A stretch of DNA of 64,000 bases. Source: Lysobacter sp. MMG2 (GTDB taxonomy: Bacteria; Pseudomonadota; Gammaproteobacteria; Xanthomonadales; Xanthomonadaceae). Below the pieces are notes generated by a model. The model was given only the letters and a program-made list of their open reading frames with translations, did not search any database and was not told the origin of the DNA. The stretch lies in the NCBI RefSeq assembly GCF_016735495.2, contig NZ_JAERQY020000001.1, forward strand, positions 434,001 to 498,000. The letters run 5' to 3'. Positions 1 through 64,000 of this stretch are shown one piece after another (positions within the stretch are counted from its first letter, which is position 1; each line of letters opens with the position of its first letter). A program made the position numbers and the translations under genes.

Positions 1-1
1 G

Positions 2-601
2 ATGGGCGAACTGCTCGCGCTGCTGGGCGAAAGCTTCGTCTCCAACCGCGCGCTGCTGATGTTCGCGATGACGCTGCCGATCATCGGCCTGCTCGAACGC
101 GCCGGCCTGCGCGAGCACGCGCTGCGCTGGATCGCGCGCTGGCGTGGCCTGACGCTGTCGCGGCTGCTCGCCGGTTACCTCGCGGCGCGCCAAGGCTTGA
201 GCATGATCGGCCTGATCGACATCGCCGGACATGCGCAGACCGTGCGCCCGCTGCTGGCGCCGATGGCGGAATCGGCGGCGAACAAGCCCAACGGCCCGGT
301 CTCGCGCGAGGACACGCAGAAGGTGTACGCGCTGGCCGCCGCGACCGACAACGTCGGGCGCTTCTTCGGCGAGGACGTGTTCCTCGCCTTCGGCGCGGTG
401 CTGCTGATCCAGGGCTTCTACGCCGAACACGGCATTCATCTGGAGCCGCTGCAGATCGCGCTATGGGCGATTCCCACCGCCATCGCCGCGTTCGTGATCC
501 ACGCCGTGCGCATCGTCTTCTTCCAGCGCGGGCTGGACCGCCGCACCGCCGCGCGCCGCGCCGCGCAGCCTTCCGCGGAGCGCGCCGATGCTGTCGATTG
601 A
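2..601 (+). CDS. DUF969 family membrane protein (5' end outside window)
   Basis: Several hydrophobic segments are visible, and the sequence resembles the DUF969 family: LALLGESFVSNRALLMFAMTL near the start and a conserved AATDNVGRFFGED stretch near residue 115. DUF969 and DUF979 proteins are usually encoded side by side and are thought to form a two-part inner-membrane transporter of unknown substrate. An ATG sits at base 2, but the family normally has about 30 more N-terminal residues, so the true start is probably left of the window. The 3' end overlaps the DUF979 gene by 14 bp, which indicates translational coupling. The pyroglutamyl peptidase downstream hints at a link with peptides or pyroglutamate, but that is inference. 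Confidence 0.8.
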   Translation: MGELLALLGESFVSNRALLMFAMTLPIIGLLERAGLREHALRWIARWRGLTLSRLLAGYLAARQGLSMIGLIDIAGHAQTVRPLLAPMAESAANKPNGPVSREDTQKVYALAAATDNVGRFFGEDVFLAFGAVLLIQGFYAEHGIHLEPLQIALWAIPTAIAAFVIHAVRIVFFQRGLDRRTAARRAAQPSAERADAVD

Positions 602-1553
602 GCATTTCTATGCACTGCTTGCGCTGTTCCTGCTGTACGCGGGCCTGCGCAACCTGCGCGAGCGACGCTACGCGCACGCGGCGTTCTGGACCCTGATCGC
701 GGTGCTGTTCGCCGCCGGCCGGCCGGTGCTGGATGCCGCGAAGGCCGGCGACAAGCTTCCCGCGCAGTGGGCGGGCGCGGCCGTGATCGCGCTGGCGTTG
801 CTGGCCACGCGCATGCGCCGCGAGCACATCGAGGAAGCGCCGGAAGCGCAGCGGCTGGCATCGGCATTGCGACTGGGCCATCGATTGTTCGTGCCGGCGC
901 TGATCATCCCGGTGGTGACGGTGCTGATCGTGCTGCTCGGGCCGAAGATCGCCATCGGCGGTACGCGGCTGTTCGGCGAAGGCAGCATCACGCTGATCGG
1001 GCTGGCCCTGGCCTGCGTGCTGGCGACCTTCGCGGCGATCGCGGTCACGCGCGAGCGCCCCGTCGCCGCGCTCGGCGACGGCCGGCGCCTGCTCGACACG
1101 ATGGGCTGGGCGGCGCTGCTGCCGATCGTCCTGGCGACGCTGGGCGGCGTGTTCGCGGCCAGCGGCGTGGGCGATGCGGTGGCGTCGATCGTGTCCATGC
1201 TGATCCCCGCCGACAGCCGCCTGGCCTGCGTGCTCGCCTACGGGTTGGGCATGGTGTTGTTCACGGTGATCATGGGCAACGCGTTCGCCGCGTTCCCGGT
1301 GATGACCGCCGGCATCGGCCTGCCGCTGCTGGTGCAGGAACACGGCGCGGCGCCGGCCATCCTGGGTTCCATCGGCATGCTCACCGGCTACTGCGGCACG
1401 CTGATGACGCCGATGGCGGCCAACTTCAACCTCGTGCCGGCCGCGCTGCTGGAGCTGGACGATCCCAACGCCGTGATCCGCGCGCAGTTGCCGACGGCGA
1501 TTCCACTGCTGCTGGTGAACCTCGCGCTGATGTACTGGCTGGCGTTCCGATGA
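588..1553 (+). CDS. DUF979 family membrane protein
   Basis: A 321-aa polytopic membrane protein with about eight to nine hydrophobic segments. It matches DUF979, the usual partner of DUF969, including the segment GMVLFTVIMGNAFAAFPVMT and the C-terminal GTLMTPMAANFNLVPAALLEL. It starts inside the DUF969 gene (14-bp overlap), and its stop overlaps the next start as ATGA, so the three genes form one operon. Transport is likely from topology and gene pairing; the substrate cannot be read from the sequence. The ATG at 588 fits both the overlap and the normal family length. Confidence 0.82.
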   Translation: MLSIEHFYALLALFLLYAGLRNLRERRYAHAAFWTLIAVLFAAGRPVLDAAKAGDKLPAQWAGAAVIALALLATRMRREHIEEAPEAQRLASALRLGHRLFVPALIIPVVTVLIVLLGPKIAIGGTRLFGEGSITLIGLALACVLATFAAIAVTRERPVAALGDGRRLLDTMGWAALLPIVLATLGGVFAASGVGDAVASIVSMLIPADSRLACVLAYGLGMVLFTVIMGNAFAAFPVMTAGIGLPLLVQEHGAAPAILGSIGMLTGYCGTLMTPMAANFNLVPAALLELDDPNAVIRAQLPTAIPLLLVNLALMYWLAFR

Positions 1554-2209
1554 GCGCGACGCCGATGCCGCATGTGCTGCTGACCGGCTTCGCGCCCTTC
1601 GGCGGCGAGACGACGAACCCGAGCTGGGAAGCCGTGCAGGCGCTGGAAGGCGAGGTCGTCGCCGGGCATCGCATCGTCGCGCGTTGCCTGCCGGTGGAGT
1701 TCGACGCGTCGCTGCCTGCGCTGCGGCACGCACTGGACGAACTGGCGCCGTCGCTGGTGATCTGCGTCGGCCAGGCCGGCGGACGTGCGCAGCTGTCACT
1801 GGAACGCGTGGCGATCAACGTGATCGATGCGCGCATTCCCGACAACGCCGGTGCGCAGCCGGTCGACGAGCCGGTGGTGATCGACGGCCCGGCCGCGTAC
1901 TTCACCGGGCTGCCGGTGAAGGCGATGCTGGCGGCGCTGCGCAACGCGGGCGTTCCGGCCGAGATTTCGCAGACCGCCGGCACCTACGTCTGCAACCACG
2001 TCTTCTACGGACTGATGCACGCGCTGCGCGATGTGCCGGGCACGCGCGGCGGTTTCGTCCACATCCCCTACTCGCCCGCGCAGGCCGCGCTGCACGCCGG
2101 TGCGCCGAGCCTGCCGGTGTCCGTCGTCGCGCAGGCGCTGCGCATCGGCGTCGCCATCGCCCTGACCATCGAACACGACGTCCGCATCGGTGCGGGCGCC
2201 ACCCACTGA
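1550..2209 (+). CDS. pcp: pyroglutamyl-peptidase I (pyrrolidone-carboxylate peptidase)
   Basis: A 219-aa cytoplasmic cysteine peptidase of family C15, which removes N-terminal pyroglutamate from peptides. It begins with the family signature HVLLTGFAPFGGETTNPSWEA. The catalytic triad can be assigned: Glu in LSLERVAINV, Cys in AGTYVCNHVFYG, and His in GGFVHIPYSP. Length is normal for the family. The start overlaps the DUF979 stop by 4 bp (ATGA), making it the third gene of a compact operon. The context suggests uptake or turnover of pyroglutamyl peptides. Confidence 0.93.
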   Translation: MSATPMPHVLLTGFAPFGGETTNPSWEAVQALEGEVVAGHRIVARCLPVEFDASLPALRHALDELAPSLVICVGQAGGRAQLSLERVAINVIDARIPDNAGAQPVDEPVVIDGPAAYFTGLPVKAMLAALRNAGVPAEISQTAGTYVCNHVFYGLMHALRDVPGTRGGFVHIPYSPAQAALHAGAPSLPVSVVAQALRIGVAIALTIEHDVRIGAGATH

Positions 2210-2223
2210 AAGGACCTTCGAGA

Positions 2224-2517
2224 ATGCGTAAACCGTTCGCCGCCCTGCTCGCCACGGCGCTGCTGTTCCCCACCCTCGCCTGCGCCGCGTCGCAGTCGTT
2301 CTACGACAAGAAGGCCGCCGAAGCCGGCGGCGCCGGCCAGCGCACGGTGAGCCTGTACGTCGACGTCGACCTGGGCGCGCGCAAGAGCGGTTCGGCGGGC
2401 GAACTCAACCAGGCGCACAAGGCCTTCAACGCGAACGGCTTCGATGTGGTGAGCGTGGTCGGCTACACCGAGAACGGCGACTTGCAGGGCTTCTTCGTTA
2501 CCTACGTGCGGCGCTGA
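2224..2517 (+). CDS. small secreted hypothetical protein
   Basis: A 97-aa protein not assigned to a named family. The N-terminus is a clear Sec signal peptide (basic start, hydrophobic ALLATALLFPTLA, then a C-A-A region), so the mature ~75-aa product is probably periplasmic. The mature part is hydrophilic and ends in GFFVTYVRR. The ATG at 2224 follows an AAGGA-containing stretch 15 bp after pcp, so it may be co-transcribed with that operon. A perfect 12-bp hairpin lies downstream. No function is proposed. Confidence 0.7.
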   Translation: MRKPFAALLATALLFPTLACAASQSFYDKKAAEAGGAGQRTVSLYVDVDLGARKSGSAGELNQAHKAFNANGFDVVSVVGYTENGDLQGFFVTYVRR

Positions 2518-2527
2518 GGGACGCAAC

Positions 2528-2568
2528 CCCTCACCCCAACCCCTCTCCCGCAAGCGGGAGAGGGGCTT
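2528..2568. repeat. hairpin repeat (CCCCTCTCCCGC family), possible bidirectional terminator
   Basis: A perfect 12-bp inverted repeat (2540-2551 and 2554-2565, CCCCTCTCCCGC and its complement) is preceded by CTCACCCCAAC. It fills the gap between two convergent genes. The same element occurs in opposite orientation near 31580-31620. There is no long T run, so it may be a dispersed palindromic element that also blocks read-through rather than a canonical terminator. Confidence 0.6.
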
Positions 2569-2584
2569 CACTTCGCGGCGCGCC

Positions 2585-3346
2585 TCAGCGCTTCTTGCCC
2601 GCGATGTACTTCTGCAGCGCCTCGGCGCGCTGCGCCGACGCCGGATGGCTGTCGAGCAGCCCGGTCTTCTGCGCACCGCCCAGCTTCTTCATCGCCTCGA
2701 CCGCGCCGTTGGGATCGAGATTGTGGCGGAGGAGGAAATCCACGCCGTACTTGTCGGCTTCGGTCTCGTTGCCGCGGCTGAACTTGGCCTTCACCACCGC
2801 CTCGCCGAGCGCGCCGAGCTGCGAAGACGCCAGCGCACCGACGTTGCCGCCGGCCGCGGCCGCACCCTTGCGCGCGGCGCTGGTGAGGTAGGTGGTCTTG
2901 AAGCGCTCCAGCGAGTGCCCCTTGCGCACGTGCCCGATCTCGTGGCCGATCACCGCCATGAGTTCGTTGTCGTTGGGCATCAGGTCCATCAGGCCGGCGA
3001 ACACGCGCACGGAACCGTCCGGCGTGGCGAAGGCGTTCACGTCCTTGACCATGTAGACCTTGAAGTTGAGGTCGAGGCCGTCCTCGTGCTCCATGCCCTT
3101 GGTCAGCCGCGCCAGCCGCTTGGCGTACTGGCTGCTGGCGGGCGCGACGGTGTTGTCCTTGCCCATCTGCACCACCGACTGGGCGGACAGCTGGCTGACT
3201 TCGGCGCTGGACATGGTCAGGCCCTTCACCGCGTCGCCGCCGGCTTCGAGCATCTTGTCGTTTCCGAGCAGGGCGCCGAGCTTGCCGGCGTGGGCGACGC
3301 CGATGCACAGCGTGCAGGCGGCAAAAAGCGAAATCAGTCGTTTCAT
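2585..3346 (-). CDS. M48 family metalloprotease, secreted
   Basis: A 253-aa protein with an N-terminal signal peptide (ends near VAHA, residue 20) and a zinc-protease motif HEIGH at residues 135-139. A third zinc ligand is likely in the downstream ETEADKYG segment near residue 196. This is the M48B layout of small periplasmic, outer-membrane-associated proteases such as LoiP/YcaL, which act in envelope quality control. There is no clear lipobox, unlike LoiP, so a soluble periplasmic form is more likely. It is convergent with the small gene at 2224 and has its own upstream gap of about 130 bp. Confidence 0.88.
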   Translation of the reverse strand: MKRLISLFAACTLCIGVAHAGKLGALLGNDKMLEAGGDAVKGLTMSSAEVSQLSAQSVVQMGKDNTVAPASSQYAKRLARLTKGMEHEDGLDLNFKVYMVKDVNAFATPDGSVRVFAGLMDLMPNDNELMAVIGHEIGHVRKGHSLERFKTTYLTSAARKGAAAAGGNVGALASSQLGALGEAVVKAKFSRGNETEADKYGVDFLLRHNLDPNGAVEAMKKLGGAQKTGLLDSHPASAQRAEALQKYIAGKKR

Positions 3347-3436
3347 GTCGTTCCTTCAGATGGGCGGGATGAATCACGCGCAAGGCTGCTTGATGCCTTT
3401 TTCCGCGGCCATCAGAGAGATTCGCAGGCAAACAAA

Positions 3437-3456
3437 AGGCCCGCGTTGGCGGGCCT
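3437..3456 (-). terminator. rho-independent terminator of dcd
   Basis: An 8-bp stem (AGGCCCGC/GCGGGCCT, 4-nt loop) is followed on the minus strand by TTTTGTTT. It lies about 25 bp beyond the dcd stop and ends the mrp-dcd unit. Confidence 0.75.
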
Positions 3457-3479
3457 CTCGATGCTTTTCCCGGGCGGGA

Positions 3480-4049
3480 TCAGGTGCGCGGCAGCGTCAC
3501 GCCGACCTGGCCCTGGTACTTGCCGCCGCGGTCCTTGTAGGAGGTCTCGCAGACTTCGTCGGACTGGAAGAACAGCATCTGCGCCACGCCCTCGTTGGCA
3601 TAGATGCGCGCGGGCAGCGGCGTGGTGTTGCTGAATTCCAGCGTGACGTGGCCTTCCCATTCCGGCTCCAGCGGCGTCACGTTGACGATGATGCCGCAGC
3701 GCGCGTAGGTGCTTTTGCCCAGGCAGACGACCAGCACATCGCGCGGGATGCGGAAATACTCGACCGTGCGCGCCAGCGCGAAGGAGTTGGGCGGGATGAT
3801 GCACACGTCGCTTTCGATGTCGACGAAGCTGCCGCTGTCGAAATGCTTGGGATCGACGATCGTGGAGTTGATGTTCGTGAACACCTTGAACTCGCGCGAG
3901 CAGCGCACGTCGTAGCCGTAGCTGGAGGTGCCGTAGCTGACGATGCGGTGCCCATCGGCGGCGGTCTTGACCTGGCCCGGCTCGAACGGTTCGATCATGC
4001 CGTGCTGTTCGGACATGCGACGGATCCAACGGTCGGACTTGATGCTCAT
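3480..4049 (-). CDS. dcd: dCTP deaminase
   Basis: A 189-aa trimeric cytosolic enzyme that converts dCTP to dUTP for thymidylate synthesis. Recognisable segments are [13 protein letters not shown] (residues 42-54), the [10 protein letters not shown] loop (111-120) and [10 protein letters not shown], whose Glu at position 138 is the family's catalytic residue. The C-terminal [15 protein letters not shown] closes over the nucleotide. Length equals that of typical proteobacterial Dcd. It lies 75 bp downstream of mrp on the same strand, a frequent neighbour pair in gammaproteobacteria, and a terminator follows. Confidence 0.96.
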
Positions 4050-4102
4050 GCGGTGCGTGCGGGCTCGGGCGTGGGAACGGCGATTGTGTCAGCCGGGGAA
4101 GG

Positions 4103-4121
4103 CCGGGGCCAGAGGCCCCGG
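4103..4121 (-). other. GC-rich hairpin between mrp and dcd
   Basis: A perfect 8-bp stem (CCGGGGCC, AGA loop) sits just after the mrp stop codon and before dcd. No T run follows, so it is better read as an RNA-stabilising or attenuating hairpin than as a true terminator. Confidence 0.4.
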
Positions 4122-4124
4122 GGT

Positions 4125-5201
4125 TCAGATCAGCGAGGCCGACAGCGGCGTGGCCACGCGCGGGCGCAGGGCCAGCTCGATCGCCATGCGCCGGGCCGTG
4201 GCGCGGTACGCGGCGGCCGCGGCGCTGTCGGGCGCGGCGACGACCACCGGGGTGCCGGCATCGCCCTGTTCGCGGATCGCGATCTCCAGCGGCAGGCTGC
4301 CCAGCAGCGGCACGCCGTACTGCGCGGCCATGCGCTTGCCGCCGCCTTCGCCGAACACGTGCTCGGCGTGGCCGCAGTTGGAGCACACGTGCACGGCCAT
4401 GTTCTCGACCAGGCCCAGCACCGGCACGTTGACCTTCTCGAACATCTTCAGCGCCTTGCGGGCGTCCATCGTCGCCACTTCCTGCGGCGTGGTGACGATG
4501 ACCGCGCCGGCCACCGGGATCTTCTGCGCCAGGGTGAGCTGGATGTCGCCCGTGCCCGGCGGCAGGTCGACGATGAGGTAGTCCAGGTCGCCGCCGAGCG
4601 ATTGTCCCCAGCGGGTCTCGCCCAGCAACTGGGTCAGCGCGGAGGTCGCCATCGGGCCGCGCCAGATCATCGGCGTGTCCTGTTCGACCAGCAGACCGAT
4701 CGACATGGCCTCCACGCCGTGCGCCTGCATCGGCTCGATGCTCTTGCCGTCGGGGCTGTCCGGGCGGCCGCTGAGGCCGAGCATGGTCGGAATGCTGGGG
4801 CCGTAGATGTCGGCATCGAGCACGCCCACCCGCGCGCCTTCGCCGGCGAGCGCCAGCGCCAGGTTCACCGCGGTCGTGGACTTGCCGACGCCGCCCTTGC
4901 CGGAGCCGATGGCGATGAGGTTGCGCACGTTCGTCAGCGGCGAAAGCTGGGGCTGCACGGCGTGCGAAACGATGCGCGGATGCAGCTCCAGCCGGGCCAG
5001 CGTCGCGCCCTGGGCGGCGAGGAGCGCGGTGATCTCGCGCTCCATCCACGGCCGCAGATGGGCACACGGGAAGCCCGGGGCGATTTCGACCACCACGCGA
5101 CCCTCTGCTTCGACCGCGCGGATGCGCGCGCCGGTCTGGGCCAGGGTGAGGTCGGTGTCTGGGAGCGGGAGCGCAGCGATTCGGTCTTGCAGGGAATCCA
5201 T
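4125..5201 (-). CDS. apbC: Mrp/ApbC family Fe-S cluster carrier ATPase
   Basis: A 358-aa cytosolic P-loop ATPase that assembles or carries [4Fe-4S] clusters. An N-terminal MIP18-like region (to about residue 85) precedes the deviant Walker [12 protein letters not shown] at 99-109. The switch region [16 protein letters not shown] and the Walker B-like [11 protein letters not shown] follow. A CxxC pair (VCSNCGH) near residue 255 is the cluster-binding motif. The open frame continues about 98 codons upstream, but the ATG at 5201 gives normal family length. It is likely transcribed with dcd. Confidence 0.93.
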
Positions 5202-5404
5202 CACGAAGACAGCCGGAAAGTAAGACCGCCATTCTACGGGATCGCCGGCCAAGCCAACTTTTGATTGCGCAATGCACCACTCACGGTTGTATTTTCGGAT
5301 TGTTCCGATTCTTCCCCGCTCCGCGCATTGCGATGGTCCCAGCGCCACGAAGGCGCGCGCCGCGATCCCATCCGCGCCGCGATCAACCATCGCAAGGGGA
5401 AAAC

Positions 5405-8227
5405 ATGAAGTCGATTCCGCAGTCCGCCGGGCGCACGCGCCTCTGCCTGGCCATCGCCGCACTGCTGGCGCCCGCCTGCGCCCTCGCGCAGACACCGGCG
5501 CCCACCGATCTGGACAAGGTCACCGTGACCGGCTCGCTGATTCCACAGACGCAACTGGAGAACTTCACACCGGTGACGGTCGTTTCGGCCGAGGACATCC
5601 AGGTACGCGGCTTCACCAGCGTCGCGGACGTCCTGCAGCAGTCCACGTTCCAGACCGGCGGCCTGCAGGGCGGGCAGACCTCGGCCGCCTTCACCCAGGG
5701 CGCCGAGGCGGCCGGCATGTTCGGACTGGATCCGGGCTACACCAAGTACCTCATCAACGGCCGTCCGATGGCCAACTACCCCGCGCTCTACAACGGCAGC
5801 GACACGTTCAACAACATCAGCGGCATTCCGGTGGATCTGGTGGAGCGCATCGAGATCCTGCCCGGCGGGCAGTCCTCGCTGTACGGCTCCGACGCGATCG
5901 CCGGCGTGATCAACATCATCCTGAAGAAGCAGGTCGACGGACTGTCGCTGAACCTGCGCGGCGGCTGGTACGACGAGGGCGGCGGCGACAGCCTGCGCCT
6001 GAGCGCGTCCGACGGCTGGAGCGCGATGGACGGCCGCCTGCAACTGCTCGCCGGCCTACAGATGGAAACCCGCGATCCGATCTGGGGCCATCAGCGCGAG
6101 CTCACGCGGCAGTACAACCCACGCGGCACCTCCGCGCCGCTGGCCAGCCGCGACTACGTGGTGATCAACGCTTCGGCGCGCAACACCTACCTGTTCCTCG
6201 ATCCGGCTCAGTGCGGCAACGTCACCGGCCAGTTCGACGGCACCGAAGCGCTGCAGATGCGTCCGGGCTTCGGCGCGTACTGCGGTTCATTCAGCACGCC
6301 GGGCTATCGCACGTTGCGCAACGGCAAGGACAGCGCGCAGCTGTACACGCACGCCACCTTCGACGTGAACGACGCCGTCCGCCACTACGCCGACCTGCTC
6401 GCCGGCCAGGAAAACGTGGACTACGCCACCGGCTCCAACTACACCTGGTGGGGCACGAGCGCGAAGTACGGCTACTTCTACGATCCCGATCGCCGCGCCC
6501 TGCTCAACCTGCAGCGCGCGTTCGCGCCGGAGGACATAGGCGGGCTGGGCTTCGCCGACATCATGAACACCGACCGCAACCGCTCGACCATGATCACGCT
6601 GGGCGCGCAGGGCCAAGCCGGCGGGAACTGGGACTGGGACGTCGGCTTCACGCGCAGCGACTACCGCCTGCGCGAACACCAGTGGGCGCGATTCGCCGAT
6701 CCCATCAACGCCTATTTCGAACAGCACGTCCTGGGACCGAAGCTGGGCATGCGCGGCGCCTATCCGATCTTCCGCCCCAACTACGCCGCGTTCTACCAGC
6801 CGATCTCGCCGGCCGACTTCGCCGGCTTCACCGGCTATGTCGACACCGACAGCAGGACCTACGACAACCTGCTGCGCGCGCAGCTGACCAACACCTCGCT
6901 GTTCGCGCTGCCCGGCGGCGACGCGGGGCTTGCGGTGGTGGTCGAGGGCGGCACGCAGGGTTGGGAATACCGGCCCGATGCGCGACTGGTGCAGGATCCG
7001 GACACGCTGAAGTCCCAGGTGTGGGGCCTAACCTCTGTCAGCGGCGAAGGCGATCGCGATCGCTACGCCGTGACCGGCGAACTGCGCCTGCCGCTGTGGA
7101 AGCCGCTGACGCTCACCCTCTCCGGCCGCTACGACGCCTTCGACGCGAACGGCCGCACGATCGACAAGCCCACCTACAGCCTGGGCATCGAATACCGCCC
7201 GATCGAAAGCCTGCTGCTGCGCGGCAAGTACGGCACCGCGTTCCGTGCGCCGACGCTGTCGGACATGTTCCAGGGGCCGAGCGGTTACTACAGCTCCACC
7301 ACCGACTACTACCGCTGCTACCAGCAGGACCCGCGCTACACGCCGGGCAACACCGACGATTGCACTTACGATTCCTCGCAGTTCTTCGGCCAGCAATCGG
7401 GCAATCCGGACCTGCGTCCCATCGAGGCGGACGTGTGGAATGCCGGCCTGGTGTGGGCGCCGACGACGCGCCTGTCGATGTCGCTGGACTACTTCGTCTG
7501 GGACATCCGCGACGAAGTCGACCAGCAAAGCGCCGACCAGCTCATGCTTGCCGAATTCTTCTGCCGCACCGGTGGCGCCAACACCGCCACGGCGAGTTGC
7601 GCGCAGGCGCTGGAGTGGGTCAAGCGTGGCGAGAACGGCGAGATCCAGTCGATCCACACGCCCAAGGTCAACGTATCTCGGCAGAAACTGGAAGCCGTCA
7701 CCGCCAGTGCGAACTACACCCTCGACCTAGGCCGCCACGGCACGCTGAACTTCGCCGGCCACTACACCAACAACCTCGAGCACACGGTCACGCCGCTGCC
7801 GGGCGACGAACCCATCGACCTGCTGCGCGATCCCTACGCCATGTGGCTCTACGACAGCTATGCGAAGACGCGCGCCGACGCCTCGCTGGGCTGGAACATC
7901 GGCAAATGGACGACGACCGCCTACGCCAACCGCATCGGCAAGACGCCCAACTACCTGGCCTACAGTTCCAAGTCATGGGACTACGTGCACCCCGGCGGAC
8001 AGAAGGCCGGCTGGTGGGCGCCCTACACCACCTGGAACCTGAGCCTGAACTACGACGTGAACGACGACATCCGCCTCTCGCTGCTGTTCAACAACGTCCT
8101 GGACAAGACGCCGGAGCATCAGGCCGCCAATTACCCGGGCACTTCGGGCACGCCGTTCAACAACTACCTCTACAACCCCTACGGGCGATCCATCTACGCG
8201 GAGATGCGCTACGAGTTCGGCCACTGA
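5405..8227 (+). CDS. TonB-dependent outer-membrane receptor
   Basis: A 940-aa protein with a signal peptide ending near ALA-QT (residue 28), then a plug domain starting DKVTVTGSLIP. The typical plug end is LVERIEILPGGQSSLYGSDAIAGVINIILKK. A ~700-residue beta-barrel follows and ends in aromatic YEFGH, close to the usual Phe-terminated barrel signature. The family uses TonB-ExbB-ExbD energy to import siderophores, vitamins or glycans; the substrate cannot be told. The start at 5405 is chosen because AAGGGG lies just upstream and the signal peptide follows. It is divergent from mrp and stands alone, with a strong hairpin after the stop. Confidence 0.9.
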   Translation: MKSIPQSAGRTRLCLAIAALLAPACALAQTPAPTDLDKVTVTGSLIPQTQLENFTPVTVVSAEDIQVRGFTSVADVLQQSTFQTGGLQGGQTSAAFTQGAEAAGMFGLDPGYTKYLINGRPMANYPALYNGSDTFNNISGIPVDLVERIEILPGGQSSLYGSDAIAGVINIILKKQVDGLSLNLRGGWYDEGGGDSLRLSASDGWSAMDGRLQLLAGLQMETRDPIWGHQRELTRQYNPRGTSAPLASRDYVVINASARNTYLFLDPAQCGNVTGQFDGTEALQMRPGFGAYCGSFSTPGYRTLRNGKDSAQLYTHATFDVNDAVRHYADLLAGQENVDYATGSNYTWWGTSAKYGYFYDPDRRALLNLQRAFAPEDIGGLGFADIMNTDRNRSTMITLGAQGQAGGNWDWDVGFTRSDYRLREHQWARFADPINAYFEQHVLGPKLGMRGAYPIFRPNYAAFYQPISPADFAGFTGYVDTDSRTYDNLLRAQLTNTSLFALPGGDAGLAVVVEGGTQGWEYRPDARLVQDPDTLKSQVWGLTSVSGEGDRDRYAVTGELRLPLWKPLTLTLSGRYDAFDANGRTIDKPTYSLGIEYRPIESLLLRGKYGTAFRAPTLSDMFQGPSGYYSSTTDYYRCYQQDPRYTPGNTDDCTYDSSQFFGQQSGNPDLRPIEADVWNAGLVWAPTTRLSMSLDYFVWDIRDEVDQQSADQLMLAEFFCRTGGANTATASCAQALEWVKRGENGEIQSIHTPKVNVSRQKLEAVTASANYTLDLGRHGTLNFAGHYTNNLEHTVTPLPGDEPIDLLRDPYAMWLYDSYAKTRADASLGWNIGKWTTTAYANRIGKTPNYLAYSSKSWDYVHPGGQKAGWWAPYTTWNLSLNYDVNDDIRLSLLFNNVLDKTPEHQAANYPGTSGTPFNNYLYNPYGRSIYAEMRYEFGH

Positions 8228-8237
8228 AACCGCCCTT

Positions 8238-8262
8238 CCCCGCCACCGGACCGGTGGCGGGG
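8238..8262 (+). terminator. hairpin terminator after the TonB receptor
   Basis: A near-perfect 12-bp inverted repeat (CCCCGCCACCGG/CCGGTGGCGGGG) lies 10 bp after the receptor stop. Only a short T pair follows, so intrinsic termination is probable but not textbook. Confidence 0.55.
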
Positions 8263-8363
8263 TTCGCGCGCCGAACGCGGCCGAACAGTGCCTACGAGCG
8301 CACGCTCCATACGCCATGGGATGCGGTATAACTGGCGCGAACCGAATCCCTGGGAGGGGACAC

Positions 8364-8810
8364 ATGCTCACCAAGAAGCCCGCCAAGTTGCTCGCCCTGC
8401 TGTTGCTGACGCTGCCGCTGGCCGCGTTCGCGCAGACCTCGCCGGTCGGCCAGTGGACCACCATCGACGACAAGACCCAGAAGCCCAAGTCGGTGGTCGA
8501 GATCTACGAGGCGAAGGACGGCAGCCTGGCCGGGCGCGTCACCGAGATCCTGCAGTCCGATCGCGGCCCGAACCCGCTCTGCGACAAGTGCTCCGGCGAC
8601 CGCAAGAACAAGCCGGTCAAGGGGATGGTGATCCTGTGGGGCATCAAGCAGAAGGGCGAGACCTGGGAAGGCGGTCAGATCCTCGATCCGGCCAGCGGCA
8701 AGGTCTACTCGGTGAAGGTCACGCCGGTGGAGGGCGGAAAGAAGCTGGAAGTGCGCGGCTTCATGGGCTTCTCGCTGCTGGGCCGCACGCAGACCTGGTC
8801 GCGGCGCTGA
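8364..8810 (+). CDS. DUF2147 domain periplasmic protein
   Basis: A 148-aa protein with a Sec signal peptide (LLALLLLTLPLAAFA, cleavage before QTSPV). The mature domain has DUF2147 features: PVGQWTTIDDKT at the start, CDKCSG in the middle, and LEVRGFMGFSLLGRTQTWSR at the end. These small lipocalin-like periplasmic proteins are of unknown function. The ATG at 8364 is chosen over an upstream in-frame ATG at 8316 because GGGAGGGG lies at ideal spacing and the signal peptide begins there. A strong terminator follows. Confidence 0.85.
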   Translation: MLTKKPAKLLALLLLTLPLAAFAQTSPVGQWTTIDDKTQKPKSVVEIYEAKDGSLAGRVTEILQSDRGPNPLCDKCSGDRKNKPVKGMVILWGIKQKGETWEGGQILDPASGKVYSVKVTPVEGGKKLEVRGFMGFSLLGRTQTWSRR

Positions 8811-8838
8811 CGCCGGCACCGCTGCACGTTGCACGACG

Positions 8839-8861
8839 ACGCCCCGGCCTGGCCGGGGCGT
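8839..8861 (+). terminator. rho-independent terminator after the DUF2147 gene
   Basis: A perfect 11-bp stem (ACGCCCCGGCC and complement, 1-nt centre) is followed by TTTCGTTTCC on the plus strand. It separates the DUF2147 gene from metG. Confidence 0.75.
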
Positions 8862-8932
8862 TTCGTTTCCGCCACCGGAACGCCGCGGGGCGCATGCGAT
8901 AATCCCGGGCTCACTTCGCTCACCCATCCCCC

Positions 8933-11014
8933 ATGTCCCGCGAGTTCGTCGTTTCCTGCGCCCTGCCCTACGCCAACGGGCACCTGCACCTGGGCCATCT
9001 GGTCGGCTACACCCAGGCCGACATCTGGTGCCGCGCCCAGCGCATGGCCGGCCACAAAGCCTGGTACGTGTGCGCCGACGACACCCACGGCACGCCGATC
9101 ATGCTCGCCGCCGAAAAGGCCGGGCAGACGCCGGAATCCTTCATCGCCGGCATCCAGGCCAGCCACGAACGCGACTTCGCCGACTTCGGCGTCGCCTTCG
9201 ACCATTACGACTCGACCAACTCCGAGCGCAACCGCATCCTCACCGAGGCGATCTACGCCAAGCTCGACAACAACGGCCACATCGCCCGGCGCTCGGTCGC
9301 GCAGTTGTTCGATCCGGTCAAGGGCATGTTCCTGCCCGACCGCTACGTGAAGGGCATCTGCCCCAACTGCGGCACGCCGGACCAGTACGGCGACAACTGC
9401 GAGAACTGCGGCGCGACCTACTCGCCGACCGAACTGAAGGAACCGCGCTCGGTCATCAGCGGCGCCACGCCGGAACTGCGCGAGTCGGAGCACTTCTTCT
9501 TCGAAGTCGGTCAGTTTGAGTCGTTCCTGCGTGAATGGCTGTCGGGCGACGTCGCATTGCCGGGCGTGAAGGCCAAGCTGCAGGAATGGCTGGATGCCGA
9601 GGGCGGCCTGCGCGCGTGGGACATCTCGCGCGATGCGCCCTACTTCGGTTTCCAGATTCCCGGTCACCCGGGCAAGTTCCTGTACGTCTGGCTGGATGCG
9701 CCGATCGGCTACCTGTCCAGCTTCCAGGCGCTGTGCGAGCGCGAAGGCCTGGACTTCTGGTCCTACCTGCGCCGCGACAGCACGGCCGAGCTGCACCATT
9801 TCATCGGCAAGGACATCGTCAACTTCCACGGCCTGTTCTGGCCGGCGGTGCTGCATGGCGCGGGCTTCCGTGCGCCGACGCGCCTGCACGTCAACGGTTA
9901 CCTCACCGTGGACGGCGCGAAGATGTCGAAGTCGCGCGGCACCTTCGTGATGGCGCGCACCTACCTCGATGCCGGTCTCGAACCCGAAGCGCTGCGCTAC
10001 TACTACGCGACCAAGACCGCCGGCGGCGTCGACGACCTCGACCTGAACCTGGCGGACTTCATCGCCCGCGTGAATGCCGACCTGGTCGGCAAGTTCGTGA
10101 ACCTCGCCAGCCGCTGCGCCGGCTTCATCGAAAAGCGCTTCGACGGACACCTCGCCGATGCACTGCCGGACGCGGCGATGTACGCGCGTTTCGTCGAGCA
10201 GCTCGCACCGATCGCGCAGGCCTACGAACGCAATGAAGCGGCCACCGCGCTGCGCCTGACGATGGCGCTGGCCGACGAAGCCAACAAGTACATCGACGAA
10301 TGCAAGCCGTGGGTGCTGGCCAAGCAGGACGGCGCGGACGCGCAGCTGCAGGCCGTGTGCACGCAGGGCCTGAACCTGTTCCGCGTGCTCAACGCCGCGC
10401 TCAAGCCGGTGCTGCCGCGCGTGACCGCGCAGGCGGAGGATTTCCTCGCCGCGCCGGTGAAGACGTGGAACGACCTCGCCGCACCGCTGCTGTCGCACCG
10501 CGTCCAGCCTTACGCACCGCTGTTCACCCGCATTGACCCCAAGCACATCGACACCATGATCGAAGCCTCCAAGGACTCGCTGAAGTCCGAAGTCCCCAAG
10601 ACCGAAGCCCCGGCCAAGGCCGACACCAAGGCCGCTGCGAAGCCCGCTGCCGCACCTGCGCCCGCCGCGGGCGAAGCGGCGCAGTACATCGGCATCGACG
10701 ACTTCGCCAGGCTCGACCTGCGCGTGGGCAAGGTGGTGGCGTGCGAGTTCGTGGAAGGCTCCGACAAGCTGCTGCGCTTCGAACTCGATGCCGGCGAGCT
10801 GGGCACGCGCCAGATCTTCTCCGGCATCCGCGGTTCCTACGGCGAGCCGGAAAAGCTGGTCGGCCGCAGCGTGGTGTTCATCGCCAACCTCGCGCCGCGC
10901 AAGATGCGCTTCGGCGTGAGCGAGGGAATGATCCTGTCGGCGGGCTTCGACGGCGGCTCGCTGCACCTGCTGGACGCCGACGCCGGCGTGCAGCCGGGCA
11001 TGCCGGTGCGCTGA
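8933..11014 (+). CDS. metG: methionyl-tRNA synthetase
   Basis: A 693-aa class I synthetase that charges tRNA-Met. The HIGH-type signature is PYANGHLHLGH (residues 10-20). A zinc knuckle CPNCGTPDQYGDNCENCGA follows near 142, and the KMSKSRG loop lies near residue 332. After the anticodon-binding helical domain comes an Ala/Lys/Pro-rich linker. The C-terminal tRNA-binding OB-fold domain begins YIGIDDFARLDLRVGKVV and mediates dimerisation. This is the long MetG form normal for gammaproteobacteria. It is preceded by a terminator and followed by a repeat-containing gap and rnfB. Confidence 0.97.
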   Translation: MSREFVVSCALPYANGHLHLGHLVGYTQADIWCRAQRMAGHKAWYVCADDTHGTPIMLAAEKAGQTPESFIAGIQASHERDFADFGVAFDHYDSTNSERNRILTEAIYAKLDNNGHIARRSVAQLFDPVKGMFLPDRYVKGICPNCGTPDQYGDNCENCGATYSPTELKEPRSVISGATPELRESEHFFFEVGQFESFLREWLSGDVALPGVKAKLQEWLDAEGGLRAWDISRDAPYFGFQIPGHPGKFLYVWLDAPIGYLSSFQALCEREGLDFWSYLRRDSTAELHHFIGKDIVNFHGLFWPAVLHGAGFRAPTRLHVNGYLTVDGAKMSKSRGTFVMARTYLDAGLEPEALRYYYATKTAGGVDDLDLNLADFIARVNADLVGKFVNLASRCAGFIEKRFDGHLADALPDAAMYARFVEQLAPIAQAYERNEAATALRLTMALADEANKYIDECKPWVLAKQDGADAQLQAVCTQGLNLFRVLNAALKPVLPRVTAQAEDFLAAPVKTWNDLAAPLLSHRVQPYAPLFTRIDPKHIDTMIEASKDSLKSEVPKTEAPAKADTKAAAKPAAAPAPAAGEAAQYIGIDDFARLDLRVGKVVACEFVEGSDKLLRFELDAGELGTRQIFSGIRGSYGEPEKLVGRSVVFIANLAPRKMRFGVSEGMILSAGFDGGSLHLLDADAGVQPGMPVR

Positions 11015-11021
11015 GCGTCGG

Positions 11022-11132
11022 GATTCGAGATTAGGGATTAGGGATTCGTAACAGCGATACCACCCGATTCGTCCACGCGAGATCAGATGTCATGCCTTCG
11101 CGAATCCCGAATTCCGAATCCCGAATCCCGGA
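11022..11132. repeat. inverted pair of GGGATT(A/C)G-type low-complexity repeats flanking the rnfB start
   Basis: Left arm (11022-11049): GGGATTCGAGATTAGGGATT and another AGGGATTCG. Right arm (about 11101-11132): several CGAATCCCG/CGAATTCCG units. The arms are inverted relative to each other. The right arm lies inside the 5' end of the rnfB reading frame. Confidence 0.7.
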
Positions 11133-11529
11133 AATCACCGAACGCCTCGACCGCCTCCTCCCGCAGACGCAATGCGGGCAATGCGGTTTCGCGGGTTGCC
11201 GTCCGTATGCCGAGGCGATGGCGCGCGGCGAGGCCGATGTCGACCGCTGCCCGCCCGGCGGCGATGAAGGCGCACGTGCGCTGGCGAAACTCCTGGAAGT
11301 GCCGGCGAAGCCCTACGACCGCACGCGCGGCGAACACAAACCGCCGCTGGTCGCATTGATCGTCGAGGCCGACTGCATCGGCTGCACCAAATGTATCCAG
11401 GCGTGCCCGGTGGACGCGATCGTCGGCGGCTCCAAGCACATGCACACCGTCATCGACCCGCTGTGCACCGGCTGCGAGCTGTGCGTGCCGGCGTGCCCGG
11501 TGGACTGCATCGTGATGGTGGCGGCGTAA
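11092..11529 (+). CDS. rnfB: RnfB-like electron-transfer ferredoxin (soluble form)
   Basis: A 145-aa iron-sulfur protein. The N-terminal third has the four-cysteine Fe-S domain of RnfB ([19 protein letters not shown] then DRCPPGG). The second half carries two 4Fe-4S motifs ([16 protein letters not shown] and [16 protein letters not shown]). Unlike classical RnfB it lacks an N-terminal membrane helix, and no other rnf genes adjoin it. This orphan short RnfB is usual in Xanthomonadaceae. Residues 2-13 ([13 protein letters not shown]) are encoded by a dispersed repeat. An in-frame TAG at 11032 limits the start region, and no better in-frame ATG exists. Confidence 0.85.
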
Positions 11530-11549
11530 CGGCCGCCACACGCAGCGCC

Positions 11550-12557
11550 TTACTTCGTCTCGACGACTGCCTTCGTCGCTTCGTCGGCCGCGCAGACCGA
11601 GCACACACGCTCGACCGTATACCCCTTCGCGCGCAGTTTCTCGATCACGCCGTCCTCGCCGAGCAGGTGCAGCGCACCGACCACGACGAGCGTCTCGCCC
11701 TTCTTCTGCCCGTCGAGCATCTGCTGGATCTGCGGCACCCAGGCGTCGTTGCGCTGCACGTTGACGATGCGGTACGTCTGCGGCGTCTTGTCGCGCATCT
11801 CTTCGCGCGCGAGCTTGTCCAGGCGCGCGATGTCGCCAGCGCGCCAGGCGCCGTGAAGGTCTTCGAGCATGCCCGGCATCTCGGTGGGCTTGTCGAGGAA
11901 CTCCTTCAGCGACGTCACCTGCTCGGCCATCGGCGTGGAATCGAGCACGTTCAACTGCGTGTCCAGCGACTCCAGCCCGCCCGTCGCCTTGCCGCTCGCC
12001 AGCGCCTGCTGGATCAGCGTCTGGTCCAGGCCCTTGTCCGGGCGGAACCCCATCTGCTGGGAAATGCCCAGCATCAGCGACAGGTTCACGAACCACGGCT
12101 CGTAGCCGTCGAACTGGGCGATCGACGAACCGCGCTGGGCGAGGATGCGGTTGAACTTCTCGCGCATCGCCGCCGGCAGCACCTGGCTGAGCGTGCGGCC
12201 ATCGGCGTATCCGGCCGCAGCGAGGAATCTCTGCGCGATCGACGGATCCAGCATCTGCTCCGGCGGCACTTCGAACACGACCTTGTCGGACGCTGCGAAG
12301 GCCTGGTCGATATCGCCCGACAGCGGATAGTCGCTCTCCCTGAGCAGGTGGAACGACCCCAGCAGATACACCGCGTTGTCACGGTCGGACACCTTCCACA
12401 GCAGCGGCACCGGCGGCGTAGCGGCCGGCGCGGCGGCGGCGACCTGCGCCGGCGCGGCCGGCGCCGGGGCATGCGCCTGCTCGACCGCCAGCGCCACCGA
12501 CATCAGGCCCGCGGCAGCGGCGAGCGAAAGCAACAACAGTTTCAGGCGGCGGCGCAT
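11550..12557 (-). CDS. TraB/GumN family protein, secreted
   Basis: A 335-aa protein with a signal peptide (LLLLSLAAAAGLMSVALA), then an Ala/Pro-rich spacer to about residue 50. The TraB/GumN domain begins PLLWKVSDRDNAVYLLGSFHLL. Family hallmarks are the GSFH segment, FEVPPEQ, and the C-terminal VVVGALHLLGEDGVIEKL. The family is related to erythromycin-esterase/TIKI-like metalloproteases; GumN lies near the xanthan cluster in Xanthomonas but is not needed for it. CSVCAAD near the end adds a CxxC pair. It is probably co-transcribed with the DUF1684 gene 19 bp upstream. Confidence 0.85.
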   Translation of the reverse strand: MRRRLKLLLLSLAAAAGLMSVALAVEQAHAPAPAAPAQVAAAAPAATPPVPLLWKVSDRDNAVYLLGSFHLLRESDYPLSGDIDQAFAASDKVVFEVPPEQMLDPSIAQRFLAAAGYADGRTLSQVLPAAMREKFNRILAQRGSSIAQFDGYEPWFVNLSLMLGISQQMGFRPDKGLDQTLIQQALASGKATGGLESLDTQLNVLDSTPMAEQVTSLKEFLDKPTEMPGMLEDLHGAWRAGDIARLDKLAREEMRDKTPQTYRIVNVQRNDAWVPQIQQMLDGQKKGETLVVVGALHLLGEDGVIEKLRAKGYTVERVCSVCAADEATKAVVETK

Positions 12558-12576
12558 CGGGTCGGTGTTCCTGGTA

Positions 12577-13536
12577 TCACGGAGCGGAATGGGTGTAGGT
12601 CTTCTCGCCGGCCTGGATCGCGACATCCAGGCGGTTTTCCGGCGGCGGCAACGGGCAGGTCGCGAAGGCGGTGAACGCGCACGGCGGGTTGCGCGCCTGA
12701 TTGAAATCCAGCACCACCTTGCCGCCGATGCCGGGCTTGGCGACATCGAGGAAGCGGCCGGCCGGATAGCTGCCGTGCCCGCTGGTGCGATCGGCGAAGA
12801 CCAGGAACAGCGTTTCCTCGCCCTCGTCCAGCGCTTCGATGCGGTAGGTCTTGCCGTCGCGTTCGAACTCGATCGCGCCCGGATTAGGCACCGCATCGGT
12901 GGTGCCGATGATGTTGGCGATCTCCAGCGTCTTGCCCGCCGGGTGCGGAACGAAGCGGCCTTCCACGCGCCAGTCGCGGCTGGTCGGCCAGTACTCCAGG
13001 CCGCGGAAGCCGGTGCGGGTGGCGGCATCGGCGTGCTTCACGCGCAGCAGGTAGCGATCGCCGCGCTTGATCACCGTCGCCATACCCTTGCCCTCATCGA
13101 AGGCGATCACGCTGGGACCGGTGGGCGCGTCGTCGGCGCGCAGGACGGTGGCGCCGGTGAGCGGCTGGCCGTCGAGCGTCATCGCCGCGCCCTTCTCGGG
13201 CACGAAGCGCAGGGTGTTGTTCTGCAGATCGATCATGCCGAAGTGCGACGGCCCCATCGACAGCTTGATGCCGTTACCGGCCGAGGAACCGATGTAGTGC
13301 GCGCCCGGCTCGATCCAGTGCAGGCCGATGAGGCTGGTCCAGCCGTCGGCGCGCGTGAGGTCGACGACGCGCTGCTGCCGCACCATGTCCAGCTCGTTCT
13401 GGAACGAGGCCTGCGCCGCCTTGGCCTGTTCCGCCGTCGCGGCGTCGTCCTTCTGCGACCCGCAGGCCGCGAGCGTGCCGATCATCATCACTGCGAACAT
13501 CCTCGAGACGAGCTTCCCCTTCGCCACTGCACTCAT
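12577..13536 (-). CDS. DUF1684 domain lipoprotein
   Basis: A 319-aa protein with a lipobox LAAC (Cys25), so probably anchored in the envelope. The body matches DUF1684: GWTSLIGLHWIEPGAHYIGSS near residue 65 and the C-terminal LDFNQARNPPCAFTAFATCPLPPPENRLDV, a very conserved Asn/Pro/Cys segment. Function is unknown. The gene ends immediately before GumN-like sequence and begins 1 bp after the mutL stop, suggesting a mutL-DUF1684-gumN transcript. Confidence 0.87.
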   Translation of the reverse strand: MSAVAKGKLVSRMFAVMMIGTLAACGSQKDDAATAEQAKAAQASFQNELDMVRQQRVVDLTRADGWTSLIGLHWIEPGAHYIGSSAGNGIKLSMGPSHFGMIDLQNNTLRFVPEKGAAMTLDGQPLTGATVLRADDAPTGPSVIAFDEGKGMATVIKRGDRYLLRVKHADAATRTGFRGLEYWPTSRDWRVEGRFVPHPAGKTLEIANIIGTTDAVPNPGAIEFERDGKTYRIEALDEGEETLFLVFADRTSGHGSYPAGRFLDVAKPGIGGKVVLDFNQARNPPCAFTAFATCPLPPPENRLDVAIQAGEKTYTHSAP

Positions 13537-15399
13537 TCAACGTCCTCGCAGGAACCAACGGTCGATGTCGGGCAGCGTGAAGCGTGCCCAGGTGGGACGG
13601 CCATGATTGCACTGGCCGGAGCGTTCGGTGATTTCCATCTCGCGCAGCAGGGCGTTCATCTCGGGCAGAGTGAGACGCCGGTTGGCGCGCACGGCGCCGT
13701 GGCAGGCCATGGTCGCCAGCAGTTCGTCGCGCGCGGCGCCGACGCGGCGCGATTCGCCGTGTTCGCGCAGGTCGGCGAGCACGTCGCGCAGCAACGCTTC
13801 GACATCGCCATGGGCGAGCAGCGCGGGCACCGAGCGCAACGTCAGCGACTGCGGGCCGCTGCGCGTCACTTCGAAACCGAGTTCGGCCAGCGTCTGCGCT
13901 TCGCGCTCGGCCACTTCGGCCTCGCGCTCGGACACCGCCAGCGTCGCCGGCACCAGCAGCGGCTGCGTGCGCAGGCCTTCGCCGTCGTGTGCGGTCTTGA
14001 GTTTCTCGTAGCCGATGCGCTCGTGCGCGGCGTGCATGTCGACGACGATCAGCCCCTCGGCGCTCTCGGCGAGGATGTAGATGCCGTGCAGCTGCGCGAT
14101 GGCGTAACCCAGCGGCGGCAGCGTGGCGTCTTCGGTGCGTGGCAGCGTGGCGGGCTGTGCGGTCTGCGCGAACGACGGCGCGGCGGTCGCGGCATTTCCA
14201 CCGCCGTACAGGGCCGCGTAGCCGGCGCGCGTATCCGCAACCTGCATCGGCAACGGTGCCTGGGACGCGCGTTCGAGGTAGCTGTACGACGGCGAGGACG
14301 CACCGTATCCGGCGGAGTAAGCGGACGGCGCGCCGGGCCCATCGTTCGCGGGCACGCCGGCGACACCCGCCACGGTGCCGGCGCGCGTTTCCGCCAGCGC
14401 GTCCTGCAGCGTGCGGTAGACGAAATCGTGGATCAGGCGCGCATCGCGGAAACGCACTTCGTGCTTGGCCGGATGCACGTTGACGTCGACGCGGCGCGGA
14501 TCGAGTTCCAGGAACAGCACGTAAGCCGGCTGCCGTCCGTGGAAGAGCACGTCGGCGTACGCCTGCTTGATCGCATGCGCGATGCTGCGGTCGCGCACCG
14601 CGCGGCCGTTGACATAGAGGTACTGCTGGTCCGCGCTGGCGCGGTTGTACGCGGGCTGTGCGATCCAGCCGTGCAGGCGCAGGCCCTGTCCGGAGCCCAT
14701 CGCATGCCCCGCACCGGCGTGGTCGACGCGCAGCGCGTTGCGCGCGAACTCCTCGCCCAGTGCTTCGTGCAGGCGCACTTCGGAAAGCAGGTCGCCCTCG
14801 CCTTTCCAGCGCCGCGACGGCTTGCCGTTGTGCGAGACACGCAGCTCGACGTCCGGACGGGCCAGCGCCAGCTGGCGCAGCCATTCCTCGATGTGGCCCA
14901 GCTCGGTGCGCTCGGCCTTCAGGAACTTGCGCCGCGCCGGTACGTTGAAGAACAGGTCGCGCACCTCGACCGTCGTCCCCTGCGGATGCGGCTTGGGCGT
15001 GATCTCACCGACGCGACCGCCGTCGACTTCCAGCGTCGCGGCGCGGTCGCTGCCGTCGCGGCGGGACGTCAGCGCGAACCGGCTGACCGAGGCGATGGAC
15101 GGCAGCGCTTCGCCGCGGAAGCCGAGCGTGGCCACGCCTTCCAGATCGTCGAGCGAGGCGATCTTGCTGGTGGCATGGCGCGACACCGCCAGCGGCAGCT
15201 CGCCGGGCTCGATGCCCTTGCCGTCGTCGCGGATGCGGATCAGGCGGACGCCGCCTTCTTCCAGGTCGATGTCGATGCGACGCGCGCCCGCGTCGAGCGC
15301 GTTCTCGACGAGTTCCTTGACCACCGACGCCGGGCGCTCGATGACCTCGCCGGCCGCGATCTGGTTGATGAGGGTGTCGGGGAGCTGACGGATCGTCAC
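13537..15399 (-). CDS. mutL: DNA mismatch repair protein MutL
   Basis: A 620-aa protein that couples MutS mismatch recognition to strand excision. The N-terminal GHKL ATPase has [24 protein letters not shown] and [16 protein letters not shown]. After a Gly/Ser/Ala/Tyr-rich linker (about 345-415), the C-terminal dimerisation domain contains [12 protein letters not shown] (residues 454-465), matching the metal-dependent nicking motif DQHA-x2-E-x4-E. ACHGAVRA and CNHGRP complete the site. The start is a GTG at 15399 giving [22 protein letters not shown]; the frame stays open upstream, but family alignment favours this start. Confidence 0.95.
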
Positions 15400-15487
15400 G
15401 GTGTGGCGATGCGCTCCGGCATCGTCGAGGGAATCGACAGGAATGATAGCCGACGCAATGCCCGCGGACCCGGCCCGGACAAACAAA

Positions 15488-15510
15488 AACGCCCGGGAAT
15501 CCCGGGCGTT
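15488..15510 (-). terminator. rho-independent terminator of amiC
   Basis: A perfect 10-bp stem (AACGCCCGGG/CCCGGGCGTT, loop of 3) is followed on the minus strand by TTTTTGTTTG. It lies 23 bp past the amiC stop and ahead of mutL. Confidence 0.85.
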
Positions 15511-15532
15511 GGCGTGTACGAGGGGCAATGGT

Positions 15533-17158
15533 TCAGAGACTGCCGCCGTTCGCTTCGCTCGTGGCGTACTGCGCGTCGGCGCGCGCCGCGTAGAGCGTTC
15601 CCGGCGGCGGCTGGCGGGTGAAGTAGGTGTTGACGCCGTCCAGCACCGCGCGCGCCAGGTTGCGCTGGTGCGTGGGGTCGATGAGACGGCGCTCCTCGTC
15701 CGGGTTGGAGATGAAGGCCGTTTCGACCAGCATCGCCGGCATGTCGGAGGTGCGCAGCACGGCGAAGTTCGCGCGCTCGATGTTCGGCTTGTGGTTGGAA
15801 CCCACGCGCTTGAGGCCATCCAGAACGTGCCCGGCGGCGTCTTCGGACGCCTTCATGTGGCCGCTCTGGGTGAGATCGAGCAGCACGGAGGCCAGCGTGT
15901 TGTTGGTCTGCTCCAGGCGCACGCCACCAATGAGGTCGGAGGCGTTTTCCTTGTCGGCCAGCCAACGCGCACGCTGCGACGACGCGCCCTTCAACGAGAG
16001 CACGTAGACGGACGAGCCCTTGGCGGAGCGGTTCTCGGCCGCGTCGGCGTGGATCGAGATGAACATGTCCGCCTTGGCCTGGCGCGCCAACTGGGCACGA
16101 CGCGGCAGCGGGATGAACACGTCGGTATCGCGCGTCAGGTAGGCCTTCAGGCCCGGCGTGCCATTGATCTGGCGTGCGAGTTCGCGGGCGATTGCCAGGG
16201 TCACGTCCTTCTCGCGCTTGCCCGACGGCCCGAGTGCACCGGGGTCCTGGCCGCCATGACCGGCGTCGATGGCGATGACGAGCGGGCGCATGCCGCGGCC
16301 GCGCATCACGTCCTTCATGGTCTTGACCGGAGCCTGCGTGGTCGCGGGCTCGGCGCCGGAGGCCGTGGCGGCGCCCGGCACGGGGGTCGGGACGCCTGTG
16401 GCGATGCGGGTGGGAACGCCGGTCGCGATGGTCGTGGCGACGGGCGCATTGGCGGTCGCCGACCCCGCGGACGCCTGCGGTATCGCCGCCGACGGCACCA
16501 CCGGCGTGACCGTCGGCATCGCCGAAGGCGGCGCTGCGGTGGTCGCCACGGTGGATGGAGCCGACGTACCGCCATCGTTGCGGGCAACGATCTCGGTGAT
16601 CAGACGGGTGGTCGCGGCCGAGGATGCGGCCGGATCGAATTTGCTTGGCTCGCCTGCGGCAGGCGCTGCCGGAGCGGCGCCAGTCGTGGGCGCGGTCGCG
16701 GAAACAGTTGCCGCCGGTGCAGGCGCAACGGCAGCCACCGCCGTAGAGGGGGCGCCATCACCCGGCCACTCCAGCACCAGTCGCGGTCCGTTGCCGCCCT
16801 GCTCGATGCGCGGCTTGAGGACGGCGACCGGCTGGGCCAGATCGAACACGATGCGTGCGGTGCCCGGCGTCGGCTCGCCGGTGCGGACGGCCTTGACCAC
16901 GCCGGTAGCGCTCGGCATGCGGAAGCCGCGCGCCAATGCCGAGGCCGGCAGGTCGATGACGAGCCGGTCCGGCCCCTTGAGGTTGATGACCTTGAAGTCG
17001 GCGGCGCGGTCGAGCGCGATTTCGGCGCGCGTGCCGGTGGCGCCTTCGCTCAACTCCAAGCCTTTGATTTCACTGGCGTGAGCCAGATTCCAGGCGAGTG
17101 CCGCGAGCAGCGCGAGGCCGAGCAGACACTTCTGGACGGTGGCGGCCTTGACACGCAT
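15533..17158 (-). CDS. amiC: N-acetylmuramoyl-L-alanine amidase, AmiC type
   Basis: A 541-aa periplasmic zinc amidase that cuts the peptide stem from peptidoglycan during daughter-cell separation. A signal peptide ([14 protein letters not shown]) is followed by an AMIN domain (about 30-140) that targets septal peptidoglycan. A ~170-residue Ala/Pro/Thr/Val linker is unusually long. The amidase_3 domain contains [16 protein letters not shown], Glu in [15 protein letters not shown], and the catalytic Glu in LVETAFISN. It is separated from tsaE by about 90 bp and may share its transcript. The pairing tsaE-amiC-mutL is common in gammaproteobacteria. Confidence 0.94.
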
Positions 17159-17245
17159 GAGCGGTAGTCAAGCACCGGCAAATCAAATTTGCAAGCATTT
17201 TTTCCTTACGAATCCGGGACCTGCTGGCGTTTCCTTCAAACCCGT

Positions 17246-17722
17246 TCAGGAGTCGGCCGCAACTCCGTGCCCGACGGAGACCCGCCCGACCCACGCCTCC
17301 CCGGTTCCGGACCCCGCGCGCAGCCGGGCAACCCGCCCGGGACCGCGCATCGCCAGTTCGACCGTAAGGTCCGGCGACGGCAGCGCGCCGACGCCCCGCT
17401 CCGGCCATTCGACCAACCACAGCCGCACTTCCGCGCCGTCCAGGCCAAGGAATTCCAGCTCGCCCGGATCGGCGATTCGATACAGGTCCAGATGCCAGGC
17501 CTCGCCGCCGTCGGCCAACGGATAGCGCTCGACCAGCGTGTAGGTCGGGCTGCGAATCGCGCCCTGCACGCCGAGCGCGCGCAGCAGTGCGCGCGCAAGC
17601 GTCGACTTGCCGGCACCGAGATCGCCGTGCAGATGCACCACGGCCTGCGCGGGACGCGTGATCGCCAGACGCGCACCGAGCGCGTCGGTGGCATCGGCAT
17701 CGGGCAACCACACTTCGGTCAT
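17246..17722 (-). CDS. tsaE: tRNA threonylcarbamoyladenosine biosynthesis ATPase TsaE
   Basis: A 158-aa P-loop protein that supports t6A37 formation with TsaB and TsaD. Walker A is HGDLGAGKSTLARALL (near residues 31-46), followed by RSPTYTLVERYPL and HLDLYRIADPGELEFLGL, all family signatures. LVEWPERG sits near residue 105. The ATG at 17722 overlaps the nnr stop by 4 bp; a frame extension to 17773 is not needed. The nnr-tsaE-amiC-mutL order matches that of other gammaproteobacteria. Confidence 0.94.
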   Translation of the reverse strand: MTEVWLPDADATDALGARLAITRPAQAVVHLHGDLGAGKSTLARALLRALGVQGAIRSPTYTLVERYPLADGGEAWHLDLYRIADPGELEFLGLDGAEVRLWLVEWPERGVGALPSPDLTVELAMRGPGRVARLRAGSGTGEAWVGRVSVGHGVAADS

Positions 17723-19236
17723 CGCATCGGCTCCGGGACGTACGGTTCTTGATTGGCGAAATGACGCAACCACGGCATCAGATCGCTGGGCAGCAAGCCG
17801 CGCTCGCCGCCGTCATGCGCGGCGGCGTCACCGGCCACCGAATGCAGCAAGGCACCGCAACTGGCCGCATCGAACGCGTCGTTGCCTTGCGCACGCAAGG
17901 CCGCGATCACGCCGCTCAGCACATCCCCCATGCCGCCCACCGCCATGCCGGGATTGCCCGCGGCGATCACGCGCGGCGCTTCGTGCGCGGACATGACGAT
18001 GGTGCCTGCGCCCTTGAGCACAACCACGCACGCATACCGCTCGCACAACGCGCGTGCGGCGGCGAAGCGATCGCGCTGCACGTCGGCGGTACTCACGCCG
18101 AGCAGTCGCGCCGCTTCGCCGGGATGCGGCGTGATGACCGCATCGGCAGGCAATGCGAAGGGTTTGGTTGCCAGCAGATTCAACGCATCCGCATCCAGAA
18201 GCAGCGCTTTTCCGCTGGCGATCGCGCGTTCGTACAGCGGCGGCCCCCAGTCGTCACGCCCCAGCCCCGGCCCCAGCGCGATCGCATCGGCGCGCTCCAA
18301 TGCGGCGTGGAAAGCGTAGGTGTCGCCGACTTCGTGCACCATCGCTTCGGGCACGCGCGCGAGCAATGGCGCGATGTGTCGCTCGCGCGTGGCGACTTCC
18401 ACCAGCCCCGCGCCACTGCGCAGCGCTGCTTGCGCGCACAGCATGATCGCGCCGCCGCTGCCGTGGTCGCCGCCGATGCACAGCACGCGCCCGTTGCGCC
18501 CCTTGTGCGTGTCGCGCGGACGCGGTGCGAGCCAACGCGGAAGATCCGTCGCGGACAGGCGCTCGGCGGCGTGCGCGATCCCTTCGAAATCCGCGGCTTC
18601 CAGGCCGAGGGATGCAAGCGACAGCGCGCCCGCGTGATCGAGCGCGCTGCCGGTGCGAAGGCCGGCCTTGCCCGCCATGAATTCGAGCGTCCGCGTCGCG
18701 ATCACGGCGTCGCCGGGCACGCAGCCGCGATCGGAGTCCACGCCACTGGGCACATCGAGCGCGAACACCGGAGCATGCGCGCCGTTGATCGCCGCGATCA
18801 GCGCCTGCGTCGACGCGTCGGGCGCACGCGAGAATCCGATGCCGAACACGGCATCGACGATCACCTCGGCGCGCGGCAGAGCTTGTTCGAAGTCAATGAC
18901 GACTCCGCCGACTGCGGCATAGTCGTCGGCCGCGCGACGGGCCAGTTCGCCGCGTGGCGCGTGCTCGCGCAGGCGCACGACCCGGACTTTGCGCCCGGAT
19001 TCATGGGCGTGGCGCGCCAACACATAGCCATCGCCACCGTTGTTGCCCGGCCCGCAGGCCACCACGATCCGCTGCGTTTGCGGCCAGTGCGCGAGCAGAT
19101 CGCGCCATGCGGCCTGGCCGGCACGGCGCATCAGCTCGAAGGCGTCGCCCAGGCGCTGCGCGGCGTGCGTCTCGAGTTGGCGCAGCGCGGCCGCATCGTA
19201 GAGCGGATGAACGAAGGGGGCGGCAGCGTGGGCCAT
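17719..19236 (-). CDS. nnr: bifunctional NAD(P)H-hydrate epimerase / ADP-dependent dehydratase
   Basis: A 505-aa metabolite-repair enzyme. The N-terminal epimerase (YjeF_N) half includes RIVVACGPGNNGGDGYVLARHAH and interconverts S- and R-NADHX. The C-terminal ribokinase-like half dehydrates S-NADHX; it has CIGGDHGSGGAIMLCAQAAL, ITPHPGEAARLLG and the catalytic NPGMAVGGMGDVLSGVIAAL. Both halves are complete and length is typical. It is divergent from queG, with 25 bp between the starts, so the two promoters must overlap. Confidence 0.95.
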   Translation of the reverse strand: MAHAAAPFVHPLYDAAALRQLETHAAQRLGDAFELMRRAGQAAWRDLLAHWPQTQRIVVACGPGNNGGDGYVLARHAHESGRKVRVVRLREHAPRGELARRAADDYAAVGGVVIDFEQALPRAEVIVDAVFGIGFSRAPDASTQALIAAINGAHAPVFALDVPSGVDSDRGCVPGDAVIATRTLEFMAGKAGLRTGSALDHAGALSLASLGLEAADFEGIAHAAERLSATDLPRWLAPRPRDTHKGRNGRVLCIGGDHGSGGAIMLCAQAALRSGAGLVEVATRERHIAPLLARVPEAMVHEVGDTYAFHAALERADAIALGPGLGRDDWGPPLYERAIASGKALLLDADALNLLATKPFALPADAVITPHPGEAARLLGVSTADVQRDRFAAARALCERYACVVVLKGAGTIVMSAHEAPRVIAAGNPGMAVGGMGDVLSGVIAALRAQGNDAFDAASCGALLHSVAGDAAAHDGGERGLLPSDLMPWLRHFANQEPYVPEPMR

Positions 19237-19261
19237 CGCGCGATTCTATACTTGGCGCGCC

Positions 19262-20350
19262 GTGAAACCCGTCGAATCGCCGCCGCTCCCTCCGACCACC
19301 GCGCCCGACCTCGAGGCGCTGGCCGACCGCGTGCGCGAACTCGCGCGCGAGTTGGGCTTCCAGCGCTGCGGCATCACCGGCATCGAGCTTGGCGAGGACG
19401 AGGCCCACCTGCGCGACTGGCTTGCGCAGGGGCTGTACGGCTCGATGGACTGGATGGCGCGCCACGGCGAACTGCGCGCGCGCCCGCACGAACTGCATCC
19501 GGGCACGGTGCGCGTGATCTCCGTCGGCCTGGACTACGGCCGCGACAGCGACGAAGCCTGGGCCACGCTGGACGACAGCGAGCGCGGCTACGTGGCGCGT
19601 TACGCACTCGGCCGCGACTATCACAAGCTGATGCGCCAGCGTCTGCAACGATTGGCCGACCGCATCGCCGACGTCGTGGGGCCGTTCGGCCATCGCGTGT
19701 TCGTCGACTCCGCGCCGGTGCTGGAGCGCGCGCTTGCGCGCAACGCAGGGCTGGGCTGGATCGGCAAGCACACCTGCCTGATCGACAAGGACGGCGGTTC
19801 GTTTTTCTTCCTGGGCGAGATCTACGTCGACCTGCCGCTGCCGATCGACACGCCCGCCAGCGCGCATTGCGGCACCTGCCGGCGCTGCATCGACATCTGC
19901 CCGACGCAGGCGATCGTCGCGCCGTACCGACTGGATGCGCGGCGCTGCATCGCGTATCTCACCATCGAGCACGAAGGCGCGATTCCGGAAGAACTGCGCG
20001 CCCCGATCGGCAACCGCATCTTCGGCTGCGACGATTGCCAGCTGATCTGTCCCTGGAACAAGTTCGCGCAACGCACGGACGAACCCGATTTCCGTGTCCG
20101 AAACAATCTGGACAAGGCCACGCTGGTGGAGCTGTTCGCGTGGAGCGAGGATGAATTCATGCAGCGCACCGAGGGTTCCGCTATTCGTCGCAGCGGCCAT
20201 GAGCGCTGGTTGCGCAACATCGCCGTCGCGCTGGGGAATGCGCCATCGACGCCGGAGGTGATCGATGCACTGCGCGCAAGGCGCGAAACGTCCAGCCCCG
20301 TCCTGCGCGAGCACATCGAATGGGCGCTGCGAAGGCATGGGGCTGGCTGA
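19262..20350 (+). CDS. queG: epoxyqueuosine reductase
   Basis: A 362-aa cobalamin-dependent iron-sulfur enzyme for the last step of queuosine synthesis in tRNA. Signatures are YGSMDWMARHGELRARP, the cobalamin-region VFVDSAPVLERALARNAGLGWIGKHT, and two 4Fe-4S motifs (CGTCRRCIDICPT and CDDCQLICPW). The C-terminal HEAT-like tail ends SSPVLREHIEWALRRHG. The reading begins at a GTG (19262) only 25 bp from the divergent nnr start. QueG is commonly adjacent to nnr/tsaE/amiC in gammaproteobacteria. Confidence 0.95.
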   Translation: MKPVESPPLPPTTAPDLEALADRVRELARELGFQRCGITGIELGEDEAHLRDWLAQGLYGSMDWMARHGELRARPHELHPGTVRVISVGLDYGRDSDEAWATLDDSERGYVARYALGRDYHKLMRQRLQRLADRIADVVGPFGHRVFVDSAPVLERALARNAGLGWIGKHTCLIDKDGGSFFFLGEIYVDLPLPIDTPASAHCGTCRRCIDICPTQAIVAPYRLDARRCIAYLTIEHEGAIPEELRAPIGNRIFGCDDCQLICPWNKFAQRTDEPDFRVRNNLDKATLVELFAWSEDEFMQRTEGSAIRRSGHERWLRNIAVALGNAPSTPEVIDALRARRETSSPVLREHIEWALRRHGAG

Positions 20351-20746
20351 GGAAGACGCAGCGACGGGATGGCGTGCCGCCATGCGGTAGCGGGAACGGG
20401 ACCGCCTTCGCAGAAGGTCGAGTGTGTGCCAGAACTGCTGTCATCCCGGCGAAGGCCGGGATCCAGGTTGTCACGCTGTCTGACACCTCACGTCATTCCA
20501 GCGGAAGCTGGAATCCATCTTGTTGGTGATGTTCACAGGTAATCGGGAAGGCGTGAAACGTCCCTGGAGAGTACCGCCATACGGCGGCCCAAAAGCCCCG
20601 CGTTCGCGGGAATGACGGTGAGGCGGTTTGCCGCAAACGGAGTGCCCGTACGCTGCGGGCCTGGGTCCCGGCCTTCGCCGGGATGACGGTATTTGCGGTG
20701 GTTGCGGTGATGGCGGGCCGGCAGCGTGAGCGCTGCGCAGCGAACG
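20351..20746. repeat. convergent intergenic gap with full-length composite palindromic repeat (copy A)
   Basis: This 396-bp gap between the 3' ends of queG and pgi has no convincing gene. A ~250-bp modular element spans 20440-20690. Its outer left hairpin (20440-20464) is GTCATCCCGGCGAAGGCCGG-type. An inner hairpin (20491-20516) is CATTCCAGCGGAAGCTGG-type. A middle block contains TCCCTGGAGAGTACCGCC and AAAAGCCCCGCG. The outer right hairpin is the inverse of the first (about 20661-20690). Copy B at 52826-53098 matches over its whole length. Small open frames here encode the spurious peptides such elements always give. Confidence 0.85.
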
Positions 20747-22264
20747 CTACACGTCCCCGCGCAAACGCCCCAGCAACTCGCGCGTCACCGGATCATCCGC
20801 ACCCGCCTGCCCTTCCAGTGCCGGCAACAGACGGCTGGCGACCTGCTTGCCCAGCTCGACACCGAACTGGTCGAACGCATTGATCCCCCACACCAGCGAC
20901 TGCAGGTAGACGCTGTGTTCGTACAGCGCGAGCAGCGCGCCGAAAGAGAACGGCGTCAGCGCGTCGAGCAGGATCGTCGTGGTCGGCCGCCCACCGGCGT
21001 AGTTCCGGTGCGGGTCGTCGCTGTGCTGGCCGTTGGCGAACGCCTCGGTCTGCGCGAGCAGGTTGGCGTGCAGCGCGCGATGGTTCTGCGGATACGGCGC
21101 ATCGGCACGAACCACGCCGATGAAGTCCGCCGGCACGATCGAGGTGCCCTGGTGCAGCGCCTGGAAGAAGCTGTGCTGCGTGTCGGTGCCTGCACCGCCC
21201 CACCACACCGGCACGGTTTCGACGCCGACCGGCGTGCCGTCGGTGCGCACCGACTTGCCCAGGCTTTCCATGACCAGCTGCTGCAGGTAGTTCGACAGCA
21301 ACTTCAGGCGTTCGTCGTACGGCAACACCGCCTGCGTCGAATACCCCAGGCCGTTTCGGTTCCACACGCTGGTCAAGGCGTGCCACGCGGCGAGGTTGCG
21401 TTCCAATGGCGCGCGCAGGACGTGCGCGTCCATCTCGGCCGCGCCCGCCAGCATCTGCTCGAACGCGTCCATGCCGATCGCCAGCGCGATCGGGAAACCC
21501 ACCGCCGACCATAGCGAATAACGTCCGCCGACCCAGTCCCACATCGGCAGGATGCGCTCGGGCGGGATCGAGAACGCCTGCGCGGCGCGTTCGACGTTCG
21601 CCGAGACGGCGTACAGGCGCTCGGTACCGCCCAGCCAGTCGCGCAGGATCGTGCCGTTGAGCAGCGTCTCCTGCGTGCCGAACGTCTTGGAGATCAGCAC
21701 CGCGGCAGTGCGCGCGGGATCGAGTCCGGCGAGCACGCGCTGTGCGGCATGGCCGTCGACGTTGGAGAGGAAATGCACGCGGAAGCGCCCCGGCGCCGGC
21801 CCGCTCAGGGCGTCGACCGCCAGGCGCGGTCCGAGGTCCGAACCGCCGATGCCGACGCTGACGATGTCGGTGACGTCAGTGGCCGCCAGCGCGTCGATCA
21901 GCGTGCGCATGCGCTTGCGCGCGTCCAGCGCCTGCGCGTGCGCGGCCTTCGCGACGGGCGCGTCGGACAGATCACTGCGCAGCGCGGTGTGCAGCACCGA
22001 GCGGCCTTCGGTCAGGTTGATCTTCTCGCCGTCGAACAGCGCCTTCACGCGCGCCGGCGCATCGACCGACTGCGCGAGGGCGAACAGCGCCTGCAGTGCT
22101 TCGCGGTCGTAATGCTGGCGCGCGAAATTCGCGTAGATCGGGCCGACGCGCAGGGCGAAATCCTGCGCGCGTGCCGAGTCGTCGGCGATGAGGGTCTTCA
22201 GCGGTTGCTGGAGGGCACGCCCGGCCTGGGCGCGAAGTTGGCTCAGACGGGCGTCGGCACTCAT
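20747..22264 (-). CDS. pgi: glucose-6-phosphate isomerase
   Basis: A 505-aa cytosolic enzyme that interconverts glucose-6-P and fructose-6-P. Recognisable are [17 protein letters not shown] (sugar-phosphate binding), [14 protein letters not shown], the [20 protein letters not shown] signature and [13 protein letters not shown]. The C-terminal catalytic Lys is in GKQVASRL. The chosen ATG at 22264 follows panD by 8 bp; the longer frame to 22384 overlaps panD and is rejected. It is the last gene of the pcnB-folK-panBCD-pgi run and would supply fructose-6-P for nucleotide-sugar synthesis. Confidence 0.96.
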
Positions 22265-22271
22265 GTCCGGA

Positions 22272-22652
22272 TCAGGCGGCCTGGGCCGGCATGGACCGGT
22301 TGGTGTGCGTGAGCGCGTTGTCGCGGTCGACGTAGACCAGCGTGGGCTTGTACTTGGCGGCTTCGGCCTCGTCGCACACGCCATAGGCGCAGATGATGAC
22401 CAGGTCGCCCGGCTGCGCGCAGTGCGCGGCGGCGCCGTTCACCGAGATCACGCCGCTGCCCTCTTCGCCGCGGATGGCGTAGGTGACGAAACGGTGGCCG
22501 TTGTTCACGTTGTAGATGTGGATCTGCTCGTACTCGCGGATGCCGGAGATGTCGAGCAGGCGGCCGTCGATGGCGCACGAGCCTTCGTAGTGAAGCTCGG
22601 CGTGGGTCACCGTGGCACGGTGGATCTTGGCCTTGAGGACGTTCAGTTGCAT
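22272..22652 (-). CDS. panD: aspartate 1-decarboxylase proenzyme
   Basis: A 126-aa pyruvoyl-dependent enzyme making beta-alanine from aspartate for pantothenate. The self-processing Gly-Ser site lies in [11 protein letters not shown] (Ser25), which becomes the pyruvoyl group. [22 protein letters not shown] and [20 protein letters not shown] are strongly conserved. Length matches the family. It sits between panC and pgi on the same strand, about 140 bp after panC. Confidence 0.97.
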
Positions 22653-22793
22653 GGTGTTCGGCTCCGACCGCGGGCGCGGGCGTGTGGACGCAATTGGGGA
22701 AAGTCTAGCAGCGCATGGCGCGGTGCAACATCACCCCGCCTTCGCCATTGTCGACGGCCATGGAACGGTTAAGCCCGCCCATGGCGGCGGCGT

Positions 22794-23642
22794 TCAGGCG
22801 GTAAATTCGAGGTTGTCGATCAGCCGCGTACGGCCCAGGCGGGCGGCGATCAGGGCGACCCACGGTCCGGCCTCGCCGTCGGCGGGCACGGTCAGGTCGG
22901 GGCGACGGACCACGGCGTAATCCGGGACGAACCCTTCGGACACGAGGCCTCCGTGCGCGGCGGCTTCCACCGTTTCGCGCGGCTGCCCGGCCCGCACGGC
23001 GTCGGCCATGGCGGACAGGCAGCGGTGGATTCCGGCGGCCTGCGCGCGCTCGTCGGCCGACAGGTACTGGTTGCGCGAACTCATCGCCAGGCCGTTGGCC
23101 TCGCGGACGATCTGCGCGCCGACGATCTCGATGGGGAACGCCAGGTCGCGGACCATGTAGCGCACCACGGCCAACTGCTGGTAATCCTTGCGCCCGAACA
23201 CCGCCACATCCGGCTGCACCTGGTTGAACAGCCGCGAGACCACCGTGGCGACGCCGTCGAAGTGGCCCGGACGGTGCGCGCCTTCGAGCGTCTGCGTCAC
23301 CTGCGGCACCTGCACGCGCACGGTGGCCTCCACCCCGTAGGGGTACATCGCTTCCACCGTGGGCAGCCACATCGCGTCGCAGCCCGCGGCCTCCAGGCCG
23401 CGCGCGTCGGCGTCGGGTGTGCGCGGGTACTGGGCGAAATCCTCGTTCGGTCCGAACTGCGTCGGATTGACGAAGACACTGGCGACCACCCGATCGGCAT
23501 GCTCGCGCGCGAGCTTCACCAGCGAGAAATGCCCGTCGTGCAGGTTGCCCATCGTCGGCACGAAGGCGACACGCAGGCCGTCGCGTTTCCAGCCGCGGAC
23601 GCGTTCGCGCAGGCGGGCCAGGTCGGTGAAGGTTTCGATCAT
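22794..23642 (-). CDS. panC: pantothenate synthetase
   Basis: A 282-aa ATP-dependent ligase joining pantoate and beta-alanine. Signatures are FVPTMGNLHDGHFSLV near residue 27 (the usual Ala is Asn, a tolerated change), VFVNPTQFGPNEDFAQYPRT, VFGRKDYQQLAVV and LAMSSRNQYLS. The frame continues upstream to 23990, but the ATG at 23642 (MIETFTDLA) gives standard length. It lies 92 bp downstream of panB. Confidence 0.96.
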   Translation of the reverse strand: MIETFTDLARLRERVRGWKRDGLRVAFVPTMGNLHDGHFSLVKLAREHADRVVASVFVNPTQFGPNEDFAQYPRTPDADARGLEAAGCDAMWLPTVEAMYPYGVEATVRVQVPQVTQTLEGAHRPGHFDGVATVVSRLFNQVQPDVAVFGRKDYQQLAVVRYMVRDLAFPIEIVGAQIVREANGLAMSSRNQYLSADERAQAAGIHRCLSAMADAVRAGQPRETVEAAAHGGLVSEGFVPDYAVVRRPDLTVPADGEAGPWVALIAARLGRTRLIDNLEFTA

Positions 23643-23734
23643 GGTGTGAGCGTGGGGATCAGACGCGGAAAGCAGAGGGAGGCAGGTATACGCCGGACGA
23701 ACCGAGCACGGGCTCGGAAGCGGCCCGCAGGCGC

Positions 23735-24553
23735 TTAGGCGTAGGAGTGTTCGGCGTCCGGGAAGGAACCGTCGCGCACCGCCTGGGCGTAGGCGGCGAA
23801 GGCACCGGCCACCGAACCGCCTTCGACCAGGAAATCCTTCACGAAGCGCGGGCGGCGGTGACCGGAGTGCACGCCCAGCATGTCGTGCAGCACCAGCACC
23901 TGCCCGTCGCATTGCGGGCCGGCGCCGATGCCGATGGTCGGGATGTGCAGGTCGGCGGTGATCGCGGCGGCGACCGGCGTCGGCACGCATTCCAGCACCA
24001 GCAGGCTGGCGCCGGCGTCCTGCACGGCGCGAGCGTCTTCGCGCAGGCGTCGGGCGGCGAGTTCGTCACGACCCTGCACCTTGTAGCCGCCCAGGCGCAG
24101 CACCGACTGCGGGGTCAGGCCGAGGTGGGCGCAGACCGGAATCTCGCGATCGACCAGAAAGCGGATGACCTCGAGCTTGTGGCCCGCGCCCTCCAGCTTG
24201 ACCATCGCCGCGCCGGCCTGGAGGAATGCGATCGAAGCTCCCAGCGCCCGTTCCGGTGTGGCGTCCGCACCGAACGGCAGGTCGGCGACCAGCAGTGCCT
24301 TGTCCAAGCCGCGCGCGACGCACGTCGTGTGATAGGCGATGTCGGCCACGGCCACGGGCAGCGTGCTGTCCTGGCCCTGCACCACCATGCCGAGCGAATC
24401 GCCCACCAGCACCAGGTCGACACCGGCGCTGTCCATCGTGCGAGCGAAACCTGCGTCGTAGCAGGTCAGCATCACCAGCTTGCGGCCGTCGCGCTTGGCA
24501 TCTGCCAGCGCGGGCACGGTCCAGGGCTTCTCGTTCGGAGTTCCGCTGTACAT
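23735..24553 (-). CDS. panB: 3-methyl-2-oxobutanoate hydroxymethyltransferase
   Basis: A 272-aa TIM-barrel enzyme forming ketopantoate from 2-oxoisovalerate and methylene-THF. It contains [40 protein letters not shown] and a catalytic Glu in LVLECVP near residue 181. [19 protein letters not shown] lies near the C-terminus. Length and order (panB then panC) are standard. It begins 30 bp after folK. Confidence 0.96.
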
Positions 24554-24583
24554 GGGGTCTGAGTTGGCGCCGGCCGAGGAGGC

Positions 24584-25117
24584 TCAGGCGGGATCGTGGG
24601 GGTCCGCATACGTTACCCCCTGCACCTGCGCCGGTGCCATCCCGGCCAGTGCCTGCGCGGCCGTTCCAACGCCGGGAATGCGGGCGTCGGGCGAAATTTC
24701 CGCAAGCGGCACCAGCACGAAGGCGCGCTCGTGCAGGCGCGGATGCGGCACGTGCAGGCCCGGCTCGTCGATGCGCTGTTCGCCGTAGAGCAGCAGGTCG
24801 AGGTCCAGCGTGCGCGGCCCCCAGCGGTCGCTGCCATCGGCGAGGCGATGGCGGCCGGCATGGCGCTCGATGTCGAGCAGGTCGGCCAGCAGCTGCTGCG
24901 GCGCGCGCGATGTGCGCAGCATGGTCACCGCGTTGATGAAATCCGGCTGCTCGGTAACGCCCCACGCGGCGGTCCGGTACAGCCGGGAGGCGCGCACCAG
25001 TTGCGTTCCCGGCAGCGCATCCAGCGCGCGCAACGCAGCCCGCAACGTCGCGATGCTGTCGCCCAGGTTGCTGCCCAGGCCAATGAAGGCGACCGGGCGG
25101 TCGTCGGTTTCGCTCAT
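24584..25117 (-). CDS. folK: 2-amino-4-hydroxy-6-hydroxymethyldihydropteridine pyrophosphokinase
   Basis: A 177-aa enzyme of folate synthesis that transfers pyrophosphate from ATP to hydroxymethyl-dihydropterin. It has the family start FIGLGSNLGDSIATLRAAL and the signature DRWGPRTLDLDLLLYG, whose acidic residues bind Mg-ATP. HVPHPRLHERAFVLVPLAEI follows. It overlaps the pcnB stop by 4 bp (ATGA). pcnB-folK-panB order is conserved in many gammaproteobacteria. Confidence 0.95.
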   Translation of the reverse strand: MSETDDRPVAFIGLGSNLGDSIATLRAALRALDALPGTQLVRASRLYRTAAWGVTEQPDFINAVTMLRTSRAPQQLLADLLDIERHAGRHRLADGSDRWGPRTLDLDLLLYGEQRIDEPGLHVPHPRLHERAFVLVPLAEISPDARIPGVGTAAQALAGMAPAQVQGVTYADPHDPA

Positions 25118-26442
25118 TCGCCGCCGTTGACGGGCTTGCGACGACGGCGACGGCGCTTGCGCGGTGCATCGCCCTCCTCGCCCGGTTCCACCTCGTGATG
25201 CGCGTGCGCCTCCACGGCCAGCGCCTCACCCGGATGAAGCTGCGCTTCGCGCCAGAACGCCACGTCGTCGGCGTGTTCGTCGGACGCGGCCAGGCGCAGG
25301 TTGAGGAAGTCGAACGCTGCCCGGAAGCGCGGATGCGAAAGCAGTCGGAACACCCGCTTGCGCTGGCGCTGCGAGAAGCGCGACTGCAGCAGCCAGATCT
25401 CCTGCATCGGCAGCGAGAAACGGCGCGGCAGCGCGATCGTCTCCAACTGGTGCACGGTCACGCGATCGGCAGCGCGACGCTGCGCTTCGGCCGCGTGCAC
25501 ACCCTGCGCCTGCAGCTGCGCCAGGGCACGGCAGTACGCCGGCCACAGCAGCAGCGCGAACAGGAACGCAGGCGATACCGGCTCGTCATTGGCGACGCGC
25601 GCGTCCGTGCCGCTCAGGCCTTCCAGCAGCATGCGACGCAGCGCACCGGTGCGGTTGGACTTCAGCGCGGCCGCGGTCTCGGGCAGCAGTGCGGGCAACA
25701 GGCCATGGCGTTCCAGGCCGATGAAGCTCTTCACCGCGTGGCCGGACAGGAACAGCTTCAGGCACTCCTCGAACAGGCGCGCCGGCGCTGCTTCGCGCAG
25801 CAACGGCGCGAGCTCCGGGATCGGCACCGCGGTGGCTGCTTCGATCTCGAAGTCGAGCTTCGCCGCCAGGCGCACCGCGCGCAGCATGCGCACCGGATCT
25901 TCGCGGTAGCGCGTATGCGGATCGCCGATCAGCCGCATCAGGCGGTCGCGCACGTCCTGGTAGCCGCCGGTGTAGTCGCGCACCGAGAAGTCCTCGATCG
26001 CGTAATACAGCGCATTGGCGGTGAAGTCGCGACGGACCGCGTCGTCCTCGATCGTGCCGTACACGTTGTCGCGCAGGACGCGGCCGCCCTCGTGCAACTC
26101 GCGGTCGCCGCTGCCGTCGTCGCTGTTGGCGCGGAAGGTCGCGACCTCGATGATCTCGCGGCCGTAAACCACATGCGCCAGGCGGAAGCGGCGGCCGATT
26201 AGGCGGCAGTTGCGGAACAGCCCCTTGACCTCTTCCGGCGTCGCGTTGGTGGCGACGTCGAAGTCCTTGGGGTGGCCGCCGATGAGAAGGTCGCGCACCG
26301 CGCCGCCCACCAGATAGGCGTCGAAACCGCCCTCCCGCAGCCGGTAGAGCACGCGCAGGGCGTTGGGACTGATGTCACGCCGCGAGACGTTGTGCTGGTC
26401 GCGCGGGATGATCTGCAGATGGGTTTGGATGTTGGCTTGCAT
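25114..26442 (-). CDS. pcnB: poly(A) polymerase I
   Basis: A 442-aa class II nucleotidyltransferase that adds poly(A) tails to RNA and so promotes decay. The head domain shows FDAYLVGGAVRDLLIGGHPKDFDVATNATPEEV, with catalytic Asp residues in KDFDVATN. RRDFTANALYY and MLRAVRLAAKLDF follow. The tail is strongly basic (PRKRRRRRRKP), as in E. coli PcnB, and binds RNA. The ATG at 26442 (MQANIQTHLQIIPRDQ) is selected for length; the frame is open to 26565, where it would collide with the tRNA gene. Confidence 0.93.
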   Translation of the reverse strand: MQANIQTHLQIIPRDQHNVSRRDISPNALRVLYRLREGGFDAYLVGGAVRDLLIGGHPKDFDVATNATPEEVKGLFRNCRLIGRRFRLAHVVYGREIIEVATFRANSDDGSGDRELHEGGRVLRDNVYGTIEDDAVRRDFTANALYYAIEDFSVRDYTGGYQDVRDRLMRLIGDPHTRYREDPVRMLRAVRLAAKLDFEIEAATAVPIPELAPLLREAAPARLFEECLKLFLSGHAVKSFIGLERHGLLPALLPETAAALKSNRTGALRRMLLEGLSGTDARVANDEPVSPAFLFALLLWPAYCRALAQLQAQGVHAAEAQRRAADRVTVHQLETIALPRRFSLPMQEIWLLQSRFSQRQRKRVFRLLSHPRFRAAFDFLNLRLAASDEHADDVAFWREAQLHPGEALAVEAHAHHEVEPGEEGDAPRKRRRRRRKPVNGGE

Positions 26443-26512
26443 CAGGCGGGCTTGCCGCGGGTCCTTTGAAAGATGGTCGTTGCCTGGGGCTACGGCGGCG
26501 CATATACTAGCA

Positions 26513-26518
26513 AGCCGC
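26513..26518 (+). promoter_or_regulatory. candidate -10 box of the tRNA-Glu promoter
   Basis: TATACT lies 40 bp upstream of the tRNA, at a distance suiting a short leader. No good -35 is found at 16-19 bp; TTGCCT is too far upstream (27 bp). Weak assignment. Confidence 0.35.
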
Positions 26519-26557
26519 GTTGTGTTGAGAGCCTCCGCGGGGTTCACCGCTCCATCC

Positions 26558-26633
26558 GCTCCCATCGTCTAGAGGCCTAGGACACCGCCCTCTCAAGGCA
26601 GTAACACGGGTTCGAATCCCGTTGGGAGTACCA
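26558..26633 (+). tRNA. tRNA-Glu (anticodon CTC)
   Basis: A 76-nt cloverleaf with encoded CCA. Acceptor arm GCTCCCA (26558-26564) pairs with TGGGAGT (first pair G-T). The T arm is ACGGG-TTCGAAT-CCCGT. The anticodon loop CTCTCAA carries CTC at 26592-26594, reading GAG. The D-arm TCGTCTAGAGGCCTAGGA and A-box/B-box-like segments are typical of tRNA-Glu. The anticodon stem CCGCC/GGCAG has one C-A mismatch at the second pair. It lies divergently between pcnB and fdxA. Confidence 0.95.
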
Positions 26634-26780
26634 ATTCCGAAGCCCGCGCAGCGATGCGCGGGCTTTTTCGTTGCGGCCCCGCCGATCAGCCAAACCCCGG
26701 ATTGGGACCTGCGGCGGCGAATCGTTAAACTACCTCCCGCGCCACTGCTCACGCGCGCCTTTCCCACGGAAATTCCCGCC

Positions 26781-27104
26781 ATGCCCTTCGTCGTCACCGA
26801 GAACTGCATCAAGTGCAAGTACACCGACTGCGTGGAGGTGTGCCCGGTCGACTGCTTCCACGAGGGCCCGAATTTCCTGGTGATCGATCCGGACGAGTGC
26901 ATCGACTGCACGCTGTGCGAACCGGAGTGCCCGATCAATGCCATCTACCCCGAGGACGACGTGCCGGCCGGCCAGGAAGGCTATGTCGCGCTCAACGCCG
27001 AGCTGTCGAAGGCCTGGCCGGTGATCACCACGCGCAAGGACCCGCTGCCGGACGCGAAGGAGTGGGAAGGCAAGCCGGGGAAGCTGGATCTGCTGGAGCG
27101 CTGA
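26781..27104 (+). CDS. fdxA: 7Fe ferredoxin (3Fe-4S/4Fe-4S), FdxA type
   Basis: A 107-aa small electron carrier. The N-terminal motif [18 protein letters not shown] supplies the ligands for a 3Fe-4S and part of a 4Fe-4S cluster. The second motif [16 protein letters not shown] completes the 4Fe-4S cluster. The C-terminal ~60 residues with [22 protein letters not shown] are the extension of Azotobacter FdI-type ferredoxins. The ATG at 26781 gives [17 protein letters not shown], the standard start. A strong bidirectional terminator follows. Confidence 0.95.
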
Positions 27105-27159
27105 GCCCGTTTCCCGCGAGAGCGGTTGAGCCGCGCGGATGCTGTCTGGCTGACGCACA

Positions 27160-27190
27160 AAAAAACGGGCGCCCACGGCGCCCGTTTTTT
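27160..27190. terminator. bidirectional terminator between fdxA and the bamC-like gene
   Basis: A perfect 14-bp inverted repeat (AAAAAACGGGCGCC and its complement, 3-nt loop) gives a GC stem flanked by A6 and T6. It serves fdxA on plus and the convergent lipoprotein gene on minus. Confidence 0.9.
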
Positions 27191-27211
27191 GTGCTGCCGC
27201 GGTGTCGACGC

Positions 27212-27712
27212 TTACTGCGCGCCCAGCGCCGTGCGCAGCGTGTCGACCAGCTTCTTCGGCGCATCGCCGGTGGCCGGCAGGCCGCGCGGGTCGACGGCCG
27301 AAACGTAGGAGCCCGCACCTGCACCGGCCACGCGCACCAGGAAGTTGCTGCCCTCGTAGCCCACGTCGTAGACGCCCAGCGCTTCGGCGCGGCTGGTGAT
27401 GTTGACGCCCTCCACCGCCGCCAGCGCCTCGCCGACCTTGGCGTAGGCCTCTTCGCGGGCGATCGGCAGCGTGAAGCCGCCGGAGGCCTGGCCGGTGCTG
27501 ATCGCCTTGGCGGCGGCTGCGGACGGTACGTTCACCGCAGTGTCGGTGCGCGGCTGGTCCAGGTCCGGCGGGACTTCCAGCGGACGCGTTTCCGGGCTCT
27601 GGGCGTAGAGGTCGCTGCCCTTGCGGAACCAGCTGCAACCTGAGCCGACCACGATTCCGGCCAGCAACAGGCCGGCCACGGCGGCACGGGTCATCGAAAC
27701 ATTGGGACGCAT
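27212..27712 (-). CDS. bamC: BamC/NlpB-like lipoprotein
   Basis: A 166-aa lipoprotein with an N-terminal hydrophobic helix and Cys26 (VGSGC). The segment ETRPLEVPPDLDQP matches the conserved mature N-terminus of BamC, which lies across BamD in the outer-membrane barrel assembly machine. It has only one BamC-type domain after that, against two in E. coli BamC (~344 aa), so this is a short form. dapA-bamC adjacency is also seen in E. coli (dapA-nlpB). AGGAG precedes the ATG at 27712. Confidence 0.78.
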   Translation of the reverse strand: MRPNVSMTRAAVAGLLLAGIVVGSGCSWFRKGSDLYAQSPETRPLEVPPDLDQPRTDTAVNVPSAAAAKAISTGQASGGFTLPIAREEAYAKVGEALAAVEGVNITSRAEALGVYDVGYEGSNFLVRVAGAGAGSYVSAVDPRGLPATGDAPKKLVDTLRTALGAQ

Positions 27713-27731
27713 GTAAGTCTCCTGCAGAGGT

Positions 27732-28637
27732 TCAGGCCACGAGCGATTCGCGGCATTCCAGTTCGAGTTCGGCCACCAGCGCGGCGATCGCCGTCGCGGT
27801 GTCCGTGTGTGCGGCCGAGAGCGACAGCAGCGGCAGACGCAGCCCGTGGCCGATGCCCCTTCCCGCCAGCAGTGCCTTGACCGGGATCGGGTTGGGCTCG
27901 ACGCCGAGGAAATCGTAGGCCGGTTGCAGACGCGCATCGAGCGCCAGCGCCGCGTCGCGCTTGCCGGCGCGGGACAGGTCGGCCAGGCGACGAAACGCGC
28001 GCGGCACGACGTTGGACGCGACCGAGATCACACCGTCGGCGCCGGCGAACATCGCACGGCACGCCGTCGGATCATCGCCGCTGAGCACGGCGAAGCCGTT
28101 GTCCTTGAGCGCCAGCAGCGCGGCCATGCGGTCGGGTTCGCTGCGCGCTTCCTTGATGCCGACGATGCGCGGATGCGGCGCGAGTTCGGCCACGGTTTCC
28201 GGCAGCAGGTCGCCGCCGGTGCGACCGGGCACGTTGTAGAGCACGAGCGGCAGTGCGCCGTCGTCGGCGATGGCGCGGTAGTGCGCGATCAGGCCGGCCT
28301 GGGTCGGGCGCACATAGGGCGGCGTCACGACCAGCGCGGCGTCGGCGCCCAGGCGCGCAACGCGGCGGGTCAGTTCGATGGTCTTGGCGGTGTTCGACAG
28401 GCCGGTGCCGGCCAGCACCGGCACGCGGCCGGCCACCCGTTCCACCGCCGTGCGCAGCAGCGTGTCGTATTCGGCGTCGAACAAGGCCGCCGCCTCGCCG
28501 GTCGATCCGGCCACCACGAGGCCCTGCGTGCCCGACTCCAGTTGCTCGTCGAGCAGTCGGTTCCAGGCGTCGAGGTCGAGTTCGCCGGACGCGGTGAAAG
28601 GCGTCGCCAGCGCGGTGATGCTGCCGGTAAGTCGCAA
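27732..28637 (-). CDS. dapA: 4-hydroxy-tetrahydrodipicolinate synthase
   Basis: A 301-aa TIM-barrel aldolase of lysine/diaminopimelate synthesis that condenses pyruvate with aspartate semialdehyde. The Schiff-base Lys is in [10 protein letters not shown]; the catalytic Tyr is in [14 protein letters not shown]. The usual GTTGES motif reads GSTGEA here, a conservative change. The start is a TTG at 28637 ([10 protein letters not shown]), supported by the family N-terminus [10 protein letters not shown]. It lies 20 bp before the BamC-like gene and is divergent from gcvR. Confidence 0.93.
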
Positions 28638-28879
28638 GGTCTTCAGGGTCCGAGGCCGCGTTTGCTTCTAGGTCCGTGCGATTTCGCACGGGTCGTTGGG
28701 CCGGGTCGTCGACCTGCGTCGTCGACTCGGGGCGTTCGAGCGGTGTCGAGCGCGCGCTCAGCGCCTTGCGATGTTACTTGCGGCCCGAAAGCGCGGGCAA
28801 GTATGCTCCTCGGCAAGCACGGGCCCCTCACGGGCCACCATTCAGTATCGCAGCTCACGCTCCCGACGCAGGCGCCGCC

Positions 28880-29440
28880 TTGACCGATTCCGCTTCCCGG
28901 CCGTCGCCGAACGAAAACCACCTCCTGATCAACGCCTACACGACGCATCCGGAGTCGCCGCTGCTTTCGGTGACGCGCCGGATCGCCGATTCGGGCTGCA
29001 ATCTGGTGGACGCGCGCCTGGCCACGGTCGGTCGCGACGTGTCGGTGACCGCGCTGGCGGTGGGTTCCTGGGACTCGGTCGCCAAGCTGGAGGCCATGCT
29101 GACCCGCCTGGAGCGGGAAGAAGGCCTGAAGCTGGTGTGGTACCGGACCGGCGCCAAGCAGGCGCAGTCCAACCTGCTGCCGTACGTGGTCGAAGTGGTC
29201 GCGGCCGACAAGGCGGGCATCCTGTTCCAGCTGGCCGATTTCTTCGACCGCCAGGGCATCACCATCGAAAGCCTGCATTCCTCGCGCTACCGCGCCATGC
29301 AGACGGGCGCGGAGATGTTCTCGGCGCAGATCACCATCGGCGTGCCGTCGAGCATGCACATCGCGGCGCTGCGCGACGACTTCCTGGAGTTCTGCGACCA
29401 CCTCAACCTCGACGCGATCATGGACCCCATGAAGTTCTGA
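28880..29440 (+). CDS. gcvR: GcvR-type ACT-domain regulator
   Basis: A 186-aa protein with two ACT domains: about 14-90 (HLLINAYTTHPESPLLSVTRRIADSGCNLVDARLATVG) and about 103-180 (VEVVAADKAGILFQLADFFDRQGI). GcvR in E. coli binds GcvA and represses the glycine-cleavage operon. No gcvA is in the window, so the role is by family. The chosen start is a TTG at 28880 (MTDSASRPSPNENHLL); upstream in-frame ATGs would add a low-quality extension. The dapA-gcvR-bcp arrangement resembles E. coli. Confidence 0.88.
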   Translation: MTDSASRPSPNENHLLINAYTTHPESPLLSVTRRIADSGCNLVDARLATVGRDVSVTALAVGSWDSVAKLEAMLTRLEREEGLKLVWYRTGAKQAQSNLLPYVVEVVAADKAGILFQLADFFDRQGITIESLHSSRYRAMQTGAEMFSAQITIGVPSSMHIAALRDDFLEFCDHLNLDAIMDPMKF

Positions 29441-29511
29441 TTGCGAAACGCGCGCGAACGCGGCAAGTTGGTACCCGCAGCGGGCCAGCGCAGGAGCGAT
29501 GAAGAAGTACG

Positions 29512-29994
29512 ATGCTCGACACCGGCGACCGAATTCCCAAGACCGTTTCCGCCCTGCCCCTGGCGCTGTCCAGCGGTGAAACCGCCTCGCTCAAGGATTT
29601 CACCGGCCAGTGGCTGGTCCTGTACTTCTACCCGAAGGACAGCACGCCCGGCTGCACCACCGAGGGCATCGACTTCAACGCCCTGCTGCCGAAGTTCAAG
29701 AAGGCCGGCGCCACCGTGCTGGGCGTCTCGCGCGACTCGATCAAATCGCACCAGAACTTCTGCGCCAAGCAGGGCTTCAAGTTCGACCTGGTCAGCGACG
29801 GCGACGAAGCGCTGTGCAACGCCTTCGGCGTGATCAAGCCCAAGAAGCTCTACGGCCGCGAGTACGTCGGCGTGGAGCGCAGCACCTTCCTGATCGACCC
29901 CAAGGGCGTCATCGCCCAGTCATGGCGCCCGGTCAAGGTGCCCGGCCATGCCCAGGCCGTACTCGACGCGCTCAAGGAACACGCAACGCAGTGA
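29512..29994 (+). CDS. bcp: thiol peroxidase Bcp (atypical peroxiredoxin)
   Basis: A 160-aa thioredoxin-fold peroxidase reducing H2O2 and organic peroxides. The peroxidatic Cys is Cys48 in PKDSTPGCTTEG. There is no Cys five residues later as in E. coli Bcp; instead Cys84 (HQNFCAKQ) can be the resolving residue, the arrangement known for Xanthomonas Bcp. An AGGAG lies just upstream of the ATG at 29512. It follows gcvR by 71 bp, as in other gammaproteobacteria. Confidence 0.95.
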   Translation: MLDTGDRIPKTVSALPLALSSGETASLKDFTGQWLVLYFYPKDSTPGCTTEGIDFNALLPKFKKAGATVLGVSRDSIKSHQNFCAKQGFKFDLVSDGDEALCNAFGVIKPKKLYGREYVGVERSTFLIDPKGVIAQSWRPVKVPGHAQAVLDALKEHATQ

Positions 29995-30169
29995 CCCCCT
30001 CCGCCTGCCCTTCGCGCCGCCGTCCCGCCCCGCGGGCCACGGCGGCGTCGCCGTGCGCGCGCGGTCCGCGTCTTGCATGTGCCGCAGTCAGGTTTCCGAA
30101 CGCACAACGCAGTAAATCGTTCCATCAGCCACCGTTCTCCACGCTGTCTCACTCGCTCCGGAGTGTTCG

Positions 30170-31567
30170 ATGACCAGAAGCAAGCGGATCTACGTGCTCG
30201 ACACCAACGTCCTCATGCACGACCCGACCGCGCTGTTCAAATTCGAGGAGCACGATGTCTTCCTGCCGATGCAGGTCATCGAGGAACTCGACAACGCCAA
30301 GAAAGGCAACTCCGAAGCCAGCCGCAACGCCCGCCAGGTCAGCCGGTTCCTCAATGAGCTGATCGAAGCGCAGGGCAGCGACAAGATCTCCACCGGCATC
30401 CCGCTCAGCCGCCCGCAGGGCCTGCAGCTGCGCGGCGAGCAGAGCATCGGCCGGCTGCGTTTCCAGACGCGCGATTTCGACTCCGGCAAGCGCTTCGGCG
30501 CGGTGATCCCGGACAACCACATCCTGGGTTCGATCCTGGCGCTGAAGGAAAGCGAGCCGGGCGTGCCGGTGGTGTTCATCTCCAAGGACATCAACCTGCG
30601 CATCAAGGCGTCCATCGCCGGCATCGCCTCGGAGGACTACGAGAACGACCGCGCGCTGGACGACTTCAGCCTGCTGTACACCGGCGCGACCGCGCTGCCG
30701 GAAGACTTCTGGCAGCGCTACGGCAAGGACCTCAAGTCCTGGACCGAGAAGGGCCGCACGTTCTACGAAATCTCCCGTCGCGACGAAGACGACTTCCATC
30801 CCAACCAGTTCCTCTACCTGCCCGGCGACGAGGAATCCGAACTGAAGGTCGCGCGCGTCACCGACGAGAAGGCGGTGTTGCAGATCGTCGACGACTACCG
30901 CCACCACCAGCACGCCGTGTGGGGCATCGCCGCGCGCAACCGCGAGCAGAACTTCGCGCTCAACGCGCTGATGGATCCGGAGATCGACTTCGTCACCCTG
31001 CTCGGCACCGCCGGCACCGGCAAGACGCTGCTCGCGCTCGCCGCGGGCCTGGCGCAGACGATGGACCAGCAGCGTTACCGCGAGATCATCATGACCCGCG
31101 CGACGGTGAGCGTGGGCGAGGACATCGGCTTCCTGCCCGGCACCGAAGAGGAAAAGATGACGCCGTGGATGGGCGCGCTGACCGACAACCTGGAAGTGCT
31201 CACGCACAACCAGGACGGCGGCAGCTGGGGCCGTGCGGCGACCAACGACCTGCTCGCCAGCCGCATCAAGATCCGCTCGCTCAACTTCATGCGCGGCCGC
31301 ACCTTCCTCAACCGCTGGCTGATCCTGGACGAAGCGCAGAACCTCACGCCCAAGCAGATGAAGACGCTGATCACCCGCGCCGGCCCGGGCACGAAGATCG
31401 TCTGCCTGGGCAACGTGGAGCAGATCGACACGCCGTACCTCACCGAGACCACCTCGGGCCTCACCTACGCCGTGGACCGCTTCAAGAACTGGGAGCACAG
31501 CGCGCACGTGACGCTGCGTCGCGGCGAGCGCTCGCGCCTGGCGGACTACGCCTCCGAAGTGCTCTGA
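30170..31567 (+). CDS. PhoH-family PIN-helicase protein
   Basis: A 465-aa protein joining an N-terminal PIN-domain nuclease to a C-terminal PhoH ATPase. The PIN part starts RIYVLDTNVLMHDPTALF with conserved Asp residues. The ATPase has Walker A LLGTAGTGKTLLALAAG, Walker B LILDEAQNLTPKQMKTLITRAG, and IVCLGNVEQIDTPYL. Such fusions, often called YlaK or PhoH2-like, act on RNA. It is separated by 175 bp from bcp and is followed by a CCCCTCTCCCGC-family hairpin. Confidence 0.92.
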   Translation: MTRSKRIYVLDTNVLMHDPTALFKFEEHDVFLPMQVIEELDNAKKGNSEASRNARQVSRFLNELIEAQGSDKISTGIPLSRPQGLQLRGEQSIGRLRFQTRDFDSGKRFGAVIPDNHILGSILALKESEPGVPVVFISKDINLRIKASIAGIASEDYENDRALDDFSLLYTGATALPEDFWQRYGKDLKSWTEKGRTFYEISRRDEDDFHPNQFLYLPGDEESELKVARVTDEKAVLQIVDDYRHHQHAVWGIAARNREQNFALNALMDPEIDFVTLLGTAGTGKTLLALAAGLAQTMDQQRYREIIMTRATVSVGEDIGFLPGTEEEKMTPWMGALTDNLEVLTHNQDGGSWGRAATNDLLASRIKIRSLNFMRGRTFLNRWLILDEAQNLTPKQMKTLITRAGPGTKIVCLGNVEQIDTPYLTETTSGLTYAVDRFKNWEHSAHVTLRRGERSRLADYASEVL

Positions 31568-31579
31568 ACCACCGCGTCG

Positions 31580-31620
31580 AATAAACCCCTCTCCCGCTCG
31601 CGGGAGGGGGGTTGGAGTGG
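31580..31620. repeat. second copy of the CCCCTCTCCCGC hairpin repeat, inverted
   Basis: An imperfect inverted repeat (CCCCTCTCCCGC then GCGGGAGGGGG) is followed by GTTGGAGTGGGG, the complement of the CTCACCCCAAC arm seen at 2528. It sits between phoH and the DUF1275 gene and could terminate phoH. Confidence 0.6.
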
Positions 31621-31682
31621 GGAGCCTGGTTGCCGTCAGGCACAATGCAACGCATCCACTTCGAACGGGCTGCGTCGCCTCC

Positions 31683-32359
31683 ATGATCAAACGCCTTCCC
31701 GCCTGGGTCTGGCTCGGCGCCGCGACGCTCGCTTTGGTGGCGGGCATGGTGAATGTCGTGGGTTACCTGGGTTTCGAACACCAGGCCATCACCCACCTCA
31801 CCGGCACGACGAGCCTGCTCGGCGCATCGCTCGCACAGGGCGATACCCGCGCTTCATGGCATCTGCTGACCGTGGTGCTGTCGTTCGTCGGCGGCGCGGT
31901 GCTGAGCGGGCTCATCATCCAGGACAGCACGCTGCGATTGGGCCGCCGCTACGGTGTGGCACTGGCGATCGAGTCGGCGCTGCTCGTCGCCGCCGTTCCG
32001 CTGTTCGAACGCCAGCAGATCGCCGGTGCCGCGCTCGCGGCGATGGCCTGCGGCCTGCAGAACGCGATGACCGCCACCTACAGCGGAACGCTGGTACGCA
32101 CCTCGCACCTCACCGGCATGTTCACCGACCTGGGCGTCTTCCTCGGCCACCGCCTGCGCGGCGTGCCGGCCGAACCACGCCGGCTGTGGCTGTGCCTGTC
32201 GATCATCGGCGGCTTCCTGCTCGGCGGCGTGGTCGGCGCGCTGCTGTTTCCGCACCTGGGCTACCGCGCCTTGTACGTGCCCGCCGCAATCACCGGCGTG
32301 ACCGGAGTGGCGTACGTCGCCTATCGCCTGCACCGCGGTCCGGCAGGCACACTGTCGCC

Positions 32360-32363
<4 letters not shown>
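31683..32363 (+). CDS. YoaK/DUF1275 family membrane protein
   Basis: A 226-aa protein with about six hydrophobic segments. It matches DUF1275 (YoaK): [22 protein letters not shown] in the first segment, [30 protein letters not shown] in the middle, and a Gly-rich last helix. These are small inner-membrane proteins of unknown transport or sensory role. The ATG at 31683 is preferred over 31617, because the upstream part lies in the hairpin repeat. Its stop overlaps the thiD start (ATGA). Confidence 0.85.
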
Positions 32364-33173
<810 letters not shown>

Positions 33174-33181
<8 letters not shown>

Positions 33182-34040
33182 CGCAACGCGAATGCAGTCC
33201 GTAAAGGCGCTCGACCTCGACGCCCAAAGCGCCGACGGCCATCGCTTCCAGCTGATCGCGCGCATTCCGTCCGCGCCTCACGCAAGTCTGCTGTGGTTGC
33301 CGGCGATGGGCATAGGCGCCAAGCACTACCTGCCCTTTGCCGAAGCCCTCGCGCGGCGCGGCGTCGCGGTTTTCCTGCATGAATGGCGCGGCGCGGGCTC
33401 CAGCAGCCTGCGCGCCGGGCGCGGCAGCGACTGGGGTTATCGCGAACTGCTCACCCTCGACATCCCCGCCAGCGAGGCACTCGTCGCACAGCACGCGCCC
33501 GACACACCGCGCATCCTGGGCGGCCACAGCCTCGGTGGGCAGCTTGCCTGCTGCCGCCTCGGCCTGTCGCCGGAGAGCGCGCAGCGGCTGTGGCTGGTCG
33601 GCAGTGGCGCCCCGTACTGGCGCGCCTTTCCGCTACGCACCGCGTGCTGGCTGCCGTTCGTGTATCGATTCCTGGCCTGGCTGGCGCAGTTCCACGGTGC
33701 CCTGCCCGGTCGCCGCATCGGCTTCGGAGGCCAGGAAGCGCGCGGCGTCATCCACGACTGGAGCCGCACCGGCCTGTCCGGCCGCTATGCGGCGCAAGGC
33801 GTCGATCTGGACCTGGAAGCGGCGATGGCCGCGCTCACGCTGGACGTGCGTGCCGTCGTGCTCGCACAGGACTGGCTCGGGCCGCCGTCCTCGCTGGACT
33901 TCCTGTTGTCCAAGCTGCGCCGCGCCAATGCGCGCATCGACGTGCTGAGCGCCTCCGCGCTGGGCGCGCGCGCCGATCACTACGCCTGGATGAAACAGCC
34001 CGACGCCGTCGTCGAGGCACTGCTGGATCCCTCGCCCTGA
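33174..34040 (+). CDS. alpha/beta hydrolase
   Basis: A 288-aa protein of the serine aminopeptidase-like alpha/beta hydrolases. The nucleophile elbow is GGHSLGGQ near residue 121. Upstream LPAMGIGAKHYLPFAEALARRGVAVFLHEWRGAGSSS is the typical oxyanion and DxxG region. Substrate is unknown. The GTG start at 33174 has GGAG nine bases upstream and overlaps thiD by 8 bp; an ATG at 33192 is possible. Transcriptionally it belongs with thiD. Confidence 0.82.
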
Positions 34041-34227
34041 CCGTTCGTCCGGGCACGCGACCGACGTCGCCCCCGCCTTGCGTTAGCCCGGAATGAGGCC
34101 ACCTTCCCTTGTCGAAGGGTCGGCGGCCGGAATCCGGCCGCGCGCCGGGCATACAAGCGGTTTCCGTCCCTCCACTGCCCGCAAGGGACGCTGGAAGGGG
34201 TAACGGAGCAACGGGGGGCTCGATCGC

Positions 34228-36024
34228 ATGGGCGGATGGGTATCCAGGTTTCCGGCTGCATGGATCGTGGTGAAGCTGGTCCTGATCGGCATCTATCTGC
34301 TTGGCACCAACCGCCTGCTCGCCGAGCGCGTGGCCCACATCGGGCTGCAACCCGGCCTGGCGGTGTTCGCCGCGGTCTGGCTGTTGTGCATCGTCTCGAT
34401 GCTGGTACTCGCGTTCCATGCGCGTGCGGTCACGCGCCTCGTATGGAGCGCGATCTTCTTCCTCGGCAGCACCTTCACCCTCGCCCACGCGCTGATCGTC
34501 TCGCGGCATCTTGGGCTGCTCGAATTCGAACAACTGCTGGGCCTGATCGGCTTCGCCAGCAACCTGAAAGGCTTCCACGACACGCAGGTGCTGCAGGCCG
34601 TCGCGTGGTCGGCGCTGGGCGTGATCGCGATCAATCTGCCGCCGTGGCTGGCGCCGCCGAATTCCGCCTCGCTGCTGCGCTGGCCGCAGCGCAATCCGGG
34701 GCTGCTCCAGTTCCTGCCGATCCTGGCGATCGGCGCGATCCTGTACCTGCGCGGTGGTGAGGGCTCCAACGGTTTTCCCGGCCAGTACAACACCGCGGCG
34801 TTCGCCGGCGTGCTCAGCGCTGAAAAGCTTCTGGCACCTCCCGCACCGGAGCGCGAGGACATCGCGCTGGCGCACCTGGGCCAACGCCCGTTCCGCCACA
34901 TCGTGTTGGTGATGGACGAAAGCGTGCGCGGCGACTATGTCGATCTCAACGTCGAGGACGGCGTGGAAACGGGACTGCGTCCGTTGGGCCCGGCGCTGTT
35001 CAACTTCGGCGTCGCGGCCTCGTCGGCCAACTGCTCGTCCACCTCCAACGCCAGCGTGCGCTACGGCGTCACCCGCGACAGTTACCTCAAGGACCTGCAG
35101 ATCAACCCATCGTTCTGGCGCTACGCCTCCCGCGCCGGCTACCGCACGGTCTACATCGACGCACAGCGCAACGACGGCAAGTTGCAGAACTTCATGGACA
35201 AGCGCGAAGTGGGCGAGATCGACGAGTTCGTCCAGGTCGGCACCGCATACGCGCCGGACGCGAAGGACATCCAGGCCGGCCGCCTGCTCAACAGCGTGCT
35301 GCTGCGCGACCGCCCCAGCTTCACCTACGTCAACAAGATGGGTTGCCACTTCCCGTACGAGGGCAAGTATCCGACGGCGAACACGCTGTACTCGCCCACG
35401 ATGCCGCGCACGTTCCTGTCGAAGGAAGCCGACGACGGCACGGGCTACCGCCTGGCCGAGAACGCCGAACAACGCTGGCGCCAGGTCAACAGCTACCGCA
35501 ACTGCGTGGCCTGGAACACGCGCGGCTTCTTCCGCGAGGCGCTGGCGAACGTGGATCTGTCGGACACCTTGATCCTCTACACCGCCGACCACGGCCAGAA
35601 CTTCCACGAAGACGGAAGCCCCGGCGAGCAGACGCACTGCACCCCCGGCCGCGCTTCGGCGGGCGAAGGCCGCGTGCCGATGGCGGCGATCACGCGCAAT
35701 GCCGAACTCTCGCCGTTGCTGCGCGATGCCGCGCGGCGCAACCAGGACAAGACGACCCATTTCAACGTCTATCCCACGCTGCTGACGCTGATGGGCTATG
35801 GCCCGCCGTCGGCACAGGCGAATTTCGAACCGGACCTGATGGCGACTTTGCCCGAAGACCGGCGCGCATTCCTGTCCACTTACTTCGTGCGCTTCGGACG
35901 GGATCCGGTGTGGAATTCCATCGGCCGCCCCGCACAACTGCGCGACGGACTCCAGCAGGCCCTGGCCGACGACGATCGACGCCCCCTCGCGGGCGACACG
36001 GGCACGGCTGGCGCGGCGCCTTGA
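34228..36024 (+). CDS. membrane-anchored sulfatase-fold hydrolase/transferase (EptA/LTA-synthase-like)
   Basis: A 598-aa protein with five hydrophobic N-terminal helices (to about residue 175), then a periplasmic alkaline-phosphatase-like domain. Metal-binding landmarks are VMDESVRGD near residue 230, a nucleophile candidate in SSANCSSTSNASVRYG, LYTADHGQNFHED near 452 and TTHFNVYPTLL. This layout is shared by phosphoethanolamine transferases acting on lipid A or glycans, and by phosphoglycerol transferases. A role in envelope decoration fits the polysaccharide locus nearby, but the gene is separated by a strand change and may be independent. Confidence 0.8.
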   Translation: MGGWVSRFPAAWIVVKLVLIGIYLLGTNRLLAERVAHIGLQPGLAVFAAVWLLCIVSMLVLAFHARAVTRLVWSAIFFLGSTFTLAHALIVSRHLGLLEFEQLLGLIGFASNLKGFHDTQVLQAVAWSALGVIAINLPPWLAPPNSASLLRWPQRNPGLLQFLPILAIGAILYLRGGEGSNGFPGQYNTAAFAGVLSAEKLLAPPAPEREDIALAHLGQRPFRHIVLVMDESVRGDYVDLNVEDGVETGLRPLGPALFNFGVAASSANCSSTSNASVRYGVTRDSYLKDLQINPSFWRYASRAGYRTVYIDAQRNDGKLQNFMDKREVGEIDEFVQVGTAYAPDAKDIQAGRLLNSVLLRDRPSFTYVNKMGCHFPYEGKYPTANTLYSPTMPRTFLSKEADDGTGYRLAENAEQRWRQVNSYRNCVAWNTRGFFREALANVDLSDTLILYTADHGQNFHEDGSPGEQTHCTPGRASAGEGRVPMAAITRNAELSPLLRDAARRNQDKTTHFNVYPTLLTLMGYGPPSAQANFEPDLMATLPEDRRAFLSTYFVRFGRDPVWNSIGRPAQLRDGLQQALADDDRRPLAGDTGTAGAAP

Positions 36025-36102
36025 GCGCCGTCGTCGCACGTACCACGACAATTTGACGAACGGCTCCCTGCGAGCGCTTACGCGCAAGCGGAGCCGCACG
36101 CA

Positions 36103-37188
36103 TCAATACGCATCGGCCACCCGCGCCGCCACGATCTTCGGCCTGCGAACCCGCATGACCGGCGTGCGGCGTACCGACGTGCGGTAACCGTCGGGATTCA
36201 TCGCCTGCCACCGCCACGCGTCCCGGCACATCGCGTCCACGTCGAACTCCGCGCGCCAGCCCAGCAGTTCCTGCGCCAGCGAGGGATCGGCGAAGACCGA
36301 TGCCGCATCGCCGGGGCGGCGGTCGACGATCTCGTAGGGAATCCGCCGCCCGCTCGCCCGCTCGAACGCGTGCACCAGTTCCAGCACGCTCACGCCGCGG
36401 CCGGTGCCGAGGTTGACGGTCACGCTGCGATCCTCGCGCACCATGCACTCCAGCGCGTCCACATGCGCGCGCGCCAGGTCCACGACATGGATGTAGTCGC
36501 GCACGCCGGTGCCGTCCACGGTGGGGTAGTCGCCGCCGAACACGCGCAGTTTCTCGCGAACGCCCACGGCGACCTGGCAGATGTAGGGCATCAGGTTGGT
36601 CGGCTCGCCGCAGGGGTCCTCGCCGATGAGGCCGGAGGCGTGCGCGCCCACCGGATTGAAGTAGCGCAGGTTCGCCGCGCGGAAACCGGTGTCGGCAGTG
36701 CACAGGTCGCCGATGAGTTGCTCGGCCACCAGCTTGGTGCGTCCGTAGGGGTTCATCACCGACAGCGCCGCGTCTTCGCGAACCGGCACCTGGGCCGGCT
36801 CGCCATAGACCGTGGCCGATGAACTGAACACCAGCCGGCGCACGCCCGCCGCCTGCATCGTCTGCAGCAGGACGATGGTCCCGCTGATGTTGTTGTCGAA
36901 GTACTCCAGCGGGCGTCGGCAGGAATCGCCCACCGCCTTGAGTGCGGCGAAGTGCAGCACCGCGTCGAAACGGTACGTGGCGAACAGCACCGACAACGCC
37001 CCGCGATCGCGCAGGTCGACACGATGCACCGGGACCGGCATGCCGGCCAGGCGACGCAGGCGCGGCACCACGCGCGCGGAACTGTTCACGCCGCTGTCGG
37101 CGACGACCACCTGGTGGCCGCGTTCGGCCAGGCTCAGGCAGGTATGGCTGCCGATGTAGCCCGCGCCACCGCAGACGAGGATTCGCAT
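36103..37188 (-). CDS. galE: UDP-glucose 4-epimerase
   Basis: A 361-aa short-chain dehydrogenase-type epimerase that supplies UDP-galactose (or UDP-GalNAc) for polysaccharide. NAD-binding GGAGYIGSHTCLSLAERGH opens the protein. SSSATVYGEP and the catalytic YGRTK (Tyr-x3-Lys) follow. LRYFNPVGAHASGLIGEDP and GTGVRDYIHVVDLA are typical GalE. It is about 20 residues longer than E. coli GalE, with a basic C-terminal tail. It is divergent from the EPS operon across a 272-bp gap and is the left border of the polysaccharide locus. Confidence 0.94.
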   Translation of the reverse strand: MRILVCGGAGYIGSHTCLSLAERGHQVVVADSGVNSSARVVPRLRRLAGMPVPVHRVDLRDRGALSVLFATYRFDAVLHFAALKAVGDSCRRPLEYFDNNISGTIVLLQTMQAAGVRRLVFSSSATVYGEPAQVPVREDAALSVMNPYGRTKLVAEQLIGDLCTADTGFRAANLRYFNPVGAHASGLIGEDPCGEPTNLMPYICQVAVGVREKLRVFGGDYPTVDGTGVRDYIHVVDLARAHVDALECMVREDRSVTVNLGTGRGVSVLELVHAFERASGRRIPYEIVDRRPGDAASVFADPSLAQELLGWRAEFDVDAMCRDAWRWQAMNPDGYRTSVRRTPVMRVRRPKIVAARVADAY

Positions 37189-37460
37189 GGACGGTCGATT
37201 CCGGAAAGGCCCTCACCGGGCAACGCGTGACGACCGCCCGGGCGGCCGTCACGCACGCGCCGCCGGTGTTTCGTGGCGGCTCCCCCGGACGACGCTGATC
37301 CGCCGTCCTGATACCTCCAACGCAAAGTGCGGCCCGCGCCGGGCAGGTCGGAATGGCGTGAAATCCGGCATGCGCCGGCATGCCCCCGGCACGAGCCCAA
37401 TTGGCCGGATTTCCGCCGTCGCGCCGTTCGCTCAGGACGAATGCAAGGGGGTTGTCCGAC
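37189..37460. promoter_or_regulatory. divergent control region between galE and the EPS operon
   Basis: This 272-bp gap must hold promoters for both sides. Its main visible feature is a 26-bp near-perfect palindrome at 37227-37252 (12 of 13 pairs, centre CCGGG), located 39 bp upstream of galE. No confident -35/-10 pair was found on either strand. AAGGGGG ahead of 37461 is the ribosome-binding site of the first EPS gene. Confidence 0.5.
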
Positions 37461-38081
37461 ATGCGCACGTTCCACTTCGTACTCGTCATTGCTTTGATGG
37501 TGTTCGTCTCCGCCTGCGCCTCGTCGGGGCGCTCGGCAAACTCGCCGCCTCCGGCGGAATCGGAAAATCTGGTCGACGCCTACCAGATCGGCATCGACGA
37601 CATCGTCCAGGTGTCGGTGTGGCGCAACCCGGAACTGGGCATCACCGTGCCCGTCCGGCCCGACGGCAAGATTTCCGTGCCGCTCGTCGGCGACGTGTCG
37701 GCCGGCGGCCGCACGCCCAACGCCGTCGCCAAGGAGATCCAGGAGCGCCTGGCCGTCTTCGTCCGCGACCCGCAGGTGGCGGTGATCCTCACCGACCTGC
37801 GCAGCCATGAATACCTCTCCCGCGTGCGCGTGACCGGCGCCGTGCGCCAACCGATCTCCATCCCCTTCCGCCAGGGCATGACGGTGCTCGACGCCGTTCT
37901 CGCCGCGGGCGGAGTGACCGAGTTCGCCGCGCCCGCCAAGTCCGACCTCTACCGCAAGACCGGCGAAAGCACGCGCAGCTATGCCGTGCGGCTGGACCAC
38001 ATCCTGGAAGACGGCGACCTGACGACCAACTTCAAGGTCGCGCCGGGCGACGTCATCACCGTCCCGGAACGCACACTGTGA
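37461..38081 (+). CDS. Wza-family polysaccharide export lipoprotein
   Basis: A 206-aa outer-membrane lipoprotein (signal peptide, lipobox VSAC at Cys19). It carries the Poly_export domain (YQIGIDDIVQVSVWRNPELG ... VPVRPDGKISVPLVGDV) and one SLBB domain (VRVTGAVRQPISIPFRQGMTVLDAVLAAGG). This is the small one-SLBB Wza type found in exosortase-linked EPS loci. It starts the plus-strand operon and overlaps the next gene's possible GTG start. Confidence 0.92.
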   Translation: MRTFHFVLVIALMVFVSACASSGRSANSPPPAESENLVDAYQIGIDDIVQVSVWRNPELGITVPVRPDGKISVPLVGDVSAGGRTPNAVAKEIQERLAVFVRDPQVAVILTDLRSHEYLSRVRVTGAVRQPISIPFRQGMTVLDAVLAAGGVTEFAAPAKSDLYRKTGESTRSYAVRLDHILEDGDLTTNFKVAPGDVITVPERTL

Positions 38082-38092
38082 ACGGGGCATCG

Positions 38093-39691
38093 ATGGACCT
38101 GACGGTCCCGGAGACGCGCCCCTCCGCCGTCGCGGCGATGGTGCCGGTGGCCTTCGAGGAATGGCGCCGCCGCCCGGTGATGCTGGCGACGGTGTTCACC
38201 CTGATCGCGCTGGGTGCCCTGGTCTTCGGCCTGCTGCTGCCGAAGAAGTACAACTCGCAGACGACGATCCTGGTCGAGGAAAGCAACATCATCAAACCGC
38301 TGATGGAAGGCCGCGCCGTGCCGACCAGTGTGGTGAGCCGCGCCGCGATCACGCGCGAGGTCGCCTTCAGCCGCAAGACGATGGAAGAGATCCTCAAGAC
38401 CGGCGGCTGGCTGGCGAAGAACCCCACGCCGCTGCAGAAGGATCAGATCATCGAGATGATCACCGGCCGCACGATCATCTCCAATCCGCGCGACAACCTC
38501 ATCCGCGTGTCCTACACCGACACCGATGCGGCGCGCGCGCACGACGTCACCCAGCGCTTCGCCGAACTGATCATCCAGGAAAGCCTGGCGACCAAGGCGA
38601 ACGAAAGCCGCGACGCCTACGACTTCATCGACTCCCAGGTGCGCGCGTACCACAAGAAACTCACCGACGCCGAGTCCAAGCTCGAGGCCTACCGCAAGTC
38701 CAATCCGGACGCGCGCCCGGGCATCGACGGCGACGTGAACTCGCGCATCGGCGAGCTGCGCCGCATGGCCGACACCTCGCGCATGGAGCTGATGGACCTG
38801 GAATCGCAGGGCAATGCGCTGCAGGGCCAGCTCAACGGCGAGAACGAAGTCAACGTGGTGCAGACGCGTTCGGGCCAGCTGCTGGCGCGCATGGCCGAAC
38901 TGGAAGCCGAGCACGACAAGCTGATGATGAACTACACCGAACAGCATCCGGACGTGGTGCGCATCCAGCACCAGATTCGCGACCTGGAAGAAGAAGTCCG
39001 CAACGAAGACGCACGCGTGGCCGCGCGCAAGGCCGCCGGTCCCGGCAATTCGTCGGGGCAGGACATGGCCAGCAACGGCACCGCGCTGGGCGGCGTCGCC
39101 GGGTTCAACCCGCTGTACGGCGAACTCAAGAGCAAGCTCTCCGAGAACCGCCGCCAGGCCGCCGCGGTGACGTCGCGCATCAACACCAGCCAGGCCCTGC
39201 TCGATCAGGAACTGGCGCGCAGCCGCCACATCGCCGCTTCCGAGAGCACGCTCGCCGAGCTCTCGCGCGACTACGAAGTCAACCGCGATCTCTACCAGGA
39301 CCTGCTCAAGCGCCGCGAGAACGCGCGCGTGTCGATGAGCCTGGACTCCGAGCAGCGCGGCCTGAGTTTCCGCGTGCAGGAACCCGCCAGCTTCCCGCTG
39401 CGCGGTGTCGGCCTGCGTCTGGTCCACGTCGCCAGCGCCGGCCTCGGCGCCGCCGCATTGGCGCCGTTGCTGCTGCTGTTCGGCTTCGTCCGCCTGGATC
39501 CGCGCGTGCGTTCGCCCTATCAGATCGAAACAGCGGCGGCGCTGCCGGTGCTGGGCTCCGTGCCGCGCTACCAGACCGCGCCTTCGCGCCGCCAGGGCAC
39601 GCGCCGCTTCGTGATCGCCGCGATGATCTTCCTGGTGGTACCGCTCGTGTACGGCCTGACCCTCGCCCTGAAGATGGTGAACCTGCAATGA
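38093..39691 (+). CDS. Wzz/GumC-type polysaccharide co-polymerase
   Basis: A 532-aa inner-membrane protein controlling chain length. One N-terminal helix (about 29-47) is followed by a ~390-residue periplasmic segment rich in charged helices (coiled-coil, about 170-350), then a membrane helix near 440-462. A final helix near 508-528 follows a cytoplasmic segment. No fused kinase is present; the separate next gene replaces it. The start is uncertain: ATG at 38093 with GGGG at 5 bp, or GTG at 38078 overlapping the wza stop. Confidence 0.9.
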   Translation: MDLTVPETRPSAVAAMVPVAFEEWRRRPVMLATVFTLIALGALVFGLLLPKKYNSQTTILVEESNIIKPLMEGRAVPTSVVSRAAITREVAFSRKTMEEILKTGGWLAKNPTPLQKDQIIEMITGRTIISNPRDNLIRVSYTDTDAARAHDVTQRFAELIIQESLATKANESRDAYDFIDSQVRAYHKKLTDAESKLEAYRKSNPDARPGIDGDVNSRIGELRRMADTSRMELMDLESQGNALQGQLNGENEVNVVQTRSGQLLARMAELEAEHDKLMMNYTEQHPDVVRIQHQIRDLEEEVRNEDARVAARKAAGPGNSSGQDMASNGTALGGVAGFNPLYGELKSKLSENRRQAAAVTSRINTSQALLDQELARSRHIAASESTLAELSRDYEVNRDLYQDLLKRRENARVSMSLDSEQRGLSFRVQEPASFPLRGVGLRLVHVASAGLGAAALAPLLLLFGFVRLDPRVRSPYQIETAAALPVLGSVPRYQTAPSRRQGTRRFVIAAMIFLVVPLVYGLTLALKMVNLQ

Positions 39692-40458
39692 GCGCCGCCA
39701 ATCCCGAACTCGCACCCGAACTCGCACCCGCGCAGGAAGACTCCGCCCACGAAGACGGCCGCGAACGCGACCTTCGCCCCACCATCTCGCGCACGGCGGG
39801 CGTTGCCCAGCTCACGCCGACGCAGCTGGAAGACCGCGCGATCATCCACCGCGGCGGCGTGTCGCGTCCGGAGGTCGATGCCTTCCGCGAACTGCGCACG
39901 CGCCTGCTTTCGGCGATGGAAGGCAGCTTCGTGGCCCTGGTCGCGCCGGTCAGTGCCGGCAGCGGCGGCAGCTTCGTCGCGCGCAACCTCGCCACCGCGA
40001 TGGCCTTCGACGAAACCAAGAGCGCGTTGCTGGTCGATTGCGACCTGCGCCATCCCACGCAGGCGCGCACGATGAAGATCGAGACCGAGGCCGGCGGCCT
40101 GGTCGAGTACCTGGAAGATCCCGAAGGCGACCTGGGCGATGTCATCTACGAGACCGGCGTGAACGGCTTGCGCCTGATCCCGGCCGGCACGCCGCGTGAA
40201 ATCGGCGCGGAGTACTTCTCCTCCGTGCGCATGCGCCTGCTGCTGGATTCGATCCGCAGCCGGCATCCGAACTGCTACGTGTTCCTGGACGGACCGCCGG
40301 TGCGGGGCACGCCGGACGCACGCATCCTGGCCGACATCGCCGACGTGGTGATCCTCGTCGCCGGCTACGGACGCGACACGGCCGCGTCAATCGCGCAGGC
40401 GGCGGCGAATTTCGATCCGGGCAAGTTCGCCGGCGTCGTCTTCAACGAAGGCGTTTGA
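39688..40458 (+). CDS. BY-kinase-like ATPase with degenerate P-loop (EPS partner)
   Basis: A 256-aa CpsD/CapB-like protein encoded right after its co-polymerase (ATGA overlap). Deviant Walker A' LLVDCDLRHP (114-123) and Walker B-like CYVFLDGPP are present. The P-loop itself (87-95, PVSAGSGGS) has no lysine where active BY-kinases have GKS/GKT. The C-terminal tyrosine cluster is also missing: the protein ends AGVVFNEGV. It is therefore probably a regulatory pseudo-kinase, or an ATPase using other residues. The first ~40 residues are acidic and low-complexity. Confidence 0.85.
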   Translation: MSAANPELAPELAPAQEDSAHEDGRERDLRPTISRTAGVAQLTPTQLEDRAIIHRGGVSRPEVDAFRELRTRLLSAMEGSFVALVAPVSAGSGGSFVARNLATAMAFDETKSALLVDCDLRHPTQARTMKIETEAGGLVEYLEDPEGDLGDVIYETGVNGLRLIPAGTPREIGAEYFSSVRMRLLLDSIRSRHPNCYVFLDGPPVRGTPDARILADIADVVILVAGYGRDTAASIAQAAANFDPGKFAGVVFNEGV

Positions 40459-40480
40459 GAGCCAGCTCAGGGGAGATTCA

Positions 40481-41836
40481 ATGGCCAACGGAAGACTCCA
40501 TGCGGTCGCGGGCTCGTCCCGTCGATCCGCGCTCTGCATCGCCCTGTTGGCCACGCTTCCGATGGGAGCGAAGGCGGCGCAGATCAACTATTCGATCGGC
40601 GGACGCGTCGAGCACAGCGACAACATCGCGCTGACGGAAACCAATCCGCAGGAAGAAAGCACGCTCGCCACCGACCTGGACTTCGACCTCACCCAGACCG
40701 GCCGCAACACGGCACTCACCGCACGCGGCGGCCTGGAGTACCTCTACTACACCGGCGATCTCTTCGACGACGACCTGCGCGCCACGATGGTGGGCACCTT
40801 CAACTGGAACACGTGGCAGGACCGGCTGAAGTTCATCATCGAGGACTACGCGAACTACGAGCCGATCGACGTACTCGCCGCCGACGCGCCCAACAACCAG
40901 CAGCAGGTGAACGTGTTCGTCGCAGGTGCGCAGTTCAACCTGCGACCGGGCGCGGCCACGCGCGTGCGGCTGGACCTTCGCTACAACAACTACTGGGCCG
41001 AGGAAACCGACGACTTCAACGGCGACCGCTACAACGCGGCCTTCACCCTGTGGCAGGAACCCAGCGCGACCACGCGCTTCGCCGTGACCGTGGAAGGCAG
41101 TGAGGTCAAGTACGACCAGGTCAGCCTCGACACGCTCGGCGCCGACTACCGCCGCCTGGACACCTACGTCACCTGGAACCGCAACCTGGCCAACATCAAC
41201 GTCGAAGTACGCGCCGGCTATTCGTGGATCGAGCTGACCGACTTCGGCACCAAGGACGACGCGCCGCTGTTCCGCACCGTGTTCACCTGGCGCGCGACAC
41301 CGCGCAGCACGCTGGACATGGGCCTGTACTACCAGTTCTCCGACGCCGCGCAGGAACTGATGATCAACTCCGGCGACCCGACGCTGGGCGGCACGCCGCT
41401 CACGCCGGTGGACACGCCCAGCGCGGATCCGACCGGCGTCACCATCGGGCCGGACCTGTACCGCCAGCGTCGCATCGACATCGGCTACCGCTACAACGGC
41501 GAGCGCTTCAACGCCAGCGTTCGCCCGTACTACGAAGACAACGACTACATCGACCCCACCGCCGACAGCGAAGGCAACTACGGCATCGGCGTGGGCATGA
41601 GCTGGGCGATCCAGCCCTCGCTGTTCCTGACCGGCTCGATGTCCGCCGGCGTGCGCAGTTTCGACAGTTTCGACCGCGACGACGACGACTTCTCCGTCTA
41701 CGTCGGCATCCTGAAGGTGCTGACCCGCCACTGGAGCTTCGCCTTCGATCTGCGCCACCAGGAACGCGACTCCAACACTCCCGAAGCGAGCTATGACGAG
41801 AATGCCGCCATCTTCAGCGTTCGCTATACCCGCTGA
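40481..41836 (+). CDS. outer-membrane beta-barrel protein of the EPS locus
   Basis: A 451-aa protein with a signal peptide (ALLATLPMGAKA) and a repetitive alternating polar/aromatic pattern ending SVRYTR, typical of large beta-barrels. It begins INYSIGGRVEHSDNIALTETNPQEES, reminiscent of the EpsL/TIGR03016-type outer-membrane proteins that accompany PEP-CTERM/EPS loci. A likely role is as the outer-membrane exit or receptor for the polysaccharide, with Wza. GGGGAG lies upstream of the ATG at 40481. Confidence 0.8.
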   Translation: MANGRLHAVAGSSRRSALCIALLATLPMGAKAAQINYSIGGRVEHSDNIALTETNPQEESTLATDLDFDLTQTGRNTALTARGGLEYLYYTGDLFDDDLRATMVGTFNWNTWQDRLKFIIEDYANYEPIDVLAADAPNNQQQVNVFVAGAQFNLRPGAATRVRLDLRYNNYWAEETDDFNGDRYNAAFTLWQEPSATTRFAVTVEGSEVKYDQVSLDTLGADYRRLDTYVTWNRNLANINVEVRAGYSWIELTDFGTKDDAPLFRTVFTWRATPRSTLDMGLYYQFSDAAQELMINSGDPTLGGTPLTPVDTPSADPTGVTIGPDLYRQRRIDIGYRYNGERFNASVRPYYEDNDYIDPTADSEGNYGIGVGMSWAIQPSLFLTGSMSAGVRSFDSFDRDDDDFSVYVGILKVLTRHWSFAFDLRHQERDSNTPEASYDENAAIFSVRYTR

Positions 41837-43007
41837 GCCGGCGGCCGCCGTGCGCGCGGGCGATCGGCGCATCCGACTGCTGCTGATCACCGACACGCCG
41901 GTGCTCGCGCCCGGCGGCAGCGAACGCTTCCTGCAGAACCTCGCCACGCGCCTTCCGGCCGATGCGTACCGGATCACGCTGGTGCAGCTGCACGAGCAGA
42001 AGATGCCCGGCAACCACGGCCATCACCTGCTGAGCCAGCCGCACCTGCGCATGCTGTCGCTGCCGGTGCACGCGGTGTACGACCGCAGCGGCGTGAGCGC
42101 CTGGCGCCGCCTGGGCGAGATGCTGCGTCGCGAACGCTTCGATGTGGTGCAATCGCAACACGAGAAGGCCGACGTGCTCAACGCGCTCCTGCCGCGACTG
42201 CCGGGCACCGTGTACATCTCCAACCGCCGCGACATGGGCTTCAAGAAGAGCCCGAAGCTGCAATACGCCTTCCGCTGGCTGAATCCGCGCTACGACACCG
42301 TCGTCGCACCGGCGCGGCAGATCCTCGCGGGCCTGGCCGATTGCGAGCGTCTGGACCCGCTGCGCATGACCTGGATCCCCAACGGCGTGGACACGCGCCG
42401 TTACGCGCCCGCGCCGTTGCAGCGCCGGCTCGATGCGCGCGCCGCGCTGGGGCTGGATTCCGAAGCGATCGTGTTCGGCTGCGTCGCACGCATGACGCCA
42501 GTGAAGCGCCACGTCGACCTGATCGAAGCCTTCGCCACCGTGCATCGGGAGCTGCCGCAGGCGCACCTGCTGCTGGTCGGCGACGGCCCCGACCTGCCGC
42601 AGGTGCAGGCGAAGATCGCCGAATTCGGCGTGGGCGACGCGGTGACGCTGCTCAGCTTCCGCGACGACGTCGACGACCTGTTGCCGGCGATGGACGCGCT
42701 GGTGCTGTGCTCCTCCAGTGAGGGCATGTCCAACGCGATTCTGGAGGCGATGGCCTGCGGCTTGCCGGTCGTCGCCACCGCGGTCGGCGGCAACCTGCAC
42801 CTGGTGCAGCACGAACAGACCGGCCTGCTGGTTCCGCCGATGGATCCGATCTCGCTGGCCGCTTCGCTGCAATGGCTGGCGCAATCGCCGCACGCGCGCC
42901 GCCGCATGGGACTGGCCGCACGCACGCGCATCGAGCGCGAGTTCTCGCTCGACGCGATGGTGCTGGCCTTCGACCAGCTCTACCGGCGCCTGCTGGGCCG
43001 TGCCTGA
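41793..43007 (+). CDS. GT4-type glycosyltransferase
   Basis: A 404-aa GT-B glycosyltransferase. The N-terminal domain begins IRLLLITDTPVLAPGGSERFLQNL (donor/acceptor glycine loop). The C-terminal group-1 domain contains VDTRRY, VFGCVARMTPVKRHVDLIEAF, LLLVGDGPDL and EGMSNAILEAMACGLPVVATAVGGN with the E-x7-E motif. The start at 41793 would overlap the barrel gene by 44 bp; a GTG at 41850 is an alternative with no overlap. It adds a sugar to the EPS repeat unit on the cytoplasmic face. Confidence 0.88.
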   Translation: MTRMPPSSAFAIPAEPAAAVRAGDRRIRLLLITDTPVLAPGGSERFLQNLATRLPADAYRITLVQLHEQKMPGNHGHHLLSQPHLRMLSLPVHAVYDRSGVSAWRRLGEMLRRERFDVVQSQHEKADVLNALLPRLPGTVYISNRRDMGFKKSPKLQYAFRWLNPRYDTVVAPARQILAGLADCERLDPLRMTWIPNGVDTRRYAPAPLQRRLDARAALGLDSEAIVFGCVARMTPVKRHVDLIEAFATVHRELPQAHLLLVGDGPDLPQVQAKIAEFGVGDAVTLLSFRDDVDDLLPAMDALVLCSSSEGMSNAILEAMACGLPVVATAVGGNLHLVQHEQTGLLVPPMDPISLAASLQWLAQSPHARRRMGLAARTRIEREFSLDAMVLAFDQLYRRLLGRA

Positions 43008-43014
43008 GGCCGCC

Positions 43015-44169
43015 ATGAGCGAACGTCGACCCGTCGCCCTGCAGCTCCGCTCCAGCGCCGGACTCTACGGTGCCGACCGCGTGGTGCTCGCATTGAACCG
43101 CGCGCTCGTGCACGCAGGCGCACGCGGCCGGCTGCTCAGCATCAACAACTACCGCATGCAGGAGCAGGCGCTGCACGACATCGCCTCGGCCACCGGCCAG
43201 GACGCGGTGCTGCTGCCCTGCCGGGGCCGCGTGGACACGGCGACCGTCGGCGCGCTGGCCGCGCAGATCGACGCCGCGCGCGAACGCGAGGGCCGCGCGC
43301 CCGTCGTCCACGTGCACGACTACAAGAGTGCTTTCTACGCCTGGCTGGCGACGCGACGCCAACCGGCGCCGCTGGTCGCCACGCTGCACGGTTGGGTCGA
43401 GGGTTCCACCTCGCTGCGTCTGTACACGCGGCTCGAGCTCGCACTGCTGCGCCGCTTCGATACGCTGGTCGTGGTCGCCGGCGAGCAGATCGATCGCCTC
43501 GTCCGCGCCGGCGTACCGCGCTCGCGCATCCGCCACGTCGACAACGGCATCGACTGCCCGGTGCGCGACGAGCGCGGCGCCTCCAGTCTGCGCACGGAAC
43601 TGAGGCTGTCGCCGAAGGCGCGCGTGTTCTCCGCCGTCGCGCGGCTGTCGAGCGAGAAGAACCTGGCGATGCTGCTGCGCGCATTTGCGCCGGTGGCCAA
43701 TCGTCATCCCGATGCGGTGCTGCTGCTCGCCGGCGACGGCCCGCAGCGGGAAGAACTGCAGGCGCTGGCCGAGCGCCTGTCGCTGGGAACGCGCGTGCGC
43801 TTTCTCGGCGTGCGCCACGACATGCCCGCCGTCTACACGCTCAGCGACCACCTCGTACTGCCCTCGCTTACCGAAGGCATGCCGCTGGTGGTGCTGGAGG
43901 CGATGGCCTGCGAAGTGCCGGTGATCGCCAGCGCCGTAGGCGACGTCCCGCGCCTACTGGCGCAAAGCGCGCATGGCCGACTGGTGCCGCCGGGCGATAC
44001 GGACGCGCTGGAGCAGGCGCTCGACGAAGCCGCATCGCAAGCGACTGCGCGCGACACGAGCGCGCGCGATTACGTGCGCGAGCGCCACAGCGCACACGCC
44101 ATGGCGATGGGATACGTGGACATCTACCGATCGCTTCGGGAGCGGGGCCATGCCCGGCGCGCATCCTGA
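43015..44169 (+). CDS. GT4-type glycosyltransferase
   Basis: A 384-aa GT-B glycosyltransferase, about 7 bp after the previous one. It has SSAGLYGADRVVLALNRAL at the N-terminus, VHVHDYKSAFYAWLA, and the group-1 motif EGMPLVVLEAMACEVPVIASAVGDVP (E-x7-E). It is similar in layout to, but clearly different in sequence from, its neighbour. It overlaps the following polymerase start by about 20 bp, indicating tight coupling. Confidence 0.88.
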   Translation: MSERRPVALQLRSSAGLYGADRVVLALNRALVHAGARGRLLSINNYRMQEQALHDIASATGQDAVLLPCRGRVDTATVGALAAQIDAAREREGRAPVVHVHDYKSAFYAWLATRRQPAPLVATLHGWVEGSTSLRLYTRLELALLRRFDTLVVVAGEQIDRLVRAGVPRSRIRHVDNGIDCPVRDERGASSLRTELRLSPKARVFSAVARLSSEKNLAMLLRAFAPVANRHPDAVLLLAGDGPQREELQALAERLSLGTRVRFLGVRHDMPAVYTLSDHLVLPSLTEGMPLVVLEAMACEVPVIASAVGDVPRLLAQSAHGRLVPPGDTDALEQALDEAASQATARDTSARDYVRERHSAHAMAMGYVDIYRSLRERGHARRAS

Positions 44170-45505
44170 CTCCGGCGGTTCGCGCTTCCCGCTCGCGGCG
44201 CGTGCGCTGCGCGGCGGCATGCCGACGGCCACGCGCACGCGTGTGCCGGCCCTGCCCGGCGCCATCAACACCGCTGCGGCCGTGCCCACGGCGGGCCGCG
44301 CACCGCGCAACTGGGCGCTGTACCTGTTCCTGATCCTGCTGCCGTTGCAGAACATCACCGCCGGCTACCTGCCCAACATCGGCGGTGGCTTCAACTTCCT
44401 CAACGTGATGTTCCTGATCTCGCTGTTCACGGCGATGGCACAGGGCGGGAAGCTGGCACCCAACGAACCCGTCAACCTGTGGGCCGGCCTCTACGCCGGC
44501 TACATGGTGCTGTCTCTGCTGGTCGGCTATCACTTCGTCGACGATCCGGCCAACCACTTCAACCAGCTCAAGGATCACCTCGTCGGTCTGTTCGTGGTCT
44601 ACGTCGTGCAGATGAGCGTGCGCGACTGGAACGGCGTGCGCATGGTCGTCCTGGCGACGCTGTTGCCGCTGCCCTACATCGCCAAGGTGGTGTGGAACCA
44701 GCACGTCAGCGTCGCCAGCACGCACTACACCGACGACCTGCGCATCAGCGGCACCTTCGCCCTGCTGGGCGCGAACGAATTCGCCGCGTTCTGCGTGACC
44801 GTTGCCGTCGTCCTGTTCGCGCTGCTGCTCGCCTGCCGGATCTCGCGCAAGTGGAAGCTGCTGCTGCTCGGCGGCATCGGCTGCATGATCGTGGGCGTGC
44901 TCTACGCCTATTCGCGCACGGCCTACATCAGCCTGATCATGGGCATGGTGGTGGTCATCATGGTCTGGCGCGGGCGGCTGAAGCTGATCCTGCCGCTGTG
45001 CCTGGCCGTGGCCGTGGCGCCGGCGGTGCTGCCCAAATCGGTGGTGGAGCGCTTCGACAGCACCACGGTGGAGGAAGGCAAGCGCGACGAGAGCACGGAG
45101 CTTCGCATCGAGTACTGGAAGATCGCCTGGTCCAACTTCCTGCGAAATCCCGTGGTCGGAACGGGTTACCACACCTTCCACCACCGCGAGATCAACCCCT
45201 ACGGCCGCGACACCCACAACCTCTACATCCGCCAGCTGAGCGAGGGCGGCGTGCTGGGGGCGATCGTGCTGCTGGGCATCCTGCTGGCGGTGCTGCGCAC
45301 GGCCATGCGCGAGGTGGCCCAATCGCGGACAGGCACCTGGCGTTACGCCCTCGCGCTCGGGCTGATGGGCGCGTGGGTGTCGATGATCATCAGCAACCTG
45401 TTCGGCGACCGTTTCACGTATTACCCGGTAGTCGCCTACTTCTGGGCCTATGTGGCCCTGGTGATGAAGGCACGCCACCTGCCGCCGGAGGATTCCTCAC
45501 GATGA
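44150..45505 (+). CDS. O-antigen ligase/Wzy-type polymerase
   Basis: A 451-aa membrane protein with about eleven helices and a large periplasmic loop before the C-terminal helices. The loop segment IEYWKIAWSNFLRNPVVGTGYHTFHHREINPYGRDTHNLYIRQLSEGG contains the family's RN.P..G.G and HN.Y...L.E.G motifs. It probably polymerises repeat units or transfers the glycan. The N-terminal ~45 residues are Ala/Pro/Arg rich and cytosolic. AGCGGGG lies upstream of the ATG at 44150. Confidence 0.87.
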   Translation: MPGAHPDSGGSRFPLAARALRGGMPTATRTRVPALPGAINTAAAVPTAGRAPRNWALYLFLILLPLQNITAGYLPNIGGGFNFLNVMFLISLFTAMAQGGKLAPNEPVNLWAGLYAGYMVLSLLVGYHFVDDPANHFNQLKDHLVGLFVVYVVQMSVRDWNGVRMVVLATLLPLPYIAKVVWNQHVSVASTHYTDDLRISGTFALLGANEFAAFCVTVAVVLFALLLACRISRKWKLLLLGGIGCMIVGVLYAYSRTAYISLIMGMVVVIMVWRGRLKLILPLCLAVAVAPAVLPKSVVERFDSTTVEEGKRDESTELRIEYWKIAWSNFLRNPVVGTGYHTFHHREINPYGRDTHNLYIRQLSEGGVLGAIVLLGILLAVLRTAMREVAQSRTGTWRYALALGLMGAWVSMIISNLFGDRFTYYPVVAYFWAYVALVMKARHLPPEDSSR

Positions 45506-46536
45506 CCGCCGCACTGCGCGCCTGGATGCGCTACACGCTCGCCCTGTGCAGCCACTACAGCGGGCTGGATGCGCTGTATCGCCGGCTCAGCGGCTCGGGC
45601 CTGGTGATCCTGATGCTGCACCGCCTGCGCGATGACCACGACCCCTACCCGCTCAGCGTCTCGCGCGCGCAACTGCGGCAGCTGGTGACGTGGCTGCGCG
45701 CGCGCGGCGCGCTGGTCGGGCTGGACGACGGCCTGCGCGCGCTCTCACCCGAACGCGCGCAGCGCATCCACTACGCGCTCACCTTCGACGACGGCTACCG
45801 CGACAACCTCGGCCTGATCGACGCCCACCTCGGTCCCGTACCGGCGGTGGTGTACGTCGCCACCGGCCACATCGGCGGCGAGCCCATCTGGGCCTATCGC
45901 CTCGTGCACGCGGTGGAATCGCGCAGCCGCAACGCGCTCGACCTCGGCGGCCTGGGGCTGGGGCATTTCGATCTCTCGCTCAGCGACGACCGCGTGCGCC
46001 TCTACGAACTGTTGCCGCCGCGCCTGAAGAAACTGGAACCGGCCGAACTGGAAGCCTGGGTCGACCATGTCTGCGAACAGACGCGGCCGCGTCCGCTGCC
46101 GCACGAAGATCGCGAGATGCTCGAGTGGAGCGACGTGCGGCGCCTGGCCGACGGCGGCATCGAGATCGGCGGCCACACCTGCAGCCACGCGATCCTCAGC
46201 CGCCTGGACGATGCGGCGGCGAGCGAGGAAATCGGTCTCTCGCACGCCAGCATCCTCGCCGCGCTGGGCACGCCGCCGCGCCATTTCGCCTACCCCAACG
46301 GCGGGCGCGAAGACTTCGGCGAACGCGACGTGCGCCTGGTGCGCGACGCCGGCTTCGCCACCGCCACCACGTCGATCGAGGGCGTCAACCGCCCCGGCGC
46401 GGACCCGTACCGCCTGCTCCGCTTCAACGTGCACGAAGACCGCTTCCGCGCGCCATCCGGCCGACTGTCCAGGGCGCTGTTCTTCAGCGAGACCAGCGGC
46501 ATGCTCGGCTGGCTGCGCGAGGCGCGAACCGCATGA
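45502..46536 (+). CDS. polysaccharide deacetylase (NodB homology)
   Basis: A 344-aa CE4 deacetylase. It contains LTFDDGYRDN (metal and base Asp), GIEIGGHTCSHAILS (His ligands) and RHFAYPNGGREDFG. It is similar to XrtA/PEP-CTERM-locus deacetylases. There is no clear signal peptide, so it acts perhaps on lipid-linked glycan in the cytoplasm, or is exported without a classical signal. The start overlaps the polymerase stop (ATGA). Confidence 0.88.
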   Translation: MTAALRAWMRYTLALCSHYSGLDALYRRLSGSGLVILMLHRLRDDHDPYPLSVSRAQLRQLVTWLRARGALVGLDDGLRALSPERAQRIHYALTFDDGYRDNLGLIDAHLGPVPAVVYVATGHIGGEPIWAYRLVHAVESRSRNALDLGGLGLGHFDLSLSDDRVRLYELLPPRLKKLEPAELEAWVDHVCEQTRPRPLPHEDREMLEWSDVRRLADGGIEIGGHTCSHAILSRLDDAAASEEIGLSHASILAALGTPPRHFAYPNGGREDFGERDVRLVRDAGFATATTSIEGVNRPGADPYRLLRFNVHEDRFRAPSGRLSRALFFSETSGMLGWLREARTA

Positions 46537-46546
46537 GGTGCTGCCC

Positions 46547-47311
46547 GTGAGCACGCTTCCGATCCTGATGTACCACGGCCTGCATCGCGAGACGTCCTCG
46601 CGCGGCCGCTTCGATCCGGTGTACAGCGTGCATCCGGAGATGTTCGCCCGCCAGCTCGACTGGCTGCTGCAGCAGGGCCATCGCACGGCGCTGCTCGACG
46701 AACTCCCCGCCGGCCGCCGCGACGGACGCGATGTCGTCATCACCTTCGACGACGGCGACGTGTCCAACGTCGAGATCGCCCTGCCGCTGCTCGCCGAACG
46801 CGGCCTGCGCGCGGAGTTCTTCGTCACCACCGACTTCGTCGGCCAGTGCGGCATGCTCGCGCCGGACGACATCCGCTGCCTCGCCGCGCACGGCATGGGC
46901 ATCGGCTCGCACGGATGCACGCACTCGTTCCTCTCCGACCTGGACGTGACCGATCTGATGGCCGAGCTCGACGACAGCCGCTGCCGCTTGCAGGCGATCT
47001 GCGGGCGGCCGATCGACTCGCTCGCCCTGCCCGGCGGCCGTGGCGGCGAACGCGAACTGCTCGCCGCGCAGCGACTGGGCTATCGCCACCTGCTCGGCTC
47101 GGTGCCCGGACCGAACCGCCGTCTGCGTACCGATGCCTGGTTGCAGCGGTTGCCGGTGACGCGCCAACTCGCGCTCGACGACTTCGCCGCGCTGGTGCAC
47201 TGGCGCGGAATCCCGCCCCGCTGGATGCAGGCACGCCACGCCGCGCTCGCGCTGCCCAAGCGCGTGCTCGGCAACGGCGGCTACCAGCGCCTGCGCGAGC
47301 GCCTGCTGTGA
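46547..47311 (+). CDS. second polysaccharide deacetylase family protein
   Basis: A 254-aa CE4-type protein starting STLPILMYHGLHRETSSRG. It retains VVITFDDGDVSN, MGIGSHGCTHSFLSDL and LALPGGRGGERE, the three NodB motifs. It is much shorter than its neighbour and not a recent duplicate. The chosen GTG start at 46547 has GAGGTG six bases upstream. Its stop overlaps the next GTG start (GTGA). Confidence 0.85.
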   Translation: MSTLPILMYHGLHRETSSRGRFDPVYSVHPEMFARQLDWLLQQGHRTALLDELPAGRRDGRDVVITFDDGDVSNVEIALPLLAERGLRAEFFVTTDFVGQCGMLAPDDIRCLAAHGMGIGSHGCTHSFLSDLDVTDLMAELDDSRCRLQAICGRPIDSLALPGGRGGERELLAAQRLGYRHLLGSVPGPNRRLRTDAWLQRLPVTRQLALDDFAALVHWRGIPPRWMQARHAALALPKRVLGNGGYQRLRERLL

Positions 47312-48438
47312 GCGCGGCGCTGCTGTTCTGGTGCTGCATCGCGCTGGTCGCGTACGCCTACGCGGGCTATCCGCTGTTGATGACGCTGCTGGCGGGGCGC
47401 TACGGGCACTCGCCGTTCGAGCACGACGACGGCGAACACCTCACCGTCGTCATCGCCGCATTCGATGAAGAGGCGCGCATCGCCGCGCGCGTGCATGACA
47501 TTCTCGACCAGGACTACCCGGCCGATCGCCTGCGCGTGCTGGTGGTCAGCGACGGCAGCCGCGACGGCACCGCGCGTGCGGCCGCTTCGGTGGACGATGC
47601 GCGCGTGGCCGTGCTCGAACTGCCGCGCAATGTCGGCAAGGCCGCCGCATTGAACGCCGCGCTGCGCGAGGTGGACAGCGAACTGGTGGTGTTCACCGAC
47701 GTCAGACAGCGCTTCGCGCCCGGCGCATTGCGTGCGCTGACGGCGCCGTTCGCCGATCCGTCCATCGGCGCCGTGAGCGGCGAGCTGATGATCGCCGCAG
47801 CCGAACACGGCACGGGCGAAGGCGTCGGCCTGTACTGGCGCATGGAGAAACGACTTCGTTCCGACGAAGCACGGCTGGGATGGCTGCACGGCGTGAGCGG
47901 CTCGATCCATGCGCTGCGCCGCCGTTTGTTCGTGCCCATTCCTGCCGGCACCGTGCTCGACGACATGTGGATGCCGTTGCAGGTGCTGCGCTCGGGCCAT
48001 CGGGTCTGGATGGCGCGCGATGCCGTCGCCTTCGACCGCGCCAGCGTCAGCGTCGACGAGGAATTCCAGCGCAAGCTGCGCACACTGGCCGGCAACTGGC
48101 AACTGGTGGCGCGTCTGCCGTGGCTGCTCAATCCGTTCGCGAACCCGGTGTTCTTCGCCTGGTGCTCGCACAAGTTCCTGCGCCTGCTGGTGCCGTGGGC
48201 GCTGTTGATCGCGCTGGCGGCTTCGGCCTTCGCCGAAGGGACGTTCTACCGCGTTGCCTTCGGCGCGCAACTGCTCGGCTATGGCGGTGCATTGGGTGGT
48301 CTGGTGCTGCCGCGACTGGCGGCGCGCATGCCGCTGCTGCCGGCGGCCAGCAGTTTCGTGATGCTCAACTTCGCCGCGCTGCTGTCGCTGCCGGCCTCGC
48401 TGGCGATGGATCCGTCGCGTCTATGGAAGAAGCACTGA
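47308..48438 (+). CDS. membrane GT2 glycosyltransferase
   Basis: A 376-aa processive-type GT2. One N-terminal helix is followed by the GT-A domain: TVVIAAFDEEARIAARVHDIL, VVSDGSRDGT, LPRNVGKAAALNAALRE, and VFTDVRQRF as the DxD-like site. Three C-terminal helices follow. It resembles N-acetylglucosaminyltransferase/hyaluronan synthase-type enzymes. It starts with GTG overlapping the deacetylase stop. Confidence 0.88.
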   Translation: MSAALLFWCCIALVAYAYAGYPLLMTLLAGRYGHSPFEHDDGEHLTVVIAAFDEEARIAARVHDILDQDYPADRLRVLVVSDGSRDGTARAAASVDDARVAVLELPRNVGKAAALNAALREVDSELVVFTDVRQRFAPGALRALTAPFADPSIGAVSGELMIAAAEHGTGEGVGLYWRMEKRLRSDEARLGWLHGVSGSIHALRRRLFVPIPAGTVLDDMWMPLQVLRSGHRVWMARDAVAFDRASVSVDEEFQRKLRTLAGNWQLVARLPWLLNPFANPVFFAWCSHKFLRLLVPWALLIALAASAFAEGTFYRVAFGAQLLGYGGALGGLVLPRLAARMPLLPAASSFVMLNFAALLSLPASLAMDPSRLWKKH

Positions 48439-48448
48439 GAGGGACACG

Positions 48449-49696
48449 ATGGCCCGCATCCTCGCCGTAACCAGCCGCCTGCCATTCCCGCCGCGCGAAG
48501 GCCACCAACTGCGCGCCTGGCACGTACTGCGCGCACTGGCTTCACGCCACGAGGTGACGCTTCTCAGCTTCCAGCGCAACGACGACCTGGCCGACGAAGC
48601 CGCGCCGCTGCACGCCGCGATGGCGCGCGTGGAGACCTTCCGCATTCCCTGCGAGCGTTCCCGCGCCGCGCTGGCGACCGCCGTGGTGCGCGGCACGATG
48701 ACGCGCACGCCGTTCCTGGCGGCGAAGTACGACTCGCCCGCACTGCGTTCGCGACTCACCGCGCTGGCGGGCGACGCGGACCTGGTCCACTTCGACATGC
48801 TGCCGCTGATGGCGCACGCCGACTGCGTTCCCGACGGCATCCCGGTGACGCTCAATGCGCACAACGTCGAACACGATCTGCTCGCCACGCGCGCGCGCAT
48901 CGAAACGCGCGCCTGGGCGCGGCGTTTCCTGTCAGGCCAGGTGCAACGGCTCAAAGCGTTCGAGCGCGCGGCCTGCGCGCGTGCCGACGCCGTGCTGTCG
49001 TGCTCGGTCACCGATGCGCAGGCACTGCGCGAGCTGGCCCCCGGATGCAAGGTGCACGTCATCGCCAACGGCGTGGACCTGGATGCGAACCGCCCCTCAC
49101 CGCAGGCGCCCGACCCCGACCGGCTCGTCTTCGTCGGCCAGATGGGCTGGTTTCCGAACCGCGACGGCGTGGAGTGGTTCCTGCGCGAGGTCTTCCCGCG
49201 CATCCTCGCGCAGCGCCCGACGACGCGGTTCGAACTGGTGGGCAAGGCGGACGGATTCGAAATACCCGAGGCGGTGCGCGCCAACGTCACCCTCGCCGGT
49301 TTCGTCGACGACCTGCGCCCGCACGTGCACGCGGGCTCGGTCTACGTGGTCCCGTTGCGCGCCGGCAGCGGCACGCGGCTGAAGGTGCTTGAAGCGATGG
49401 CACTGGGCAAGGCGATCGTCACCACGTCGGTCGGCAGCGAGGGCATCGTGCTTCGCCATGAACGCGATGCGCTGTATGCGGACGATGCGGCGTCGTTCGC
49501 CGATGCGGTGCTGGCGCTGCTGGCGTCGCCTTCCCGTGCCGCGGAATTGGGCGTCCTGGCGCGGCAACTGGCCGAAGCCGAGTACGGCTGGGACGCGATC
49601 GGCACGCGACTGCTGAACGCGTATGAGCCGCTGCTCACCTCGAACGTGCGCGTGCCGCGGGCGCATGTGGAGACGTTGGGGGCGATTGAGGCTTGA
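48449..49696 (+). CDS. glycosyltransferase resembling TIGR03087 (PEP-CTERM/XrtA system)
   Basis: A 415-aa GT-B enzyme. It starts RILAVTSRLPFPPREGHQLRAWHVLRAL and has NAHNVEHDLLATRARIE, VGQMGWFPNRDGVEWFLREVFPRI and VPLRAGSGTRLKVLEAMALGKAIVTTSVGSEG. This combination (VDFRPN-like loop, P-R-AGGGTRLK-like donor site) is that of glycosyltransferases linked to exosortase-A EPS loci. It is the last gene of the uninterrupted plus-strand run. Confidence 0.86.
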   Translation: MARILAVTSRLPFPPREGHQLRAWHVLRALASRHEVTLLSFQRNDDLADEAAPLHAAMARVETFRIPCERSRAALATAVVRGTMTRTPFLAAKYDSPALRSRLTALAGDADLVHFDMLPLMAHADCVPDGIPVTLNAHNVEHDLLATRARIETRAWARRFLSGQVQRLKAFERAACARADAVLSCSVTDAQALRELAPGCKVHVIANGVDLDANRPSPQAPDPDRLVFVGQMGWFPNRDGVEWFLREVFPRILAQRPTTRFELVGKADGFEIPEAVRANVTLAGFVDDLRPHVHAGSVYVVPLRAGSGTRLKVLEAMALGKAIVTTSVGSEGIVLRHERDALYADDAASFADAVLALLASPSRAAELGVLARQLAEAEYGWDAIGTRLLNAYEPLLTSNVRVPRAHVETLGAIEA

Positions 49697-50019
49697 GGGG
49701 TGTTACCAGACACCGTCATCCCGGCGAAGGCCGGGACCCAGGCTCGTAGGGCATTGGCACTCCGGTGGCGGCAAACCCTGTCACCGTCATTCCAGCGAAA
49801 GCTGGAATCCATTTGCTTTTGCTCCTCAGGACAACAAGGTAGAAGCGAAGAGCGAAAATGGATTCCAGCTTTCGCTGGAATGACGTGATGTGGCTCACCG
49901 GTGAAGGAGCGCCCGAACGCAACGGGCCTGGATCCCGGCCTTCGCCGGGATGACGGATTACGAAGACGACCGCGCGCGGCGCCACCGCTTCACTCCGCCT
50001 TACTTCACTCCGCCTTACT
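49697..50019. repeat. convergent gap with nested palindromic repeat (copy C) and 15-bp tandem repeat
   Basis: This 323-bp gap has no gene. It holds a symmetrical nested element. The outer hairpins are at 49715-49739 and 49930-49954 (mutually inverted GTCATCCCGGCGAAGG type). The inner hairpins are at 49785-49810 and 49860-49885 (mutually inverted CGTCATTCCAGCGAAAGCTGG type). The core is 49811-49859. At 49991-50044 a 15-bp unit ACTCCGCCTTACTTC is repeated about three times and runs into the 3' end of the YdcF-like gene. Confidence 0.85.
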
Positions 50020-50763
50020 TCACTCCGCCTTACTCCGCCCCGCCTTCCACCGATAACTCACCGTCCCCGCCAGCTCATACAGCGCCAGCTGCGTCTTCTG
50101 CATCGCCGACAACTGCGGCATGAAGTAGCCGGCGCTTCCCATCGGCACGAACGCCGAATCGCTCGCCACCGCACACGGCGTGAACCCCGCCGCACGGAAG
50201 GCCACCACCGCACGCGGCAGGTGCGTGGCCGAACTCACCACGCGCACGCGCGCCGGCAGCGTGCCTCGCAGCGCCATCGCGCTCTCCCACGTCGTCGTGG
50301 ATTGCGTCTCTTCGCGCAGCAGCGTCGCAGGAATGCCCCAATCCTGCGCCAGCCGCGACAGCACCGTGGCTTCCTTGATCGCGAACGGTCCGCCGCCGGC
50401 GATGACCATCGGCACCGGCGGCCCGCTGCGCCACAGCGCCACGCCGCCGCGCAGTCGGCGCCAGCTCGCGGGCATCAGCGCGATGTAATCGTCCTGCGCG
50501 CGGGGTTCGTCCGCCAGGCCGCCGGACAGCACGACGATCGGGGCGCCCGCATCACCGGCGCCGCATCGCGCGTCGGTGGGCACATGCGATTCCACCACGC
50601 GGATCAGCGCGTTCGCGCCCAGCGGCGTGCACAGCAGCACGATGGCCAGCCCCGCGGCGACCAGCACCACGCGCCACCACGCACGCCCGCGTCGCCACGA
50701 CATCCACGCCACCGCCATCCACAGCAGGGCCCAGGTCATCGGCGAGAGCAGGAGGTGGTGCAT
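50020..50763 (-). CDS. YdcF/ElyC-type (DUF218) envelope protein
   Basis: A 247-aa protein with two N-terminal membrane helices and a periplasmic DUF218 domain. The domain contains APIVVLSGGLADE, VIAGGGPFAIKEA, REETQSTTTWESAMALRG and SATHLPRAVVAFRAAGF. The family (ElyC, SanA, YdcF) affects peptidoglycan or lipid-carrier traffic. The ATG at 50763 (MHHLLLSPMTWALLW) is chosen; a longer frame to 50886 lacks a good start and overlaps the next gene. The C-terminal SKAE-stop lies in a 15-bp tandem repeat. Confidence 0.85.
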   Translation of the reverse strand: MHHLLLSPMTWALLWMAVAWMSWRRGRAWWRVVLVAAGLAIVLLCTPLGANALIRVVESHVPTDARCGAGDAGAPIVVLSGGLADEPRAQDDYIALMPASWRRLRGGVALWRSGPPVPMVIAGGGPFAIKEATVLSRLAQDWGIPATLLREETQSTTTWESAMALRGTLPARVRVVSSATHLPRAVVAFRAAGFTPCAVASDSAFVPMGSAGYFMPQLSAMQKTQLALYELAGTVSYRWKAGRSKAE

Positions 50764-50884
50764 GGCCGGCGCAGTCTTGCATGAACAGGCGGGCTGCGCA
50801 CGCGAAGGCCGAAGCACGGCGTACAACGCGTTCTTCACGGTATCGGGCCCTCGCCCGCTCCCTTTCCCGCGCCCGGTGTTCGCC

Positions 50885-52720
50885 ATGAAGCTTCCGCGCC
50901 TTCGCTCCGCCTCCCTCGCCCTGCTCGCATGGTGCGTGCTCGCCCCACTCGCGGGTTCGCTGTCCGCGCAGGCATCGGCAGCGACGTACTACGTGCGCAC
51001 CGACGGCGGCGACGACGCGCAGTGCAACGGCCGCGCCGACGTGGCGTATCCGGGCAGCGGCAGCAACGTGGATTGCGCGTGGAAGCATCCCAACTACGCC
51101 CTGCCCGCCAACGACAAGCCGCGCATCGACGGCGGCGACACGCTCATCATCGGCCCGGGCGAGTACATGATCGGCTGGGATTCGCCGGGGCTTTCGACCA
51201 AGAGCCTGCGCTGCGACCGCAGTTCGCCCTACGACTGCTACCCCGCCGCGCCGCCCAGCGGCAAGCCCGATGCGAAGACGCGCATCCTCGGCGCGGGCCA
51301 CGACACCGGCTGCAAGGCGCCGCCGAAGTTGTGGGGCACCAACCGCGTCGAGCTCGTCTTCAACCTGCAGGACGCCGACAACGTCGAAGTCGGCTGCCTG
51401 GAAATCACCGACAAGAGCGACTGCGTGGAATTCCACGCCGACGACGCCGTGCGCTGCGAGCGCGACGCACCGCCGTTCGGGCAATGGGCGTCGATCGGAA
51501 TCGGCGCCAAGAATTCGAAGAACGTCTACCTGCACGACCTCAACGTCCACGGGCTGTCGGGCCGCGGCATCATGGCCGGCGGCCTGCGCGACTGGACGAT
51601 CGAGCGCGTGCGCATCGTCGCCAACGGCTGGGCCGGCTGGGATGGCGATGTCGGCGAAGGCGAGAGTTCCAACGACGGCGACATCGTGTTCCGCAATGTC
51701 GAGATCGCCTGGAATGGCTGCGCCGAGCGCTGGCAGACCGGCGAACCGTTCGCGTGCTGGGCGCAGGAGGAAGGCGGTTACGGCGACGGACTGGGCACCG
51801 GCAAGACCGACGGCCACTGGTTGATCGAAGACTCGCGCATCCACCACAACACCTCCGACGGACTCGACCTGCTCTACACCGACGAATCCAAGACCGCCAC
51901 CGTCGTCGTGCGCCGCCTCTACGCCGCCGCCAACGCGGGCAACCAGGTGAAGACGGCGGGCAACGCGTTGATCGAGAACTCGGTGATCGTCGGCCAGTGC
52001 GCCTACTTCCACGGCAAGTTCGCGATGAGCGACGGCGACATGTGCCGCGCCTACGGCAACGCGCTGTCGATAGGCATCGGCCCGAAACAGACCGCGACCG
52101 TGCGCCACAACACCATCACCGGCGAAGGCGACTGCCTGATCCTTACCGCCGGCGGCAACGCGACCTCACGCGTGGACATCTACAACAACGCGCTGATCGG
52201 CCAGAAGGACGTCACCGCCAGCGACGGCGACATGCGCAGTTGCGGCCATTACGCCGACGAGAGCACGGCGGTGGTGACCTTCGCCGGCAACGCCTTCTGG
52301 GACGTGAAGGACGACATGTGCCCGCCGGGCAACGTATGCGGCCGCGAGCCGAAGATCGCGAGCATGGAGATGGGGAGCTTCGATCCTGCACCGCTCGCCG
52401 GCAGCCCGCTGATCGACCATGCGACGCACCAGACCAGCGTGACTTCGGACTTCCTGCGCCAGTCGCGCCCGATGGGTGCGGCACCGGACATCGGCGCGAT
52501 CGAATACCAGGGTGGACAGGCGAAGGCGACGGGCGCCACGCCCTCCACATCGAAGGCCGCCTCCGGCGATGCGGACGGCACGAAGATCGACCAGACCTCC
52601 GGCGCGGCGACGCCGACGCAATCGTCGGGCTGGATGATTGGCACGCTGGCGGCGGCATCGCTGCTGACGGCCGGTGTCGCGGCGGCAATGCGGAAGCAGC
52701 GCGGGCGGAAAGGCGCGTAG
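50885..52720 (+). CDS. secreted right-handed parallel beta-helix protein with C-terminal anchor
   Basis: A 611-aa protein with a signal peptide ending near AQASA (about residue 32), then TYYVRTDGGDDAQCNGRADVAYPGSG, a common start of beta-helix polysaccharide-binding or -cleaving proteins. The ~520-residue body has many repeated ..V.I..N... rungs and numerous Cys. At the end, a Thr/Ser/Ala linker leads to a hydrophobic segment (GWMIGTLAAASLLTAGVAAAM) and RKQRGRKGA. This is a C-terminal sorting-type tail, but without a PEP motif. It may be a lyase or scaffold for the EPS. The ATG follows the divergent YdcF gene by about 120 bp. Confidence 0.82.
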   Translation: MKLPRLRSASLALLAWCVLAPLAGSLSAQASAATYYVRTDGGDDAQCNGRADVAYPGSGSNVDCAWKHPNYALPANDKPRIDGGDTLIIGPGEYMIGWDSPGLSTKSLRCDRSSPYDCYPAAPPSGKPDAKTRILGAGHDTGCKAPPKLWGTNRVELVFNLQDADNVEVGCLEITDKSDCVEFHADDAVRCERDAPPFGQWASIGIGAKNSKNVYLHDLNVHGLSGRGIMAGGLRDWTIERVRIVANGWAGWDGDVGEGESSNDGDIVFRNVEIAWNGCAERWQTGEPFACWAQEEGGYGDGLGTGKTDGHWLIEDSRIHHNTSDGLDLLYTDESKTATVVVRRLYAAANAGNQVKTAGNALIENSVIVGQCAYFHGKFAMSDGDMCRAYGNALSIGIGPKQTATVRHNTITGEGDCLILTAGGNATSRVDIYNNALIGQKDVTASDGDMRSCGHYADESTAVVTFAGNAFWDVKDDMCPPGNVCGREPKIASMEMGSFDPAPLAGSPLIDHATHQTSVTSDFLRQSRPMGAAPDIGAIEYQGGQAKATGATPSTSKAASGDADGTKIDQTSGAATPTQSSGWMIGTLAAASLLTAGVAAAMRKQRGRKGA

Positions 52721-53101
52721 TTCGCCGGTCATCCCGGCGAGGGCCGGGATCCAGGTCGTCACGCTATCCGTTACATCACGTCGTTTCAGCGAACGCATCA
52801 GCACATAAGCGCATTGCCAATGCCGTCATCCCGGCGAAGGCCTGTCCGAGCTGGTCGAAGGGCCGGGATCCAGGCTGTCACGCCATCCGACATGTCACGT
52901 CATTCCAGCGGAAGCTGGAATCCATTTTGCTGTTGCTGTTCACAGGCAACAGGCAAGCGTGAAAAGTCCCTGGAGAGTGCCGCCGTGCGGCGGCCCAAAA
53001 GCCCCCGCCTTCGCGGGAATGACGGTGAGGGCGTTCACCGCAGAGGGAGTGCCCGGACGCTGAGGGCCTGGGTCCCGGCCTTCGCCGGGATGACGGTGAA
53101 T

Positions 53102-53132
<31 letters not shown>

Positions 53133-53284
53133 CGAACAGCCTTTCAGATCACTAGCCCCGAAGGGCGCCGCACATGGATGTGCGGCGGTGAGCGCTGAGC
53201 CATGGATGGCGAATCGCGAACGCGCCTACTCGCTGTCCGGTCGTGGGATTGGTTTGGGCAAATGGAAGGCCCTTTCTTTTGGTT

Positions 53285-53312
53285 ACTTTTCTTTGGGCAA
53301 GCAAAGAAAAGT
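53285..53312. repeat. AT-rich hairpin in dispersed repeat
   Basis: A perfect 11-bp stem (ACTTTTCTTTG and complement, 6-nt loop GGCAAG). It stands out in this GC-rich DNA and resembles a repeat block common in Xanthomonadaceae intergenic regions. It may terminate transcription from either side. Confidence 0.7.
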
Positions 53313-53522
53313 GACCCGAGCGGCGTAGCCGATCGGAAGCTTTGCTATTGCTCCTTCTTTGAGAAGCCTGAGAAAGCCAAATCAAAATGGATTCCAGCTT
53401 TCGCTGGAATGACGGTGACAAGGTTTGCCACTATCGGAGTGCCCACGTACTGCGGGCCTGGATCCCGGCCCTTCGACCAGCTCAGGACAGGCCTTCGCCG
53501 GCATGACGGGGACCGCAAGCCC

Positions 53523-55019
53523 CTACCCCACAACCCCCTCACTCACCCGCCGCTCCACCGCACGCAACTTCGGATACAGCATCGCGCGCAAGCGCCCATC
53601 GAGCGTGAGCAACGCCAGCAGATACGGCCCGCCGATCAACATCCCACCGACCAGCATCCGCTGCCAGCCCGGCCGCAGGTCCAGATGCACGGTGATCCAC
53701 TCGCCCGCCAGCGCCAGCACTCCCGCGCACAACGCCGTCAGCAGCGTGCGTCGATCCGGGAACTGCCGCAGCGCCGGGTTGACCAGCAGGCAGGCCGCGA
53801 TGCTCGACACCGCCGAGCTCGCCAGCGTCGCATACGCCGCGCCCATCACACCCCAGGCCGGAATCCACCACCAGTTCAGCGCCGCGTTGATCGCCACCGC
53901 ACCGCACATCAGCACCATCACCGTCTTGGTGCGACGTTCCAGCACCAGGCCGAAACCGCACACCAGCAGCACCGGCAGCACAGCGTTCATCGCGCCCATC
54001 AGCTCGAACACCGGCCCCGACGCCGCCTTGCTCGCGCCGCTGAGCGCGATGATCAGATCGGTGCCCAGCGTCCACAACAGCAGCGCCACGCCGATCGCGG
54101 CGTAGGTCATCGGCATCAGCATGGTGCGCTTGAGCGCGCGCACGGCGGCCGCGCCTTCGGTCACATAGACGCGATTGGCGGCGGGCGTGAACGACTCGAA
54201 CACCGTGAGGTTCATGAACATGTGCACCTGCATCGCCAGCGCCGCGCCGACGCTGTAGATGCCCACCACCGCGAAATCGCCCGACAGGCCCTTGAGCATG
54301 ATCCGGTCGATCGACACCAGCGCGACGGCGAGGATTTCGGTCATCACCAGCGGCATGCCGTAGGCGAACGACTGGCGCATCTCGCCCGCGTTCACCGTAT
54401 CGCGCGCGAAGTGCAGGTGCCGGCGTGCCCAGCCCAGGTAGAACACCAGGCCGATCACCACCGCCAGCAGCTTGCCGCCGTACGCGGCGGCCGCCGTGTG
54501 CTGCACCGCCATCACCGCGCCGAGCATCAGCGCCAGCTGCAACCAGCGCCACGCCACGCGCGTGAACATCACCGTTCGCGATTGCTCGGTCACGCGCAGC
54601 ACGGTCTCCACCAGGCTGGAATAAACCAGCATCGGCGTCATCACCAATGCCATCCAGAACACCGGCGAATGGCCGTCGCCCGTCGCGTAGCCGTGCACGA
54701 TCGCCACCGCGCCGACGAACGCCCACAGCACCAGCGAGCCGAGCATCGGCAGGTAGAACAGGTTGGTGGCGAAGGCGCGCATGCGCGCTTCGTCGCCGCC
54801 GTGCGGATAGAAGCGCTGGATGGAATGCTGCGCGCCGAGCTTGGCGACCGCCACCGCCATCAGCACCCAGGTCTCGTAGTAGCCCAGGATGCCGTACTGC
54901 GTGTTGTCGAGCAGGCGCGTGAGCAGCGGGAACGACACCAGTCCCGCCATCATCACCAGCACGTTGGCGGTGGAATAGCGCAGGTAGTGCTTTGCCAGAC
55001 CGGGGGAAGACTCGCTCAT
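53523..55019 (-). CDS. Wzx-type oligosaccharide flippase
   Basis: A 498-aa polytopic membrane protein with about 12-14 helices. N-terminal LRYSTANVLVMMAGLVSFPLLTRLLDNTQYGILGYYETWV is typical of MATE-like Wzx flippases. It would translocate the undecaprenyl-linked repeat unit across the inner membrane. It is the last gene of the minus-strand block and lies 4 bp after the hydrolase 1-like gene. It completes a Wzx/Wzy-type pathway with the plus-strand genes. Confidence 0.9.
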   Translation of the reverse strand: MSESSPGLAKHYLRYSTANVLVMMAGLVSFPLLTRLLDNTQYGILGYYETWVLMAVAVAKLGAQHSIQRFYPHGGDEARMRAFATNLFYLPMLGSLVLWAFVGAVAIVHGYATGDGHSPVFWMALVMTPMLVYSSLVETVLRVTEQSRTVMFTRVAWRWLQLALMLGAVMAVQHTAAAAYGGKLLAVVIGLVFYLGWARRHLHFARDTVNAGEMRQSFAYGMPLVMTEILAVALVSIDRIMLKGLSGDFAVVGIYSVGAALAMQVHMFMNLTVFESFTPAANRVYVTEGAAAVRALKRTMLMPMTYAAIGVALLLWTLGTDLIIALSGASKAASGPVFELMGAMNAVLPVLLVCGFGLVLERRTKTVMVLMCGAVAINAALNWWWIPAWGVMGAAYATLASSAVSSIAACLLVNPALRQFPDRRTLLTALCAGVLALAGEWITVHLDLRPGWQRMLVGGMLIGGPYLLALLTLDGRLRAMLYPKLRAVERRVSEGVVG

Positions 55020-55023
55020 CGCG

Positions 55024-55905
55024 TCAATGCGACCCCACTGCGCCGAATTCCGAACGCATCCACGCGCCGATCCGCGCCAGCAGCACGCGCCGGTGCTTGC
55101 GCAGGAAGAAGGTGTGGTCGTACTCGCGCCAGAACTCCAGCCTCACCTGCGGCGATGCCGCCGCGCGCCCCAGGCAGGCGGTCAGCTGCGAGCGGTGGTT
55201 GAAGTAGTGGTACGCGCCGCCGGTGAACACGAACAGCAGCCTCGCGTCGCGCTCGACCATCTCGGCCAGCATGCGCCGTGCATCCGCGCGCGCGGGCCAG
55301 TCGCGGAAATCCGCCAGTGATGGCCCGGCGTTGCGGCGCGACAGCAGGAAGCGCAGCACCTTGCCGAAGTCGAGCAGGCGCGGCAGCGCGTGCCGCACCC
55401 AGAAGCCCGGCGTGGGATACGCGACGCCGTCCAGCAGGATCGCACCGGCGATGCGCGGATCACTCGCGCCGACATGGAAGGCGTCGTCCGCGCCGGAACA
55501 CAGACCGCACAGCACGAAACGCTCCACCCCGGCTTCCTGCGCGAGCAGTCGCATCGCGGCATCGGTCTCGCGATGGCGGCGCTCGCCCGCGGCCTTGCCG
55601 GGCAGCGCACTGTCGCCCAGTCCCGACTGGTCGAAACGCAGGACGGCGAAACCCTGCGCCGCCAGCATTCTTGCGAGGTCCACGTGCACGCGGAACGGCC
55701 CGGTGTGGCGCGTCAGGCCGGCATTGAGCAGCACGACACCCACCTTCGAGGCCGCGCCCAGCGGACGGGTGACCACGCCGACCAGGCCATCGCCGAAGCG
55801 GTGCGCCGTCTCCGTGGCCTCCAGTGCGGGCAGCCCTTCGGCTGCGCGTGCGGAGGGCAGTTCCTGGCGTTGTTCCAGCGCTTTCTCGTCGAGCTGCAGA
55901 TTCAC
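55024..55905 (-). CDS. alpha/beta hydrolase resembling exosortase-A-associated hydrolase 1
   Basis: A 293-aa alpha/beta hydrolase. It has VVLLNAGLTRHTGPFRVHVDLARMLAAQGFAVLRFDQSGLGDS. The nucleophile elbow reads VLCGLCSGADD, i.e. Cys in place of Ser, as in exosortase-A hydrolase 1 proteins (GLCDAA). The C-terminal His is in EYDHTFF. The GTG start at 55905 overlaps the hydrolase 2-like stop (GTGA). It may transfer or hydrolyse the product released from the preceding assembly line. Confidence 0.84.
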   Translation of the reverse strand: MNLQLDEKALEQRQELPSARAAEGLPALEATETAHRFGDGLVGVVTRPLGAASKVGVVLLNAGLTRHTGPFRVHVDLARMLAAQGFAVLRFDQSGLGDSALPGKAAGERRHRETDAAMRLLAQEAGVERFVLCGLCSGADDAFHVGASDPRIAGAILLDGVAYPTPGFWVRHALPRLLDFGKVLRFLLSRRNAGPSLADFRDWPARADARRMLAEMVERDARLLFVFTGGAYHYFNHRSQLTACLGRAAASPQVRLEFWREYDHTFFLRKHRRVLLARIGAWMRSEFGAVGSH

Positions 55906-56711
55906 CACGGCACCTGTTCGGTCATGCGCTGCGCCAGCTGGGCCACGGCGCGTCGCGGAAACACCTGGCCGCCGAAGCGCGACGGCACGGTCCATTCCGG
56001 CCGCTCGCCTTCGTCGAGCAGCACGGCCTCCACCGACACGCCGTTGGCGCGCTGCTCGCGCGCGAAGCGGTCGAGTTCCTCGTCCATCTCCCACACCGCC
56101 ATGCGCACACGGGTGCCGCTCGGCAAGCGCAGCTTCGCCGCGTCCAGGCCTTCCAGCGCCGACAGCAGCGCGTCGTCGACACCGAAGCCGAGCAGCTCGC
56201 CGGCATCGGACTCGTGGCGCGCGTTGACGTAGCGCCCGCTTTCGTGAAGTTGCCGCTGGTGCTGCGCTCTCCACTCGCGCACCAGGCGCGCACCGTCGAG
56301 TTGCGGATCCCACAGCACCACTTCCGCCGGCTCGGCGCTGCGCTCCAGGTGTGCGAACAGCGGCAACGCGGCGCTGCGCAGCGCCAGCCAGTGCAGGCGC
56401 GGTACTTCGCTGCGACGCAGCAGTTCGCTCGATGCCTGCTGCAGATCGTCGAGCATGCCCGGCAGCGTGAGCGCGGTGTCCTCGCCGGCCGAATCGCCCG
56501 TGCCGAACCAGTCGAAGGTCAGCGTCGGAACGCCATGCTGACCGACCGCTTCCGCCAGCGCCCACAAGGCTCGATGGCTGCGTATGCCGTCCTGCAACAG
56601 CGGCGCGCAGACCAGTAACGCGTGGTCGGTCGACGCCGCGGCGCCGTCGCATTCGTGCAGCAGGCCGAACAGGTGGCGGTCCGCCGCGCCGAAGAAGAAG
56701 GGCGCGCTCAT
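55902..56711 (-). CDS. alpha/beta hydrolase resembling exosortase-A-associated hydrolase 2
   Basis: A 269-aa protein starting SAPFFFGAADRHLFGLLHE. Alpha/beta-hydrolase features are LLVCAPLLQDGIRSHRALWALAEAV and LTFDWFGTGDSAGE. The usual nucleophile elbow is replaced by LALRSAALPL, lacking GxSxG, as in exosortase-A hydrolase 2 proteins. It may be catalytically dead or use other residues. It overlaps the synthetase stop by 4 bp (ATGA), so it is translated with the NRPS. Confidence 0.82.
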   Translation of the reverse strand: MSAPFFFGAADRHLFGLLHECDGAAASTDHALLVCAPLLQDGIRSHRALWALAEAVGQHGVPTLTFDWFGTGDSAGEDTALTLPGMLDDLQQASSELLRRSEVPRLHWLALRSAALPLFAHLERSAEPAEVVLWDPQLDGARLVREWRAQHQRQLHESGRYVNARHESDAGELLGFGVDDALLSALEGLDAAKLRLPSGTRVRMAVWEMDEELDRFAREQRANGVSVEAVLLDEGERPEWTVPSRFGGQVFPRRAVAQLAQRMTEQVPW

Positions 56712-59700
56712 TCCACCGTCCCCGGCGTGCGCAGCAGGCGCTTCATCTGCCGCGCCATGCGCGCGCCGACGCCGCCCTTTTCCTCGCGGACGATGTGCTC
56801 GGGCAGGTCGGAGGCGATCTGCGCAAGGTTCTGCGCCGCCAGCCGCATCAGCTGGATGCGCACGCCCGTGTCCTTCACCACGCGGCTGGACATCTGCACG
56901 GCAAGCATCGAATTGCCTCCCAGGTCGAAGAAGTTGTCGTCGATGCCGACCTCGACACCGAGCAGGTCCTTCCACACGCTGCGCAGGTACTCGGCGCGCG
57001 GGTCCTGCGCGGCCACGCCATCGCCCGTTGCGGCGGTTTCGCGCGGTGCGTCCGGCGCGGTCACGGCGACCCGACCCTGCGCGCGCAGGATGGCGTTGCT
57101 GAGCTGGGCCACCAGCGACGGCGATTCGATCATCACGCGGTGGTCGCCGGGGATCGAGAGGACGTCCACCGAACCGACCAGACCGTCCCAGCCCAGCGTG
57201 GGCTTGTTACGCAGCATCGAGGGTTGATCGCTGGCGCGGAACAGCACCAGCGCGCCCGGATAGGGCTTGACCACGTACTTCCCGTACGCGCGCATGTGCG
57301 TGGCTTCCAGCTCCGCATAGCGCACGTTGTGCGGCAGGGCCTCGCCCGCTTCACGCGCGGCCTGCGCCTGCTGGCGCAGCTTGGATGCCTGCAGTCGGCC
57401 GTTGACCACACCGCCGATCGTGGCGATGCGTTCGCCCAGCGATTGCCCCTGCATGCGTCGATGCAGTCGCTGCACGCGCGCGGACAGGCCGCGGCGGGCG
57501 TCGTCGCGATAGCGCAGGCCGAATTCGGCGGAGGTGTCGACCAGGCCCAGCAGGCCGACCGTCTCACCGGCAGCCATCAACTGCTGCGCCATTTCGTAGG
57601 CGATGATGCCGCCCATCGAACCGCCGGCCAGGTGGTACGGGCCGTGCGGCTGCACGCTGCGGATCTCGGCCACGTAACGCTGCGCCATCGCCTCCACGCT
57701 TTCCAGCGGTGCGGTGCGGCCGTCCAGACCCAGTGCCTGCAGGCCGTACACCGGGATGCCGGCAGGCATCGCTTCGGCCAGCGGGCGGTAGTTGAGCACG
57801 TTGCCGCCCACGGCATGCACCAGGAACAGCGGCTTGGCATCGCCCTGCGCGCGGATGGACACCAGCGGCGCCCACGGATCGCGCTCGCCGCCGTCCAGCG
57901 CGTCGGCGTCGTTGCGGGCGCGCTGGTACTCGCGCGCCAGCGCACGCACCGTGCGCGCGGTGAGCAGCGTTGCCAGCGGCAGGTTCACGCCGGTCTCGCG
58001 GTTGAAACGGTGGAACATCTGCACGGCCTGCAACGAGTGCCCGCCGAGCGAGAAGAAATCATCGTCCGCGCCGATGTCGGGCTTGCGCAGCAGGTCGCGC
58101 CAGATCGCCAGCAGCTGCGTGCCCAGTTCGTCGAGCGGTTCGTACAGTTCGGCGTCCAGCGCCGCCGGGGCCGGCGCAGCCTCGATCGGCGTCGACTCGA
58201 CGCTGCGGCCGAACTGCAGCGCCTGGCCGTCGTCGAACTGCGTGATCTGATCCAGCGTCAACGACGGATCGCGTCCCAGCGCCTTGAGCACGGCGATGTA
58301 ACGGTCGCGCAGCAGCGCGGCGGTGTCGTCGAGGAAGATGTCGGCGTTGTAGATGAAGCCGCCCGACAGACCCGTGTCCTGTTCGACGAACCACAGGCCC
58401 AGGTCCTGCGTGGACGCGGTCTGGAACACCGGATAACGCTCGTGCGTGAGCGGACCCCATTCGCACACGCGCTGGCGGATGTCCTGGAACGAGAACAGCG
58501 CGTGGTAGAGCACGGCGCCCCCTTCGCGGCTGCGTACGCTGAGCTCCCGCACCAGGTCTTCCAGGCGGATGTCGGGGTGCGCGAAGCTGTCGAGCACCAC
58601 GTCCTTCACCTGCTTGACGGCCTGCGCGAACGTCATGGTCGGATCGATCTCCATCCGAAGCGGCAGCAGGCTGGTGAAGTAACCCATCAGGTTCTCCACC
58701 TCGGCCGTGTTGCGACCGCGCACCGGCGTGCCGACGATCAGCTCGCGCAGGCCCGAGGTGCGGCTGATCAACGCGAAGTACGCGGTGAGCAGCACCATGT
58801 ACAGCGTGGCATCGACCTGCTTGGCGGTGTCGTGCAGCGCTGCCGTCACGTCGTGCGCCACCACGATCCGATGCGTGACGCCCTTGCCCGACATCCCGGG
58901 ACGACGCGGCATGTCGGTCGGCAACGCTTCGATTCCCCTGGACGCCGGGCCCTGCGCTGTACCGCCGAGGCGCTCGCGCCAGAAGGCCAGTTGCTTGGCG
59001 TACTCCGGCCCCTGCAGCCATTCGTGGTGCCAGGCGGAGAAGTCGGCGTAGCTCACCGTCAGTTCCGGCAGCGTCGGCTCGCGGCCTTCGATCTGCGCGG
59101 CGTAGAGCTCGGCCATGTCGGTGTACATCAGGTCGAACGACCAGCCGTCCCAGATGAGGTGGTGGGTCATGAAGAACCACACGTGTTCTTCCGGCCCCAG
59201 GCGGAACAGGCGCGAGCGGACCAGCGGCGCGCGGTCGAGTTCGAACGGCGTCTGGATCAACGCGTCCATGCGACGCGAGACTTCGGCCTCGCGCTCGTCT
59301 TTCGGCAAGTGGCTGACGTCGACGACGTCGGTGATGTCGACATCCACCGCGTCGTGCACGATCTGCATCGGTTCGCCGTCGACCAGACCGATCGTCGTGC
59401 GCAGCACGCTCTGGCGCTGGATCATCGCGTCGATCGCGGCCTGGAAGGCATCCAGCTGCAACGGCCCGCGCAGTCGGTGCGCGCTGGGCGTGTTGTAGGT
59501 GATCTGGCCCGGATTGAACTGCTCCAGCAGGTACAGGCGTTCCTGCATCACCGACATCGGCCCGCGCGTGCGGTCGGCCAGCGGCTTGATCGGCTCGCGC
59601 TTCGGCGCGGCTTCGCCGTCGATGCCCTGCACCATGCGCGCGAGCTTGGCCACGGTCGGGCCGTCGAACAGAGCACGCAGCGACAGCGCGATGCCCAGTT

Positions 59701-62700
59701 CCTTGTTGATGCGCGAGGTCAGCTGCGCGGCCAGCAGCGAGTGTCCGCCCAGCGAGAAGAAATCATCGTCCACGCCGACTTCGGCCACGCCCAGCACCTG
59801 CGCCATCGCCTCGGCGATGGTGCGTTCCAGCGCGTTGCGCGGCGCGACGCGTTCGCCGGCCAGCTTCACCGCCAGGTCCGGCACCGGCAGGGACTTGCGG
59901 TCGATCTTTCCGTTGGGCAGCAGCGGGATCGCGTCGAGGAACAGGATGTGCTGCGGGATCATGTAGTCAGGCAGCGAGCCCTTGAGGTAGGACGCGAGCA
60001 GCGATTCGCCCTCCCCCGTGGTCAGGCTGTCGGACACCACATAGGCCACCAGCCGCACATCGCCCGGGCGATCCTCGCGCGCCACGACCACGGCGCGCGC
60101 GACCTGCGGATGCGCCGCGAGCAGTGCTTCTATCTCGCCCAGTTCGATGCGATAACCGCGCACCTTCACCTGGAAATCCAGGCGGCCCTGGTGCTCGAGC
60201 ACGCCGTCCGGACGCCAGCGGCCGCGATCGCCGGTGCGATACAGCAGCGCACCGCTCGCGGTGGAGAACGGATCGGGCACGAAGCGCTCGGAGGTGAGTT
60301 CGGGGCGGTTGAGATACCCCAGCGTCACGCCGTCGCCGCCGATCCAGATCTCGCCCGGCACGCCGAGCGGGCACAGCTCGCCGCGCGGATCCAGGATCCA
60401 CACCTGCGTGTTGTCGATCGGCCGACCGATGTGGATGTCGCTTGCCGTCGTCACGCGCGAGCAGGTCGACCACACCGTGGTTTCGGTCGGCCCGTACACG
60501 TTCCACAGCGAGCCGCAGCGCTTGAGCAACTGCGCGGCCAGGTCCGGCGGCAGCGCTTCGCCGCCGCACAGGATCTTGAAGTTCGCATCGCCCTTCCATT
60601 CGGCGTCCAGCAGCAGCCGCCACGAAGCCGGTGTTGCCTGCATCACGGTGGCGCCACTGGCGGCAATCAGCGCCTTCAGCGCGACGCCGTCGGCGGCGGT
60701 GACGCGGTCGGCCAGTACGACGCGCGCGCCCACGCTCAGCGGCAACAGCAGTTCGAGCACGGCGATGTCGAACGATAGCGTGGTCACCGCGACGAGGCGG
60801 TCGTCGGCGGACAGCCCGGGCTCTTTCGCCATGCTCGCCAGGAAGTTGCTTACCGCGCGATGCGGCACCTGCACGCCTTTCGGTCGGCCGGTGGAGCCGG
60901 AGGTGTAGATCACGTACGCGATCGACTCCGGCTGCGCCGCGCCCTCGTCGCGGCCCAGGCGCGTGGCCGGCAGCGATGCAAGTTCGTCGTGCAGCGTGTC
61001 CAGCGACAACACGGGGCGCCCGCGCAGATCGAAATGGGCGGCGTGCTTCGTCGTCGTCAGCAGCGCAGCCAGGCCCGCGTCGCCGGCCATGTAGGCCAGG
61101 CGTTCGGCGGGGAAATTGGGGTCCAGCGGCACATAGCCCGCGCCGGCCTTCAACACGCCGAGCAGGCCGGCCAGCATGTCCACGCCGCGATCGAGCACCA
61201 ACCCGACCAGCGTTCCGCGGTGCACGCCGCGCGCGCGCAACAGGTGCGCGATGCGGTTGGCGCGTGCTTCCAGTTCGTCGTAGCGGATGGACTCGCCGTT
61301 GAACTCCACCGCCACGCGCTCCGGCGTGCGATCGCATTGACGTTCGAACGCCTCGTGCATGCGGCACTCGCGGTCGAACGCGACCGCTGCCGGTTGCAGC
61401 GCCTGCAGTTCATCGCGCGCGGCATCGGAGACCACCGACAACCGGCCGAACGCAAGCGTGGGCCGTGCCACGGCGGCGCGCAACAGCGTTTCGTACGCGG
61501 CCAGCCAGCGGCGGATCGTGGCGTTGTCGAACAGGTCGGTGTTGTACTGGCACTCCAGGCGCATGCCGCCCTGCACCTGCACGGCGTTGACGAACAGCTC
61601 GAAGTTCTCGTAGCTGCGTGGGTTGGTGATCAGGCGCATGCCCAGGCCGTGGAAGCCGGTGCTTTCCTGGTCCATCGCCTGGTCGATGTTGAACATCACG
61701 CTGCACAGCGGCAGGCGTGCGGGATCGCGCTGCAACGGCAGCTTCTTCAGCAGCGTGCCGAAGGTGTAGCGCTGGTGTTCGATGGCATCCAGCAGCGTGG
61801 ACTGCGCGGCGCCCAGTGCCTGTTCGAACGGCTGCGCCTGGTCGAGTTCGAAGCGCAGCGGCAGAAGATTCACGCAATGACCGACCAGATGGTCGTGGCC
61901 GTCCACCGACTGACCGGCGGCGGGAATGCCGATGACCACGTCGTTCTGCGCGGTCAGGCGCGACAGCAGGCCGGCGAAACCCGCCAGCAACGTCGCGAAC
62001 AGGCTCGCGCCCTGGCGCGCACCGAGGCGACGCACGGCGGCGACGAGTTCGTTGTCGAGGATGTGGTCTTCGCGGATCGACGCAAACGTGCGGCGCGTCG
62101 GCCGCGTGCGGTCGGTCGGAAGATCCAGCACCGGGCCGCCGTCGGCAAAACGCTTGAGCCAGTACGCCTCGTCGGAACGGTACGTCGCACCGTGCGGATG
62201 TTCGGCCTCGGCCAGCGCGTAGTCGGCGAAGGATTCGGCGGGCGGCAGCGGCTGCGCGCTCTGGCCCACCGCCTGCGTATACAGCGTGCCCAGTTCGCGC
62301 ACGATCACCCACCACGACCAGCCGTCGCAGACCAGGTGATGCGCGGTGAGCACGAGGTGGTGATGGTCGTGCGACAGACGCAGCAGTTCGGCGCGCAGCA
62401 GTGCGCCGTGGTCGAGATCGAACGGCGTCTCCACGACCTCGCGCGCGTGCGCGGCGATGCGTGCGGCGCGCTCGGCGTCGTCCAGTGCGGACAGGTCGAT
62501 CAGCGGCAAGTCGATGGCGCGCTCGTCGCCGACGCACAGCGTCTTGCCGTCGGGGCCGAAGTTGGCGCGCAGGATGTCGTGCCGCACCACCAGCCCGGCC
62601 AGCGCGGCCTGCAGCGCATCCACGGACAGCGGACCGCGGAAGTCCAGCGAGATCGACTCGTTGTACGCCAGCGAGGCGTCGTTGCCGAGGCTATCGGCCA

Positions 62701-62836
62701 GCCAGACTTCGCGCTGCGGTTCGGTGGTGGGCGCTACGCGGGAGAGCGGGCCGTCGGCGAACGGATCGTAGTCGACGGCCGTGTCGGTTCCATTCGACTT
62801 GTCCAACCTGCCCTTATCGAACACGGCTGCATTCAT
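56708..62836 (-). CDS. nonribosomal peptide synthetase, C-A-T-C-T-TE-T
   Basis: A 2042-aa multidomain synthetase. Condensation domain 1 has HHLVCDG near residue 166. The adenylation domain has YTSGSTGRPKG (about 643-653), YGPTETTVW, GYRIELGEIE (about 894) and LPNGKIDRK (about 972). Carrier 1 has its phosphopantetheine Ser at 1033 (LGGHSLLAAQ). Condensation domain 2 has HHLIWDG near 1225. Carrier 2 has Ser1601. The thioesterase has GGSMGG with Ser1740 and GDHR near 1898. Carrier 3 has Ser1976 (GGNSMLAVQ), followed by a basic tail. A domain order with a carrier after the thioesterase, and a second condensation unit without adenylation, is unusual. The ATG at 62836 overlaps the aminotransferase stop (ATGA). 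Confidence 0.95.
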   Translation of the reverse strand: MNAAVFDKGRLDKSNGTDTAVDYDPFADGPLSRVAPTTEPQREVWLADSLGNDASLAYNESISLDFRGPLSVDALQAALAGLVVRHDILRANFGPDGKTLCVGDERAIDLPLIDLSALDDAERAARIAAHAREVVETPFDLDHGALLRAELLRLSHDHHHLVLTAHHLVCDGWSWWVIVRELGTLYTQAVGQSAQPLPPAESFADYALAEAEHPHGATYRSDEAYWLKRFADGGPVLDLPTDRTRPTRRTFASIREDHILDNELVAAVRRLGARQGASLFATLLAGFAGLLSRLTAQNDVVIGIPAAGQSVDGHDHLVGHCVNLLPLRFELDQAQPFEQALGAAQSTLLDAIEHQRYTFGTLLKKLPLQRDPARLPLCSVMFNIDQAMDQESTGFHGLGMRLITNPRSYENFELFVNAVQVQGGMRLECQYNTDLFDNATIRRWLAAYETLLRAAVARPTLAFGRLSVVSDAARDELQALQPAAVAFDRECRMHEAFERQCDRTPERVAVEFNGESIRYDELEARANRIAHLLRARGVHRGTLVGLVLDRGVDMLAGLLGVLKAGAGYVPLDPNFPAERLAYMAGDAGLAALLTTTKHAAHFDLRGRPVLSLDTLHDELASLPATRLGRDEGAAQPESIAYVIYTSGSTGRPKGVQVPHRAVSNFLASMAKEPGLSADDRLVAVTTLSFDIAVLELLLPLSVGARVVLADRVTAADGVALKALIAASGATVMQATPASWRLLLDAEWKGDANFKILCGGEALPPDLAAQLLKRCGSLWNVYGPTETTVWSTCSRVTTASDIHIGRPIDNTQVWILDPRGELCPLGVPGEIWIGGDGVTLGYLNRPELTSERFVPDPFSTASGALLYRTGDRGRWRPDGVLEHQGRLDFQVKVRGYRIELGEIEALLAAHPQVARAVVVAREDRPGDVRLVAYVVSDSLTTGEGESLLASYLKGSLPDYMIPQHILFLDAIPLLPNGKIDRKSLPVPDLAVKLAGERVAPRNALERTIAEAMAQVLGVAEVGVDDDFFSLGGHSLLAAQLTSRINKELGIALSLRALFDGPTVAKLARMVQGIDGEAAPKREPIKPLADRTRGPMSVMQERLYLLEQFNPGQITYNTPSAHRLRGPLQLDAFQAAIDAMIQRQSVLRTTIGLVDGEPMQIVHDAVDVDITDVVDVSHLPKDEREAEVSRRMDALIQTPFELDRAPLVRSRLFRLGPEEHVWFFMTHHLIWDGWSFDLMYTDMAELYAAQIEGREPTLPELTVSYADFSAWHHEWLQGPEYAKQLAFWRERLGGTAQGPASRGIEALPTDMPRRPGMSGKGVTHRIVVAHDVTAALHDTAKQVDATLYMVLLTAYFALISRTSGLRELIVGTPVRGRNTAEVENLMGYFTSLLPLRMEIDPTMTFAQAVKQVKDVVLDSFAHPDIRLEDLVRELSVRSREGGAVLYHALFSFQDIRQRVCEWGPLTHERYPVFQTASTQDLGLWFVEQDTGLSGGFIYNADIFLDDTAALLRDRYIAVLKALGRDPSLTLDQITQFDDGQALQFGRSVESTPIEAAPAPAALDAELYEPLDELGTQLLAIWRDLLRKPDIGADDDFFSLGGHSLQAVQMFHRFNRETGVNLPLATLLTARTVRALAREYQRARNDADALDGGERDPWAPLVSIRAQGDAKPLFLVHAVGGNVLNYRPLAEAMPAGIPVYGLQALGLDGRTAPLESVEAMAQRYVAEIRSVQPHGPYHLAGGSMGGIIAYEMAQQLMAAGETVGLLGLVDTSAEFGLRYRDDARRGLSARVQRLHRRMQGQSLGERIATIGGVVNGRLQASKLRQQAQAAREAGEALPHNVRYAELEATHMRAYGKYVVKPYPGALVLFRASDQPSMLRNKPTLGWDGLVGSVDVLSIPGDHRVMIESPSLVAQLSNAILRAQGRVAVTAPDAPRETAATGDGVAAQDPRAEYLRSVWKDLLGVEVGIDDNFFDLGGNSMLAVQMSSRVVKDTGVRIQLMRLAAQNLAQIASDLPEHIVREEKGGVGARMARQMKRLLRTPGTVE

Positions 62837-64000
62837 GCGCTCACCTTCATGTACTTGCCCGGCTCCGCCGGGTTCGGCACGAACCAGGCCGGCGTGCCGT
62901 CGGGCTCGCGGCCCAGGCGCGCGCCGGGCACGACGGGCTTGCTCGCGTCCATCACCGTCTTCGGCGTGGCCGCGCGGCGCGGCAGCAGTTCCATGTCCTG
63001 CAACTCGCTCACCGATTCCTTGAACGCGGTGGCGATCCGCGCGATGTCCTCGTCGCTGTGCGCCGTGGTGATGAAGCACGGGAAGTTGTCGAGGATGTGG
63101 ATGCCGCGCAGGCGCATCGCCGCGAACAGCAGGTCCTGCAGCGGGTGGTTCTCGGGCCAGTGGGTCTTCCACACCGACGCGTACTGCTTCACCGACACCG
63201 GCGCACCGACATCGGCGCAGTAGGCGTTGATGTCCGCCGCCAGCGCTTCGGCCTTGGCGTTGAGGCGCTTCTGCAACTCGCCGCCGTCGGCCTTGAAGTG
63301 TTCGAGCACGGCCTTGGCCGCGACCAGCGCCAGCGGATGGCGCACGAAGGTGCCGGCGAAGTACGTCACGCCCACCGTCGGCACAGAATCGTCGCCGTAC
63401 TGCCAGTGGCCGCCGTCGAGCGCGTCCATGTATTCGCGCTTGCCGGCAATCACGCCGATCGGGAAACCGCCGCCGACGACCTTGCCGTAGGTCGCGATGT
63501 CGGCCTTGATGCCGAAGATCGCCTGCACGCCGCCCGGGTTGGAGCGGAAGCCGGTGACCACTTCGTCGAAGATCAGCAGCGCGCCGTTGTCCTGGGTGAG
63601 CTGGCGCAGTTCCTTCAGGAACTCGACCGGACGGAAGTCCAGGCGGCGGCTCTGCACCGGCTCGATCAGCACCGCGGCGATCTCGCCGATGCGCGAGCGG
63701 ATGATCTCCATCGACTCCGGCGTGCCGTAGTCGAGCACCAGCACGTTTTCGGCCGTGTTGCGCAGAATGCCTGGCGCCGCCGGCACCGCGCGCAGCGACT
63801 TGGTGCCGCGCACGATCACTTCGTCGACGATGCCGTGATAGGAGCCGGTGAACAGCACCACCGTGCTGCGCGCCGTCACCGTGCGGGCGATGCGCAGCGC
63901 ACCGAGCACCGCTTCGGAACCGGTGTTGCACAGCGCGGCGCGGTCGTGGCCGGTGAGCTCGCACACCAGCTGCGCGACTTCGCCGGCGACGGGGTGCTGC
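62833..64000 (-). CDS. class III aminotransferase domain protein (5' end outside window)
   Basis: At least 388 residues of a PLP-dependent fold-type I aminotransferase, close to glutamate-1-semialdehyde aminomutase and the AMT domains of mycosubtilin/iturin-type synthetases. Motifs are ALCNTGSEAVLGALRIARTVT, LLIFDEVVTGFRSNPGG and the PLP Lys in TYGKVVGGGFPIGVIAG. After the domain a ~45-residue tail with EPDGTPAWFVPNPAEPGKYMKVSA is like the ends of AMT modules that lead into condensation domains. The reading frame stays open to the window edge (QHPVAGEVAQLVCELTGHD), so more of the protein, perhaps further synthase domains, lies outside. Confidence 0.88.
   Translation of the reverse strand, partial: QHPVAGEVAQLVCELTGHDRAALCNTGSEAVLGALRIARTVTARSTVVLFTGSYHGIVDEVIVRGTKSLRAVPAAPGILRNTAENVLVLDYGTPESMEIIRSRIGEIAAVLIEPVQSRRLDFRPVEFLKELRQLTQDNGALLIFDEVVTGFRSNPGGVQAIFGIKADIATYGKVVGGGFPIGVIAGKREYMDALDGGHWQYGDDSVPTVGVTYFAGTFVRHPLALVAAKAVLEHFKADGGELQKRLNAKAEALAADINAYCADVGAPVSVKQYASVWKTHWPENHPLQDLLFAAMRLRGIHILDNFPCFITTAHSDEDIARIATAFKESVSELQDMELLPRRAATPKTVMDASKPVVPGARLGREPDGTPAWFVPNPAEPGKYMKVSA

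What the first reader, a model, noticed from the sequence alone, without database searches (positions are those of the whole stretch)
36103..64000. Wzx/Wzy-type polysaccharide locus fused to a small NRPS assembly line
The sequence shows galE, Wza, Wzz, a kinase-like protein, an outer-membrane barrel, five glycan-building enzymes, two deacetylases, a polymerase and a flippase. In the same convergent locus are an AMT-type aminotransferase, a 2042-aa NRPS and two hydrolases, all tightly coupled by 4-bp overlaps on the minus strand. The combination suggests an exopolysaccharide carrying an amino-acid or acyl modification made by the NRPS, or a NRPS product exported with the glycan. It does not match a named system I know, although each part resembles exosortase-A loci.
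Basis: partly seen in the sequence, partly recalled or inferred. Interest (0 to 1): 0.85.

Follow-up and report, generated by a model that had tools for sequence, protein, structure and literature searches.

The report
Peptide assembly line feeding exopolysaccharide locus
In Lysobacter and many of its relatives, the genes for a slime polysaccharide sit in one conserved block with a small peptide-making assembly line and two paired enzymes that probably hand the peptide over to the sugar, which would be a new way for bacteria to decorate their coats.

Summary
The window (a Lysobacter; nearest named kin L. soli, arvi, changpingensis) cuts the locus: the "aminotransferase" is the end of a ~2433-aa A-T-KS-AT-ACP-AMT hybrid, and priming transferase, PPTase and sugar dehydrogenase follow. 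Minus-strand order: hybrid > C-A-T-C-T-TE-T NRPS > hyd2 > hyd1 > Wzx, with 4-7 bp overlaps or gaps. Wza, Wzz and priming transferase pass XrtA models; no exosortase was found. In 297 family genomes, 57 of 70 hyd2-positive ones have the NRPS within 12 kb; of 43 with an NRPS and Wzz on one contig, 40 have them within 45 kb. Similar blocks occur in some betaproteobacteria. New: hyd2-hyd1, relatives of XrtA "hydrolases 1/2", directly follow a carrier protein in 8 of 8 canonical and 6 of 10 divergent loci examined; carrier and hyd2 share an open frame in seven loci; hyd1 keeps Cys and His; hyd2 lacks the nucleophile. Best reading: the pair moves an amino-acid or peptide thioester from the carrier to the polysaccharide precursor before flipping. 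Glycan transfer is inferred; in several lineages no glycan genes were seen beside the pair.

The parts
36103..37188 (-). galE, UDP-glucose 4-epimerase (361 aa)
   Evidence: TIGR01179 421 bits, above cut-off
37461..38081 (+). Wza-type export protein, XrtA type (206 aa)
   Evidence: TIGR03027 199 bits, above cut-off 180
38093..39691 (+). Wzz-type chain-length protein, XrtA type (532 aa)
   Evidence: TIGR03007 334 bits, above cut-off 279
39688..40458 (+). tyrosine autokinase-like (256 aa)
   Evidence: TIGR03018 147 bits, below cut-off 231
40562..41836 (+). outer-membrane barrel, PEP-CTERM-system type (424 aa)
   Evidence: TIGR03016 82.5 bits, cut-off 90.9
41850..43007 (+). GT4-type glycosyltransferase
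   Evidence: TIGR03088 218 bits, below cut-off
43015..44169 (+). GT4-type glycosyltransferase
   Evidence: TIGR03088 150 bits, below cut-off
44219..45505 (+). Wzy / O-ligase-like membrane protein (428 aa)
   Evidence: TIGR03097 66.7 bits and TIGR04370 21.6 bits, both below cut-off
45526..46536 (+). polysaccharide deacetylase family protein
   Evidence: PF01522 49 bits, above cut-off
46538..47311 (+). polysaccharide deacetylase family protein
   Evidence: several deacetylase models E 1e-9 to 1e-4, all below cut-off
47308..48438 (+). GT2-type glycosyltransferase
   Evidence: matches to several GT2 models, all below cut-off
48449..49696 (+). GT4-type glycosyltransferase
   Evidence: TIGR03087 216 bits, below cut-off
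50642..52720 (+). beta-helix protein, C-terminal hydrophobic stretch and basic tail
   Evidence: PF13229 28 bits, NF041518 35 bits; tail read by eye
53523..55019 (-). Wzx-type flippase, last gene of the NRPS gene run
   Evidence: PF01943 70.9 bits; 4-bp gap to hyd1
55024..55908 (-). hyd1: alpha/beta hydrolase with Cys nucleophile elbow (GLCSGA), related to XrtA hydrolase 1
   Evidence: TIGR03100 72.5 bits, below cut-off 168; C137 and H265 invariant in 29 of 29; model pLDDT 88
55902..56711 (-). hyd2: alpha/beta-hydrolase fold without nucleophile, related to XrtA hydrolase 2
   Evidence: TIGR03101 64 bits, below cut-off 203; alignments; model pLDDT 92
56708..62836 (-). NRPS B (2042 aa): C1-A-T1-C2-T2-TE-T3
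   Evidence: Pfam: 2 C, 1 A, 3 T, 1 TE; carrier and C motifs by script, TE elbow by eye
62833..64000 (-). C-terminal part (AMT) of hybrid A (A-T-KS-AT-ACP-AMT, about 2433 aa); the gene runs on beyond the window to about 70134

Best explanation
A polysaccharide locus of XrtA-like type (without exosortase) that includes its own peptide assembly line. SHOWN from sequence: hybrid A (A-T-KS-AT-ACP-AMT) and NRPS B (C-A-T-C-T-TE-T) lie in one run of genes with hyd2, hyd1 and the Wzx flippase. INFERRED from domain logic: A loads an amino acid, extends it with malonate and transaminates the beta-keto group to a beta-amino group; B adds glycine and perhaps a second residue; the chain reaches the last carrier domain T3. 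INFERRED from linkage, fusions and residues: hyd2, a hydrolase fold without nucleophile, docks on T3, and hyd1, with Cys137 and His265, takes the acyl group as a thioester and passes it to an acceptor. Most likely the acceptor is the lipid-linked repeat unit, perhaps an amine exposed by the neighbouring deacetylases, before Wzx flips it. The XrtA 'hydrolases 1/2' of other bacteria, which follow a free acyl carrier protein, would be the simple form of the same machine.
For: Linkage: (57 of 70; 40 of 43). Gene run A-B-hyd2-hyd1-wzx with overlaps. In G139 the TE-ended NRPS gene overlaps wzx by 4 bp; in G169 two genes that look like GT2 glycosyltransferases (by eye) stand between hyd1 and wzx and overlap hyd1 and each other by 4 bp. 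Carrier directly before hyd2-hyd1: 8 of 8 canonical and 6 of 10 divergent loci examined; 7 of 43 hyd2 rows have a carrier in the same open frame. The carriers before hyd2 in the Lysobacteraceae form one well-supported group that holds the window's T3 (100/99), while its T2 groups with TE-linked carriers (92/86); label changes 8 against a shuffled mean of 33.4, 0 of 500 as low. Cys and His invariant in 29 of 29 hyd1. Lines of Rhodanobacter, Frateuria, Dyella, Pseudoxanthomonas, Thiomonas and Lautropia have no hyd1 hit in the stretch first read beside them, but all 12 such genomes searched hold a hyd1 match, in four of them (G308, G310, G311, G315) 21-27 kb from the line on the same contig. Minimal form in G366: flippase, EctB-type diaminobutyrate transaminase (above cut-off), A-T-hyd2 fusion, hyd1, polysaccharide deacetylase in a row, with an A code that recall assigns to diaminobutyrate. 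G485: NRPS, hyd2, hyd1, one gene, then a MOP flippase and an EpsL-type protein, both below cut-off. G069 has the EPS locus without NRPS, hyd1, hyd2 and PPTase hits. No TE hit in 14 of 20 family loci, so another offloading enzyme is needed. Precedents read as passages in PMC8748450: LgnA and CmaE move aminoacyl groups between carriers; CouN7 transfers an acyl unit from a carrier to a free-standing substrate.
Against: No chemistry was tested. The cassette is also found without visible glycan genes: of the six divergent loci with a carrier, only G366 and G485 showed them; G360, G460, G504 and G512 showed none in 20-40 kb. In two Aquabacterium records (G301, G302) the 10 neighbour proteins scanned are ordinary enzymes and regulators, and in Hydrogenophaga G307 the fetched 36 kb shows another NRPS and no EPS hit. 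Even of the 8 canonical loci, G443, G449 and G330 gave no hit to this locus's glycan genes in 20 kb. So hyd2-hyd1 may be a general offloading pair. The window's NRPS also has its own TE with a GGSMGG elbow (read by eye), which could release a free peptide. Four divergent hyd1 loci (G386, G517, G329, G574) showed no carrier upstream (G574's contig ends there). In Rhodanobacter and kin the line is not next to hyd1, and in Thiomonas and Lautropia hyd1 is on another contig. The acceptor is guesswork. No A domain precedes T2 or T3 in the window. G013 has the A/B line 725 kb from its Wzz. The hyd1 fold is a common esterase fold. The genomes counted are related, so the counts are not independent.
Confidence: 0.55

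Rival explanations
1. The NRPS makes a free small peptide (metallophore, signal or antibiotic). The TE releases it, and the MOP-family Wzx or another pump exports it. Sharing a locus with EPS reflects common regulation as biofilm functions.
For: The TE in B has a GGSMGG elbow (by eye). Related lines in Larkinella and Spirosoma end in a TE without hyd2-hyd1 hits. Several carrier-hyd2-hyd1 loci show no glycan genes.
Against: No TE hit in 14 of 20 family loci, which keep a carrier before hyd2-hyd1 with the exception of G013. The line overlaps or abuts the flippase gene. A flippase recurs near hyd1 in unrelated loci (G485, G366).
Confidence: 0.22
2. hyd1 and hyd2 are type II (editing) thioesterases that clear mis-loaded carriers; another enzyme, such as the TE or the orphan C2-T2, does the real transfer.
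For: Type II thioesterases are also small alpha/beta hydrolases beside NRPS genes (recalled). hyd1 matches general esterases by sequence and fold.
Against: Cys, not Ser, in 29 of 29 hyd1; a second, nucleophile-less partner beside it; the same pair follows a lone ACP in 8 of 8 XrtA-type loci read; no TE in most family lines.
Confidence: 0.15
3. hyd1-hyd2 is a carrier-to-carrier shuttle like CmaE or LgnA that moves the peptide to another carrier or module, and the TE or an unseen enzyme finishes.
For: Such shuttles are known (CmaE, LgnA; passages of PMC8748450; Cys in CmaE and SyrC is recalled). Some relatives have a separate C-A-T-TE protein near wzx: between wzx and hyd1 in G158 and G191, beyond wzx in G056. 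In the window T2-TE and T3 come from different carrier groups.
Against: Most of the 20 family loci show no second NRPS as acceptor.
Confidence: 0.2

Closest known systems
XrtA / PEP-CTERM (exosortase A) exopolysaccharide loci
   Same: Wza, Wzz and EpsB-type priming transferase above the curated XrtA cut-offs; related kinase, barrel, glycosyltransferases and hydrolases 1 and 2.
   Different: No exosortase match in the genome; hydrolases far below cut-off; where the 8 canonical loci read have a small ACP (and 5 of them a ligase hit nearby), this one has a two-protein PKS/NRPS line.
Hybrid PKS/NRPS lines with KS-AT-ACP-AMT modules (mycosubtilin or microcystin type, recalled)
   Same: Beta-amino acid formation by an integrated class III aminotransferase (domains; chemistry inferred).
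   Different: Most family relatives end in a bare carrier followed by hyd2-hyd1, and the line sits in an EPS locus.
CmaE / SyrC / LgnA shuttles and CouN7 acyltransferase
   Same: Proteins that move an acyl group from a carrier domain to another acceptor (passages of PMC8748450).
   Different: No sequence comparison was made; here there are two paired proteins, one without nucleophile and sometimes fused to the carrier.
Dlt system (D-alanylation of teichoic acid, recalled)
   Same: Adenylating enzyme and carrier protein feed an amino acid to a surface polymer.
   Different: No DltB-type protein showed up in the family scans of the locus genes (not searched for by itself); here a multi-residue peptide is predicted and transfer is put in the cytoplasm.

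Membership tests
XrtA / PEP-CTERM locus | exosortase (PF09721) in the genome | tested here: not met
   0 matches in own genome; the same search rings in 5 of 20 other genomes
XrtA / PEP-CTERM locus | PEP-CTERM target proteins | tested here: inconclusive
   0 matches, but nothing rang in any control genome either
XrtA / PEP-CTERM locus | XrtA-type Wza, Wzz and priming transferase | tested here: met
   TIGR03027, TIGR03007, TIGR03013 above cut-off
XrtA / PEP-CTERM locus | hydrolases 1 and 2 (TIGR03100, TIGR03101) over cut-off | tested here: not met
   72.5 against 168 bits; 64 against 203 bits
Wzx/Wzy-dependent exopolysaccharide locus | Wzx flippase | tested here: met
   PF01943 above cut-off
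Wzx/Wzy-dependent exopolysaccharide locus | Wzy polymerase | tested here: inconclusive
   TIGR03097 66.7 and TIGR04370 21.6 bits, both below cut-off
Modular hybrid PKS/NRPS | C, A, T, KS, AT, ACP domains | tested here: met
   Pfam over cut-off. Motif script found the C, three T, ACP and AT motifs; its patterns for KS, TE and AMT returned nothing, and I read the KS Cys and TE Ser by eye in the printed sequence
Modular hybrid PKS/NRPS | a PPTase to activate the carriers | tested here: met
   Sfp-like gene at 73414, one of two PF01648 matches in the genome
CmaE/SyrC/CouN7-type acyl shuttle | nucleophile and His of an alpha/beta hydrolase; acts on a carrier domain | tested here: inconclusive
   Cys and His invariant, carrier adjacency and fusions; activity and homology not tested
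Type II (editing) thioesterase | hydrolysis of mis-loaded carriers | not testable with these tools
   needs enzymology

The most novel reading that the evidence does not exclude
Carrier-protein/hyd2/hyd1 is a widespread, undescribed machine for aminoacylating or peptidylating bacterial surface glycans, in which hyd1 is a Cys transferase and hyd2 its carrier-docking partner. The XrtA loci use a lone ACP, some bacteria an A-T(diaminobutyrate)-hyd2 fusion, and the Lysobacteraceae a full PKS/NRPS line that puts a short beta-amino-acid peptide ending in glycine on the exopolysaccharide, with the first residue (Val, Pro, Thr, Ser or other) varying between lineages.
Probability: 0.37. Interest if true: 0.88.

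Novelty: new variant of a known kind. Interest (0 to 1): 0.74.

Why it matters
Peptide assembly lines are normally studied as makers of free small molecules. A line hard-wired into a polysaccharide locus over a bacterial family and beyond would mean that bacteria print programmed peptides on their coats. It would also give a testable biochemical role to the 'exosortase A system-associated hydrolases 1 and 2', for which my one direct paper search found none (0 papers), as partners of a carrier protein. Genome-mining tools that count such lines as orphan metabolite clusters would be misreading them.

Tried and rejected
Exosortase or PEP-CTERM sorting as the point of the locus: no exosortase in the genome. 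hyd1 as a specific known enzyme: sequence and fold searches return general esterases and lipases. Substrate of the first A domain: its code DILIIGGIMK fits no code that I recall. A stand-alone A domain for T2/T3: of 8 AMP-binding matches in the genome two are those of the line; I did not name the other six. Print: searches listed no paper that I recognised from title or abstract start as describing this coupling; open-licence PMC only, and searches listed only 10 of 77 and 10 of 30 papers. Seen of papers: passages of PMC8748450 and PMC9850573 (floc-forming EPS clusters, 'hydrolase' and 'acyl carrier' 0 times); of all others the listing.

Results against the reading: EPS hits were absent in the fetched stretches of G301, G304 and G307 and weak in G302; G360, G460, G504 and G512 showed none in 20-40 kb, nor did canonical G443, G449 and G330. 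In 27 of 92 genomes with a strong Wzz (E < 1e-70) there is no hyd2; one of these, G100, has an NRPS match 14 kb from its Wzz. Of the 27, nine loci were looked at: G069 lacks the cassette, the other eight have other gene contents; only G083's was scanned (10 genes; among them ACP, ligase and NadE-like protein).

Limits of counts: one search used places typed by hand: 69 NRPS places of 65 genomes (whose printed list was itself cut), 92 of the 104 Wzz genomes, and hyd2 places of all 70 genomes. In one of its three far cases, G057, the NRPS on Wzz's contig is not the one beside hyd2. In one search only 14 of 30 hyd1 loci were readable in the frame taken (all 14 with Cys); the others were reversed or partial. 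Of 22 hyd1 genomes over cut-off I fetched 8; of the 11 below cut-off, 10 besides the window. One search listed 32 hyd1 and 31 hyd2 relatives; 28 and 26 were aligned with the window's (dropped hyd1: L077, L106, L120, second L104; dropped hyd2: L053, L077, L106, L120, L232). The 43 rows include a few loci read twice. The printout was cut in the middle. In one search one terminal carrier (G158) missed the label by my distance rule, and few columns make support rough. A-domain code positions and meanings, the malonyl motif, and Cys in CmaE/SyrC are recalled.
Full report
What is there. The window is G000:C1:434001-498000 of a 4.17-Mb genome. Its nearest named kin in the scanned collection are Lysobacter soli, L. 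arvi, L. changpingensis and an unclassified Lysobacteraceae, 88-90% identical over the KS-AMT part. Gene calling on the window plus 24 kb beyond it and family scans give a + strand block (Wza, Wzz, kinase-like, barrel, two GT4, Wzy-like, two deacetylases, GT2, GT4) and a - strand run read from right to left: hybrid A, NRPS B, hyd2, hyd1, Wzx. A beta-helix protein gene lies between them. Beyond the window come a small gene with a DnaJ-like start (motif recalled), the EpsB-type priming transferase (TIGR03013, above cut-off), an Sfp-like PPTase, a TviB-like dehydrogenase and an epimerase.

The assembly line. Hybrid A has A-T-KS-AT-ACP-AMT and NRPS B has C-A-T-C-T-TE-T (motifs partly by script, partly by eye). 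Codes read at recalled positions suggest glycine for B's A domain. The first A domain reads as valine, proline, threonine or serine in many relatives and is unassigned in the window. Relatives with two A domains in B often read Gly-Gly. Since the window has no A domain before T2 or T3, one A domain may serve several carriers (inference).

Is the coupling real? In 297 genomes of the family a strong NRPS match was found in 140, the XrtA-type Wzz in 104 and hyd2 in 70. From these lists 57 of 70 hyd2 genomes have the NRPS within 12 kb. Of the 57, 40 have a Wzz within 45 kb of the NRPS and 14 have it on another contig of a draft. Three have an NRPS and Wzz on one contig but further apart: G038, whose two places lie at opposite ends of one contig and may be neighbours on a circle; G057, where the NRPS beside hyd2 is on another contig; and G013 at 725 kb. 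These genomes are related, so the counts are not independent. The 12 genomes of the window's genus in that search all have an NRPS match, 11 of them at 80% identity or more over nearly the whole protein. Twenty loci from the family, besides the window, were compared gene by gene. In 12 of the 20 the whole order Wzx, hyd1, hyd2, last carrier, line, DnaJ-like gene, EpsB, PPTase was found; the others lack or move single members, and G013 has the line without EPS genes. Modules come and go: no TE hit in 14 of 20, AMT missing in three (G063, G190, G048), third A domain present or absent. G069 has the EPS arrangement without NRPS, hyd1, hyd2 or PPTase hits.

Beyond the family. The named scan gave 76 loci. 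In a Rhodocyclaceae MAG (G298) and a Burkholderiales MAG (G299) the line, PPTase, hyd2 and hyd1 stand with Wza, Wzz, kinase and glycosyltransferase hits; in Thiomonas (G297) Wza, Wzz and kinase directly precede the line, without hyd hits there. In Aquabacterium (G301, G302) and Hydrogenophaga (G307) the line and hyd2-hyd1 are present, but the surroundings show no clear EPS locus. Larkinella and Spirosoma homologues end in a TE without hyd2-hyd1 hits. The lines of Rhodanobacter, Frateuria, Dyella and Pseudoxanthomonas showed neither TE nor hyd hits in the 10-kb flank. A last search with hyd1 found a match in 12 of 12 such genomes (ten of that kind, plus Thiomonas and Lautropia); in the four whose line had been placed on a contig (G308, G310, G311, G315) it lies 21-27 kb away on the same contig, while in Thiomonas and Lautropia it is on another contig.

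The hyd2-hyd1 pair. In 274 genomes of the class TIGR03100 matched in 33, 22 of them over cut-off. I fetched 8 over cut-off and 10 below it besides the window. All 8 have an open frame with an acyl-carrier motif, mostly 82-104 residues long, directly before hyd2. Six of the 10 (G360, G366, G460, G485, G504, G512) have an NRPS-type carrier there; G386, G517, G329 and G574 do not show one. In seven loci (G028, G174, G253, G366, G460, G504, G512) the carrier and hyd2 share one open frame, which argues for direct contact. A tree of 162 carrier domains puts the Lysobacteraceae carriers before hyd2, including the window's T3, in one supported group with two others; the label needs 8 changes against a shuffled mean of 33.4, 0 of 500 shuffles as low (few columns, rough support). 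hyd1 keeps Cys137 and His265 in 29 of 29 aligned sequences; hyd2 has no Ser or Cys at the elbow in the rows shown. Both model as alpha/beta hydrolases; the hyd1 model matches general esterases.

Glycan neighbours of the pair outside the family. Of the six divergent loci with a carrier, G366 and G485 show glycan genes; G360, G460, G504 and G512 show none in 20-40 kb. Of the 8 canonical loci, five (G422, G359, G436, G527, G332) gave hits to glycan genes of this locus in 20 kb and three did not (the queries were this locus's own proteins, so distant EPS genes can be missed).

Minimal forms. G366 has in a row a flippase, a diaminobutyrate transaminase (EctB, above cut-off), an A-T-hyd2 fusion, hyd1 and a polysaccharide deacetylase; G512 has the transaminase, the fusion, hyd1 and a PPTase, with ordinary housekeeping genes around. 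The A code in both reads, by recall, as diaminobutyrate, which the transaminase supports independently. G485 has hyd1 followed, one gene on, by a MOP flippase and then an EpsL-type protein on the other strand, both below cut-off.

Mechanism. The most economical reading is that hyd2 holds the last carrier and hyd1 takes the acyl group on its Cys and gives it to an acceptor. Because the line and the pair abut the flippase in the window's genus, because a flippase or deacetylase stands near the pair in some unrelated loci, and because most family lines have no TE, I put the acceptor on the lipid-linked sugar, perhaps an amine freed by deacetylation. That last step is inference. Proteins that move aminoacyl groups off carriers are known (passages of PMC8748450).

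Verdict. The chemistry is open. The hyd2-hyd1 link to carriers, shared with XrtA loci, is what I would take to the bench first.

Noticed in passing
50642-52720 (+): Beta-helix protein whose C-terminus has a hydrophobic stretch and a basic tail, like a sorting signal; shared with the two genus relatives read (G045, G129), not seen in the nine other homologues read. The genome has no exosortase match.
   Followed up: partly
34267-36024 (+): Sulfatase-fold membrane protein with weak likeness to Kdo-lipid A phosphoethanolamine transferase, beside galE at the left edge.
   Followed up: no
beyond the window, 70542-71237 (+) in extended coordinates: Small gene with a DnaJ-like start (motif recalled) found between the line and the priming transferase in most of the 20 relatives; role unknown.
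   Followed up: no
G307 (L185-L186): Hydrogenophaga record with two large NRPS genes in tandem (4457 and 5012 aa), each followed by hyd2 (the second cut by the contig end).
   Followed up: no
G386 (L223) and G574 (L229): Two hyd2-hyd1 pairs in tandem with no carrier found nearby (G574 is a 5.9-kb contig); they may act on something else.
   Followed up: no
G083 (L155-L156) and similar loci: Lysobacteraceae EPS loci with other cassettes; G083 has an 82-aa ACP, a CoA-ligase-like protein, a NadE-like protein and a PaaK-like ligase.
   Followed up: partly
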